A stretch of DNA of 64,000 bases from Labia minor (taxonomy: Eukaryota; Arthropoda; Insecta; Dermaptera; Spongiphoridae), in the NCBI GenBank assembly GCA_963082975.1, contig OY720344.1:9659580-9723579 (forward strand). Direction: 5' to 3'. Of this stretch, positions 1 through 64,000 are shown in pieces (within the stretch, counting starts at the first letter, position 1; every line of letters starts with the position of its first letter). Below the pieces are notes generated by a model. That model did no database searches and was not told the DNA's origin. It was given only the letters and a program-made list of their open reading frames with translations. Made by a program: the position numbers and the translations under genes.

Positions 1-599
1 AGTAATTTCTTAATGATGATATCTATTATATTTATTTTTTAAAAATTGAAAAATTTTCAATGATCCATAAAAAATTCATTAATATTTTTTTTTATTTCTA
101 AACAATTAAATAAATTATTATACTTTCAAATTAATTATTGAAAGAGATTAATTTTTGATAAACTTTTTTTAATATTTAATTATTTATTATCAGATAAATT
201 AACAAATTACTCTTAAACCTTAATTATTAATTGTGAAAAATCTTTAACGGAGGACAACTGGGTGTGTTTGCATGGAGATAGGATCTGAAAAGTTAAATGA
301 ATTTATTGAGCTAACTAATCACAAAAGCTTTCTAAAATCCGTCATTATAAAAATTCATCATTCAATTAAAATTTAATTATAGATGTTATATTTAAATTAG
401 ATTTTAACTTGTTCTATAAAACTCGCGTTTTTTTTACTTCTGATCTCTTTTTAAAATGTAGTAAAATTGATAAAAATGTTTTATTAATAAAAATTAATAT
501 TAATATTTTCATATTCAGAGATTAATTAATATTATTTTTCATTTGATTGAATAAAAGTTTTTGTTGGTATTAGCTTTACTCGCGCTAAATAAGAAATCC
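1..599. other. AT-rich DNA, no gene seen
   Basis: Only AT-rich sequence with A/T runs; no ORF, repeat or splice-like signal that I can support. Confidence 0.6.
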
Positions 600-830
600 T
601 ACCATATCAGAGTGAACTCTGTTCATTTTTATAAATCTCGAGATTTTTAGAAGCAAATGTTTCAAATTGTATCGGATAAATACTTGTGCCAGCGCTTCTT
701 CCAATCCGCGAAACACTTCTTATTTTTTATCTTTAGGATAGCGATAGCTCTTTCAGTTAAGTGCTTTTAATGTCATTTATGTTTAGAAAAAGACTGCCCT
801 TTAAGGTTCTTTTTATTTTTCAAAATAGGA
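600..830 (-). pseudogene. mariner transposase C-terminal fragment
   Basis: On the minus strand, codons around 730-650 read KKCFADWKKRWHKYLSD, the conserved C-terminal region of mariner (DD34D) transposases. Further upstream the frame decays with stops and indels. No terminal inverted repeat was identified, so this is a dead remnant with approximate limits. Confidence 0.55.
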
Positions 831-1273
831 AAAAATCATGATGAAGATATTGTAGTTGGGGCACATTAAAATTTCACGAACAAGCAATTAAGGGTGAGTA
901 TGTGCGTTATCGTGGTGGAATTATTATTCTACAAATTTGGATGCTTTTTTGTTTTACGCTAATGGCGTATTTCTTATTCACCATTCATAATCATCCCTTT
1001 CCCTTTTTCCACGTATTCATCGGTTGTTAATGTGCGAAAATATCCGCGGAATTTTTCATCTTCATTCACGTATTTACGACCATCTTGCAAAATTTGATAC
1101 AAATTCATTTATACATTTCTTTAAACCTTCCAAAATCGCCGAGCTTATAAAAAACATGTCTAAACTTAGCGGCTGCCACAGAGAAAGTAAACGATGGATA
1201 CAGTTGAAAATCATTTCATACTTAAGAGGTATAAATACCAACATAATAATAAAAGATTTTGACAATAAAAAAA
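831..1273. other. Unassigned, moderately complex DNA
   Basis: The base composition is more balanced than in the flanks. A plus-strand frame of 88 codons (1024-1290) ends in the SINE and resembles nothing known. It may be a decayed element. Confidence 0.4.
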
Positions 1274-1549
1274 GACGCGCCACAGGGTGAGAGGTTAGCG
1301 TAACTGCCTCACATTCTTGTGGTCCCGGGTTCAAATCCGGGGCCTGGCAAGGGAATTTCTCTAGCTGGGGTCTATGGAACGGAGTTAAAATTGGGAAGCT
1401 ACTTGGTAAAAAGTAGTGCCTCTGATCAAGAAAATCAAGGTAAAGGTTGATAGGACCCGTTCTACTGATCATAGGACACATATATGATATAACCAACTTG
1501 ATAGGCGTTGTTCTTGAGAAGAACGTACAAAAGTCATAGGTTTTTTTTT
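1274..1549 (+). mobile_element. tRNA-derived SINE, copy 1
   Basis: The head resembles a tRNA: an A-box-like GAGGTTAGCGTAACTG followed by a B box GGTTCAAATCC at 1328-1338. The unrelated body contains CTGGCAAGGGAATTT and TCAAGAAAATCAAGGTAAAG, and the copy ends TTGATAGGCGTTGTTCTTG followed by a T-run. The same unit recurs at 19590 and 20450. This is a non-autonomous retroelement driven by an internal Pol III promoter and mobilised by a partner LINE. This copy has diverged by several substitutions and the exact ends are uncertain. Confidence 0.75.
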
Positions 1550-1734
1550 GACATTCGAACTCTCAATATATATGTTAAACCGAAGGTTTATTTAGTTTTT
1601 GTTACATGAATTATATAAAAAGAGTATTCAGAAAATATTTTTGTATTTTAAAAAAGAATAAAAAAAATCTAGTTACAATTTGAAAACTGCGTAATCGAAG
1701 AGTTTATGTATATATGAATTTGTGACACTAACTC

Positions 1735-1899
1735 CAGAGCCGGCTCTAGGGTTTTGAGTGCCCCGGAATAACAAAATTTGACGCTTTTTCATACAAATTA
1801 TCTTGTAAATAGTGAATGTAAAAAATATTTAATTTTTAAATCGGCGTCCCTCAAAATTTCGCGTCCCGGGTAGACGTTCCGCCTCTTTATCTGGCGCTG
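1735..1899. mobile_element. Short hAT-like MITE relic
   Basis: The left end CAGAGCCGGCTCTAGGG matches a widespread hAT-type terminus, and the right end reads CCGCCTCTTTATCTGGCGCTG. The flanks ACTAACTC (1727-1734) and AACTACTC (1900-1907) look like an imperfect 8-bp target duplication. It has no coding capacity. The assignment is by terminus resemblance only. Confidence 0.45.
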
Positions 1900-1907
1900 A
1901 ACTACTC

Positions 1908-2083
1908 AATTCATAATTCTTGCTAAATTTTGTAATATATTCTTAAATAATAAATAAAATTGATTAATATTAATAAAATAATTTAATTTTTATTTTAATA
2001 TTTAATTTTTATAAATATTTGTATTTAAATAATTGGAAAATATTTGTTGAAATCATTACATTTTAGCTCTCGTGATTTTATTT

Positions 2084-2119
<36 letters not shown>

Positions 2120-2359
2120 TTATATATTATTAATTTTTTTTTGGTCATTTCTTTCGCTCAATAAAGTCTGTTATTTCAATTTGTTCATTTATATATCAAC
2201 TACTTTTGATTCAACTAATAAAAATTATACCAAATGATTCGTGTCTAATGGGAGTTGCGTTTGTGGAAGTTATCTAGATAAGGATTTCTTAAAATAAAGG
2301 GTGCTGGGAGTCTACGACAAATTTCCTTCATTTTTTTTAAGTCCTACTCGTATAGTTAA

Positions 2360-2391
<32 letters not shown>

Positions 2392-2805
2392 TATTTTTTT
2401 TTTTTATTTAGACTCTTGATATTAATATTTTTCTTATTTCAAATATAAACTTAATTCTTAACATAGCACAGTCAATATCAATCATTTTAACATTAATTTT
2501 AATGAATGATGTGACTTATAAATCAAATAAAAATGTGTTATGCCTTATAGATATAACAAAAAAAAAATTGATGGTTAAGCATTCTTTATTGTAATTTTTT
2601 CCTTCTAATACAATTTAATTCAATGTTTTATATAATTAAATAAATGTGTGATTATGGTTATGGATATTTATTTATCGCTTTGGAGCTGAAATCTTATGCA
2701 ATTTTTTTATAAAATAATTATATAAGATGACTTGTTACTGCTATTAAATGAAATATTATAATATTTCTAAAGAAGAAATAAATACCAATAAATTTATATT
2801 TAATT
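1908..2805. other. AT-rich DNA with microsatellites, no gene seen
   Basis: Apart from the TA and ATT runs listed separately, nothing recognisable. Confidence 0.6.
2084..2400. repeat. TA and ATT microsatellites
   Basis: A TA run lies at about 2089-2118 and an ATT run at about 2362-2390, with an adjacent T-run. Between them is plain AT-rich sequence. Confidence 0.9.
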
Positions 2806-3441
2806 AGCTGGAGTGTCTCCACTCAACTATCTCGCAATTTGAATTTGATTAAATAACATTATATATTATATTTAAATTAAATTTAATTAATTATGAATTA
2901 TAATTAATAAATAATATTTATTAAACCAGCGCATGTTTGGCTCAAGCTTTTCATTGAAGAAATTTATAATTACGCGCCAACGCGTGTTTGGCACTGTTGA
3001 TGGCACCACGCGGCGCGTGAGATTTTCAGTGTTAAAAAATTAATTCTGGTACTTTCAGCAATTCAATCAAGCTGAAATTCTATATATAGCAGTTTTATAC
3101 AATTTTTAATCATGTGAAAAATTATCAAACATATATCTTTATTTTTACGGTCACTTTAGAGGAAAAAAAATCAAAAAGTTGTAGATAATGACCCTCTTCG
3201 GGTTGAGCTACATTTCTCAAAATTTGATAGAAAACTATGAATTTTGAATAATGCCCAAATTTCATGATTCTAGCTCAAACCGTTTTTGCGTAATCTTGTC
3301 TTCATACATACACAAACAGAGAGAGACATTTTTCTCAACCTTAGTGAAAATGATTTAGGAACCTTCAAAACGTATAAAAACATCAAAATCTCAACATCGA
3401 AAATTTTCGTGATCGCAATACTATCTCTGGCGAGATAGCAA
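2806..3441 (-). mobile_element. Helentron-like (HINE) element, family A, copy A1
   Basis: This is a full-length copy in minus orientation. The 5' subterminal repeat ACTATCTCGCC lies at the high-coordinate end, within a local palindrome that includes GAGATAGT. The copy continues through a short microsatellite and a core with CGCAAAAACGGTTTGAGC, and ends with GCGAGATAGT followed by the hairpin TGGAG-ACA-CTCCA and AGCT. Non-autonomous Helentrons (such as Drosophila DINE-1) have exactly this order of parts. No protein is encoded. Confidence 0.65.
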
Positions 3442-4347
3442 AAATACTTTGAGAAAAAGATAAATTCTTTCTTAAACTATAAATTGTACTAATTGTAAGA
3501 TTTGAAACTTTTTAATGATGAGTTTAAAAGATAAAAGTTAAGATGGTAGCTATTTTTACACGCTTTTATTTAGTTTCATATCGTGTTCTGTCGTCAAATC
3601 TTGCAAGGTGAATTTGACCCACTTTCCAATGCTCAAATGAACTGAAATTTTGCATACATACGGAACTCCGATGACGCCCACGCTTTCATTTTTTAGATAT
3701 GATTAATTATAAAGAAATCGTGATGGGGAAATTATTTTCTTCTTTTTTTGTGCATTTAAATAAATAATTTTTTATTTCAAATTAACCCCTTTATAACACA
3801 CTAGCCAGTTATTCTTTAGTTTAGGTTTAATAAATATTAGTGATCACTTATCTTGGGGCTTTTTTGAAAGAACAAATGAAAATGAGAGAAAGACATATTA
3901 TATGTTAGTGACTTTGTATTAGTGTATATGTGTGCATGTGTGTGTAAGTGTGTCTGTTTGAGAGAGAGGGAGAGAGATAGTGGAGAAAGAGAGACAGTTC
4001 GGTCAAATATTTGGGGATTAAGATTGACGAATGGATTTGACAAAATCCCTCTTAAACCTCACCCCTTAATACCAGAGGGTAAGCTTTAGAGCAGGGTTGG
4101 ACAATTCAATGTGAACAGGACGTGAATTTTGAAAATAGCTACCGGATATTATGAGATTTATATCAACCTATATTAAAAATAGTTTCATTTTTTTTTTAAT
4201 CTTCACTAAATTTTAAAAACCATACTAATGTAAATGTTGCAATCTATTTTAAATTATTAATAAATATAATATAATCTAGACTCTAGACCCTTCAAATACC
4301 ATTAATATTTGTACAATTATTTATTTATTTATCACAAACCAAAATAT
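3442..4347. other. Unassigned repeat-like stretch
   Basis: The segment 3585-3720 (TGACCCACTTTCCAATGCTC, AACTGAAATTTTGCATACAT) has the wording of a Helentron-like core but no ends. A GT/GA-rich tract lies at 3915-4000. CAGGGTTGGACAATT near 4092 resembles a hAT terminus without a partner. Confidence 0.4.
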
Positions 4348-4355
4348 GTATATAC

Positions 4356-6069
4356 CAGGCAGGGATGGCGAACCTATGGCATTCGTGCCATAAGTGGGAC
4401 GTTTAAAAAATTTAATGGCAGGCATAAAGACAAAATTATTTTTTTAATAATTATAACTTTTTTCAATAGAAATGAATTAAAATTGAACATTTCACATTAA
4501 AATTACAATTTATGAAATTTGAAGTACTGAATATTTATTTATATGTAGATTAAACAGGCAAATTGTATATTTTATTACTGAAATATCGTTTGGATTCCCT
4601 CGCAGTATAAAAACATTCATGACAGATACAGTGTATGCCGTTTGGACTTCTATTAATGTCATTGCGTAAAAATCGCATTGTTCAGGGTTTAAAATTTTTT
4701 ACAAATCTTCACTTCTCATGACCTGGAGAACTCAAATTCATGTCAGTCTTTTATTTTGTTTTTGTTTGTTTGGGAAATTGTGAAGATATAGACTCAAAAT
4801 TGATTGGGGTGATGAAATATTACCATTTATTATTTTTATTATTTTAACATCGAGGCACCTTAGCAACAAAGACCATTTGTGCCTTAAAGAAATCATCAAT
4901 CGGAGAAGATAAATTTCATTTATCTCCAAACAATCCCTACAGTGAGATTTCATCTTCTTCACCGAGGCACAGTCAGGCAAACAGTAGTTTACTGAATCCT
5001 GACCGATTCCATTGTGTTAGACTCAACTCTCCCCGGGAAGATCACTTTGAAAGAATGAATTTTCATTTTATACCAAAAACAATGTATTCAATAAATACCC
5101 AATCAATAAATACAATATACAATAAATAAATATTTGAATAAATAATAGAAAATATCACCGTTCAAAAAGGGACTGTAAAGGGGTCCCCATTGAACATGGC
5201 TAGAATATAATAATAAAAATAACAATAAACTATGTAGAAAATAATAACAACAAAAACGATAAACAAACAAACAAACAAACAAATAAATAAATAATACTTT
5301 ATTCTGTATAACAATCTAATACTATGCAGAACCTAAACAAATTCTAAAATTTTCAATCTTTTTCAGTAGACTTTTGTTATTCTAATATTCAATTTTACAT
5401 GACCTTCTTGCATATATTTAAGAGAATTTAAATTTCAAGGAAATCGAATTCTATTTTATTAGCTCCTATTTTAGCTAATTGGTCGGCAGCCTCATTCCCT
5501 TTGAAATATTACCAGAATATTCTTATATGCTCTTGTTTTAATATATGCTGAAAATTTTATCAATATTTATTAAAAAAAAAGAAAAATTTTTTTTTATAAT
5601 TTATATCAAGCTTAAAAAAGCTTTACTTTGGCCATAAGACTGTTAAAGAATAGTGCCAGAATCGCAATCTTTTTCTAGAATTTAACATAACATTATTAAA
5701 ACAAGAAAATGTAAGTGGTTCACGGTATTAGATATAAATTTTGCTTTTTGGTCATTATTTATAGCTAAAAACTACAAACTAAAATCAATTAAAGAATTTC
5801 CATACAATAAAAATAAAAAAAAATATAATAGTCAATTTTTAGGAAAGATATATTTTTACCATAAATAAATTCCAAATTCTTTAATAATCATTCTATTTTT
5901 TTTGGTATAAAGTTTAATATTTAAAATTATAACACTTTTATAAAGGATAGTTAGAAGTTATACAAAAATATTCGATTATATATTCAAGCTAAATGGGGTA
6001 TAGGTGGTGTAGAAAAAAAAATCATCATAATTTTGTGGCACTGACATTGAAAAAGGTTCGCCATCCCAG
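4356..6069. mobile_element. hAT-like element, 1.7 kb, degenerate, containing a LINE fragment
   Basis: The termini carry GGGATGGCGAACC at the left and its inverse GGTTCGCCATCCC at the right, typical hAT-style ends. The flanks GTATATAC (4348-4355) and GTATACAC (6070-6077) agree at 7 of 8 bases, consistent with an 8-bp target duplication. The left end has four extra bases, so the exact start is uncertain. No intact transposase was seen; a minus-strand frame at 4738-4980 is unassigned. Internally there is an AAAC/AAAT microsatellite (about 5262-5293) and an RNase H fragment from a LINE. Confidence 0.6.
5260..5530 (-). pseudogene. LINE RNase H and 3' tail fragment nested in the hAT element
   Basis: The minus-strand codons read KGNEAADQLAKIGA, the conserved GNEAAD block of retroelement RNase H. 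An in-frame stop stands where the usual preceding GH(S/V)G region should be. The sequence then runs to an AATAAAG signal and a TTTG/TTTA-type simple tail at about 5293-5262. This looks like the 5'-truncated 3' end of a LINE with an RNase H domain (Jockey, I or R1-like), inserted before or after the hAT element moved. Confidence 0.6.
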
Positions 6070-6222
6070 GTATACACATTTTGGGGGGATTTCTTTAGAG
6101 TTCATAATGTCATAAATATATTTTAAAGAGAATTTTAATATTTATTTATTATTATTGGCATGTATCAGTCACTGACAATCTATCCCGTTAGTATTCTTGT
6201 GTAGTTTATTCATACTCTATCG

Positions 6223-6663
6223 CAGAGGTTCTTAAACTTAAGTACTCCGCGGACCCCCACTTGAGAAAATTCTTTTTGACGGACCCCATCCCAACTTTAG
6301 GTACTTTACGTCATTTTATTAGTTAATTTCTGGCTTAATATCTCATAAGAACAAGGATGTATGGTGAATATTTCTAACAGTGATTGGTGAATAACGATTT
6401 TTTGCATATTGTAGAACAGATTTTATTAGAAAATTCAGCTAAATATGAAGATGGAAACGGTAGCAATAATTTTCTTGCACATTTCGTTGAATTTGGGTAT
6501 TTGATCTGTTTCCTCACAAAGCCATGCCATCGCTCCTTTTATATTAAATAAAGTTTTAACTGACTCATCATTTTCTTGTGCACCTGTACGATGGCTTGGC
6601 GGACCCCCAGTAAAGGCTTCGCGGACCCCCAGGGGTCCGCGGACCACAGTTTAAGAACCACTG
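6223..6663 (-). mobile_element. hAT MITE with perfect 8-bp target duplication, copy 1
   Basis: The termini are CAGAGGTTCTTAAACT at the left and AGTTTAAGAACCACTG at the right. The exact duplication CTCTATCG flanks both sides (6215-6222 and 6664-6671). Inside are repeated GGGGTCCGCGG motifs forming further inverted repeats. It is homologous to 34574-35037 in opposite orientation. A 70-codon minus-strand frame overlaps it but reads through the terminal repeats and is not a recognisable transposase. Confidence 0.85.
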
Positions 6664-6671
6664 CTCTATCG

Positions 6672-7212
6672 AATTGGTATAATAAAAAAAAAAAGAAAAA
6701 AAAAACTAGGTCAAACAAAAAGTCCTTAAATTATGGAATGACTATGACTTTCTCTATAGATTTCTTTATTATTCTATCACTATCATCTTTTATTTGCCTT
6801 TAATATTGTCTCTTGTCAATTTCTTGGATATGAATGATTAAAGAAGCAATTTTGAATATTTTAATATTTTTTTTCTTTCAAAGATACTGTTATCTATGAA
6901 TTATGTAATCTTGAACGAAAGAATTTTAAATGAAATTACAAAGGAAGTAAGAAAGAAATGCTCTTGATTGTTCTTAAAATATTTTATTAAAAATTAAAAA
7001 TAAAAAAAAATATTGAAAAGATAGGAGCAAAAGAAAATTTAATTCAATGGGACTTGAAAACAAACAAAAACAAAAAAAATAAAAAAATTAAAATATTTTA
7101 ATTAAGAAAATCATTCTGTTTAACTTTATGACAAGTTTATTATTATTATTATTATTATTATAGATTTATTGGGTTTTGAATGTATTTGACGTTTGTGATC
7201 AATCAAGAATAA
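6672..7212. other. AT-rich DNA, no gene seen
   Basis: A-runs and an ATT microsatellite (7139-7161) next to the LINE tail. Confidence 0.6.
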
Positions 7213-8505
7213 ATCTATCTATCTATCTCTGTGACTCTACGAAACTCGAAAGTTCTTGGCCGCAGCAACTACACCCCTCCAAGTATTCTTATTCTGAGCC
7301 ACAACCTTCCAGTCCCTATCCTCTCACATCCTTTCCCACATTATCCACCCACCGTGTCCTTGGTTTAGACGTTTCCCTATCGGTTTCCCCACCAACATAT
7401 TTTTCACTAGTCTTTCATCACCCATTCTAGCCACGTACCCTGTCTATCGCAGTCTTCTCGATTTTATTACACTAACTATGCCTGTAGATGCATAGAGTTT
7501 ATGCTATTCCTCGTTATGCAATCTTCGCCATTCCCCGGTGACCTCATCTTTCTTTGGCCCATAAATGCTTCGCAGAATCCTATTCTCAAATACTCTAAAT
7601 CTACTCTCGTCACCTAAGGTCATAGACCATGCCTCACACCCATATAACCTTTAAAATAACTGTTTTATATATTTTAACTTTTATCCCCTTTGATAATAAT
7701 TGTGATGCGATAAGTCCCTTTATTGCATGATAACAGGCGTTTGCCGATTGTAACCTCGCTTTTAACTCATCTCGAATATTATTATCTATCGTTATCACAG
7801 AACCTAAGTATTTAAATTTTTCTACATTTTCTATATCATGTATATTAAGATTTTGTGTGTTAATATTATTCCTCTCTGTTACTAAATACTTTGTCTTAGC
7901 ATTATTAATTTCTAGGCCCACCTCTTTTCCTGCTTCAATTAATTTTTCTACCTATTTATAATTGCAATTGCCGAATCTCCTATTCTATTTAAGTCGTCTG
8001 CGTAACCTAATACTTGAATTTTTTGTTTAATTCGATTCCGTTTGACCTTTCCCCAATTTGTCTAATTACATATTCCAGAACTAAATTAAATAAAATTGGT
8101 GATAATGCATCTCATTGTTTTAACCCATTTCGAATTTCGAAAGCTTCTGACAATTGATCTTACTCTTCCTTTACTACCCACAAGACCAATTTGAATCATA
8201 CGTACTAGTTTCTTTGGAATTCCCATTAAGATCAAGATTTGAAAAAGTTTTTCCCGATCTACTGAGTTATATGCTTTTGTAAAGTCTACAAAAGTTGGTG
8301 AACAGAAATATTGAATTCTCGTTTCTTTTCTAATATCTGCCTTAATGAAAATATTTGATCTTAAGTCAATCGATTTGGCCTAAACCCGCATTGATATTCT
8401 CCGAGTATCTCCTCCGCATATGATCGTAATTTTAATAAAACAATATTAGAGAGAATCTTATAAGATGTCGTCAAAATCAAGAATAAAGATCTCTTTAATT
8501 ATAGA
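7213..8505 (-). pseudogene. LINE reverse transcriptase remnant with YADD motif (copy L1)
   Basis: Read on the minus strand, the fragments follow the order of a LINE reverse transcriptase. FVDFTKAYNSVDREKLFQI (about 8290-8230) is followed by DALSPILFNLVLEYVIRQ (about 8115-8055), then YADD at 8004-7993, and NAKTKYLVTERN with FKYLGSVIT (7921-7790). A stretch like YGCEAWSMTLGDES, RVFENRILRSIYGPKKDEVT and GEWRRLHNEE comes last (7650-7480). The 3' end is a TAGA/TCTA simple repeat at 7213-7230. The parts sit in different frames with stops, so the copy is dead, and it is 5' truncated at about 8505. The same 3' end recurs at 9289, 16500, 17627, 18320 and 40935. Confidence 0.85.
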
Positions 8506-9288
8506 TACTTTTACATGAATTCATATTAAAAACAATGATACACAATCTTAATATCTATTGCCAAAAAACCCTCGGTTTGTCTATTTTGGCAATATTTTTT
8601 AATATTTTTATAATATCTTTAGGACATGATTTTAAATGAAATATTTATTCATATAAAGATAAATATTACATATATATAATATTATCCTTAACTAATTAAT
8701 CGCAAAATCTAACATATAAAATAAATAGATTCATTTTAAAATTGTAATATATTAGTCGAACTCGATGTCTGGGAATTATTATGAAATATATTGCCATAAT
8801 TTTAGTATTATCGAAGGAATTAAATTCATAAATAATTTCTTGGCAAGTTTTCTAATCAATAATCATATGCATTCAATTTAATTCACGAATAATCATGTGA
8901 AATAAAAAAAAAATTACAAATAAAATTCTTGATCTGAAATTATCAGTAGAAATCTACAAATACTTTTTATTTAGTCTTTAATATTTGTATCATTATTTTT
9001 ATTTTATATATTCGTTTACGATGATTCAATTGACTTCCTGAACAATAAAAAAGGTAACATATGATATAAGAAGAAAGTATTATAAAGACATCATCTCACT
9101 GTCCCTCATTTGATGAAAAATAGTGTAAAGAAAAGGACACATGAAAAAATTTCCTTTGGGAAATCACGTCACCCAAAATAAAAACTAAACGCTAATCTAA
9201 AACAATACTTTTCATTTTTTTTTTTTGTCAAATCTTTTCAAGAAATATTATTTTGAATTTTAGTTTTAAATATTATTACTTAAAAATG
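8506..9288. other. AT-rich DNA, no gene seen
   Basis: Nothing recognisable between the two LINE copies. Confidence 0.6.
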
Positions 9289-9520
9289 TATCTATCTATC
9301 TATCTCTGAGGTTCTAGGGAACTCGAAAGCTCTTGGCCGCAGCAACCACATTTCTCCAACTATCCCTATCCTGAGCCAGAACCATCCAATCCCTACCCTC
9401 TTCAATCTCTCTCAACGTCCCTTCCTACATTGTCCACCCACCGCGTCCTTGGTCTTCGAAGCGGACATTTCCCATGTCACGTGCCCTGCTCATCGCAGCC
9501 ATCTCGATTTTATAACCCTA
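9289..9520 (-). mobile_element. LINE 3'-end fragment (copy L2)
   Basis: It begins at a TCTA microsatellite and shows the L1 3' segment (GGGAACTCGAAAGCTCTTGG, CCGCAGCAACCACATTTCTC, TTGTCCACCCACCGCGTCCT). It stops at about 9520, so it is severely 5' truncated as usual for target-primed insertion. Confidence 0.75.
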
Positions 9521-10890
9521 TAAAAATAGTAATTATAATGGTATCTAAAAGTAGACACTGATTTGTAAAACGACCTTTGGCTTTTAGAACAATATTAAAA
9601 ATATCTATGATGGTTATAATTTATAATACATGCAAAGCTTCCCATATAACATAATTTGATGATTACAAATAATTACATTTTTATAAATTTATCGCAATCT
9701 ATTAAAGGTATATACTTACTCTTATAAAGATTTATTGCCGTACGCCTGGAACTTACCTCCTAGTTTTTTCTTTAATAATTCCTGAATAATGGGAAATTCA
9801 AGCGTCCCGAAATAAATCTCATTTGAATGATTTGTTTTGCATTTAATAAGTAAAGACAAGGTTGCCAATTCCCTTTTACATTCAGTTCAGATGATTAGAA
9901 CATAGAAATGACTCTACAGGATTTAGAAAGATGGGGGGGTGGGCTAAAAATAGTTCCCCAACCCGAAACCAAAGACCTCAGAAGCAAGCACACTCTAATC
10001 CCTCACCACAATTCCTTACTATATTATATTGTCAGGGGTGGATTACAGAAGGGAGAAAGTTTTGGGACTTTATAAAACACCCTGGATGTTCAAACTTTGT
10101 GTTACTTTGGGGAATGTGTATTAGAACTTTGTGATTTTGGACTCTTGAAATCCATCTTTTCTAATATTTAAAAGTCAATTTATTTCTTTAATTCTAAAAT
10201 GTAAAATGAAAATATTTTTTTTTAGTTCTAATATAAAGAAATCTTCAAATAATTGGTTAATTAAGAGATTTTTCTTTTGATTTTATTAGAATAATTATAA
10301 TTGTACTATTTAATCATTTAAACATTAATTAAAATTTCAAAGAATTGGGAGTCCCACCTAAAAAGGAGAATCCATCTTCATTTAACATTCTTAATGTTTG
10401 TTGATTTATTAATTGTAACAAGCGAGAATTGTTAAATTATTTATTATCTGTAAATTAAACTTTCTTTCATTGACCTTTAATTTCTTGAAATATAATAATA
10501 ACATGCATTGTGTGAATTACAAGTCACCATTTTTTTCAATCTTATTACTCCTTTTATTAATTAGAAGATAATTTGTAAATAAAGAGAGAATAAAAAAACG
10601 AATTTTTTCAAGTTCTAATAATAATTAAATTAAAAATAAAAAGGTTCATGACTTAAAATATATTACAGCAGTTAATGAGATCGGCGATGTATCATATTGT
10701 TATTTTTAATAAATCTCTCAATTTAATGTAAATAAAATATTTTTAATTGAAAATAAACATATTTAACAGACAATTAATATAAATTCAATTTAAATATAAA
10801 TATTTACTTTGTGTTCCTATTTATGCATAAATACAATAAATAATCATATTTTTCATAAATAGTATTATACTCAAGAGATAATAATTTATA
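9521..10890. other. No gene supported
   Basis: The stretch 9720-10140 is somewhat less AT-rich and contains a G-run (9931-9937) and a 67-codon frame without recognisable features. The rest is AT-rich. Confidence 0.5.
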
Positions 10891-11642
10891 TGTCGTAGGT
10901 AAATGGCAATTTTAGTAAAATAGAATTTGCCTAGGCAAAAAATATTTGACTGGCCAAAAAGCTTCAACTATTATTTCATTTCAATTTGTCTAGGAAAATA
11001 GCATTTGCCTAGACAAAAGCCATTTGACTAAATCTTTGTTGGGCAAATAGTATTAACTATTACAATAACCAATTACTAAATTATTCAAAAAATGTTTTGT
11101 TCTTTATTGTATTTATATTTATCTTTATTGTAGTTTTGAGTTCTAAATTAATTTAAATGTCAAAATAAAAATCGGTTTGATTTAAATAAAATAAATAAAT
11201 TATAAAAATCCGAAGATGTACCAAATGGAGGAATTATTAGATAATGTACCCATTGTCATTGAAGAATATTACCGAGTACACTCACATAAAATGATATAAT
11301 TTTTCCAAAAATATTAAAAAGCCTGTACGGATCGTGTATGCCTAACATGCAATAAAAACGTCCACTTAATTTGTGGTGAACCAAAAAAAGATTCCGATGA
11401 TCAAATATCATTGTTATTATTGTCCCCGTGAAGAGGACATTATAACAAATCGAATAAAATCATTTGAAGGACAATTAATGGAAATTAAAAGTAATGCTAT
11501 TTGCCCAACAAATATTTAGCCAAAATGCTTTTGTCTAATCTAGGAAAATGCTATTTTCGAAGTCAAATTAAAATGAAATAATAGTTGAAGATATTTGACC
11601 AGGTAAATGCTATTTTCCTAAAATTGTCATTTGCCTACGACA
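10891..11642. mobile_element. Long-TIR MITE (752 bp) carrying a zinc-finger-like fragment
   Basis: The left end TGTCGTAGGTAAATGGCAAT and the right end ATTGTCATTTGCCTACGACA are inverted. The homology extends about 170 bp inward with indels and is built from repeats of ATTTGCCTAG and GGCAAATA motifs. Flanks are TATA on both sides. The interior (about 11320-11430, plus strand) reads CLTCNKNVHLICGEPKKDSD, a Cys/His pattern like a short zinc finger, before stops. The transposon superfamily is not identified. Confidence 0.65.
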
Positions 11643-12585
11643 TATATATATATATATATACTTGTTATTTATTATATTCGAGAAGCAATGTGATTGCCTT
11701 CAAACTAAAACAATAAATAATAAGTTCATCTCAATATATGTTAAGTACAATAGTATTTGAGTACAATGTATTTCTTATATGGTATATTACCTGTTTATTT
11801 TTTTTAAATTTTGACAAATTTTTATATTTATTAATTGTACTTGTTTAAATGGTATTAAAATTGTGACAACAAATGGGGTAAAAGGATTATTTAATTTCAA
11901 TTGAATTTTTTTTTAAATTAGAGAGATTTATAATTTACTAATTTAATTTAAAAAAAAAGTAAACAAAATAAACTCAAAAGCCTACACTCAATAAATTAAA
12001 TTTAAATTAATTAATTAAAATTAAATATAGTATTTTTTTTATTTTCAATAACATTACTTAAATAAAGTAAAGAAAAAAATCAAGCCAAAACTGTTTTAAG
12101 CTATTTTAAGTAATTAATTTAAAAAAAATCATAATTACTTAGTATAAAAAAAAAATCACTATTGATTTATTTAACTGCTATAAGAAGTGATTAATTATTT
12201 ATAAGCGTTTAGTGCTACAAAAATTATTATTATATTATAAAAAAAAAATAAAACAAGCATAATAATAAATTATAAAAAAACTATTTATATTTTAATTCAA
12301 TCGCCGACCTTGATTAGATTTCAGGTCTCTTAATTAAAGGGGAAAAAAATTGAATAAAATCGAAAGGGAAAGTTCATTCAGATAAATAAAAGGTTTAAAT
12401 AAATAATTAAGTAATTTAAGATAAAGGGAAAGTGATTAAATAGAAATAGAAAATACAAGAGTAAAAATAAAAAACAAAAAAACAAACTAATTGTTAATCA
12501 GGTGCAAACGAATCTGATGATTTCTGACCTGCTGTGATGGAGTGCGTTGTAGATTGAATTGTGACAGATATATTTTTTATATTTA

Positions 12586-12589
<4 letters not shown>

Positions 12590-12625
<36 letters not shown>
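12590..12625. repeat. 36-nt poly-T tract
   Basis: An uninterrupted T homopolymer. On the minus strand it would be a poly-A, so it could be the tail of a lost retroposed sequence or a slippage product. It lies 28 bp from the candidate microexon. Confidence 0.9.
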
Positions 12626-12626
<1 letters not shown>

Positions 12627-12653
12627 AAAAAGGTGTTAATAATTTTAACATAC

Positions 12654-12665
12654 CTCGCGGCGTAC
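12654..12665 (-). CDS. Candidate 12-nt microexon downstream of the eag PAS exons
   Basis: On the minus strand a long pyrimidine tract (a C/T run of more than 20 nt ending TCTCTTCACAG) is followed by GTACGCCGCGAG and then the donor-like GTATGT. The segment is much richer in C+G than its surroundings and has a length divisible by three. Entering after the phase-1 end of the eag exon at 39679 (A + GT), it would read Ser-Thr-Pro-Arg and leave in phase 1. That is where insect Eag has an alternatively spliced insert between KKN and TPLW. The evidence is only splice signals, frame and position; the distance to the nearest eag exon is 27 kb, and no downstream exon was found. An adjacent 36-nt poly-T tract (12590-12625) may disturb splicing predictions. 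Confidence 0.3.
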
Positions 12666-14563
12666 CTGTGAAGAGAAAAAAAAACAGAAAGGTACATTTT
12701 TTTTGAATTGATATTAATGAAAATAAATCTGACTAGAATTTGTTTCTAGCATTCCGTTAGTGCGCTGATAAATAAACGCTGTTGTAGATATCTCGAAAAT
12801 CAATCCATGCATAAGAATTAATGGAGAATTAATAGTAGTAAAAATAATAAAACATACAAGTAAATACAAATAAAAGAGTAAAAAGTTAATTAATAATATT
12901 ATCTACAAAAAGTAAAAAAAAATTGAATTTTTGTTTAATTTAAATTAATATATATATATATATATTTATTTACAATTGAAGGCAACTAAATAGGTAGATG
13001 CATTCATCAACAATTCACTTGTAGCATTAAAATTAAGAATTAATTATCAAAAAAAGTTAAAAATAATAAAATAACTTTAACAATTTATAATATTATATAT
13101 GTATATAAGGATTCATCCATTCTTTTATTCTACTTGGGTCTTAAGTAGCTACTACATATTTCTATCTAAAATCTAAATCAATACAAATACATTAATCAAA
13201 TATATTAATCAAATTCTTTATATTACAATATTTACAATCTTCGAATTGTTTCTCTTAGTAAAGACTAAAATATTTTTGACTTATCAATTCTCTTACATTC
13301 CTTACATCTTACACAAAACTTTTTTATGTCATTCCTAATCCACTCCTAAATTGATCATCCAATGTTTTATCTAATTCTTGTCTTCACTATATAATTTTAT
13401 AGATATGTAATACTGATTAAAACATTTTAAAATTGAACAATTATTATTCTGTATCCTAAATTATAGATAAGTTAAAAGACATATTCTATTCTTTATTTAT
13501 AAAATATTATATTTATTATTCTTAATTATTTCAAAAATGTCCTTCTTCATTTAAAATTAAAAATTATTAGAATCTGACCATTACAAATCAAGTATTTAAC
13601 TAGATTAAATTAATTATCCAAATAGTTGGATTATTCATTTTTTTTTAATAAAAACATTTTTCAAGTTTTTATTTTAAGAATATTTAATACTTGTAAAAAG
13701 AGATTCTTTAAATCTATATAAAATAAAATAATGAAAGTAATTTAAAATTAAACTTTTACTGAATAAAATAATTCGAATATATAATTAAAATGTTAATATC
13801 TTAAGCAAAAAAATAAATCTAATAATCTTGATGAATGCATCCATCATCTTTAATTAGTATGAAATATTAATTAAAAATTATAAAAAAAAAACTTTTACAT
13901 ATTTCTTTATTTATATACACTCAAAAATAATCTTTTTTTTATATATATTATATGAATATAAACTAGATAATTTTTTTTTTTTGGCCAATATAAAAAGATA
14001 TGAATATTCATTTTAGAATTACAAAGTAAAATTTCTACAGTGAATTGGTTTTACAAACCATGCATTGAGTTTTTTTTCTAATTAATGTATAAAAGGATAA
14101 TATACTTATTTAAGTTTCAGTATATATATATATATATACCTTTATATCATTCCTCATTATTATTGTAACGTCTTGAATAATAAATGAATAAATATCATGC
14201 AAAAAAAAAAAAAAAAATGGAAATGGACTTATTTCAGGAATATGCCAAATCTACATGGTTAATCTTGTTTGTTGTGACCTGAATGGAGTTTTTTTATCGA
14301 TTCGATTGGAACAACGCATTAAATATAGAAAACGTTAACAAATAACATCCCCTTTCTCTTCTAAATAAATTGAAAAATTCCCTTGGTAAAGCTATTGGAG
14401 TCCAATAATTTATTAATCGAAATAGGAAATGTCCAGTAAATAAAGATGTGAGTGAATATAGAAAACAATGATTTATGAATATTTAAATAAATGAAAAGAA
14501 AACGATTTATCATAATTTAGGTATATATTTTTCAAATGTTTAATGACATTATAATACATTATA

Positions 14564-15113
14564 AAGGGTGATCGAAAAAGTCTTTTCGTATTTTGTCCAT
14601 AGATGTCGTTGGAATCGTATATCTCTATTGCTACCAATCACATTGTGTCATACCATATAGTGTTGAAAAGGTGAAATTTCAAGCTTGATTTAAAGAAAAT
14701 TAAATTTGGTGAAGGTGAACAAAAGTTACAGCTTTTCAAAATTAGTGAAAATAATGAAATTTTTGTATAAAAAAGGGAAGAATGCCACGCAAGCCGCTAA
14801 TGAAATTTGTGAAGTTTACGGAGACGATGCTATATCAGTTCGTGTAGCACAACAATAGTTCGCTCGCTTTCGTTCTGGAAATTTCGATGTGAAAGATGCA
14901 CCTCGTTCTGGTCGACCTATCGTTGAAAAAGTCGATGAAATTATGGAAAAGATTGACAAGGACCGTCACTTAAGCAGCCATGACATTGCCAAGGAACTAA
15001 ACCTTCATCATCAAACGGTTTTGAACCATTTAAAAAAGGCTGGCTACAAAAAGAAGTTTGTTGTGTGGGTACCACATGATTAGAAATACGAAAAGACTTT
15101 TTCGACTACCCTA
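14564..15113 (+). mobile_element. mariner element reduced to its DNA-binding half
   Basis: The terminal repeats read GGGTGATCGAAAAAGTCTTTTCGTA at the left and its imperfect inverse at the right, within TA dinucleotides (14562-14563 and 15114-15115). The coding part shows LKKGKNATQAANEICEVYGD (approximate), then FARFRSGNFDVKDAPRSGRP, then a second helix-turn-helix (SSHDIAKELNLHHQTVLNHL) ending WVPHD. These are the two HTH modules of a DD34D mariner transposase. A stop replaces a Trp codon near 14857 (CAACAATAG), and everything after WVPHD, including all catalytic Asp residues, is gone. The element is a deletion derivative that could only move in trans. Confidence 0.85.
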
Positions 15114-15115
15114 TA

Positions 15116-16499
15116 ATAATGATTTTAAATCTCCAGTAAGATGTATATATACGACATTTATTTAATTTAATAGTCTTTTCAAAATATAATAATAAATTAT
15201 ATAAAGTCAAATGGATATATAGGTATTTATGATTTATATGAAGATATTATAATATAGATATGAAAAAAATGAGAAAAATCATTTTTTTAACATTACTATT
15301 CAACCTTTATTCCTTTCTTATCTGAATAGAGGAGCTTTTAAAAATTCACCTAGAAATCTTTCTTTCATAATATTTTTACATATATTCTAATATTTTAACA
15401 TTATATATTGATATTATTATTTTAATTTTATTTATAAATATAATACTCATCTTGAAACTTGGACTTCTTTATCTTTTGCCCTAAATTTTAAATTAACTCT
15501 TAGATCATTCAGATTCTGGAAAGGATATCAATCACAATCATAATCAAATTGTCAGATGTGTTTTGATTCAATAGAAAAAGCAGGTTAGAATTTATTAAGA
15601 AATTTATTTGTAATTTTGTATAAAATTTTTATAAATTGTAAAGTGAATTTTTAATAAAAAATATTTTAAAATAAAAGGTATAATAATGAAATTTAAAGTC
15701 TTTTCTTGAAAACTAATGCATATTAATTATTTTTTTAAAGTGTCAAAATTTGTGTATGATGCACTTTGTGGCAGGTTCAAATGATTCACCTTGAAACACA
15801 AGATACCTATGCCAAGTTAGCTTTTATTTTATATTTTTTATATTTACTCTACGGTGTCTTTATTAATCGATTATTTCTTCTTTTAAGAACTTGTTAGGTT
15901 CAAAAATGTCTCAATTATTTAGTAATAAAAAATATTTAAAAAATCCATCAGTTCGTTGTAAAAAAGTTTATAAAAATATTAATTTTTGATAGTTTTATCA
16001 CTTTACACATCTAATTTCTTATTACTTGTAATAATTTACTGTCCTTGAACAATAATTTCTAAGTAAATTGAAATTCATTTATTTAACTTTTCACATTTAT
16101 TTTAAACTGTCTCAAGCTGTGCTACTATAATAGTTAATTCACTTTGGGACAAGAGACAAGTATACTAAATATTTTTTAAAAAATTTCCTATAATGGAAAT
16201 GCGATTTAAAGTTATTTAATATTGTAGAGAAAGGTTACATATACAGTTGTGGTAAAATTTTGAGAATACTTCATCAATTGCAAAAAAGTAGAAAGATTAT
16301 TAAAAAAAAAGTGTCCCAGAGTGAGCCACTCTTCCTTATTAAGGAAAAGATAATGAATGAAAGTTACAAGATAAACAAACACACAAATTGCAATTATATT
16401 TTAGCATATCAAGAAATTGGTATTTCAGAATAATTTAGGTTTAAAGCATAAAGCACAAATAATAAAGATTTATTTATCTAAATATGTATATTGTATATA
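15116..16499. other. AT-rich DNA, no gene seen
   Basis: No repeat, ORF or splice-like structure that I can support. Confidence 0.6.
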
Positions 16500-16860
16500 A
16501 TGGCGCTACTAAACTCAAAAGTTTTTGGGCTAGAAATAACATTTCTCCAACCGTTTTTATCTTGAGCTCCCGCCAATTAAATCCTTTACATCTATCCGCA
16601 TTTATTGTATATTGTTAACTTATCGTGTTCTTAGCCTTTGAACAGGTTGTATTGCTATAAATTATCTTATCGATAATCATGGCTCAATTATTGTAATCCA
16701 ACCTATGATCTTCTCGATTTTATGGCTAAAAGTTTGAGAATACATAATATCATGTAATTCCTCTTTTTGCAATGTAATTTCATCTTTTTTTCGGATCATA
16801 TTCTACTAAGAATCCAAATTTCCAAATATTCTGAACGTATTTTGTTATTACAACCATGAA
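16500..16860 (-). mobile_element. Highly diverged LINE 3'-end fragment (copy L5)
   Basis: Motifs of the L1 3' segment remain recognisable but with many substitutions: CTCAAAAGTTTTTGGGC, CATTTCTCCAACCG, TTCTCGATTTTATGG and ATTTCATCTTTTTTTCGG. This is the oldest-looking member of the group; its limits are approximate. Confidence 0.55.
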
Positions 16861-17626
16861 CTACAGATATTATAAATACGAGAATATAATACTACTGGCT
16901 AGTGATTAGATAGGGTAACTTCTTGATGATCAGGAACTGAACTTCAAAAAAAAAAAACAAACATTGAGCTCAACGTTCGATAAAAATTAGAAAAAAATGA
17001 GTTATCAAAATAGTTTTATATTTTGCTCATTAGAAGTAATATCAGTGTTCCTTAGTAGAAATATGAATTAACAAACGATTATATAATTAAATGGGAAGAG
17101 TGTTTAATATATTATTTATATAATAAAATATTTGAATCAATTTGAAATAATATGAATTATTGGACATTTCGTTAATGAATGATTAGAAATACAGTTATAC
17201 TTATTAGCTTTCGTGTTTGTTTAGAGAAATGATTGTCGGGAAGAACGTCGTGAAAGGTAGAGGGGGATCTCATTTTGACGTGGTGGATAAAACTAATTCA
17301 ATTGGTGTGGTTTATTTTGAAAGGAAAACAAAATTCAATTTGTATATCAGAATCAATTTCTATTGTAATCCAATAGAAAACATAATTAGAATGAGACAAG
17401 GGGCGTAGCCTCCTTATAATAAATAAGAAAACTCTTCAATGCCAAGGGCCCAAAAATTAAAGAAGACATAATATATAGAAGAAAATAATATATTTCTCTA
17501 CCTTAATAAGGTTTTATTGTTAAATGATGAAATTTAAATTGTATTTCTGTATAAATACATTAGTTTCTCATTAGATTACTACTTTATAAAAATTTTATTT
17601 AACATAAATCAAAATAAGAAGATATT
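16861..17626. other. AT-rich DNA, no gene seen
   Basis: A 63-codon frame at 17217-17408 has no recognisable feature; otherwise simple AT-rich sequence. Confidence 0.55.
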
Positions 17627-18105
17627 TTATCTATAGATACTGTGATTCGAGGGAACTCGAAAGTTCTTGGCCGTAGCAAACCACATTTCTCCAAGTGCCC
17701 CTAGACTGAGCGACAACCACTATTGCTACCCTGTCCCATCTCTCTTACTTCCCTTACTAGGTTGTCCACCCACCGCATCCTTGGTCTTCCAAGTGGACGT
17801 TTCCCTATCGGTTTCCCCTCCAATATATTTTTCACTAGTCTTTCATCACCAATTCTAACCAGGTACCCTGCCTATCGCAGTCTTCACGATTTTATAACAC
17901 CAACTATGCCTGTAGATGCATAAAGGTCATGCAATTCCTCGTTATACAGTCTCCTCCATTCTCCGGTGACCTCATCTTTCTTTGACCCATAAATGCTTCG
18001 AAGAATCTTATTCTCAAATACTCTAAATCCACTCTCGTCACCTAAGGTCATAGACCATGCCTCACATCCATATAATACAACCGACAAAATAATTGTTTTA
18101 TATAT
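17627..18105 (-). pseudogene. LINE 3'-end fragment (copy L3) with open C-terminal frame
   Basis: The minus-strand frame 18087-17884 reads LYGCEAWSMTLGDES, FRVFENKILRSIYGSKKDEV and TGEWRRLYNEELHDLYASTG, the conserved C-terminal tail of this LINE's ORF2, with no stop over 67 codons. The 3' end meets a short TATCTATAGATA stretch at 17627. It is the best preserved copy of this segment and is truncated on the 5' side at about 18105. Confidence 0.8.
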
Positions 18106-18319
18106 TACAATAATAATATTAATAATAATAAAAAATTTAATTATAAAAGTTATTTTTTCTTAAATTTAACATTTTTTCTAAAATAATTCATGTGTATAAA
18201 TTTTTCTTTTTTTTATATGGAATTTATTTTTTTCAATAAATGGAAATATAAGGTTGATACATAATAAATATTTCAATTTTTGTTCAATACATTTATAGTT
18301 ATTTATGCATAGGACATTA

Positions 18320-18540
18320 GTGGCCTCATCTTTCTTAGGCTCATAAATGCAACGTAGGATCCTATTCTCAAATACTCTAATTGCGTCCCTCAGGGTCATT
18401 GATCATGTCTCACACCCAAATAATACTTCTGGAAAAATAATTGTTTTATACACATATTTTAATTTTGATCTCCTTTGATAATAATTTTGACGAGATAAGC
18501 CCCTTTAATGCGTGATAACAGGCGTTACCCGATTTAAATT
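18320..18540 (-). pseudogene. LINE fragment (copy L4)
   Basis: The minus-strand text includes RVFENRILRCIYEPKKDEAT, and further upstream it is homologous to the 7640-7750 part of L1. It lacks the true 3' end and overlaps in content with L3, so it is an independent insertion or a duplicated piece rather than a continuation of L3. Confidence 0.7.
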
Positions 18541-18626
18541 CTTCTTAAAATAAGAAGGTATTAAGATTTATAATTATTAATTATTATTAATATTATGTAA
18601 ATATGTTTGTCATATGTGTTTTATTT

Positions 18627-19277
18627 TTTACCGACCGACGATAGTAAGGTATGTATTGTTTTCACACCAAATTTCACATGTGGAGATTTTTACATATCTC
18701 CACGAATCATGCATTTTCTAAACAGAAAAAAGTATTTTTAGCATGATGTCTGTCCGTCTGTCCGTCCGTCCGTCTGTCCGTCCGTATAGATGTGTACAGC
18801 CTGAACGGCTCAACCGATTTTGATGAAATTTGGTATATTTACTTAATGCATCAGTGGGATGAATTGATCAACTTTTGGTGCAATTCCGGAAACCGGAAGT
18901 GGTAGTATTAGCGATCGACGATAGGAAGGAAAGGGTTATTTTCACACCAAATTTCACATGAGGAGATTTTTTTATATATCACCACGAATCATGCACTTTG
19001 TATTGGTTTTATCCTAGGGAAAATCATATTTATTAGTTTTTTCTTGATTTAAAATTATATGACGTCATCCAGCCATTCATGACGTCACAGCCTGGTCTTG
19101 CATATATATTAAAAATAAAATAAAATTAAAAATGTTTATATTTATTATTTATGTATCCATATCTGTTTTTTATTACATTAATAGATATATGAAAATTATT
19201 TGAAATTGTTTCTGTAGCTGGAAATTAATTTATTTCAAACCGTCGGTCGGTTCGGACCTGGCCACAGGTCAACTTAT
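18627..19277 (+). mobile_element. Helentron-like (HINE) element, family B, copy B1
   Basis: The parts run in order. A T-run is followed by the 5' repeat ACCGACCGACG, a GTCTGTCCGTCC-type microsatellite (18749-18785) and the core (GATGAAATTTGGTATATTTA, CCGGAAGTGGTAG, TGACGTCATCCAGCC). The 3' repeat CGTCGGTCGGT follows, then the hairpin GACCTG-GCCA-CAGGTC and AACTTATT. The 11-bp subterminal repeats are perfect inverses. It is non-coding and full length. Confidence 0.75.
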
Positions 19278-19589
19278 TATATATTTATCACTATCAATAC
19301 AAACAATTCTTTAGACAATTGTTGCGCAAAATTATTTTTACTTGCTAATCCTTGGTAATATTAAGATCTTGTTAGAGTTAGAAATGCAAAGCATATGTTC
19401 ATTGACTTAAAATTTAAAAATTTTTGTTCTTATTGATTGCATTAAATTGTATGACCTAACATTTATGATAGATGAAGAAATATCTATAACTATTTTGATA
19501 ATATTATTATAGATAATATAGATATTAATATTTTTTAATTAATTAATTCAGTTTAAAATTTAAATTTTATTTATTATTATTATTAAGAA

Positions 19590-19819
19590 GGCGCCATTGG
19601 GTGTGTGGTTAGCGAACCTGCCTCACATTCACATGGTCCCGGGTTCAAGTCCCGGGCCTGGCAAGGGAATTTCCCTAGCTGGGGTCTATGGGAAGGAGTC
19701 AATCCAGTCTCCGGGAACAAGCTACTTGATATCGCCTTCGATCAAGAAAATCAAGGTAAAGGTTGAGAGGACCGGCTTGATAGGCGTTGTCCTTGCGTAC
19801 AATAGTCAGAGGTTTTTTT
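19590..19819 (+). mobile_element. tRNA-derived SINE, copy 2
   Basis: The head GGCGCCATTGGGTGTGTGGT is followed by AGCGAACCTGCC and a B box GGTTCAAGTCC at 19642-19652. The body and the end (GGCTTGATAGGCGTTGTCCT) match copies 1 and 3. The 3' side is T-rich and then an ATT microsatellite. This is the best preserved promoter region of the three copies. It is not a functional tRNA gene because there is no acceptor-stem pairing or anticodon arm in the right place. Confidence 0.8.
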
Positions 19820-20449
19820 GTTTTTTTTTATTATTATTATATTATTATTATTATTATAGAAAATAGACGAATAATTAAAAATTTAAAAAAAATCACCAAT
19901 TAGAAAATTAAATTATTATTATGAGTTTGAACCAATTTCAAGATTCAATTAAATATTTGCAACCCTTGTACTTTAACCGTTTAAATACTCCATTATCTAA
20001 TATATACATAGAAAATACTTTTCCTAACTGAAACAATATTTAACAAAAATCTTATATTGTTTAATGCAAAGCGATTCCTAGCAGCTGTTGGAACTGAATA
20101 GCTAGAACCAATGTTGAGGATTCAATTGGGGGGAAAAGTAAAAGAAGAGAGCAATGACACAAGTACAATGATCAATTTAATAGAGCAGAAAGCCAATTCA
20201 TATCCTCTATTATACGAGTATAACCTTTTCTCTTTCAATAAATCATAGAGTATTAATCGTAAATCATAAAGCTTTATTCTATGTGTGAGGGTTGCCAAAA
20301 GTTTTTAAAAAAATATTTACACTATATGCAAGACAATGAAATAAATTTATAAAACTGAATTTGCATCTTCACTCAAAGAAATAATCTACACTATTCATTA
20401 ATCGGCTTAAATATACACATATATTTTTATTTTATTTTATTTTTTTGAA
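19820..20449. other. No gene seen between two SINE copies
   Basis: An ATT microsatellite (19829-19857) and AT-rich DNA. Confidence 0.55.
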
Positions 20450-20718
20450 GGCGTCATTGGGTGTGTGGGTAGCGAACCTGCCTCCATTCACATGGTCCCG
20501 GGCCTGGCAAGGGAATTACCCTAGCTGGGGTCTATGGGGCGGAGTCAACCCAGCCTTCGGAAACAACATTGGGGAAAAGCTACTTGGTAGCGCCATCGAT
20601 CAAGAAAATCAAGGTAAAGGTTGAGAGGACCTGTTCTACTGATCAAAGGACACCTCATTGATATTACCGGCTTGATAGGCGTTGTCCTTGTGTAGGATGT
20701 ACAAAGTCAAAGATTTTT
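20450..20718 (+). mobile_element. tRNA-derived SINE, copy 3, B box deleted
   Basis: It has the same body and end as copies 1 and 2, including the segment GGACACCTCATTGATATTAC also hinted at in copy 1. In the head the text jumps from TGGTCCCGGG directly to CCTGGC. The B box and one CCCGGG repeat present in copy 2 are therefore missing, probably by deletion between the two CCCGGG repeats. Without a B box this copy should not be transcribed by Pol III. Confidence 0.8.
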
Positions 20719-22489
20719 TTTAAATTTTTTTTTATAAATTCTATAATTGTTATAACATTATTATTTACAATATTTCTTTCAAACTTTTCTGTTAAAATTC
20801 AATAACTAAAATTTTTTGTTTTCTTCTATTCTAATTGACATTTTATTGTTTTAGTAAATACTATATTTTATTTTTATTTACAAACTAAATCATATTTTGA
20901 TAATATTTTATTGTATTATTATTATATTATTTAGATTATTTTCATAAATAATAAGGTAAAACCAAGGTATATGACTTGGTTAGAGATATGTCGTGTTTTC
21001 TACTAGCCCTTTTATTGTGCGAAAAGCATTGAAGGGATGATAGCAGTTACCTAGGATACCAGATGAAGCGTGTCTACTTTAGTTATGAGCGAACCGTTTA
21101 GTATGGAAATTTTTTTTGTCCACCATCTTGAAGATAAACACAAGTGAAATTTCATCATCTTTATTTCAGAGGTTCGTAATTTGTTTTTATTTGCAATTTT
21201 TTTAAGTATAATGTATTCTACATTTTTATACTTATTTATTCACATATCCCTCATGGTTTACTATTTTCAAGTCTTCATCTAAAATTGAGTCGAAGGAGTG
21301 ATATAAGTCATTATTTGTGCGAGGGATATGGCGCACGTTTTATCTTTGGTTAACAGGTGAAATTGAACCCCCCCCCCCCCCCCCACAAACAATTTAGTAA
21401 GATGAGGAGAAATATTCATAATATTCACATTATTAATGTTATGTCCTTTTTTAAATTCTCAAAACTCACCTGATTAAATATTTAAACACTTCAACTTTAT
21501 GTATATTTATTTTTGTTTGACATGTAATTTTCATAAGCAATATCCCTCACCGACTTAGCAACATCCTCCCTGTTAGAGATATTGATCAAAAGTTGACTTT
21601 TTGATTTTTCTAAATTTTAGTAGATTTTATTTTAACAATAAAGCTGACATTTTTGTTCTAAATATGTTATAATCGTTGGTACCATTAACACCAATAATCA
21701 TGGCATATAAACGTTTGAGATTTGGTAAAAAAAACCGAATTACCTTATCTATAACCTAACTAAATAAATTCTTATAGTAAATTTTAAATATATTTAGGTA
21801 TATCTAAAATTCTTAGATTATATAATATCATCTTTAATAGAAATACTAAAACATAATAATATTAATTGTCATCTCTATGAAATAGTTAAGTAAATATTAA
21901 TAATGGATAATGAAATGTTTGAGAAACAATCGCTTATCAAATGATTTGTCAACATTCAAATGGATTGAAGATTGGATGAGGGTCTGGAGGGGTGTAGGAG
22001 GGGTTGCATCTCATTTAGAAGGCAGTTTATCAGGCGATTGACATAATATTAATAAAGGAACAAACTAATTAGCTCTCATAAATGATGATGACGATCATGA
22101 TGTGGCGAGGGTGATGAGAGGAATACATCTGTCGTCAGTGATGGACGTAGCATTTGGCGAATAATAAACCCATTACATGTTACCTCTAATGAAAGGGTCA
22201 CTTTAATTAATCAATGAATCTTTGCAAGTAGTTAGGTTCCTTGCCAATGATTAAAACAATCATTATTAATAAAAATTCTCTCCCCTCTAACAATAAGTGT
22301 TAATCATCTTGTAAAATGTAAATTTAAATCATTATTCTTATGAAAAATAAAACTAAAAACAAAATAAAATACAATTGTGATAATTATTATAATTGGAATT
22401 TTTTTGTTATCTTCGACAGGAATTTAATAATAATAATAATAATATATATATATATGTTGGTTTAGATTTCCGTGAATGTTATTATTATT
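20719..22489. other. Unassigned, two more complex segments
   Basis: Segments 20950-21130 and 21960-22210 have more balanced composition (for example GATGATGACGATCATGATGT) and could be old elements or conserved noncoding DNA. No protein similarity or terminal repeat was recognised. A poly-C tract lies at 21368-21384. Confidence 0.4.
21368..21384. repeat. 17-nt poly-C tract
   Basis: An uninterrupted C homopolymer in AT-rich DNA. A second, 12-C run lies in the MITE at 32819-32830, also preceded by TGAAC-type sequence. Confidence 0.9.
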
Positions 22490-22895
22490 ATTATTATCAG
22501 ATTTATCAGGGATATTATCACGTATTTTTGTGAGACGACGGGCCTCGGGCTGTTGTCCAGTGCGGACGTGTGGATTGCCCAGGATACGTCGGAGCTCTAC
22601 AGCAACCCTTGGTCATACAGACTAAGACCCAGAATCCCAAAAATATTCCCACCTAAATCTCTTGAAAATGGCGCCAAAATGGGTGGTGAAACATCGAGAA
22701 AACTATCTCACAAAAATACGTGATTATATCCCTGATAAATCTGATAATATATATATATAGGGTGTCCCAAAATGAAAGAGCAGATTTCAATTTCGTATTA
22801 CAGACAAATCTGTTCTTTCATTTTGGGACACCCTATATATATATATTATCAGATTTATCAGGGATATAATCACGTATTTTTGTGAGATATATTTA
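22490..22895. mobile_element. Nested palindromic MITE with a GC-rich internal segment
   Basis: The motif TATCAGATTTATCAGGGATA followed by TCACGTATTTTTGTGAGA occurs three times: forward at about 22496, inverted at about 22700-22745, and forward again at about 22847. The second and third form a near-perfect 190-bp palindrome. At its centre sits an 80-bp hairpin with ends TATAGGGTGTCCCAAAATGA and its inverse. Between the first and second copies lies a 155-bp G+C-rich segment (22535-22690) foreign to the region. This looks like a small TIR element, a second copy in head-to-head arrangement, and a mini-hairpin MITE inserted between them. Confidence 0.65.
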
Positions 22896-23804
22896 CGTTC
22901 TGTTTTGAAATTTTAAAATCAAAAAATTATGATTTAATATAATTTATCAGTTATGCAAATTGGGAAGGGCAAGGGATATAATATAATATAACATGTTCAA
23001 ATCAACTCAAATCCCACAGAGTCTTTCTCTGAAAGCTATTTTCCAAGTTCGTAAATAATTTAATATAAAATTAAAAATATATATAATTCAGTTATTTTAT
23101 TTGTTTTAAAATCTAATTTATTCAATGTATTTTTAAATATTATTAGAAAAGATCAAATAAATGAGAATATTGAAAACAAAAATAATTAACTCCTCTCTAA
23201 AATGAATGGTAAAAATTTAGTCATGCATTTTTGAAATCAATATCACCAAAATGAATATTGCAGATTACTGGACTGTATTATTGGTGTTTGAGAAAACATG
23301 GAATATGATTTTTAAATTATTCATTTTCATTTATCTTTCTCCCTCTCTCTTTCTCTCACTGTCCACACATTCGGAGTTTTTCAAGTTTTAATCTCTAAAG
23401 ATATTTAAAATCATTTATAAAAATATTTCAATTATTATTTATCAAAATCGTAATCCAAAATAATAATAATAATAATGACATTGGACTAATAATTAAGCAT
23501 TTAAAATCATCAGAGAGAGAGAGAGAGAGGTAGGGTGGGGGGAGAGAAGAGAGAGAGAGTAGAGAGAGGACAAAAGCCGGAGACGGATGTCCCGCAGGTC
23601 GTCACATAAATTATTTCATCCAAGTCTTTGTCATTAATCTTAATAACTTTCGAAACATTAATTTCTAATAGCCCGAGACATCCACCTACGCTCATAAAGT
23701 CATCCAGGCACAGTGACAAACAGAATCTTCCAATTTATCATTATAATCGAAATCAATAGAAGAATGATACAGATTGATTGTGAAATTGTTTGATTATTCA
23801 TTGT
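22896..23804. other. No gene seen
   Basis: AT-rich, with CT-rich (23335-23365) and GA-rich (23515-23572) tracts. A 69-codon minus-strand frame over the GA tract is compositional. Confidence 0.5.
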
Positions 23805-24410
23805 TTTACTATCTTGCCAGAGATAGTATTGCGATCACGAAAATTTTCGATGTTGAGATTTTGATGTTTTTATACGTTTTGAAGGTTCCTGAATCATTTT
23901 CACTAAGGTTGAGAAAAATGTCCGTGTGTGTGTATGTTTTTAACCAAGATTACGCAAAAACGGTTTGAGCTAGAATGATGAAATTTGGTACATGGGCATT
24001 ATTCAAAATTCATAATTTTCTATCAACTTTTGAGGAATGTAGCTTAACCGGAAGAGGGTCATTACCTACAACGTTTTGATTTTTTTTCCTCTAAAGTGAC
24101 CGTAAAAATAAAGATATATGTTTGAAATTTTTTCACATGATTAAAAATTGTATAAAACTGCTATATATGGAATTTCAGCTTGATTGAATCGTTGAAAGTA
24201 CTAGAATTAATTTTTTAACACTGCAAATCTCACGCGCCAACACGTGACGTGGTGCCATCAACAAAGAGCCAAACATGCGCTGGTTTAATAAATATTATTT
24301 ATTAATTTTAATTTATAATTTATAATTAATTAAATTTAATTTAAATATAATATATTATGTTATTTAATCCAATTCAAATTGCGAGATAGTCGAGTGGAGA
24401 CACTCCAGCT
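23805..24410 (+). mobile_element. Helentron-like (HINE) element, family A, copy A2
   Basis: This is a full-length plus-orientation copy. It starts TTTTACTATCTTGCC (one change from the family repeat), followed by AGAGATAGTATTGCGATCAC, a short GTGTGTGTATG microsatellite, and a core with ATGATGAAATTTGGTACATG. It ends TTGCGAGATAGTCGAG, hairpin TGGAGACACTCCA, and AGCT. A 64-codon frame across its start is fortuitous. Confidence 0.7.
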
Positions 24411-24871
24411 AATTTCCCATTTACATAAGAAAAAATATATTATTTCAAGGATCAAACTTTGAGAAAATTTAATTTCATCTATACATTTTCTTTCTTTTTT
24501 TTTTTGAAAAAAAGACAAATTAAATTCATAAATTTCATATTGATTTTAAATTTCTTTTTTTTTTTTTTATTAAATTTAAGGTTGAGTTTGAATTGTTCAA
24601 ATCATGAACATTTACCTAAATAGGTCAAATAGGTCTTTTTTTCTCTTGAAGGATTACAAGGCTCATGAGTTTGACGCTCGTATTTTCTGGTATTATCTCT
24701 TTAGAACTCTGTCGACTATTCGAGTGGAATGTAATGGGAGTGTGATGATGATCCATTTTATTTCTCTATCTCCCTCCTTCCTCCCCCTCTTTCTCTTTCT
24801 CTCTCTCTCTGTGTCCTAATTAGAGAAACTTAATCTCTGACAATATATATATATGTAGGAATAGATATATA

Positions 24872-25500
24872 CGAGGTCTGTTCAAAAGAAAATTGAATTA
24901 TTTCGCAAATTATTTATTTAATATCTATATTGCCCCCTTCAAAGTAATTCTCCTCAGATATAATGCACTTATACCAGTGCTTCTTCTAATCGTCGAAGCG
25001 TTTTTCGGTATGGCCATCAGCTCGTTTTTCGAATCCGACTTTATCTCATCAATTGTGGCAAAGCGATTTCCATTGGTCTGTTCAGTTTTGGGAATAGGAC
25101 AAAGACTCAGGGAGCCAAATCTGGTGAATACGATGGTTGAGGCATGATTATGGTGTTGTTTTTGGCCAAAATATCACGAACATGATGTGTGAGTTGGTGC
25201 ATTATCGTGATGTAGAATGCCACAATTCAGTCAACATATTAAGTGCGTTGGAGCACTTTATTTCATTTTTAACGAAAAATTTAATACAGATTCTTTGATC
25301 TATTTTTTTTAAAGTAAAAAATCGAAAAACACACAAAAACTTGACTAATTTTTTCAGTTGTCAAAAACAATGTGAAAATGCCAGGGAGGTATGGAGTGAC
25401 ACTAACGCTTGTTTTAAGGAGTGGGGGTGGCTCCAAAAAAGTAGGGAGAAATTCTTGTCAGCCTTCTTGTGTGGGGCAAAACATTGAATTTTACACAAGA
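24872..25500 (-). mobile_element. mariner element with internal deletion joining N- and C-terminal parts
   Basis: The low-coordinate end CGAGGTCTGTTCAAAAG lies next to TA and is a mariner terminus. Going up on the minus strand, the C-terminal part reads HDNAPTHTSCSRY and FATIDEIKSDSKNELMAIPK. The text then switches abruptly (about 25220) to the N-terminal start, DQRICIKFFVKNEIKCSNAL followed by NMLTE. The central part with the first catalytic Asp is therefore missing, and one junction creates NMLTE-LWHS. The other terminal repeat was not found, so the right limit is approximate. The frame is also broken by stops. Confidence 0.8.
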
Positions 25501-27834
25501 CATAATACATTGTTTCAAATTTTCTCGTATGTTTGAAAGTTTTTCTTAGTTATTTCTTCTTTATTTTATAGTTTAGTTAATATATTTAATCATTAGAAAT
25601 AGTTTTTAATAATTTAATTTGTATTTAATGGTTTTTTATTAGATTTTAAATTAACTCATTTTGAAGGGTATATAATCAGCACATTTTTTCTCATACATTA
25701 TAGTATCAAAATTTTATCGTTCTTTTTCTATTATGACTTGTTTTCAATTTATTTGCAAGATGCAAACCTTACTTACCTAAAAATCCGGGTTTTTTTGGAT
25801 GGTATAATATATTAGTAGCTGGTCATTATTTGTTTTTAGGGATTCAATAAATGTATTGACCTTTCCAAAAAATCTAAAATACATTAATAAATATATTTTT
25901 TGTTTATATTTTATTTTTTGTAATCATTTTTCCATTAAACTAATGATAATTTATTTTTTTTAATTGACTAATTAGGAAGAGAATGATTGCCGCAACATTT
26001 TTTTTTTATAAATATATGCATATCAAAACGACCTGCAGTTGAAATAAAATAAAATTTAAAGAGTTTTTTCTTCATGACAAGATTTTTGCTCACATATTTT
26101 TCCACATAAAAGTCCCGAAATATGATGATATATTAACTTTAAGATCAATGGAAAATATAATGTGGCGGCAGTGACAACTTTTATCCCAAATGTTCTCTCC
26201 CTGGTAAATGCAAACTTATTCAAAAATTAAATTGAATATTATATTTATTACATTTATTTGAGATACTTTGTTATATGAAATGGGTATAGTTATTTCGTTG
26301 GTTTAATATGATAAAATAATAATTGATTTTAATTATTCAATTCATCATTTCAGTCATACATATTAAATATTTACATTATAATATATTTTTTTTAATTATT
26401 CATCAAAAATTAAAATACCATTAATGAAAATAATATTTATATAGTATTTTTTTTTTTAAATTATTAGATAACATATATTACAACTAATATAAAATCATGA
26501 CCTAGAACTTTAAAATGATGATCCTTCCTTGCGACCTAGTTAATAAAATAGCAGAAGTTTATAAACATTATCTCTTTTATGGGATTTTAACAAATATCAT
26601 TAATTAAACTACAAAGTATGATATGAATTAAACACTCTTTATAAAAAGTATTTGTTCTACATATTTTTTTATAAATTTATTTTTTTCCAAATTAAGTTGT
26701 TTTTTCTTTCTCCTATCATTCGTCAAATTTTAGCAAAAGGTTTTTTTTTCTATTAACATGCTATATTTATTAATGATTGTTCTAAAAGCCTAAATAAACA
26801 ATTTTTCAAAGTCTCTTGGTTAAGCATATAATATAAAAAAAGTATCAATATTTGAGTTAGTATAATTATTAATTTATCATATGTGTCATTCACTGTATTG
26901 AAAGGCCACGTAAAAGTTTCAATAAAAAAATGAAAGCATTTTTTTTTTAGATGGTGAACAAACTTTTGTTAAATACATAACTATATTTATTTTTGTTTAT
27001 AAATATATTATGAATTAATTTATATTATGTTTTTATTTTTTTGATCAATATAAATAAATTTTGATAATTATTATTTATTAAGAAATAGTCGAATTTTTTT
27101 GTAACCAATTAATACATAAATCTAGCTAGAATAGTAATATAGTAAGTAATATGTCAATCACTTTTCCTCCAATTAACCCACAATAAATATGAATGAAATG
27201 AGTTCAAGGAGGGGCAAATTATTGAAAATAATTTATGCCCCTAGCATTACCGATTCAATAACTTATCCAAAGGAGTAATACAAAAAATAATTTATTGTCT
27301 GACATTTAGCAATTTAGCAGCTGGGAAATGTTTTTTTATAATACAAATATAAAAAAGAAGAAGGAAAACGTTCTGGCTTTGACGTTGATTTGTAATTTAC
27401 ACAACAATTATAGTTATTATCAAGTTTTTGTCAATTTTAATTAATTATTCGTTTCGTATTTGTCCCTTATCTCACGAAGCACCTTCTATTATTGTAGTTC
27501 GAGACAACAATAACAACAACAACAACATAAACAAATGGAAGGGAAAGACAAACACACTTCAAAGATGAATAGTACACATGTATAGTAGAACTTATACATA
27601 ATTTGCCAAACTTATATGATAAGAATATTCTCATATAAATAATCACTAAAATCTATATAACCCCTAAATATGTCCCCAATATTAATCATATTGTTCAAAA
27701 TATTGTTGAAATTTAGTGGTTATCCTTTATGTTATTTATTTTGAAATAATACTATTAATATAAACGAAATTCATTTCTTTCAAATTTAAAACAATTAAAT
27801 CTAAAGCTTCTCATAATTTGCAAATAAAAAAAAT
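25501..27834. other. AT-rich DNA, no gene seen
   Basis: A long plain stretch without recognisable repeats. A short AAC microsatellite lies at 27507-27525. Confidence 0.6.
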
Positions 27835-29338
27835 CTGGAGTGTCTCGCAAATTTGAATTGGATTAATTAACATATATTATATTTAAATTAAATTTAATTA
27901 TATAAATTATAAATTAAGTATAATTAAATTGGATTAATTAATTAAAAAAAAATAAATTTATAGTATAGTATTGTTATTCAATTAAATTAATTAATTATCA
28001 TTATCGTATATTAAATTTAAATTTAAAACATTTACCTTCATTTTTAAGACAAAATTTAACATATGGACTGCAAGTAAGTCACTTAGAACATGTCTTCACT
28101 TGGAAGTAGATTTTACCCAGAACATATTTATTGTAAGAAATATGACTTAACAATAGTAATAAAAAATAAATATGTGATACCTGCGTATTATTTAAGCTTT
28201 TCATTGTAGAAATTAATAATTACGCGCCTACGCGTGTTTGTCACTTTGTTGATGTCACCACGCCACGTGCTGGCGCGTGATTGACAGTCAACGTGTTAAA
28301 AAATTTAAAAAATTAATCAAATAAAACTTTCAACGATTCAATCAAGCAAAAATTATATATATAGTAGTTTTATACAATTTTTAATCATGTGAAAAACTAT
28401 CAAACATATATTTTTATTTTTACGGTCAGTTTAGAGAAAAAAAAATGAAAAAGTGGTAAGTAATGACCCCCTTCCGGATGAGCTACATTTCTCAAAAGTT
28501 GATAGAAAACTTCGAATTTTGAATAATGTCCGTGTACACACACACACACATACACAATCTTAGTGAAAATGACTCAGGGACCTTCAAAACGTATAAAATA
28601 AGTTGACCTGTGGCCAGGTCCGAACCGACCGACGGTTTGAAATAAATTAATTTCCAGCTACAGAAACAATTTCAAATAATTTTCATATATCTATTAATGT
28701 AATAAAAAACAGATATGGATACATAAATAATAAATATAAACATTTTTAATTTTATTTTATTTATAATATATATGCAAGACCAGGCTGTGACGTCATGAAT
28801 GGCTGGATGACGTCATATAATTTTAAATCAAGAAAAAACTAATAAATATGATTTTTCTCGAGGATAAAACCAATACAAAGTGCATGATTCGTGGTGATAT
28901 ATAAAAAAATCTCCTTTGGTGTGAAAATAACCCTTTCCTTCCTATCGTCGATCGCTAATACTACCACTTCCGGTTTCCGGAATTGCACCAAAAGTTGATC
29001 AATTCATCCCACTGATGCATTAAGTAAATATACCAAATTTCATCAAAATCGGTTGAGCCGTTCAGGCTGTACACATCTATACGGACGGACACGGACGGAC
29101 AGACGGACGGACAGACGGACGGACAGACGGACGGACAGACGGACGGACAGACGGACGGACAGACATCATGCTAAAAATACTTTTTTCTGTTTAGAAAATG
29201 CATGATTCGTGGAGATATGTAAAAATCTCCACATGTGAAATTTGGTGTGAAAACAATACCTCCCTTACTATCGTCGGTCGGTAAATATCAAAATCTCGAC
29301 ATCAAAAATTTTCGTGATCACAATACCATTTGGCGAGA
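27835..29338 (-). mobile_element. Helentron-like family A copy A5, interrupted by a family B element
   Basis: The 3' end lies at 27835-27850 (CTGGAGTGTCTCGCAAATTT) and has lost most of the subterminal repeat. The core continues at 28195-28597, and the 5' end lies at 29286-29338 (AAATCTCGACATCAAAAATT to TGGCGAGAAA). Between GTATAAAA and TATCAAAATCTC, where copy A1 is continuous, sits a complete family B element. The interval 27950-28190 has no match in A1 and may be a further insertion. Confidence 0.65.
28599..29285 (-). mobile_element. Helentron-like family B copy B2, nested in A5, with expanded octamer array
   Basis: This is a full-length inverted copy. AATAAGTTGACCTGTGGCC at the low end is the 3' hairpin, CGACGGTTTG the repeat next to it, and CGTCGGTCGGTAAA the 5' end at the high end. 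The microsatellite is expanded here to about ten units of ACGGACGGACAG-type repeats (29081-29164), against two to four in the other copies. Its position inside A5 shows that family B was active after family A inserted. Confidence 0.75.
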
Positions 29339-30072
29339 AAATATTGTTATTTAGTTTGAATACATTAAATTTATTTTAAGAATAAATTTTTAATTAAATT
29401 TATATAAAAAATATTACAATAAAAAAAACAAATTTTAAAATTCAAAAGTTAATAAATGTTACTAAAATGTGACAAGTGATTGGTTGAGAAATAACTTTTA
29501 TATATAATTTTATTAAGGAATTATACAAGAGGAAAAAGTTAAGCAAGTGAAGCCATTTGAAACATGAATGAATATTTTAATAATGAATTCATTGCAAGAT
29601 CTTTGTTCTCATCTTTTGTGATGAGTTACATGTCATTGTACGTCTAACTCTATAGGACAATAAATAGAATTGACAATTTAATAACAAGTTGACAGGGTTT
29701 GTTGCTTGACGGTGTTTGTGGAAATAGAATCACAAGCCCTTTGAAATGTTTACCAATCCAAACCAATAATGAAATCTTATGAAATTAAATTCCACTGTTT
29801 CTAGATAAGTTGGTCGTTTTCCAAACAAATAAAAAAAACATCTTTTTTTTTTAAAGCACAAATTCAATTGTTATTTGATATCCTCCTTTTGTTTCAGCAA
29901 ATTTAACTTTAAATCATTTGAATATTTCACATTTTTCAATATGGAAAGAAAGAGTTATTTATTTATTTATATTTATTTGAAATAACACAAAATTGATCAA
30001 TAGTATTAATTATTTTTAAATTGATTAGATAACTTAATATTGGGTCTGGTTCAACTCGTTTTTTTAATACAT
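29339..30072. other. No gene seen
   Basis: The stretch 29560-29830 is less AT-rich than its surroundings but shows no coding or repeat structure that I recognise. Confidence 0.5.
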
Positions 30073-30697
30073 GGTCATCGAAAAAGGTGGACGGGATTTT
30101 GTTGTACAACTATTCGATAAATAAACATGACATCAACACGAATTGAACGAGAGATTGAGTAGCATTATAAATTTTTGGAGTAGCATTTACTCGAAGTCAG
30201 TGGGCGTATGCGCAATCGCCATCTTGTCGTGCGCCGCCATTACCGTGCGGCTCAACTGGGTCAGTCACTACAGAGACGCCATGACTACCGTATAGTAGAA
30301 AGCGCAGTGTGTTTTGTGGGACGCTGAGATTAAATCACCTATGCTAGTGCAGCGCCATTTTAGGCATACTCATCCACCTACGGACAAAGCTATTGTTATT
30401 GGTTTAAATAGTTTAAGGAAACTGTAAGTGTTGATATCAAGAAAGTTGAAACTAGGTATGGCTAAAACAACTATACAAAATATAGAAGAATTTACGCAGT
30501 CATTGCAACTGTGACTCTTGTAATACTTCAAAACTCGTGGCGGGAGATTGATTATTGGCTAGATGTCTGTCGTGCGAGAACACATTGAAACTTTTTTTAA
30601 GAGTACATAAAAAAAGTTTAAGATTTTCTGTGCCTTTTGATGTATAAATAAATATTCTATCATTTTCGAAATCCTTTCCACCTTTTTCGATGACATG
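30073..30697 (+). mobile_element. IS630/mariner-type element, internally deleted
   Basis: The ends TCATCGAAAAAGGTGGACGG (left) and TCCACCTTTTTCGATGAC (right) are inverted repeats of about 20 bp. Coding traces in changing frames read MLVQRHFRHTHPPTDKAIVI (N-terminal region) and then WREIDYWLDV followed by RAHIETFF-like text (C-terminal region). This is the same two-ended pattern as in the element at 58135-58875. The catalytic centre is missing. Confidence 0.65.
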
Positions 30698-30717
30698 AAA
30701 ATTTAAATTTATTTAAA

Positions 30718-31150
30718 TCAATTATGAACCATAATTATTGACACCGTTTTGCCATTTTTTTTTTGGCAGAAGCATGATTTCATCGGTAAAGAATATCTGC
30801 GATTTCTGGTTGAAAAACTGAATCTAGTGCTTTTCACAGGCTTCTTTTGAATTCGGTTTAATTTCATTAAGAGAATTCTGTAAAGATCGGAGTAAATAAT
30901 AATCATAGTGTGCTATGGACAGTGCATTAAAACTTCCCAACCAAACTCTTACTCATCTTTTGAAAGGTCATTATAGACAGCTCAGCATCTCTTGATTATC
31001 ATCAAATCATGGGGAACCCAAAGAACTAGCTTTTTTTTCAATGCCCTAGTTCATTACCAATATTGACGCTGCTAATATACCTTTTTCAAAAATTGCATCA
31101 ACTTCATTAATGAATGGTCAACCAGACCATCGATTTATCTTTCACATCAA
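30718..31150 (-). pseudogene. mariner-like transposase fragment
   Basis: Minus-strand fragments in different frames read EVDAIFEKGILAASI (HTH linker region), then WVPHDLM, and FTDEKIMLLPKKKWQNGVNN-like text including the conserved DE(K) of the first catalytic block. An ORF of 62 codons (30906-30718) is an out-of-frame shadow of this. No terminal repeats were identified. Confidence 0.5.
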
Positions 31151-32422
31151 AATTTTCAAAATTAAAGTGAGTAAACCATAGTTTTTGAAATAGTAACTTC
31201 ATAATTTCATAATAATATTGCAAAATATAACAAATTTTTTCATTATTTTTCTCCAGGTTTAAACGCAAATAACTTTTTAACTACAAAACCATTTTTGATG
31301 TTCTGACACTCAATCGCACACGCTCTTGGAGGTGCTACGATCTATAATTTCCGGAGTATATTTGAATTTGTCTATAGGAAAAAAGGTAAGATCCATTATT
31401 ATTTTTAGATTTGTTTGTTATTTTTTTAACTTCAAAACAAACATTATTATTAATATTATAATTTTTTTTATAATAATATAAATGATGACATTGCCTCTAT
31501 CTTTAATGCGCAAGGGGATGTTACCTCTTTCCCTCCCCCTTTGTTGCAGCTGTTATAACATGGACAAAATTTAATTTATTATTATTGTTTAAAACGGGTA
31601 AAATATTTCCAGGTTAAAAAAAAACTTTTATATGTTTATTTGTTTAATATAATATCTTATAAAAATAAAAATCTAACCATCTCAAACTATATACGTATAT
31701 TATTTATTACTTTATAAAAAAGATATTTATTTCGCCATTAGATTGATTTCTAAAATCCGATAATAAAGAAAATATAACATGTATACAAATATTATAAAAT
31801 TAATTTTAGTACCAAAACCAATAAGCTTAATATAAAAGATTAGTTTACAAAAAATAAAATTGATTTTTGACTAGAAAATTGAAATTATTCAATGAAAATC
31901 TCATTGCTGTAATAAATAAATAAATCCTCTATAAAGTTATTCTGCTATTATTTTGATAGAAATTCTAAGAAAAACAAAAAATATCTATTATCTGTTAAAA
32001 AATAACAAGAAAAATAATTTACTATAAGAATAAGATTAAGCGAACGTAAAAAAGATAAAAAAAAAAAAAAAAAAAAAGGACTATAAATGTGAATCCATTA
32101 TATGACTGAGACGTTCAGAAGGGTAGTATTCAAATAAATGGGGGAAGAGTTGTGTTTATCATAATGTTTTTGATCGAATTGCCTATATCTACATTGAAAG
32201 GTCATGGTCAAACATAAAGGCTATTGTTCCAGATGATAAAAAAAAATTATATTTGAGAAAAACAGGTTAAGAAAGATAAAGGAAAAATATAAAAAAATAT
32301 TGTGATTTATGATTAAAAAAATATCTCAAATAATAATAAAAGATACTTATTAAATCAATTCCCATTTTATATTAATAAATTATATGAAAATTTCCTTTTA
32401 ATAGATTTTTATTGAAAAATTT

Positions 32423-32458
<36 letters not shown>

Positions 32459-32515
32459 AGATATTGACAAAAACTGTCCTAATATAACATAAAATTCTTA
32501 GGAAACTTTTGTTAT
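31151..32515. other. AT-rich DNA, no gene seen
   Basis: A/T homopolymers listed separately; nothing else supported. Confidence 0.55.
32057..32457. repeat. Poly-A (21 nt) and poly-T (32 nt) tracts
   Basis: A-run at 32057-32077 and T-run at 32426-32457, about 350 bp apart and facing each other. Between them is AT-rich DNA with no gene seen. Confidence 0.9.
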
Positions 32516-33057
32516 TAGGTAATTATTTACAAAACGAGAATCTCCAGGGATTTGGATGAAACTTTACCTGTGGATTCCTTGTTTAATCCCAAAGAAACTT
32601 TTCTTATAAAATTTTTCCCAGCCTCTTCTAGTTTATGAGATAAACATGATTAAAAATTAGTCCACTAACATTCAGTTTGACATCCATATTAATAATTGTT
32701 ATAGGCATTTGGTCTCAAGAATTATTCGCTTATTGACTAATTTTCGGTTCGGTTTGGATATAGAAAAATTATTTAATTGATTAATTTTCTAATTTTCATA
32801 TATTCAATGTGAACTGAACCCCCCCCCCCCCACCCGAAAATTAGTGGAGCCCTGTGCTGACCAAATGAATAAAACATGGTAGCTAAATAATAGAATGTAA
32901 ATGGATTTATTTGCAAATTTTAATAATTTTTATCTTGAAAACTAGAAGGGGCCGGAAAAAATTTTATATGAAAAGCTACTTTGGAAATAATAAAGGAATC
33001 CACATATAAAGTTTCATCCAAATCCCTGGGGATTCGCGTTTTGTAAATAATTACCTA
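32516..33057. mobile_element. Long-TIR MITE, 542 bp, with TTAT duplication
   Basis: The left end TAGGTAATTATTTACAAAAC and its inverse at the right extend into an inverted homology of about 140 bp (GGGATTTGGATGAAACTTTA and others). TTAT flanks both ends (32512-32515 and 33058-33061). The centre contains a 12-C run (32819-32830). It is non-coding and the superfamily is not assigned. Confidence 0.7.
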
Positions 33058-33109
33058 TTATTATTCTACAAGTAGTTAATAGTTCTATCTTTTCAAAAAC
33101 ATAAATAAT

Positions 33110-33330
33110 AAGTTGACCTGTGGCCAGGCACAGAACCGACAGATGGTTTGAAATAAATCAATTTCCAGCAACAGAAACTTCATTTCAAATAATTTTAATT
33201 TATCTAATAATGCAATAAAAAAACAGATATGGATATAACATAAATATTTTTAATTTTATTTTATTTATAATATATAAGTAGTAGCTGGCTGTGACGTTAT
33301 GAAGGGCTGGGTGACGTCATATAATTTTAA
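33110..33330 (-). mobile_element. Helentron-like family B fragment (B3, 3' half)
   Basis: It starts with AATAAGTTGACCTGTGGCC (hairpin), then the diverged repeat CCGACAGATGGTTTG and the 3' half of the core (TGACGTCATATAATTTTAAA). It is cut at 33330, directly followed by the 5' repeat of a family A element (GGCGAGATAGT, 33338-33348). The join looks like a deletion or recombination between two such elements. Confidence 0.65.
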
Positions 33331-33394
33331 ATTATCTGGCGAGATAGTAATAACAATTCTTCAAGTTAGACACATTTTACACTCACACCGATCT

Positions 33395-34037
33395 TTTTTA
33401 CTTTCCCGCATACTTCGTATAAGGGAAGTATTGGAATCGTCAAAAATTTCGACTTCGAGATTTCGATAGATCTTGACGTTTTAGACCTCCCTGAGTCAGA
33501 TTTTTCGAATTATGTCTGTGTGTGTGTATGTATGGATGTTTGGATGTTTGGATGTATGGATGTATGGATGTATGGATGTATGGATGTATGTAATGTTTGT
33601 CTGTAAGCAAATTAACTCAGAAACTAATCAAGCTAGGACTTCGAAATTTGGTACACCGATATTATTCACAGTTTGCAGATTTCTATCAAAATTTCGTTAA
33701 AATCGGTTAACCGGAAGTGGTACTTTACCTACACTGGTTGCGTTTACTTTTCAAGTAAAGTACCAGTTTGCTTCGAGATATTTGCTACCTATTTTGTATA
33801 TAGATTTAAAAATTTGAAAAGAATTCAGATACCAAATTTCATCATGATCTGACTACCGGAAGTGACATTTTACCTATACAAGTAGCGTTAGGTGTAAATT
33901 ATAAATATATATAATAGTGTTAAACCATTTTACTTTATAATTTAAATTAATTAGTTTGTTTATTTTTATTGTTGTTAAAACATAATAATAATAACCTAAT
34001 TAACTATTTATATGCGGGAAAGTCTAGGGGATGACAC
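33395..34037 (+). mobile_element. Helentron-like (HINE) element, family D
   Basis: A T-run precedes the 13-bp repeat ACTTTCCCGCATA (33400-33412). The 3' end has its perfect inverse TATGCGGGAAAGT (34011-34023), followed by a short hairpin-forming GGGGATGACACTCCC and a T-run. Between them lie an expanded TGGATGTA microsatellite (33531-33592) and a core with CGAAATTTGGTACACCGATA and CCGGAAGTGGTAC. The core resembles those of families A and B. A 62-codon frame over the microsatellite is an artefact. Confidence 0.7.
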
Positions 34038-34565
34038 TCCCGATTTTTTATTTCCTTTTAATTCTTTTTATCATGTATTTTTTAATAATTATTAAACTTA
34101 TTGAATTTATTTAAGTATTTAGTAATTATAGAACTGAATTTATAGTTTTATTTTATATATAAAAATATATATATAAATATGTTATATAGTAAAGAAATTT
34201 TACGTTTTTTATAATAAAGTGGCAACATGATGATTTTTCTGATCTTGGAATTTCTCAATTTCATTAAATAATCCCTTTCACACCCTCCTTTTATTTCCCT
34301 TTCCTCTGACCAACCACATTGAAATGTCAATTTCCGCTTTTCAACTCCATCGGGATGAAGTTATTTTTTCACTCCCTTTCATCAGTAATTACCATTTAAA
34401 ATATCAAAGAATGATCCATTCAATTATTTATGAGTGAATGATAAAACACCTATTGATTTATTAAAGAGCAACCAATTTCGGGATGTTTTTTAAATAAATT
34501 TTTAAATGAAATGAATGATGATGATATATATGTATATAGAAATACAAGTATATTTAAGAAAAATA
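34038..34565. other. No gene seen
   Basis: AT-rich. A 60-codon minus-strand frame at 34148-34330 has no recognisable feature. Confidence 0.55.
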
Positions 34566-34573
34566 ATATAGTA

Positions 34574-35037
34574 CAGAGGTTCTTAAACTGTGGTCCGCGG
34601 ACCCCTGGGGGTCCGCGAAGCCTTTACTGGGGGTCCGCAAAGCCATCGTACAGGTGCACGAGAAAATGATGAGTCGGTTAAAACTTTATTTAATATAAAA
34701 GGAGCGATGGCATGCCTTTGTGAGGAAACAGAGATCAAATACCCAAATTCAACGAAATGTGCAAGAAACTATTGCTACCGTTTCCATCATCATATTTAGC
34801 TGAATTTTCTTTCTTCAATATTATAATTTCTAATAAAATGTGTTTTACAATATGCAAAAAAATCGTTATTCACCAATCACTGTTAGAAATATTCATCATA
34901 TATCCTTGTTCTTATGAGGTCGTAAGCCAGAAATTAACTAATAAAATGACGTAAAATACCTAAAGTTGGGATGGGGTCCGTCAAAAAAAATTTTTTCAAG
35001 TGGGGGTTCGCCGAGTACATAAGTTTAAGAACCTCTG
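34574..35037 (+). mobile_element. hAT MITE with perfect 8-bp target duplication, copy 2
   Basis: This is the second member of the 6223-6663 family, here in the plus orientation. It starts CAGAGGTTCTTAAACTGTGG, ends AAGTTTAAGAACCTCTG, and is flanked by the exact duplication ATATAGTA (34566-34573 and 35038-35045). It is about 23 bp longer than copy 1. The two copies are clearly alike throughout, which suggests a moderately recent burst. Confidence 0.85.
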
Positions 35038-35774
35038 ATATAGTATATTTATAAGATAATGTATCAGTTAATTATATAATAAAAACTAAATTATAGCTGT
35101 TTTTTGTCTTTGAGTATTTTTAAAATTTAATTTTTACTTATATTAACTTACTATTTTTTACATTTTATAATATTTTTATTAATTTCTTAATTACTATAAA
35201 TATATATATAGAGATATATTTACTTATTTTCAAATAATTTATATAAATAAATATTTAATAAAATTTTAAAAAAAAATGTCTAATTTAAATTTCAATCTAT
35301 TGTTAGGCTAAAAATTTTACCAACTCAAAATTTATTCATTTTTATCTAATTAAATGTATCAAATATATGGTAATATTTTTATCATTATTTATATATGATA
35401 TGGAATAATTATGAAAGGGTTTCTGATAGTCAAAATAATGGAATAGATGAATTTTATTTAAAATATATACAAAAAATGAAGCTAAATAAATTTAAAAAAA
35501 TTGCTAATTACTACTACGAATACAATATATATATATTATATATAAGAATAAAAATTGACTACTATAAAATTATACATAGGTATTATTTATCAAGTAAAAA
35601 TACTAATAAAATTTTACAATATATCTACAATTAATAGTATTATATATATAATATATATGTATATTCAAAAGGAATATAAAGAGAAATAGAGTAAGAATAA
35701 TAATAAATAATGCAATATAGTCTAAATTAAAAAAGAAAAAATTAATATAATATAGGTAAAATTGATAAAAGAGA

Positions 35775-35779
35775 GAAAT

Positions 35780-35812
<33 letters not shown>

Positions 35813-35845
35813 GAAATAGAAAGAGAGAGAGAGAGAGCGAAAGAC
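35775..35845. repeat. GA-rich microsatellite
   Basis: Interrupted AG repeats of about 70 bp. Similar shorter GA tracts lie at 3960-4000, 23515-23572 and 60592-60608. Confidence 0.85.
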
Positions 35846-36523
35846 TAAAATTATTGGGTGCTACAATACAAAATAGAAGTGAAAAAAATTATCAATCTGA
35901 ACGATCAATCAAAAATATAAGAGGCTGATTTTTCAAAATTTTTTAATTTGACAAACAAATAAATAATTATTTAAGGAATAATTATATAAAAATATGAATT
36001 GTGTGAAAAAAATAAATTAATCAGTTTTTTTTTTATTTACTTACATTAATCTTCGAGTATTCATGTATATAGGTATGAATGTTTGATTTTCAGGTTGCAG
36101 GGTCACCAAAAAATCTAGAGAGTGTAAATTGTAACATAACATTTTTTTTTTATAGAAATTAAATGAAGAACCCTGAATGGTATAAATGAAAAATAAAATA
36201 TTAAGAAAACATTGTATATATAAACATTATATAAAATAGGACCCAAACAAAAATAGAGATATAATTGGGAAATTGTATAAATTCCTAGTTTTGATAACTA
36301 AAAATTAATTATTTTAAAAATTCTCAACCCTTTTCTCAGCTCTCTTGAATGTATTGGATGTGCAAAAAGATATTTATATCCAATTTAATTCTTTTATATA
36401 AAAAGACAATTTAAAATTTAAAATAAAATTTATTTTAATAGTAAAATATAATATTAAAATTAAAAAAAAAAAAAAATTAAAATTTCAATCATCGCAATCG
36501 TCTTAAAAAGAAACACTCCTTTC

Positions 36524-36548
36524 CCTTCCTATCGTAGGTCGGTAAAAA
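36524..36548 (-). mobile_element. Helentron-like family B 5'-end scrap
   Basis: The text CCTTCCTATCGTAGGTCGGT followed by AAAA matches the 5' end of family B (inverted) with one or two changes. No further part of the element adjoins it. Confidence 0.45.
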
Positions 36549-37719
36549 TGATCATTGGTTTAAAAATAAAAAAAAAAATATTACTTTTATACTTAAAAAA
36601 AAGAAAAGACATTAGTTTTCCAATTTTAACAAAGATTCGATACACAGAAAAAACATTTTTATTTAATTTTAAAATTGTTTAATAAGAATTTAAGAATTCT
36701 TAATTAAGAAATCTTGTGCTCATATATATAAAATAACATTTTATATGAACCAAGTAATTTTTTGAATTTTTTTCTAATCTATTGTCTTACAAATCTTTAT
36801 AAACTAAACTCCTTCTTTTATCTTTTTTAAAATATAGCAAAGTAAAATAAATAAAATTAATTAACCCAGAAACAATATTTAATTAAGGGATGATAAATAA
36901 AAAAAAATTTTAAATTTAATTTCATTTATTTAACTAGTCTAAACTTTTGGAAATATGAATATTAATAAGTAATAATTTCCCCCAATATAATTAATTATAC
37001 ATATACATATATATTACAAAATATTGCCATATTCTTTAATTGTATTATATTTCGTATTATTTAGTATAGAAATTTAATTAATAAATTCTATCTCATTTCC
37101 AATTCTTCTTAATAATCAATATTTAATTCCCAATTTCAAATTATATTAAAGGAATATATATATATATAGGATATATATTGTATGCAATAAATATTTTTTT
37201 TATTAAATAATTAAATTAATAAATATAAATTTTAAAAAAATAATCATTTCTAAAAATTTAATACTCAATTTTAATAAATTTTAATTACTAATATTTTTTT
37301 ATTTTTCATTTTAAATTAATTTTCGATTTACTAAATCTTTCTATTAAGTATTAAAAATTTAATTTTGAAAAAAAATTAATATTTATATAAATAAAGAAAA
37401 AAAATCCCTTAATTTATTTCATTATATAAAACAAAACAAAAATATTATATATATATATATACATATATATAAGTATATATATTTAGGTTTTGCCTAACCT
37501 AGAACTAATTCTTTAAGATCCCATTAAAAATCTAGAAAAGTCTAAATTTTAATACCATGCATCTCTACTGACGTTTTACACGTTTTCCAATGAGATGAAG
37601 TTAACTATAAAAAACAACTAAACAATTAAACAACATTCGTTAATAAATTGTATTATTTGTTCATTCTAGCTAAATTCTCTTTTAATGATTCTCTGGAACT
37701 ATAATTTTTGTTTTATGTT

Positions 37720-38276
37720 CAGTGGCGGATGATTAAAAAAAAGGGTGAAGGAATTTTTGTTTCTTATTTGATGCTTATTGGCCTTCAGGATTTAAACCCA
37801 TTTTTATTCAAATTTTCTAATTTATTTTTAAGTTTATTTCAATAAATATTATTATTTATTTTAATTTTATAAACTTGATCTTCATCTACTATATATTCAG
37901 TTGCTCCACAGACTACACTATATTAAATTTTATCTTAATTTTTAGTAATATATGTTCCCTCTGGCATATCTTTTTCATCCAATTTTACAAATTATTAAAT
38001 TTTTCAATAGTTTTATATATATATGTTATATTTATGTTGTTTCTTCATATTTTAATTGAACATTTAAAATTATTTTTAATTTATCCTGCATAATTTATTA
38101 CAATAATAATAATGTTTATATTTAATTTCTCAGATGTAATTTATTTATTATTTTTTTTTTTAAATTCAATTGACTAATTAATATTTATTAAAAACTAAAT
38201 ACGTGAAATCTATGAGTAGTTTTTTTTTTTTGTTGAATTGTAATAAGGATATTTTCTAAATAGAAAACCGCCACTG
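37720..38276. mobile_element. Possible hAT-like MITE with CAGTGGCGG ends
   Basis: CAGTGGCGGATGATTAAAA at the left and AGAAAACCGCCACTG at the right are short inverted termini of hAT style. The flanking 8-mers do not match, so the target duplication is lost or the ends belong to different copies. The interior is very AT-rich with no coding trace. Confidence 0.4.
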
Positions 38277-39678
38277 ATATAAAAAATTCTTTTTATATTT
38301 ATTTATAAAATATAAATAAATTTAAGAAAAAAAAAAAAAAAATTGAAAATTAAATAGATATTCCTAGATTAAGTCCATCTCTACATTCTTCCTTACTCTA
38401 TTATTGATTCCCTCTGGCATATCTACCGTTTCTAAAGTAGAATAATGTAAAAATAGATTATAATTCTAACCTTTTCCACTTCCAGCACCCTTTGGATTTC
38501 CAAAAAATGTTCTCGTACCCCCTGAAAAAATAGTGTAGTATTTCATTTTTTTATTTTATTTGATTTGAATTTTTATATATTTTTTTTTTTTGGGGTAAAT
38601 TTGGAAACCTATATTCTATAGTTGAACTGAAAATATACAGAAAAAGAAAGCATACAATTTAATTACATAAGTAAGTTGGAAGCGTGTGCTCTATTGCATT
38701 GGAAGGCTTATAAGGAACGTTTTAAGGATGGAAAGTGGATGAAGTATCCCATCGCATTCTAACGCTAACTATAGAATATAAAGTAACCTTGGTTTAGTAC
38801 TGCATTCAAGCAGTAACCACGAAAGTGTAAAAATAAATTGTGGAGTATTTTTTTCAATATGGCTGTTACAGGGCCGACGCATTTATTTATCTGATTATTT
38901 CTATTAGACAGTTAATATAAACTTCATATATATAATTATAAAATTAAATAATTAAAATATACATATAAATTAAATGAATATTATTATATTTCTATATTAT
39001 TATTCTATAAAATATCAATATCGAAATCTGTCATTTGTATGATATCTATAAAAGTATGGGTATGTATTTTTTTTTTCAAAATAAATAATAAAAAAAAGTT
39101 TAATTAAAATATCATGTTTTAGTTTATATCTTTAAAAATTATCAATCAATCGATTATTTATGAAAAATTATAAGTTGTTTTAGTAATTATTATAATGTAA
39201 AACATGTATATAGTACTTATAAATAGCGACAGCCCTGAATATTATTTATTTGAATGAATGGACTGAAAAATAAAAGAAAAAAGAACAAAAGAAATCCTAC
39301 ATGCATTTATTTTTAACTTTTTAAATGTGTTTATAATTTGACATTCCACTTCTCAACTAGTCTAAAAAATAGGAAGAATTAGTTGAACGCGTAAAAAAAC
39401 ATAAAATAAAAATAAAAAAAAAAAAAAAAAAAAAAAATTAAAAAAGTTACATCTAGAAACTTTTGATTGATCGTTTGGTTAGCTGCAATAAACAATAGCA
39501 AAAAAATAATATAGACATAACAAGGCTCAATAATGTTCATTCAAAAAAATGGAAAGGGAATAAAATGTTCATAATAAAAAGGAAACATTCACCAAATGAA
39601 AGAAGAGATAAATTATTAATTCATAAATTATTTAATATATAAAGATATATAAAATTGAATCGATTCAACACGACTTAC
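38277..39678. other. No further eag exon found
   Basis: The segment 38680-38890 is more complex (GGCTTATAAGGAACGTTTTA, GGAAAGTGGATGAAGTATCC) but gave no protein that I recognise on either strand. It may be an old repeat. A poly-A tract lies at about 39412-39437. Confidence 0.5.
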
Positions 39679-39811
39679 TGTTCTTCTTGTAGAGGAGAAT
39701 TTCGAATTGATCGTGGATTTGATTCTCCAAACATTCGTCGATCCTTGTAATTGTTTCTTTATCCGTCAATTCACCATACATGAATGTACATCGGCATGAT
39801 TTCTGCATCAC
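39679..39811 (-). CDS. eag: eag potassium channel, coding exon with second half of the PAS domain
   Basis: This is the next eag exon. On the minus strand the acceptor TTCTTCCAG precedes 44 codons plus one base, followed by a GTAAGT donor, an excellent consensus. The peptide begins [20 protein letters not shown] and ends [11 protein letters not shown]. The blocks [17 protein letters not shown] and FEILLYKKN are hallmarks of EAG (KCNH1/5) channels rather than ERG or ELK. The stretch between them ([13 protein letters not shown]) is more divergent from insect Eag, suggesting a non-dipteran arthropod. The exon joins in phase 0 to the preceding exon, so the two give an uninterrupted PAS segment of 77 residues. 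It ends in phase 1 (first base A of a codon); in Drosophila an alternatively spliced insert occurs right after KKN. A mariner relic begins only about 120 bp upstream of the acceptor. The following exon (TPLW...) was not found. Confidence 0.94.
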
Positions 39812-39932
39812 CTGGAAGAAAACAAATATAAACAAAAAATGCAAAAATGTTTTTAGTTCTTTTAATTATCTTTCTTATATTTCTTGTAATAGAAATATAA
39901 AAATTAATCTTTCTACATTTTACAAGTATATA

Positions 39933-40450
39933 CGAGGGCAGGTCAATAAGTCCGTGACTTTTTGAATTTTCCGTCTCTTAAATGAAATGGCAACACTGTT
40001 CCCATCAGCAAGCAACTATGAGCTGACTCCTGTCGAAATTTTAACCAGCTGACATTTTTAGTTTTTGTTTGACATCCATTATTAGCATACTACTTCGCGA
40101 TTGGAGAAGAAAATGAAAAAATGTGAGTTTCCATAAAATAAATAAATTGGGATACAAATTACTCCATCATCCTCCCTATTTTCCGGATTTAGCCTCGAGT
40201 GATTATTTCTTATTTCCAAACTTGAAGAAATAGCTCGACGGAAAGAGATTTGACTCCATTGATGAAACAAATCTATTTTCATGTCCTCGACAAATTTTAT
40301 TTTTTAGAAAGGATAAAAACATTAGAGAAACGTTAGATGTAGTGTATAGAACTCAAAGGAGACTACGTTGCAAAAAAAAAATAATTTTTTATCTATTCAA
40401 TTATTCAATTATTTCATTCAAAAAGTTACGGACTTGTTGACCTGCCCTCG
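39933..40450 (+). mobile_element. mariner element with internal deletion, next to an eag exon
   Basis: The perfect ends CGAGGGCAGGTCAATAAGTC (left) and GACTTGTTGACCTGCCCTCG (right, nearly inverse) sit between TA dinucleotides (39931-39932 and 40451-40452). A start-like segment (ATGAAAAAATGTGAGTTTC) is joined directly to a C-terminal part reading KINKLGYKLLHHPPYFPDL and ASSDYFLFPNLKK. This retains the PPYSPDLAPSDY-type block with the last catalytic Asp. About two-thirds of the transposase is missing. The element ends 122 bp from the eag acceptor at 39811. Confidence 0.85.
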
Positions 40451-40624
40451 TAAATATATTATTTATATTAACACAATGTTATCAATATCCTACTATAAGT
40501 AAAAGTTCTCGTTTATTTATTCATTTTGATTTTTAATAAATTAGAGAAACTAGTCTAGTTCTAGTTATAGTAGTTAAGTAGTAAACTAAAACTTCTTAAA
40601 CTTTAATATCTCCTCTTTACTTTT

Positions 40625-40814
40625 TATTACTATCTCGTCAGTGTGTGTGTATGTGTGTATGTATGTAACCAAGATTACGCAAAAACTGCTATATATAGAA
40701 TTTCAGCTTGATTGAATCGCTGAAAGTACCAGAATTAATTTTTTAACAATGCAAATCTCACGCGCCAACACAAAGAGTCAAACATGCGCTGCTTTAATAA
40801 ATATCATTTATTGT
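40625..40814 (+). mobile_element. Helentron-like family A fragment (A6)
   Basis: It starts TTACTATCTCGTCAGTGTGT with a GTGTGTATG microsatellite, then jumps from CGCAAAAAC to TGCTATATATAGAATTTCAG, deleting about 200 bp of core. It runs to AAACATGCGCTGCTTTAATA, and the 3' repeat and hairpin are missing. Confidence 0.65.
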
Positions 40815-40934
40815 ATCAAAATTAAATAATAATATCTTAGGTACAAATCAACTATGGACTTTAACTATGAAATATAATATAGACTTTTTACATGTCATAC
40901 TTTTTTTATATTAATATAATTATTTATTTTACAG

Positions 40935-41131
40935 GATTGGCAAATAATATGTTTATGAAGAGACAGATTGAGAAACGTCCGGACCAATGACGTGGTGGAC
41001 GGGACATAAGAAAGATGGGAGAAAATAGGATTTTGATGGGTGAACTCAGTATAGAGATACTTGGAGAAATGTAGTTGCTGCAACCAAAAACTTTCGAGTA
41101 CCGTAGTAGTAGTCACAAAGATAGATAGATA
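40935..41131 (+). mobile_element. LINE 3'-end fragment (copy L6)
   Basis: This plus-orientation copy of the LINE 3' segment (TGACGTGGTGGACGGGACAT, GGAGAAATGTAGTTGCTGCA, AACTTTCGAGTACC) ends with the same AGATAGATAGAT repeat at 41119-41131. It is severely 5' truncated. Confidence 0.7.
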
Positions 41132-42007
41132 TTATTTTACAGAGTGAAAGATTATTGCACACTAATTATGTTTTAAGTATTTTGTAATTTACATTTTAAA
41201 CGATAAGAGCATTGAAATGAGGCTTTAACTAAACATAACACTAACCATGTGACCTCTCCAAAGATACCACCAACCAACAGACTAGTCCCCAGAGATATTT
41301 GCCCACAGGGTTTATAATAATTAATAAAGATTTAATTTATTTAATTAGTTTCTGTTGGTAGTTAAATTGTAGATGAAATAATTTAATATTTATATTATGG
41401 GGAATTAATTTTTTTATTTATATAATAAATATAATATATCTTATATTTTTGAAAAAACTTAACAAGTAAAATAAATATCCGGAATATTATAATTATACTA
41501 TTTTATTTTCAAATAATCATATTTGTAAAGTTTTCTCTTTTTATTTATTTTCTGAGTTCAGAGATTTTATATTTTAAATTTTTCGTTTTTTTATTTTTTA
41601 TTTAAATAAATATGAAGTATATAAATATTATTCGCGTTATATTTTTTAGATTTTAACAATAATAAAGTAAATTCATTTAAAAATGTTGCTTTCAGGAGAG
41701 ATTAATTGAATAAAGAAGAAAATGCATTTTCGATATATGCTTAAGTATTTGATTTCAATCCAAAGAGCAATTAACCCTTCGAAAACAAAAAGGAATCTTT
41801 CGAACTTCAATCTCAGCTTTTTTCATCAAGTATTTTTTTTTACTGTTTTTCATTCCAAAAAGTTACTCACTTAAAATCACAAGAGCTGAATTAAACTTGT
41901 ATTCTCACCTTCTCAATAAACTTTAGATCCTTTATTAAAATTCTTTGGTTTTAGTCTTTCGAAATCTGGGTTTTTAAGTATTTACACATTAAATATTAGG
42001 GTCAAGT

Positions 42008-42009
<2 letters not shown>

Positions 42010-42048
<39 letters not shown>
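42010..42048. repeat. AT microsatellite in the eag intron
   Basis: A perfect 39-bp AT run. Comparable runs occur at 58876-58912 and 60265-60299. Confidence 0.9.
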
Positions 42049-42050
<2 letters not shown>

Positions 42051-43570
42051 ATAAATCTATCACCAATTTTCTTTAATCAAGCGAAACATAAAATATATAA
42101 TATAAATATAAAGAAATTTTATAAAATAACGTTTTTCCAATGGACTAAAAAGAATAAAATAATTTTTCTATAAGCAAAGTTTATGAATTGCTTCATATAT
42201 AACGAAAAACGTTGGGCGCATTGAGTTTTATTTATTTATATGAAACATCAAGTTAAATTTTTGTAATAATAAAAATTTCATTAAACACATAAACTAACGT
42301 TTTTTCTATTATGCTATATATTTTATTATTTTTCACTGTAATATACTTATATCAAAATATGTTACAAATTTTAAAAGAATTATTATTAAGTTAGAATAAA
42401 ACAAAAAGAAAATATTAATCTCCTAAAATGATTATAATTATATTAAGTAAATGTTATTATTAAAGTCATGTTTTTAGAATATATTTATTATAATTATTAT
42501 ATTAATTAAAAGTTCCTCTTTTAATGTTATAAATTATTTTGAATTATTTTCAAAATGAAAACCAACTCAATATTTATCCGTCAGAAGGGGTGAATGAAAA
42601 TTCAAATATTAAAGCAAATAATCTTTAATTAAATTACAATTAATTAATTATAATTCAATTATATTTCTTCCATACCTTCTAGGGATCCATTGAAATATCT
42701 ATTAAAATTTTCAAAAGTTTATCTCAATTTAAAAAGTTGATGAAAACTCGATCTCAATTTATCAACAGATAACCAGAAAGAAAAATCGGAAAAAGTAATT
42801 CTTATTAATAAACAAATGTTTACAGTTGGTGAAAGGTTCTATCCATAATTTGACCTTTGAAATCAAATCAAATTGAGGGTTATTTTAAATGATAAATAAT
42901 AGAAAATCAAAAAATAAAAATTTCCTTCTGGTTCAATAGAAAAGTTATTATTATGTACTAGACTTACTAAATCATATCTAAATTTTTTAATTAAAAAAAA
43001 TATTAATTTTTAAAAAGTCATTTTATTTTAAGGACAAATCAATTTGATAGTGGTTAAAGTAATTAATTTATTTATTATTCTCAGACATTATTAGCAATTA
43101 CCAAAATGATTATTAGTTAAGTCAGAGTTTAGGGTAATTATTTGCGGGAAAGTTTTCTTGTATAGTAATAAGAGATGATGATAAATCCCTCTCCTCTTCT
43201 TTCTCCCAAGGAAAGACCGCTGTCAGTTGGGAATGACTGACATTTACACAAACTGTAATGCACTATCCTTGTAACTGTTTCCTCAACATCTTTCTATTGG
43301 TTTTTTTCGACTTTTTAACCCTGAACTGGACAACGAATGACAGTGAAAAAATTGCTCCAAACCAAGACACACAATGACCTTATCTTATTATTTTTTTTTC
43401 CTTGAAAATCTTGATCAATCAATATCTATTTTAAGTTTAAATAAAAGTATCGATGTATTTTTTTCATTTTAATTTATTTTTTATTGACTCTTAAAATTTA
43501 AGCCCATTTTTAACTTACTTTTCAAATATATATATCATATTTCCAATTTTTATCTTATCTTATCTTATTA

Positions 43571-43962
43571 TACTAGCAAAAATTGTATATATATTTATAT
43601 TTTTGAAATATTAAAACGCTAGAACGATTTTTTTTTGAAATTCACACCATAGATAATTTTTATAAAGAAAAATCGACCTGTATTGGTTTCAGCCTCGGAA
43701 AAAATCCTGTTTATTAGTTTTTCCTTAATTTAAAATTGGAAATTTAAATGACGTCAGCAACTACATCTTCCTTAAATACAAAATATTATAAATATAAATA
43801 AAAACAAATTACGAAATATATATTATGTTATATTCACAGACTATACTTTTCTCTCTTTCAGTGCATTAATACGTATGTTTAAGGGCTATATGTTTTATGA
43901 CTATTTTTTTTAATTTAACTTATGTTCTTTTAAATTATTTGAACGGCGGCTCGGTTAACCAG
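43571..43962 (+). mobile_element. Helentron-like family C, diverged copy C1
   Basis: It starts TACTAGCAAAAATTGTATAT and contains AAATTCACACCATAGATAAT, TTGGTTTCAGCCTCGG and ATGACGTCAGCAAC. The core is recognisably related to family B. The 3' end GGCGGCTCGGTTAACC is an altered hairpin. It aligns in pieces with the inverted copy at 54871-55363. Confidence 0.5.
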
Positions 43963-45519
43963 GTATTTAATATTATAATTGATGTATGTACTTATAATTG
44001 GTAAGATTCAATTCAACATTATCAAATTCAGAAGAATAAATAATCAATGAATACTGGCATTATGCCATTAAAGGAGATTTTAACAATTTTAATTATTTAA
44101 ATTCTAGCAAATAATTATTATTAATATTGATTTTCATTTAAATGTCTGTATTTTCTACAGATAATTTCACATAAAAATATGTATACTTATTACAAAAGTT
44201 ATTGTAATCTAGTCCTCTATTGTTTTCAATTGTAATGTAGTCCTATAACTTCCATTAACTTCAATTAAATTACAATGAAACAAAAGAACAAGGTGTATTG
44301 TTCTACTCTTTATTATCAGGTAACATTACCAACAAAAGTCCATCATCTAATGAAATTCAAGTTTACTTGTATTTGATACGTATAGGGAGGGCATAGGAAA
44401 TAGGAAGAAATGTATTTTTTTTACAATTTATATGTAAAAATGAAGATCAAATCATCATTGTGGCATAATAATAATAATAATAATAATTACTACTATTTTT
44501 TTTTTATTTATTTTAATGATTCCGTTTTTCGCCTTTGAACATTTTGGTCTTCAGGCTATACATAATTTAACATATATATATATATCATAACCAAACAAAA
44601 AACTACATAAATTTTAATGTACTTTATTTTTTATTTTCTTTCTTCCCCTTTTCTTCCATTTTGGCCAGCAACTCAATGATGTGGTCCTGTATTACTCCCG
44701 ATGTTAATTTCTAATAATTTTAATAAATAAAATAAAATAAAAAAAATACTACTAAAATTTATTTTTTCACTTGAGTCATTTACATTCAATTGAATTTTAT
44801 TTCATTAAAACATTAACCAAGTCCGGTTCATCAACCTAATTATAATAGTACACTCAACCATTCTCTATTATATATTTTACTTCTTTATTTTGTATTATTC
44901 TATCTTTTCTTTTTTATACTCTCAGGAGCATCTCTTTATTGTATGAAATCAGGAAAACGGTTCAATAATATAAATTTCTAAAATAAATGCTAATAAAATT
45001 AAAATGAGAATATCATGAAGCTCACATTTATTTCCTCTCTAAAACAAATTTAATTTGAATTTATTTCATTAAATATTTGATATCCTTTGAAATTCAATGC
45101 GAAAAAAAACATTCATTGCAAAACGAGGACAAAATCTCTGCGATGTTAGTAGTATGAGATATATTTTTATTTCAGCTCGAAAAAAAAATGAATTCCCTTT
45201 TAAATCCTCATTAAATGTTTAAAACAGAATCGAATTAGAGTTCAAATGAAATAAATATGGTAAAAATGATTTATAGGAATGTTAAAAAGGATCATAGCGC
45301 ATTTATTAATCAATTGTAAGTGAATGGATATCAATTATAAATAATTATTTTTAATTCGACTATATGTTGAAGATTCAATTGATATGTCAGGATGTAAATT
45401 TATTTGATATATTATTTAAATAACACATCTTTGACTCGAATAAAGATTTATCTGCATTATTTAGTTCACATAAAGCCTTATAAACCATTTTATTCAAAAT
45501 TTGATTTTTTTTTACATTT
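43963..45519. other. eag intron, AT-rich DNA apart from the candidate exon
   Basis: An AAT microsatellite lies at 44467-44487. Apart from the candidate terminal exon at 44624-44710, nothing is recognised. Confidence 0.5.
44624..44710 (-). CDS. Candidate terminal exon inside the eag intron (28 codons, unidentified)
   Basis: On the minus strand a TTATTAG acceptor-like end is followed at once by 28 sense codons and a TAA stop. The peptide starts KLTSGVIQDHIIELLAKMEE and continues KGKKENKK. The G+C content and codon choice (GAC CAC ATC ATT GAG TTG CTG GCC) contrast with the surrounding AT-rich intron. The frame is closed by TAG exactly at the acceptor, so translation would need a splice. An AATAAA-like hexamer overlaps the stop region and could serve as a poly(A) signal. 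If spliced from the eag exon at 48536 (phase 0), the frame stays open and would give a short PAS-only product with a charged tail. It could instead be the last exon of an unrelated nested gene or a gene fragment. I do not recognise the peptide family. Confidence 0.35.
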   Translation of the reverse strand, partial: KLTSGVIQDHIIELLAKMEEKGKKENKK

Positions 45520-46147
45520 TTTACCGACCGACGATAGTAAGGGAGGTATTGTTTTCACACCAAATTTCACATGTGGAGATTTTTACATATCTCCACGAAT
45601 CATGCATTTTCTTAACAGAAAAAAGTATTTTTAGCATGATGTCTGTCCGTCCGTCCGTCCGTATAGATGTGTACAGCCTGAACGGCTCAATGGATTTTGT
45701 TGAAATTTGGTATATTTACTTAATGCATCAGTGGGATGAATTGATCAACTTTTGGTGCAAATACGGAAGCCGGAAGTGGTAGTGTTAGCGATCGACGATA
45801 GGAAGGGAAGGGTTATTTTCACACCAAATTTCACATGAGGAGATTTTTTTACATATCACCACGAATGTATTGGTTTTATCCTCGGGAAAAATCATCTTCA
45901 TTATGTTTTTCTTAATTTAAAATTATATGACGTCACCCAGCCCTTCATGACGTCACAGCCTCCTTATTATAATCACGGACAACGCCGGCTACTTCAGCTA
46001 TATATTATAAATAAAATAAAATTAAAAATATCTGTTTTTTATTACATTAATAGATATATTAAAATTATTTGAAATTGTTTCTGTAGCTGGAAATTAATTT
46101 ATTTCAAACCGTCGGTCGGTTCGGACCTGGCCACAGGTCAACTTATT
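45520..46147 (+). mobile_element. Helentron-like family B, copy B5
   Basis: This is a full-length copy: TTTTTTACCGACCGACG, a short GTCCGTCCGTCC stretch, the core, CGTCGGTCGGT and the GACCTGGCCACAGGTC hairpin, ending AACTTATT. Relative to B1 it has an extra segment (TATAATCACGGACAACGCCG, about 45968) and a loss in the ACGAATGTATTGG region. A family A element starts 13 bp after its end. Two ORFs of 76 and 93 codons here are fortuitous. Confidence 0.75.
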
Positions 46148-46160
46148 TTACATTCGTTTT

Positions 46161-46729
46161 TTACTATCTCGCCAGAGATATTATTGCGATCACTAAAATT
46201 TTCGATGTCGAGATTTTGATGTTTTTATACGTTTTGAAGGTCCTGAATCATTTTCACTAAGGTTGAGAAAAATGTCTGTTTGTGTGTGTGTGTGGGTATG
46301 TAGACAAGATTACGCAAAAACGGTTTTCATGAAATTTGATACATGGGCATTATTCAAAATTCGTAGTTTACTATCAACTTTTGAGAAATGTAGCTCAACT
46401 GGAAGAGGGTCAACGTTTGATTTTTTTTCCTCTAAAGTGACCGTAAAAATAAAGATATATATTTGATAATTTTTCCCATGATTAGAAATTGTATAAAACT
46501 GCTATATATAGAATTTTAGCTTGATTGAATCGCTGAAAGTACCAGAATTAATTTTTTAACACTGCACGGGGTGCCATCAACAAAGAGCCAAACATGCGCT
46601 GCTTTAATAAATATGATTTATTAATTTTAATTTATAATTTATAATTAATTAAATTTAATTTAAATATAATATATTATGTTATTTAATACAATTCAAATGG
46701 CGAGATAGTCGAGTGGAGACACTCCAGCT
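46161..46729 (+). mobile_element. Helentron-like family A, copy A3
   Basis: The 5' ACTATCTCGCC and 3' GGCGAGATAGT are perfect 11-bp inverses in this copy, which defines the family repeat. A GTGTGTGTGTGTGGG microsatellite follows the 5' end, and the 3' end is hairpin TGGAGACACTCCA plus AGCT. Small core deletions are present (after AACGG and before GTTTGATT). Confidence 0.75.
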
Positions 46730-46969
46730 TATTTAAATTACATATTTGTTTATTTACAAGCAAGTGTTGGTTCACTTTTATTTTAAACCTCTTCCAATTT
46801 CTTATCTTCATAAAATACTCGTATGGCAACTTTATATATAAATAGGACATTTAAATTTAATAAAATAAAATATAAGATTTTTATAATAATATAAATATTT
46901 AAATTAAGTGACAATACTTTCTAGTATATAATGTTATGAAATGACAAAAATATTTTAAATACACCAATA

Positions 46970-48396
46970 CCTCGTTTCGATTTGCGTATTTTCGAAGTTG
47001 CGTCCCTGTTTAATTATTGCTAATTTTCACTGTGCGTCGTTAGATTTTCGAGGCTGCATTGTTTTGGATTCGAGTCTTTTTTTTTAAATTTTTTTAAATT
47101 TTCGTTTTTTTTTTTCTCTGGAAGGATATCCCAGAATGTACTATCAAGATGATATGTTTTAAATAAAATTAAGTGGAATGTTAAATGAAAAATTAAATAG
47201 AATGTTTAACAAAACAATATTTAAATAAGTTGACCTGTGGCCAGGCCAGAACCGACCGACGGTTTGAAATAAATTATTTTCCTTCTACAGAAACTATTTC
47301 AAAAAATTTTAATGTATCTATTAATGCAATAAAAAACAGACATGGATAGAACATAAATATTTTTAATTTTATTTTATTTTTAATATATAAGTAAGAGCCG
47401 GCTGTGACGTCATGAAGTGCTGGGTGACGTCATATAATTTAAAATTAATAAAAAACTATTGAATATGATTTTTCTCGAGGATAAAACCAATACAAAGTGC
47501 ATGATACGTGGAGATATGTAAAAAATCTCCTCATGTGAAATTTGGTGTGAAAATAACCCTTCTCTTCCTATCGTCGATCGCTAATACTACCACTTACGGT
47601 TTCCAGATTTGCACCAAAAGTTGATCAATTCATCATACCGATGCATTAAGTAAATATACCAAATTTCATCAAAATCCGTTGAGCCGTTCAAGCTGTACAC
47701 ATCTATACGGACGGACGGACAGACATCATGCTAAAAATACTTTTTTCTGTTAAGAAAATGCATGATTCGTGGAGATATGTAAAAATCTCCACATGTGAAA
47801 TTTGGTGTGAAAACATTACCTCCCTTACTATCGTCGGTCGGTAAAAAATTTATGTTTACTAGTGAGATCCTTGCACATTTTGTAAATAATATTTTGTAAT
47901 GTAAATAATATTTTATATTTTTTAATTTATTTCTTTATTTATTAATATTTATTTTATTTATTAATTTTAATTTATTTTTAAATAGATATTAATTATATAT
48001 TGAATTGCTCGTTTTATCTAGATTCTAGATGTTTAAATACAATAATAATATGTTCAGCAGACATTGGACAAATTTTTTGTGAAAGAAAGCCGACTTACGA
48101 CAACAGTCACTATGGACTCATCAGGCAGTGATTCATTTTAATTTTGTTTTTCATAAATTAATTAAATAGTTTATCTTGATTTAATTGAATAAGTTTTTTT
48201 TTTTTTTTTTGTTTTTTTGTATGTAAATTTTATATTATTTTTGATTTCTAAATGTTTACTTTTTTCAATTTTCTTTTTAAAAAGTAGTATTTTCGTAACC
48301 CTGAACTTAACTTCGATCTTTACATGGATTGCTATAGAAAATCTTAATTCACTTTGCGTTGTTTCAATTTGCATCGTGTTTTTTTGCAAAGTGAGG
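46970..48396 (+). mobile_element. pogo/Tigger-like DNA transposon relic with nested HINE
   Basis: The left end CCTCGTTTCGATTTGCGTAT and the right end GCATCGTGTTTTTTTGCAAA followed by GTGAGG are inverse-like, each beside TA. Inside, near 48060, TLDKFF and VKESRL-like codons recall the C-terminus of pogo/Tigger transposases (a weak match). A complete family B element is inserted at 47226-47846. No intact coding region remains. Confidence 0.5.
47226..47846 (-). mobile_element. Helentron-like family B, copy B6, nested
   Basis: This is a full-length inverted copy: AAGTTGACCTGTGGCCAGG hairpin, then CGACGGTTTG, the core, a short ACGGACGGACGGACAG stretch and CGTCGGTCGGTAAAA. It interrupts the pogo-like relic. 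It has fewer microsatellite units than B2, consistent with copy-specific expansion. Confidence 0.75.
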
Positions 48397-48535
48397 TAAT
48401 AGTGTATTTATTTTTGAACATTTAAAAGAAAGAGACATATAAATTTCATTTATTAATATTTTATAAATCGGAAAATGACAAAAGGACATAACATTTATAT
48501 TAAAAAAAATATATATATAGATAATTTCCAATTAC

Positions 48536-48636
48536 CTCAGCTCGATTGTATCCGGATATTTTACAAAACGATTCGTTGCAATAGACAATAGGAAAGTCGA
48601 CAATCTGTGCATTTGCAAGAAGAAAACTGCTGTCGG
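48536..48636 (-). CDS. eag: eag potassium channel, coding exon with first half of the PAS domain
   Basis: This internal exon belongs to a KCNH-family (Ether-a-go-go) voltage-gated K+ channel of the plasma membrane. Read on the minus strand, a pyrimidine-rich acceptor ending TTTCAG is followed by two bases completing a codon and then exactly 33 sense codons, ending GCTGAG before a GTAAT donor. The peptide starts [20 protein letters not shown] and continues [13 protein letters not shown], essentially the insect Eag sequence just after the N-terminal cap. It forms the early strands and helix of the cytoplasmic eag/PAS domain that modulates gating. The exon ends in phase 0, which fits the next exon at 39679-39811. 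The entry phase (two bases of a codon) fits a Pro codon split across the intron, as expected upstream. The exon encoding the N-terminal cap was not found in the window. A processed pseudogene is unlikely because both splice sites are intact. Confidence 0.93.
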
Positions 48637-50943
48637 CTGAAACAAAGCCAAATGAAAAGAAAATTAGACAAATACATGTAAGCCAAACGAGTAAAGTAAA
48701 TAATAAATGTTTATATAATTCTTAAATTTGCATATATTAAGTTCAACTACAAGACTAATCTAAATTATAAAATATTTTTGATGTTGAATTTCGGGGAAAA
48801 TGAAATTAGAAAAGGATAAAACACAAATCCAGTCAGTCTTAACAGACATAAATTATTCATAAGGTTATTATTATTATTAATAATATTATGATGATGATTA
48901 TTATTATTATCTAGAAAACAATGATTCAAGAAAACAAAAGGATTATATAAAACGTACAAAAACAACCAAATTATTTTATTTAATATTCCAAAAATTAAAT
49001 TATAATTTTATTTTAAACAGTAAACTAAGTATTAATTTTATACAAATAAATAAAATATAGTAGTAAAATAACTTTTAACATAAACATACTAAATATAAGA
49101 AAGTTAACATTTTTTTTTAATCTCTTTTTAAATTTTTAATTTTAATTTTTTAATTTTAATTTTAATAATTGTACAATTATTTTAATTTAATAAATAATTT
49201 TATACAAATAATGTGGTCTTTTAATAAAAATTCTCTTAATAATTATCAAAATAATCACAAAAGCTTTAATAAATACATTTAATACTAAATTATTTAGAAA
49301 TTTTGCAGATTTATAATTGAAAGTAAAAACCTCTATTTTGAGTTTAAAGAAAGTTAAAAACAAATTAATTCACATACATTAATGTTTTAAAATTTATTAT
49401 TTATTATTCATTAATTTATTTTACAATAATTAATAATTAATTATTTGACAATTGATGAATTAATTTTTAATATTAATATTTATTTAAATGCTTTCTGATA
49501 TATTTTAAACTTCTTATCTTAAATTATTTTAATCATTATTAGTAGCTTTAGGTTTCAATGTAATTATTCATTATTTAGAGAAAAGTTTTTGTGAATAATT
49601 TTAAGTTACTTTTTAAAAATCGATATTGGATATGCTTCATTGGAAAAGTACGCCTATTGAGAATGGTCCAGTTTGAATTAAAAATAAAATAAATAAAATA
49701 ATTGCTAAGGTTCTCTATTCATTTTTGTAAAAAAAAAGGTACACCGTTTTAACTCAAAAGCGATTTTGTTTCATGATTTATTACAAGAGATGATACTTGA
49801 ATTCAATATTATACTCTAGAAACGTTTTTTTGATGTAAAATGGAAAAATGTGGATGGGAAATTTAGAGAACTTGAAGAATTGCAGTTTTGTAATATCAAA
49901 ATGGCTTTAGAAAAATATTTCAAATTTATTATTATTATTATTATTATTAAATAAAGTACTATATAAATGTTAGTATTAATAAAATAGAAATTACCCAAAT
50001 ATTTATAAACATTTAAAAAAAAAAATTAACAAAAAAGTTTTTTCAAAATATTTAATTTAATTTTTCTCCAAATACAGATAGATCATTTCTTAATATTCTT
50101 TCAAAAAAATTAAAATGGAAATTTCACAAGAAATATTTTTTTTAGTGAAAAAGAAATGAAAACATCTAGAATAAGAAAATATTATAAAAAAAAATTAACA
50201 GAGATGATATCATACGATCGTTATTGTTTTTTCTTTTTTTTTATGTTTTATAAAGTAAAGTAAAATCATTTCTTATTACCGATTTGTGAACATTTTTTTT
50301 TTGGTATTTAAAAAACAATAAATAGAATTTAAATTGCATTTCACAATATAAACTTATATTTTCAAAATAATTACCAAATTTAAAAAAAATGGAGTGTTTT
50401 TTTTTATCAGCAGCTATTTTCAAATGTCTATGCAAAGATTGAAGAAATTTTATGTTTTCATTTTAAATAATTTATTAATAAAGTAAACTTTATCTCTATT
50501 GGAAAAATACTCTTTAATGTCTATTTAGGTTTAAATGAATGGTATATTATTATTGTGCTTAATATAGATTTCAACACCCATTGACCAATGGTTATGAAAA
50601 TTGGTACAGATATGTTTTTGAATGAACCTCTTGATACTATCAAATTTATTTACAATTTAACTGATCGTCATGAAAATTAGCATATACCTAAATAAATAGT
50701 TATTTGAGCATGATTAATATTTTCGCGCTTTCCACTTTGTCATAAATAATTTCCAATTATTTTTTTTTCTGTGTCTCCTCAATACCAAATGATAAATCAT
50801 GATTTTGATTATGATTAATTATTAGATTAGTTAGTGAGTATGAACTAAAATATCATTTTACACAATTGGAATTGTGTTGTATTTTAAATATCTCTCGTTT
50901 GGTAAAATTAATAAGCCTTTCATTTTACTAGAACAAAGTTTAA
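48637..50943. other. Upstream eag intron, AT-rich
   Basis: Presumed intron upstream of the first visible eag exon. ATT-type microsatellites lie at 48865-48910 and 49927-49950. No N-terminal eag exon was found here. Confidence 0.5.
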
Positions 50944-50951
50944 ATTATAAT

Positions 50952-51849
50952 TAGAGGGTTATTTCCGGGAATTCCCTGGAAAATTCTTTAATTTTTATTT
51001 CCCGGGAAAAAAAGGAAACATTTCCCGAAAAAAAACAAATAATTATTGCGATGCCGATACCGAAATCTTACATGTATGATATGTATGATGTAGTATCCGG
51101 ATATGTCACTACATACTTTGTTGTATCAGAATAAAAGAATTAGAATGGACTTTTCGTCGAAACAATTTAATTTTCAAAGATGTATTGCAGTAGTCATCAT
51201 CTTACCTTTTTTCTAAAGTTGGTAACTTCTGTAAAGACCTCCTCCTTTGGATCTGTTTAATGCGTAGCCTCTTGGATCAGATTCTATACCCACCAGACCT
51301 TTGTTGGTTTATTTTTCTCGTTTACAAGACAAAGTCAAAACACTTAAAAATGCCCGAAAGAAACTGGTTTTCTTGTGCATGATGATCTTCCTGAAGAAAC
51401 GAGAAGAAAACGATCGAAACTTCTCTTGAGAAGAAGGGAAATACCAAGAGTAAATAGCCATATTAGAGTTTAAGTCCGTGGCAACCATTTACTTGTGGAT
51501 AAATATAAATTCTTCTGGTCAAACCATCAAGGACTACTGCACTCTGGTGAGAATGGTGTTCAAAAGTTGACCAGCTTAGCGAATGCCAATCTTCTTGAAT
51601 TCGTGACTGCGCTGGTGCTCTTCCCCAAAATTACTTTTAGAGGTGCAGCCTCGATATTTTGTTTATTATATATTATATCTTACTTTTTTTTTTTATTTTT
51701 GAATTAAATTTATTTTTTCATTTTTTTGCAAAAACAACATTTATTTAACTTTTCCATTAAACTTTTACAATTTCCTCCTCAAATTTAGTATTTTTTTTAT
51801 ATTTCCCTGTTCCCGGGAACGAAAATAATCCGGAAAAAATTACCCTCTA
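50952..51849. mobile_element. hAT-like element (898 bp) with 8-bp duplication, carrying a retroelement ORF1-like fragment
   Basis: The ends are TAGAGGGTTATTTCC and, inverted, GGAAAAAATTACCCTCTA. ATTATAAT flanks both (50944-50951 and 51850-51857), a perfect 8-bp duplication. Both subterminal regions contain CCCGGGAA motifs. Inside (about 51350-51560, plus strand) a frame reads ARKKLVFLVHDDLPEETRRK, then RSKLLLRRREIPRVNSHIRV and HLLVDKYKFFW. The V-DL-ETRRKR and LIVDG-like layout resembles the C-terminal half of LINE ORF1 proteins. It is not a known hAT transposase domain and is broken by a stop. Confidence 0.65.
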
Positions 51850-51857
51850 ATTATAAT

Positions 51858-52561
51858 AAATTATAAATGCATATAAATATAAATATACTATAAAAAATAA
51901 TAAGAATATAAATACAACATTGTAAGAATTGATAATAAGGAAAGATATATATATCATAATTAGCAACTCATTTGGATCTCTGAGATGAAATTAAAATTTT
52001 AAAAAATTAAATTATTACATTATTAAAATTATTGCTTTCATAATAGAGTATTTCACTCATTCAAACATTAATGTAAAAAAATATTTAAAAAATTAAATTT
52101 ATTAATTATATTAAATATCGAATGTTATATCAATGTATGTGTGCTGTGTTCATTGTGATTCAAAAAACTACAAATCTCGTGAAAAAATAAAATAACTATC
52201 AAAGTATAATTTAATTTATTAATTTAGATGTTGTTCTTGATAATATACATATTATCATCATTTGGCTCTATTGTCTATTTTTTTCTCCCAGTAAACGTAT
52301 TGACTTTAAATTTATTTAGCACAATTTTAAAAATTTTGTAAATATTTCTAATTAAAATACAATTAAATGTAATAATAAAAAAATATTTTCCAAAAATTTA
52401 AATAAAAAAATAAAATAAATACCGAATTGTGTGTGTGTTGTTGTTAACGCCTCTCCCTGATTTAGATTTATTTATTTTAAGGTCAATTTATTTTTATATA
52501 AATTTGTAATTTTTTCCTTTTTAAATATGCATGTTTTTTTTCATTATATTGGTATGCCATG
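51858..52561. other. AT-rich DNA, no gene seen
   Basis: Simple AT-rich sequence up to the LTR candidate; GTGTGTGTTGTTGTT at 52431-52445. Confidence 0.55.
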
Positions 52562-53225
52562 TGTTGAGTTTAGTGGTTACTTTAACGCCACTAGTCACAT
52601 GACTCCTCACAGCCAATCACCATGCTCGATTTTGGCCCATGGCGCCAACGGCTAGCGTTGTGGTAGCAGAGGTGATCTCTTTCACTTGCATTTGAGACTT
52701 GCTTGTGTGACTTTGTCTTGAGAACTTGTATTTTGAACGTGGATTCCTTTTCCACGCTTTTTAGGTGTAAATTCGCCATTTCGTTGTTAAACACGTGGAG
52801 ACATTGTGTTTCAATTATTATTACTATATTTTTGTAATTCGTTTGTTTTAGCTGAGTATTAGCCAGCATTTATTTCTCTTATTTTTATATTTTAATCTTA
52901 TTTTAGTTTTTTTTAATTTATATTAATTGTTCTTTAATTAAATACATTTTATAGCGTGGCAACGAACATTTCTCTTTTATTTAGAAAAAGTGAACCTAAT
53001 CTTTCCTTTGCAGGCCCATATGTTAGCATCGGATATTTCATTAATTTAATTTGTTATTGCTTTACGATTTTGGATGTTCAAGGTGATTCTCCTAAGCGCT
53101 AATAGTCAAACGTACTGCACTCTTTGGTGAAGTATATTAAAGGGTTCCTTTCCCAAATAATTTGTTTTATTCCCCGTGTGAAAGAGTTGAGAATTCTTTT
53201 TTTTAACTCCTCCACTAGTGGCACA
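52562..53225 (+). mobile_element. Possible LTR with primer binding site (BEL/Pao or Gypsy-like)
   Basis: The candidate starts TGTTGAGTTTAGTGG and ends CACTAGTGGCACA. Two bases later comes TGGTCCGACAAGC (53228-53240), which has the TGG start and length of a tRNA primer binding site. The interval is more GC-rich than its surroundings, contains CCAATCACC-like promoter sequence near 52613 and AATAAA-like signals at 52930-52950. No second LTR or internal coding region was found, and I could not confirm a target duplication. A promoter region of a host gene is an alternative. The 92-codon minus-strand ORF here has no recognisable domain. Confidence 0.35.
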
Positions 53226-53479
53226 GGTGGTCCGACAAGCTGAACAATATTTTATTTAATCAACGGCTTGTCCAGTTGTCAATAGGTGTTTGTACTATTA
53301 TTATTTATTAAAAATATTAAATTATTTATGATAATAATAATTTCGTATTTAATAAAAAATATAACTATGTAAGGTGTAAGGTCTAGAAATTAATTAAACT
53401 TAATTGTGAATAAATTTTGAAATAATATTTATCTCTAAATTATACCATAAATGTACCATTGAAATTTTAAATATTAAAT

Positions 53480-53640
53480 TTTGAAGCAAGTGTAGCGGGT
53501 TGTCTAAATGGCAGGGGCTCCTGGTTGCTCGAGCGTCCAGGCAGTCAGTCGGTGTTGGTGTGTGTGTGAGTGCGCACGCAAGCCGAGGCGTCTGGGCGGA
53601 CGACGCTATTGTCTGTCAATCAGTGTGAGTTTTCTATTCC
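53480..53640. promoter_or_regulatory. CpG-rich island, first-exon or promoter-like
   Basis: About 150 bp contain around ten CpGs (for example CTCGAGCGTCC, GTGCGCACGC and GGGCGGACGACGC) in a window that is otherwise AT-rich and CpG-poor. On the plus strand ATG at 53508 opens a 48-codon frame (MAGAPGCSSVQAVSRCWCVC onward) running past a strong donor-like GTGAGT near 53625. This could be the 5' exon of an unidentified plus-strand gene. It could equally be an untranslated first exon or promoter of eag transcribed leftward. The peptide resembles no family I know and is low-complexity. It lies about 250 bp right of a possible LTR, so a transposon-associated regulatory segment is another option. Confidence 0.4.
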
Positions 53641-54870
53641 TATTATCTTAATTTATTAATTCTTCACAAATAATTACGACCACTCCCTCCCCCCATATAC
53701 TAACATTATTGTAAAAATTTTTAAAATCAATTTCTAAGACTATATGCCACAAAGACTTGTAATATATTATGTTCAAGTTATAAATTTATTTTATAAAGCT
53801 TCTATATATTTATTCTTCTAGTAATTATTTCAATTAAAATATTTGATTTAAGAAATAAAATAATATAGAAATAGAATTATACTTGTATAAAAATATTTAT
53901 TTCCTTTTATATATATAATTCTTGATTTTGTATATGTTTTCGTCTATATTTTATATTTTAAATATATTTATATATAAAATATCAAAATAGAAAAAGGAAA
54001 TAAAATATAAATACATCAGGAGAAGAAATAATCACGTTTCAGGTTAAAATGTTGTAGATAATATATTTTGATTTAAATTTTCAACATTATATCGAATCAT
54101 TTTTTTTTTATTTACAATATATAGAGGATAAATCTATAAAGCAGCTGTTAAGGTGGTACAAGTAAATTTATTGGCCTCGGTTATGTTTGTTTAGCCATTT
54201 ATCACACCATTTATTTATTTATTTATTTCGATTTTATGTGAAATGTTTATTAATGAAATGAAATGAATTTCTTATCATTTTTAATAAATATTTTTTTTTT
54301 TTTGGTTTTTTTGTAAATTGAAACTGGTTTGAGACCACACTAAGTATTTATTCATATTGGTATATAAATTAAAATAAAAATAAATTTAACTATAAATTAT
54401 ATTAATATTAATAGATGGAAAACGACTGCCATATTTTATTATTATTTGTCTTGAAAGCATGAACAAAGATAAAAAAAATATTTATTTGAAAATAATAAAA
54501 AAAAACAAATAATAAATCTCTGCTTAAAAAGAGTGACATCTTTAAATAAAATTGTACAAGTGAATAAACTTGAACAGCTATCAGATATCTAAAGGTAGGT
54601 GAATTCTTACGTGAGTATACTAGTAATTTTAGATTAGAAAGTTAAATTTGTTAAGAGGCTGTCATCTGAGAGCTTCATTTACAAATTTAATTAGAAATGA
54701 TAAATTAAATTCCACTGTTTACCTCACAAGAGATGATTATTTGTGAAAACCTTGTATGTTATAATATATAATTAATCATAATTTTAAATGGTGTTACAAA
54801 TAGGTAAGAATATATTGCAATTAGAATTAGAATTAGTATTGCTTCTTACTTGTTCTGTTTTATTTTAAAT
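53641..54870. other. AT-rich DNA, no gene seen
   Basis: Very AT-rich to the right of the CpG island. No second exon was recognised on either strand. Confidence 0.55.
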
Positions 54871-55363
54871 ATAAGTGCTTGCTTCACCGAGCTGTGGCTC
54901 GGAACTATAAAAAAAATAATTCCTTATGAACTCTATGAATATTTAAGATTAAGATTATTATTTAAAATAAATAAACGACAAAATAAATGAAACAATTTCA
55001 AATAATTTAAAAGAACATAAATTTAAAAAAATAGTCATAAAACATACACCCCTCAAACGTTCGTATTAATGCATCGAAAAACAGAAAGTATGGCCTGTGG
55101 ATATAACATAATATATATATCGTAATTTGTGATTACAAAATATTATTAAAATAAATATTTTTAATTTTATTTTATTTATAATATTTTGTATTTAAGGAAG
55201 CGCTATCCGGCGCTAACAAAGATTATTTATCCCGAGGCTGCAACTTATAGAGATCGATTTTTCTTTATAAATATTATCTATGGTGTGAATTTCAAAAATA
55301 ATCCTTCAAGCGGTTTAATATTTCTAAAATTCAAATATATATATATATAAATTTTTGATAGTA
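54871..55363 (-). mobile_element. Helentron-like family C, copy C2
   Basis: Read on the minus strand it begins TACTATCAAAAATTTATA and ends TTTTTTATAGTTCC followed by the hairpin CCGAGC-CACA-GCTCGG. The first and last short repeats (ACTATCAAAA and TTTTATAGT) are near-inverses, as in families A, B and D. Parts of the core match C1 and, more weakly, family B (GCATTAATACG, AATTCACACCATAG). Confidence 0.55.
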
Positions 55364-56796
55364 TAATAAGATATATACTTACATGTACCTTTACATAACG
55401 AAAACTATTGTAATACTTTTTTTTAATATAAATAAAAGAAACATTAAAAAAAAAATACTAAAAATTTCTTTTCCAAAAATGGAATCAGGTAAAACCTAAA
55501 AATATTCTTTTTCTTTTGAATGGACACATTTCAACTTTTCATATATTAAAATATTATTAATATGTAATTGTCATAAAAAAATTAAAAATATTATATATAA
55601 ATATTATAATATTATAATGCCTTTGAATTTCAACTCCATCTTTGGCTAAAATAATAATAATTTTTTTTTTAATTTTCTTTTTATTGTTACAAATACATAA
55701 TTGAATAAAAATTTGTTTATTATTTTAAATAATAAATATTTATTTATGAACAATTAAGAGTCTATTTAAAGAATCCTAATTGAATCACTAATCAGTTAAA
55801 TTATTTAAGACTTCTATTTTTATTCTTTTTTAAAAAAAATTTATAAAAAAATTATTCTCAACTCATTGACTTTGAATATTGGAGCATAATTAGAATAGTT
55901 ATTTAATTATTTATCTATTTAACTATTCCTTAAAAATTTCAATAAGTATAAATATATAAATGTAAATAATCAAAATTTTTAGAAAATTTTTAAAATATTT
56001 ATTATTTTTTATTAGAAATAATTTACTTATTTGATACATCATTTAAATATGTAAATAAAGATTAAAAATATGTCTTTAATTTTACTTATATATACTTAAT
56101 ATTAATTATAATACGTATTAATTCTAGATATCTTCACTTTAGAGTAATTTAATATTTCTAAGCCTCTTTTAACAATATCTATTACATTTATGTGAAGTTA
56201 TTATCTCCCTTGAGGGGGGAGTAGATCCACTTCGGGTCCAAAGGTGGGATTAAATAGAGACCAGTAAAGCCTTTGAATATCGACCACATATCAGGATATT
56301 AGTAACAATAGGAGGAAAAAAATATCAAAAATAAATCAAAGTAAAGCAAAATCATTAAATTATTATAAATGTTATTAACTCAATAGTATAAACGGAATTT
56401 CATTGGAAATATTCAATAATAATTTATGATGAATGAATGAATGATTCGAGATGATATCAACTACGTTAATATGACTATCAATTTGAAGGTTGATTTGAAT
56501 CTACTTGGTAGATTTTATAATATATTATGAAACTTGATAGAGTAAGTATAATCATGTATAGAGAAAGATCAAAGGAATAGTAAGTAGTACTACATGAATA
56601 ATTTTCATGCGTAAAGAAACAAACATCGACAAAACTTAATCATTACAACCTTATAGAAAATAATAAATTTTAAATAAATATTTAATATCTTATATTTTAA
56701 TTAGTTTTCGAAATAAATTTCGAAAAAATATATTCTCACTGAATTATCTTATCTCTTTGCATTTATTTCGATGTGTGATGGTTTATTTTTTACTTT
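55364..56796. other. No gene seen
   Basis: AT-rich. A short more complex patch at 56200-56290 (GAGGGGGGAGTAGATCCACT) is unassigned. Confidence 0.55.
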
Positions 56797-57172
56797 TTAC
56801 TATCTAGCCAGTCTCTGTGTGTGTGTATGTGTATGTGTGTATGTATGTAACCAAGATTACGCAAAAACGGTTTGAGCTAGAATGATGAAATTTGGTACAT
56901 GGGCATTATTCAAAATTCATAGTTTTATATCAACTTTTGAGAAATGTAGTTCATTCAAAAGAGAAGCATTACCTACCATGTTTTCATTTTTTTTCTTCTA
57001 AAGTGACCGTAAAAATAAAGATATATGTTTGATAATTTTTCACATGATTAATAATTGTATAAAACTGCTATATATAGAATTTCAGCTTGATTGACTGGCT
57101 GAAAGTATCATAATTAATTTTTTATTTAATTAAATTCAAATTACGAGATAGTCGATTGGAGACACTCCAGCT
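56797..57172 (+). mobile_element. Helentron-like family A, copy A4, internally deleted
   Basis: It starts TTTTTACTATCTAGCC, passes a GTGTGTGTATGTGTATG microsatellite and the normal core, but lacks the segment between AATTAATTTTTT and the pre-terminal AT-rich stretch. It ends TACGAGATAGTCGAT, hairpin TGGAGACACTCCA and GCT. It has several substitutions in the terminal repeats. Confidence 0.7.
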
Positions 57173-58134
57173 TTTTATATTTAAAATATAATTCTTCATA
57201 CATTTTATATTTTTTTAATAGGAGTGAGGAGGATGATAAATGAAAGTTGTGTGAGACACGACCGCTCTAGTTTTATTTATTTATTTATTTATTTTCTATT
57301 TAAACAAATATCATTTATCATGAACAATAATCAACTATGATTATTCTATGAAATAATTCCCAAATACACACAAATTTCTATTTAAACAAGGTTTTATATA
57401 TATATATATATATATCGATCATCATCAATCTTAAAAAAAATAATAATAAAAATAAAAAACTATATTAAAAGAGTTATAGGTAAATGTAAATAAATAATTT
57501 ATGACAAAAGTTTTCGATTTCGAGGTCGCGAATGGAATGTTTTCAAGTGAATTAGGAAATTGTTGCTAGATAGAGAGAGGATTGTAGCTTAAAATTCAAA
57601 GAGCAGCCATGGAAATGTATTGATTAAATCATTTGGCATTAGGGCTTGTTTTCTTTCAGCTAGACTAAAGGGATTTTTTTTTGTCGTTGACCGTTTGCGT
57701 GTTAAGTGCCATTAATAATCGTTGACCTCCCACACTCTCTATCTTACTGCTACTTCTTTAACCGAATCTCGTGTTTAGTGTTTTACTTGCGTCATTGACC
57801 ATGAACTTGAACAGCTCTTATCATTGGAAAAGGGTTTTTGAATTTTAAGATAAACCCTCGAGTATTGAATTTTAGCTCTTGTCTCTCTCTCTCTTCAATT
57901 GAGAAATTCACCACCCCATTAGGAGAATGGGTGACTCTGTTTATATCGTATTTGTATAATAATTTAACGAAAAGAGAGCAATCAAATGAAAATAAATATA
58001 CTCTATTTGAAAAGAAGGGATAATATTTATTTTTATCTTTTAAATTTAAAAAAATGTTGATTTGTTTTTTTTTTGAAAAACAAACCCATAGATCAAATAT
58101 CATTTGACTATATAGAATGGAATTTTATGAAATA
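57173..58134. other. Unassigned, partly non-AT-rich
   Basis: The stretch 57510-57840 has balanced composition with no repeats seen. ORFs of 103 (minus) and 61 (plus) codons overlap each other at 57792-58103 and have no recognisable domain. It could be conserved noncoding DNA. Confidence 0.4.
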
Positions 58135-58872
58135 CAGGGTTATCATAAAAGAATGATGCGGTTTCGAACATTGTTTAAAGAAAAACAGAATTACTTACAG
58201 TTAATATTATTTATTAATCTAATTTGTCAACTCATACAGTTTTTTTTACATAATTAATAAATTTCAATATGGGCGCCCTTAGTCGTTCGATAAATGTCCA
58301 AACGATAATTAACTTCTCTCCAAACATTCGCTAACATTTCTTCGGTTATGGTTGTCATTGCTTTATTAATCCTGTTTTTAAGTCGTTCAGGTCGCGAATT
58401 TTTTGTGAATAAACAATGTTTTTGATGTAACCCCACAAGAAAAAATCCCAAGGTGTCAGGTCTGGACTTCTTGGAGGCCACAGCATAGGTCTTTGCCGGC
58501 CTATCCATCGATCTCCAAATTTTTCGTTCAAAGCGTCCATGACCAATGAACTGAAGTGTGTTTAAACCAGCGTATTATATTATTTTTGTGTGGTGGATCT
58601 CTTCCAAATTCACGTCGGAACGCACGTTGAACTAAAATTACGGATTTTAATTCAGCCATCAATAAAACACACTTTGCTTATCTTTATCAGAGAACATAGT
58701 AACTCACTAAACTCACCGCAACAACCGTACAAGAACTTATGTTGAGGTTAGAACAGCTTATAAACAAACTTTTGGGTTGTAGGCTTTCAGAGATACCAAT
58801 ATAACATTTAGAAATTTCCCTACATTCTGACTATGAATTACTGAAACCGCACCATTCTTTTATGATATAACC

Positions 58873-58875
<3 letters not shown>
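58135..58875 (-). mobile_element. IS630/mariner-type element: N- and C-terminal transposase parts fused by deletion
   Basis: The ends CAGGGTTATCATAAAAGAAT and their inverse lie between TA dinucleotides (58133-58134 and 58876-58877). On the minus strand MAELKSVILVQRAFRREFGR (from 58657) continues PPHKNNIIRWFKHTSVHW. The text then jumps into the C-terminal part DALNEKFGDRWIGRQRP and WPPRSPDLTPWDFFLWG, then IKNIVYSQKIRD. A frameshift near 58390 moves to INKAMTTITEEMLANVWREV and ends at GAHIEIY. The RSPDLTPxDFFLWG block includes the last catalytic Asp, but the central RNase H-like core is absent. Confidence 0.85.
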
Positions 58876-58879
<4 letters not shown>

Positions 58880-58920
<41 letters not shown>

Positions 58921-59855
58921 ACATATTAAAAAGTTTATAAATTGAAACATTTTTATGTTTTATTAATTTAAACAATAAATCAAATAAAAAGTGTGTATGT
59001 TGAAATAAAATTTTGGTATACAGTACAATAAAATGATATATATGTATTAATAGTACTATACGAATATAAAACTTGCCTCGGGTTTTGAATTGTCTAACTG
59101 ATCACAGGCCCTATTTCCCATGATAGTTAAATTCAATCAGGCCCTATCACTCTTTAATAAAGTTATTAATAATTTATTTATTCAATTTAAATCTCAAATA
59201 AAATGTTTATTTCAATTACCTGAATATTAATAATAATATTAATTCTGATACATTATTTTAATCATAAAAGTATAAAAATTAAATAAATAATAGAATATTC
59301 AGTTGAAAGTTAATAATTAAATGAGATCGTTAAATATTAAAGGAAAAATTAAATTCAATTATTTTGTTATAAAATAAAATTTATATAATTTAAATTTTTT
59401 TCAGAATTCTATTCTATAAGAGATTGTATTTAATAAATTAATTGTAGGAAGATGTCTTCTACTGAATTGAATAAACATCGTTTAATATAAAAAAAAACAT
59501 TTCAACAATTCAATTTATAACGATTCTGTAAAGAATCTCTTTAAATATGTTGGTTATAATTGATAACATTTGTTAAATAACGAGCGAGCAAAGCATGGAA
59601 GAGGAAGACATATTTCAAGGAGGTGGTAAAGAAAAGCATTTGGTTTTCCCGGTGAACCGGAGAATGATGAATTCTCATCCATCTTTGCCCTTTCATTTCA
59701 GCCAATCAGCATCTTTCGCTGTAAATGTCTTCATCTGTCAGAAGAAGAGTAAAACTTATTCTTTATTTCAACATCTTTTCTTTTCAAAATAACATTGAAT
59801 TTGTTCTGACATTTTCGACTAGTTTATGTTTTAAAAATCATTATATATATTATAG
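58880..59855. other. No gene supported
   Basis: A 65-codon plus-strand frame at 59595-59792 (MEEEDIFQGGGKEKHLVFPV onward) has coding-like composition at its start but matches nothing known. The remainder is AT-rich. Confidence 0.4.
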
Positions 59856-60524
59856 ATATATGTAAAGATGATAAATCGGTGATTATATAAAATTACCGGT
59901 AATTATACATTATCACCACTGAATTTGGTAAATATGATAAATTATTTCATATTTATCAATTTTATTTATAAAGTCTCCAACTCTTAATGTGGAATGTGAT
60001 AAAAAATTCTTATTTTACGAAATTTGCACTTATCAGCCTAATCACCACTAAATTTGTGAAATATTCAAATCGTATTGGCAAATGTGATAAATATCATGAC
60101 TTATTGGGCCAGTAGAATAGAATAGGTTTTTTTTTGAGTAGTTACTATACTCAGAAAGATATTTTTGTATGGAAAATATGACGTAAGAGACCATGAATCA
60201 GAATATTTTATATTTTACGATTAAAAAGGATTCTTACGTATTATCGCAAACTTATTGGTGGCATTATATATATATATATATATATATATATTACTTTTTT
60301 ATGTATATATATTCCGTTTTTAGAATTGGCGCAAACTGAACGATTTTTCGTAAAATAAGAAACTTTTATCACATTGCCCATTACGAATTGGGGACTTTAT
60401 AAACTAACCGGTAAATATGGTAAATATGAAATAATTTATCATATTTACCAAATTCAGTGGTGATTATGTATAATCACCGAAAATTTTATATAATCATCGA
60501 ATTTATTACTTTTACCGTAACATA
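59856..60524. mobile_element. Long-TIR MITE, about 670 bp
   Basis: The two arms are inverse over more than 150 bp: TATAAAATTACCGGTAATTA, CACCACTGAATTTGGTAAAT and ATGATAAATTATTTCATATT on the left have counterparts on the right. The flanking sequence is TATATGT-like on both sides. The arms contain internal repeats of GGTAAATATG and GTGATAA. The centre contains a TA microsatellite (60265-60299). No coding trace and no superfamily assignment. Confidence 0.7.
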
Positions 60525-61099
60525 TATATATATATATATATAGTTATAGTTTTGTATAAGTATATACGATTATAAAAATACTTATATATTACAGAGAGAG
60601 AGAGAGATATCAGAAAAAAAAATTGTAAATTTTATTCCCAATCTTATCCACTAACGAAATAGTCTAAATATCAAATTTGAATTAAATCGATTTATGGGGT
60701 TATCCCTCTCTCTCTCTCTCTAAAAATGTTACAAATATCAAATTTCAAAACAGTATCCAAATAGATAAAATAATTTTAAATAAGTTTATTGTTTGAAATT
60801 TTATCGAATTATTATTCTGCGTCACAAATTTAAAAAAACAAAAAACAAAACATAAAATACATTTGTTTTAGCCTGTCTTATTTTGTATGGTTCGTTCTCT
60901 CTCTCTCTCTGATGCAATATCCCCCTCCCCTCCCCTTTTTCCCATATTAGGGTTTCTAGCCAACTTGGTATCATTCTGTGCATGTTTTGAAAGGGATAAA
61001 AGAACATAATTCATATTAGAATAAAAATACCAAAAGATTATCTGAAGGGTTTATTTGAATATTGATAAAAAAACATATTCCTTGTACCCGCTACGCCTA
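60525..61099. other. No gene seen
   Basis: GA tract at 60592-60608, CT tracts at 60705-60720 and 60895-60910, and AT-rich DNA. Confidence 0.55.
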
Positions 61100-61660
61100 A
61101 TATAAAAAAGTTATTAAGTGGATATCAAAGATCGCGATGTTTTTCAAGAGATGGTCCGAAACATGATGAACCTAGTAAACAAATCGCTTTTGATGAATTT
61201 ATTTTTGCGTCCTATACTTTTGCTTGTGTGGAAATGTCTGATTTTGTGCCAAATAATTGTCATTCGCGGGAAGTGTTGCCCTTTTTCTTTGACGTTGCAG
61301 TCTAAAATGGTGTTATTTATTATGAACTGTTGAACCCTAATGAAATGATGCGCCAAAGTAGCCACAATACGAGGATAGGCATGAAAAAATAAATCTACAG
61401 CATGACAACGCTATCAAATCTGTTAAAAAGTACTTAGAAACACTCAAATGGCAAGTCCTACCCTACCCGCCTTATTCCCCAGATATTGCACCGTCCGATT
61501 ATTACTTGTTTCGTTCGATAGTAAATTGTCATGCTAATCGGTAGTACCGCTCATATGAAGATATCTCAAAATTACTTGAGGTGACGAACTCTTCTACCGT
61601 GACGGTATTCGAACTCTGCCAGAAAGATGAGATAAACTTGCCACTAGCAATATGAAATAC
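61100..61660 (+). pseudogene. mariner (DD34D-type) transposase relic
   Basis: The plus-strand text reads YYELL-like codons near 61310 and then QHDNAIKSVKKYLETLKWQV followed by LPYPPYSPDIAPSDYYLF. The catalytic Asp codons are at 61404 and 61497. Only 30 residues separate them instead of 34, because the usual RPHVA block after HDNA is shortened by about four codons. Earlier parts are frameshifted with stops. The ends were not identified. Two overlapping ORFs (71 and 73 codons) are shadows. Confidence 0.75.
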
Positions 61661-64000
61661 TTTAAATGATTCATTTGTAATTAATTTTTCATAACAAAGT
61701 TAGATTAACAACAACAACAAAAAAAAGAACTTAGTTGCCCACTTTGATAAAGACATTAATTATCAAATTATTTTTGTAAATGTATTTATTTTGAAATTTT
61801 AAATTTTTTTAAATATCAACTAAGTTTTTAGAAAGGATTGATTTCAACTCAAAAAAACCTCAAAAATTTCTAAAAAGTTAGAATCACCCATTGTTGAACA
61901 ATCCAATCAATATTCTCTGTTAGGAAATTGGATTAAAAAAATATGATAATTAAAATTTTCTTAGAAAATAATAATTTAGAATTTATTGTATGAATTAAAT
62001 TTTAATTTAGATAATAGATATCCGATTAAACATAAAAAATCAATCTACCCAATTAATTATTCAATTAATTGCTAGTACATCAATTTAAAAAAAAATATTT
62101 AAGTGGGTCACAAAATAACTATACTTAATTTTAGATAAGAAATTCATTTAAATGTAAAATATTTCATTTTTGTAATGAAGTTATACTATACCTACATTGA
62201 GAGAATAAATTAGTTTATATTTATTAATAAAATTCAATTTCTCTAATTATATAAATTATTAATGTATATACATACTAAGATAAATCATTTAAATTTAAAT
62301 TTTAATTTTATCTATATTACCTATCTATACACTCACTCACTTTTATTAATATATTAAATTAGTTATTAGTAACAATATAAATCTCAAGTTGAAAATATTA
62401 TTTTTTATTGATTAAATTATTAATCAAGTTATTTGTATTTTTCAATTTTTTTGTTTATAAACTCATTTTTAAATTTTCAAATAATACATACTCAATGTAT
62501 ACTATATATATGAGATGCATATTGAAAGATTATTTTTAAGATTTAAAAATTACTTAAGTAATCTTTAAAGCCTAATCTTTTGGATGTAAGTAAAATTACG
62601 GAAACAATATATAAACAAAATTATATATATTAATAAGTAAATGATTATGATCGCGATTTTATATTATAAAATATTTTAAATTTTTTTTTGAAGTTAGTGG
62701 AGAATAACTATTTCATTTAAATATTAGTTAAAAGCATAATGGGCATAAAACAAACAATAATATTACTATTAATACTAATACGATGTTAAATATATTCTAA
62801 TCTCTTTTTTAAATTTCCATATACATTTCAATTTAATATTACCATATACACTTTTCGTTAAATTATTTTATAGGTAATAAAAAGAGTTTAATGAAATGAG
62901 AGAATATGTTAAGGAGAATTGTATCCCACTATACAATCAATATACAATTTAGTGATTAAGTTAAAAATTAAAGAAGGAAACAAAAAGAAAATGAATTTTT
63001 TAATATATTGTATAAAATAAAATTATATAATTTAAATTATTTGTTTTAATTTCAATTATTGATTATATTTTATATGATTTTTAAGATAAGAAATAAAATA
63101 TATATTACGATATAAGAGGGATACAGAGAAGTGAAACCTCCTGTTTTGGTTTTTCTAAGGCCGTATGAGCAGCTGGTATATTTATACATAAATGAACAAT
63201 ATTTATTATTTTTTATTATTAAAGTTATATTTCAAAACATATCAAGAAATATATTAAAAAATTCCTTATAAAAATAAAAACATTAAAAAACGTCTACATA
63301 CATACATGTTATTAAAATTAATAAAGATGGAGTGAGATTTAGAAAAAAAAAAAAAAAAAATTTCATGTTTATTCTTCTAAAGCTAAAAAATTGTATATTT
63401 TAAATATCTATCAAAAAATTCGGCCAGAGGAGGAAGTTAATCGAATAGACAACATTATAAGTTAGGAGACAAAATAATAAATAAATAAAATTATTATTTA
63501 TAATATTATTTTAAGACCAGTTATAATGAATTTTAAAACTTCAAAATTTTTATTATTCACAAAGCATTTCCCAGATTCTCTAGAGGCTGCCTAACTTTTA
63601 GCTAATATATCCTTCTTGTTAATAATATTTTATATAATATAATCAAGTTAGAATATAAATTATGTAAAACTATATATTATAAAATATGTCTATTCATATA
63701 ATAATATAGTCAAATGGTGCAATATTCTTTGATTTTTATTGACTATGAAATTTATTCAAACTTCATTTAATAGTATACTTATATTTTAATATTTGTTTTA
63801 TTATTCCCATTAAATCAATTTTTTTAAAGATTTTTTTCTGATTATGAAATTTGTTTAACATTAAGATTGAATTATTTTACGTAAATTTTGAATTCATGTA
63901 ATTTAATAAAATGTTAGTAAAAATATAAATGTCACCAAGAGAAAAAAAACAAAGCATTGACCTTTTTTTGATGACAATATGAGCATATTATATATATATA
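61661..64000. other. AT-rich DNA, no gene seen
   Basis: Very AT-rich to the end of the window. An A-run lies at about 63342-63360; no repeat family or coding trace was recognised. Confidence 0.6.

Follow-up and report, generated by a model that had tools for sequence, protein, structure and literature searches.

Families of HINE/DINE-1-like non-autonomous Helentrons in the genome of Labia minor, and a long element that shares the ends of one of them

The window analysed here is a whole stretch of 64,000 nucleotides from the dermapteran Labia minor (GCA_963082975.1, contig OY720344.1, positions 9,659,580 to 9,723,579 of the forward strand). Four families of repeats, A to D, are distinguished in it, with TTTTTACT...GTATTG as the pattern for 5' ends of the A/D type. 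The copies, a chimera and the cores of three families are as follows:

2802..3439, minus strand: family A copy A1, complete
18630..19277, plus strand: family B copy B1, with its own 5' end repeated internally (18908-19002) and a GTCT/GTCC microsatellite
18822..18902, plus strand: B core (GATGAAATTTGGTA ... CCGGAAGTGG)
23808..24413, plus strand: family A copy A2, matching a long element with family A ends (A-Helentron, below) at 460/483 positions of the 5' part and 44/44 of the 3' end
23977..24054, plus strand: A core
27833..29345, minus strand: family A copy A3, ends decayed, split by the nested B2
28598..29282, minus strand: family B copy B2, inside A3, the filled site having two more Ts than a paralogous empty site
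33107..33348, minus strand: chimera of an A 5' end (ACTATCTCGCCAGA) joined to B 398-631 (3' half, hairpin and tail)
33400..34048, plus strand: family D copy D1, short form, without a nested B
33639..33720, plus strand: D core (GAAATTTGGTA ... CCGGAAGTGG)
40629..40812, plus strand: family A copy A6, without the 3' end and most of the interior
43572..43965, plus strand: family C copy C1, middle and 3' part homologous to the 3' half of B
45523..46146, plus strand: family B copy B3, its end about 15 bases ahead of A4
46163..46733, plus strand: family A copy A4
47225..47842, minus strand: family B copy B4
54868..55362, minus strand: family C copy C2, 3' hairpin CCGAGC-CACA-GCTCGG
56799..57175, plus strand: family A copy A5, internal deletion

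A sequence-only reading of this DNA had placed at least four such families within 18627..57172, beyond which family A also occurs (about 2802-3439). The words it quoted for A, B and D lie where it put them and pair as a 5' copy and an inverted 3' copy, whereas the core words are absent from C; of the related core words, D carries GAAATTTGGTA, short of the full 14-mer. The repeats are abundant in the 604 Mb genome, with 6,796 matches (3370+3426) to the D subterminal repeat ACTTTCCCGCATA, against five (3+2) to the reversed control, and 27,494 matches (13732+13762) to the core pattern GATGAAATTTGGTA-N35..65-CCGGAAG, against none to its control. Chance is excluded as the source of these matches. 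Anatomy was scored in 31 complete copies (A 12, B 15, D 4), chosen for the presence of both ends and taken from the window and the first-listed loci of the genome contig labelled C1 (a contig, not the family C copy). A run of at least five Ts precedes the 5' end in 27/31 of these, and CTWAT forms the 3' tail in 28/31. The subterminal inverted repeats of A, B and D are asymmetric in position, with the 5' copy at the end and the 3' copy approximately 24-26 bases inside, followed by a hairpin. This 3' hairpin is matched by few or no shuffled sequences in B (0/300), D (0/300) and C (1/300), while that of A is weak (38/300 shuffles fold as well). At the 5' side one and the same hairpin, distinct from the 3' one, folds in A (0/300 shuffles as good) and D (24/300), while the 5' hairpin of B does not exceed shuffles (164/300). 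The marks of canonical Helitrons (Helitron1; 5' TC, 3' CTRR and insertion between A and T) were not found in A, B or D, the ends of which are instead 5' TAC and mostly 3' CTWAT, with a T-run as target.

The core is nearly equal in length in the three families (A 78, B 78 and D 79 nt). A conserved single-strand fold was considered for it and rejected, with no structure common to the A, B and D copies; two A copies gave fold z-scores of -2.3 and -2.9, two B copies, whose structures differ, gave -2.1 and -3.0, D gave -0.2 and the decayed copy A5 -0.6. An exact 20-mer of the core had no match in viral_contigs, the single match of a degenerate 25-mer in genome_contigs lay in a GC-rich bacterial stretch and was taken as chance, and literature searches with the core words returned only papers with unrelated titles. 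Core-like pieces that were placed in no family occur at loci L042 and L080.

Empty sites, which the sequence-only reading had proposed to examine for insertion between two Ts, were found in five cases for 32 start-end pairs, a number that includes the internal-repeat starts of B. In four of the five the filled site has exactly two extra Ts (three B, one D; the fifth is ambiguous and none represents A), in T-rich sequence and with no longer target duplication. Inside a T-run, a 2-bp TT duplication is indistinguishable from insertion between two Ts.

A 12.2 kb element elsewhere in the genome, termed A-Helentron, has family A ends, an A core and a 2,181-aa frame. Its 5' end (TTTTTACTATCTCGCC, the T-run of which ends at L081 rc 1723), the A core and its 3' end (GCGAGATAGTCGAGTGGAGACACTCCAGCTAATT, at L077 rc 2861-2894) belong to the outer parts, which were read directly; the middle, including Rep, is known from a profile match and the frame report, in which the same stop-free frame of 2,181 aa is given for the Rep match and for the C-terminal 535 aa. 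Matches within the frame include Rep, a Pif1 helicase, a weak endonuclease match (PF14529; 20.9 bits, below the Pfam cut-off of 27.4) and, in the last ~150 residues, a weak match resembling Ulp1 (C48) proteases. The four A copies compared with the 5' part of this element are identical at 513/518, 501/516, 460/483 and 424/448 positions (94.6-99.0 %), and those compared at the 3' side at 43/44, 44/44, 44/44 and 45/48. Judged from these alignments, the A copies look like deletion derivatives of A-Helentron.

A candidate for the autonomous Rep/helicase partner with matching ends that the earlier reading had called for was found for A. None was found for B or D in the six RepHel surroundings read beyond ~1.5 kb of the match, among 104 Rep matches, and the RepHels at L039/L040, L041, L042 and L037 were discarded as partners for any of these three families, since none of the tested ends was found there. 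The Rep signature RGSPH with an upstream W/Y-R is present in another RepHel, L035, and L037, its likely relative, has no endonuclease in Pfam. Further relatives of the Rep-helicase-endonuclease type lie at C1:55797500, C63:5288 and C48:14492, and matches to the Ulp1-like domain occur in three places. Some 1.3 kb upstream of the decayed Rep copy at L033 lies a B 3' end, which may belong to a neighbouring B. L080 carries pieces of C type together with another core and the beginning of a RepHel frame, and L079 encodes a reverse transcriptase. Relatives of the A-Helentron C-terminus were sought in viral_contigs, where four stretches matched the pattern and none was confirmed.

The layout, the T-run insertion and the long element with A ends, Rep match, helicase tail and weak endonuclease match bear out the Helentron-like architecture read from the window, and support the assignment of A, B and D to the non-autonomous Helentrons of HINE/DINE-1 type, which were already known and are here recorded from a further genome. 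The families could otherwise be MITEs derived from a cut-and-paste transposon that duplicates a TT target, as inverted repeats lie on both sides, the two extra Ts could be such a duplication, and DINE-1 itself was so named in 2008 (PMC2374699). This is very improbable, considering that the 3' repeat lies ~24-26 bases inside the end, ahead of the hairpin, and that a single frame of the element with A ends combines a Rep match with a helicase tail.

How the families are related was assessed from their ends and cores. Identity in the A, B, D pairs is 69, 68 and 56 % in the block beside the ends and 71, 68 and 69 % in the core. The z-scores, obtained with mononucleotide shuffles for stretches hand-picked at matching anchors, are 9.8 (A-D), 6.6 (A-B) and 5.0 (B-D) for the 5' block, and 10.3, 7.4 and 7.8 for the core; once the two anchor words are removed, the A-B core interior is marginal (z 2.1). 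In unguided whole-element alignment A and D match convincingly (z 15.6), and B matches neither A (z 3.5; best match AT-rich) nor D (z 3.3) convincingly. Descent from one ancestral element, as earlier proposed, is supported for A and D and, on the chosen stretches, for B, and the support does not reach C. Collinearity of A and D begins at the first base and runs on through the microsatellite and the core (246/316 identical), with compensating changes between the subterminal repeats of this one pair of families: ACTATCTCGC/GCGAGATAGT in one corresponds to ACTTTCCCGC/GCGGGAAAGT in the other, and the inverted repeat arm GAGATAGT to GGGAAGT, the D arm being one base short.

These comparisons bear on the proposal that one core was kept while the ends were repeatedly replaced, the terminal repeats evolving fast and the core being a separate constrained module. 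The B subterminal repeat has little in common with those of A or D, yet its core is 68-69 % identical to theirs, and an A5'-B3' chimera lies in the window. However, end replacement is unsupported because conservation of the 5' block is close to that of the core and the A and D ends align base for base, with compensating changes. Furthermore, the junction of the chimera, the one end-swapped junction tested, has a single copy genome-wide (search with up to three mismatches), and the part of different origin is the 3' interior of B. The 3' half of B resembles copy C1 (z 14.2) and its 5' half does not (z 1.2); the segment exchanged is, from these alignments, apparently the C-like interior 3' half of B. 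Repeated replacement of the ends is thus unlikely.

Family C fits the others in its ends and barely in its core. A degenerate core relative is only suggested, with 5/200 shuffles as good in a presumed autonomous copy and 35/200 and 136/200 in two window copies. The inverted repeat is clear only in C2 among the window copies. Of the quoted words, ACTATCAAAA has two exact matches, one of them at 15984, outside any recognised element. The candidate partner, a 1652-aa RepHel with no endonuclease in Pfam and a Helitron-type Rep motif (GLPH), adjoins a C-like 5' end and hairpins. It is proposed that C is a related rolling-circle family.

Nesting is recurrent among the copies read. Forty-one D pairs were obtained from the first 100 matches listed, of which eight fall at 557-648 bp and 24 at 1039-1274 bp, the other nine having different lengths. 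The three longer D copies read all hold a B without its 3' end, comprising positions 1-508 of 632 (L001 and L003) or 66-506 (L007), and B breaks off at one internal T-run (~508) in each of three settings, namely the long D copies, L005 and A-Helentron. This nesting, with the C-like 3' half of B, could suggest that the shared core arose by nesting or recombination between unrelated elements and not by common descent. The collinearity of A and D from the first base, and the near-constant core length in A, B and D, speak against this, and it is improbable. Common descent of A, B and D is preferred. It can tentatively be suggested, as a possible though rather doubtful joint reading, that interior modules are exchanged under end pairing, that a nested element is amplified only after loss of its 3' terminator, that families like B are two-lineage mosaics, and that A-Helentron, as the driving element, has a Ulp1-like protease fused to its Rep-helicase-endonuclease protein in one ORF.

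Much of this anatomy is known from DINE-1/mini-me of Drosophila, for which subterminal inverted repeats, a second inverted repeat arm beside the 5' one, a conserved core of ~90 bp, a 3' hairpin and TT insertion are described, as are a GTCY microsatellite, as in B (those of A and D differ), and several types with different repeats in D. willistoni (PMC2374699). The same 2008 paper already proposed a functional role for the core (PMC2374699). Compared with DINE-1 as described there, the genome studied here combines at least three families that share a core and 5' block, has cores by the tens of thousands, and contains a full-length, open-frame partner for one of these families. When an approximate DINE-1 stretch was compared with the cores, 0/500 shuffles were as good for D, 5/500 for A and 498/500 for B, which is no more than a lead towards homology. 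Similarly, the HINEs and Helentrons of a predatory mite, Culex and Drosophila include non-autonomous deletion derivatives with the same ends, T-rich targets left unmodified and a Rep-helicase-endonuclease protein (PMC4067079). Those Helentrons are described with OTU proteases and RPA, in contrast to the Ulp1 (C48)-like C-terminus of A-Helentron, and in the mite HINEs 38-60 bp separate the 3' repeat from the end (PMC4067079). The spacing of ~24-26 in A, B and D is of the Helitron2 type (PMC3627910). Helitron2 elements likewise have asymmetric terminal inverted repeats, the 3' copy being set 20-30 bp inside, as well as a 5' hairpin that uses the 5' repeat and a TTTT target, and two related elements from Culex differ by compensating changes (PMC3627910, PMC5148889). 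In these accounts they have no endonuclease, as in the candidate partner of C, whereas the partner of A has a weak endonuclease match; the GLPH motif of the C partner, unlike Helitron2, is as in canonical Helitrons. Searches joining Helitron, Helentron and Ulp1 found no literature, although papers on Helitron and Ulp1 exist, and the protease fusion is not claimed to be unpublished; a search for Helitron-like elements with HLE2 also found none. The general claim is not new, because the layout, the core and the compensating ends have each been published for DINE-1, HINE or Helitron2.

Taken as a whole, it is very probable that A, B and D are Helentron-type elements of one ancestor, with ends drifting under pairing and composites formed via nesting. 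A transposase combining Rep, a Pif1 helicase and an endonuclease would nick the T-run next to the 5' end, and one strand would be peeled off through rolling-circle replication, which would halt on reaching the 3' hairpin, next to the inverted copy of the subterminal repeat. The copy would then be joined into a T-run between two Ts. B and D may use a protein similar to that of A. As the ends drift, complementarity would have to be kept among the 5' repeat, the 3' repeat and the arm that pairs with the 5' repeat in its hairpin, and all three would therefore change together, as seen in A versus D. Composite families would arise through insertion of one element into another and copying of the outer one, the amplified nested case here having an inner element without its 3' end.

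Very abundant non-autonomous repeats are thereby tied to one open-frame Helentron via matching ends. The in-step changes of 5' repeat, hairpin arm and 3' repeat in the sister families A and D point to base pairing, in place of any fixed sequence, as the property conserved at the ends, and the idea of new ends on an old core is corrected to one in which the interior would be exchanged instead.

The assembled genome comprises 604 Mb in 71 contigs, and the window (C1:9659580-9723579) has a G+C content of 25.8 %. No Rfam families were matched in the window at gathering score, and its longest stop-to-stop frame is only 162 aa, so that it contains no full transposase frame. Self-comparison of the window sequence delimited copies of four repeat families with Helentron-like layout, A to D, and a chimera:

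2802-3439, 23808-24413, 27833-29345, 40629-40812, 46163-46733, 56799-57175: family A, six copies
18630-19277, 28598-29282, 45523-46146, 47225-47842: family B, four copies
33107-33348: chimera holding the B 3' half
43572-43965 (C1), 54868-55362 (C2): family C, two copies
33400-34048: family D, one copy

The plan claimed in the sequence-only reading, of T-run, 5' subterminal repeat, microsatellite, core, inverted repeat and hairpin, was confirmed in the window, with a tail after the hairpin. Also present are a repeat with a tRNA-like stretch GGTTCAAGTCCCGGG (1277-1548, 19565-19773 and 20425-20721), SINE-like by eye, with no tRNA detected in the window by ARAGORN; an inverted repeat pair (6212-6669 and 34568-35046; 89.6 % identity) containing GGTCCGCGGACCCCTGGGGGTCCGCG; and a palindrome of 186 bp (22704-22889; self-complementarity 92 %) with GGGTGTCCCAAAATGAAAGAG in its arms. 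Genome-wide, the D repeat has 6,796 matches against 5 for its reversed control, and the pattern of the core, the stretch between two anchor words in A, B and D, has 27,494 against 0; counts so far above the controls exclude chance. Exactly matching cores alone would represent approximately 16 Mb, assuming a mean element of 0.6 kb. Among 31 complete copies, a non-random sample drawn from the window and from the loci listed first for contig C1, picked for having both ends, at least five Ts lie directly 5' of the element in 11/12 A, 12/15 B and 4/4 D copies, and CTWAT forms the 3' tail in 10/12, 15/15 and 3/4, respectively. The outermost letters T-TAC and CTWAT are therefore common to A, B and D, despite their differing repeats.

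An autonomous Rep/helicase partner with matching ends, as the sequence-only reading had envisaged, was found for family A. The match at C1:47868109, one of 104 genome matches to the Rep family PF14214, lies in a 2,181-aa open frame; in the surrounding loci (L077, L078 and L081) it is preceded by a family A 5' end and core and followed by a family A 3' end, hairpin and CTAATT tail approximately 12.2 kb from the 5' end. Four A copies were compared with the first 521 bp of this A-Helentron (L056 513/518, L067 501/516, A2 460/483 and A4 424/448 identical) and with its 3' end (43/44, 44/44, 44/44 and 45/48, respectively), and look like deletion derivatives of it. This relation resembles that of mite HINEs, which are likewise deletion derivatives (PMC4067079). 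The last 535 aa of the A-Helentron protein comprise the helicase tail, an endonuclease match (PF14529; 20.9 bits against a cut-off of 27.4) and, at the extreme end, an Ulp1-like stretch:

L077:3394-4143 (C1:47863894-47864643), minus strand: Ulp1/SENP-like (C48) stretch, C-terminal to the endonuclease; weak match, expected residue order

PF02902 (Ulp1-like) was matched at E 0.001 with a 250-aa piece and 0.0043 with the 535-aa piece, both below the family cut-off, and SENP8 at E 0.0051 with the 250-aa piece and 0.019 with the whole. In the stretch GHW, FDS and QQNNYDCG follow one another as the catalytic residues do in the Ulp1-like family. A search with the last 535 aa scored 81 matches among 1,110 candidates, of which 59 are confined to approximately residues 224-302, within the endonuclease, and are probably retroelements. 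The protease stretch (approximately residues 390-535) was matched at three places, all close A-Helentron relatives, with the A-Helentron copy the only whole, stop-free one.

A second RepHel (Rep plus helicase) type of 1652 aa, with Rep and Pif1 and no endonuclease by Pfam, is represented by at least seven copies of equal Rep score. At L039/L040 (contig C9) it is preceded by a C-like 5'-end stretch and followed by C-like CGAGC-GCTCG hairpins, and is the likely partner of family C; its Rep motif, RGLPH, is of the type given as canonical in PMC4067079. This RepHel looks the youngest among the rolling-circle families seen here; two of its copies are inverted, with 5,887 bp identical. A 1785-aa RepHel without endonuclease by Pfam (L074, L037 and L075; C9:34492501-34504500), surrounded by inverted ACAGTGGCGCAACCAGG copies approximately 11 kb apart, is likely a relative of L035, which carries the Rep signature RGSPH. 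In L033, a decayed Rep match is preceded, at a distance of about 1.3 kb, by a B 3' end (approximately position 180).

Among the sequences compared, paralogous empty sites were obtained for 5/32 start-end pairs, which included starts at B's internal repeat. The filled site equals the empty site plus exactly two Ts in four (two insertions of B into B, one of B into A and one of D into A), the fifth being ambiguous. These sites agree with the between-T insertion known from Helentrons and expected in the sequence-only reading, although a TT duplication may give the same two Ts. No longer target duplication, transposase-type TIR or RNA-type tail was seen by eye in the element flanks viewed.

The sequence-only reading had further proposed that one ancestral element acquired new ends around a kept core, and the part of this on replaced ends should be reversed. 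Identity in the 5' block beside the ends (A-D 69 %, A-B 68 %, B-D 56 %) is about equal to that in the core (71, 68 and 69 %, respectively; chosen stretches in both cases). In unguided whole-element alignment against shuffled sequences A-D is clear (z 15.6), while A-B (z 3.5, an AT-rich match) and B-D (z 3.3) are not convincing; for the core interior without anchor words A-D (z 5.6) and B-D (z 4.1) are clear and A-B marginal (z 2.1). A and D are collinear from base one (246/316 identical). Of the ten positions in the 5' repeat, two are not the same in A and D, each with a complementary change in the 3' repeat, and the arm pairing with the 5' end in the hairpin co-changes, one base short in D. 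Shuffles form as good a 5' hairpin in 0/300 cases for A and 24/300 for D; those of B (164/300) and C2 (141/300) are not above shuffles. The A/D end divergence is, as judged from these co-changes, drift under pairing constraint, of a kind already described in two Helitron2 elements from Culex (PMC3627910) and in the 3' hairpins of DINE-1 (PMC2374699).

The cores of A and B each measure 78 nt and that of D 79 nt, with no common fold found. A profile built from these, scored against 200 shuffles per target, recovers one more copy in L080 (0/200 as good) and weaker matches in the presumed C partner (5/200) and L042 (12/200). In the window, the two C copies reach 35/200 and 136/200, as against 64-148/200 in three control repeats and 115 and 142/200 in two other RepHel neighbourhoods. 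Against a Drosophila DINE-1 stretch (approximate query), shuffles were as good in 0/500 cases for D, 5/500 for A and 498/500 for B, and the resemblance of the D, and less the A, core is no more than a lead. That the DINE-1 core takes part in transposition was proposed in 2008 (PMC2374699).

It is the interior that appears exchanged. The B 3' half shows homology with C1 (z 14.2), with z 6.4 against C2, via an AT-rich stretch, and only 2.3 against the presumed C partner's 5' end; the B 5' half has no homology to these (z 1.2, -0.8 and 1.1, respectively), and a diverged copy of B's own 5' end recurs near the border of the halves, for which reasons B looks like a mosaic. Among 41 D pairs from the first 100 D repeats listed, the span is 557-648 bp in 8, 1039-1274 bp in 24 and of another size in 9. 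Of the longer copies, the three examined hold B 1-508 of 632 (L001 and L003) or 66-506 (L007; 895 bp). B 1-508 is also found in the A-Helentron 5' leader (L078), where the BLAST match ends at 487 followed by the same T-run, and in L005, after a D 5' end without nearby 3' partner and before other sequence. Nested B thus ends at about the same internal T-run (approximately 508), its hairpin lost, in three contexts, with the breakpoints coinciding perhaps only approximately, as alignments tend to end at T-runs. Plausibly, copying would not pass through a nested element whose terminator is intact, so that only truncated nested elements, here B, would be amplified and spread with their host. The chimera at 33107-33348 fuses an A 5' end to a B 3' half, and its 34-base junction has no second genome-wide match within 3 mismatches. 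The observation of the sequence-only reading largely stands, while its replaced-ends inference should be reversed. The elements are new Helentron-derived families from a new genome, with one partner found, ordinary in kind and clear in detail.
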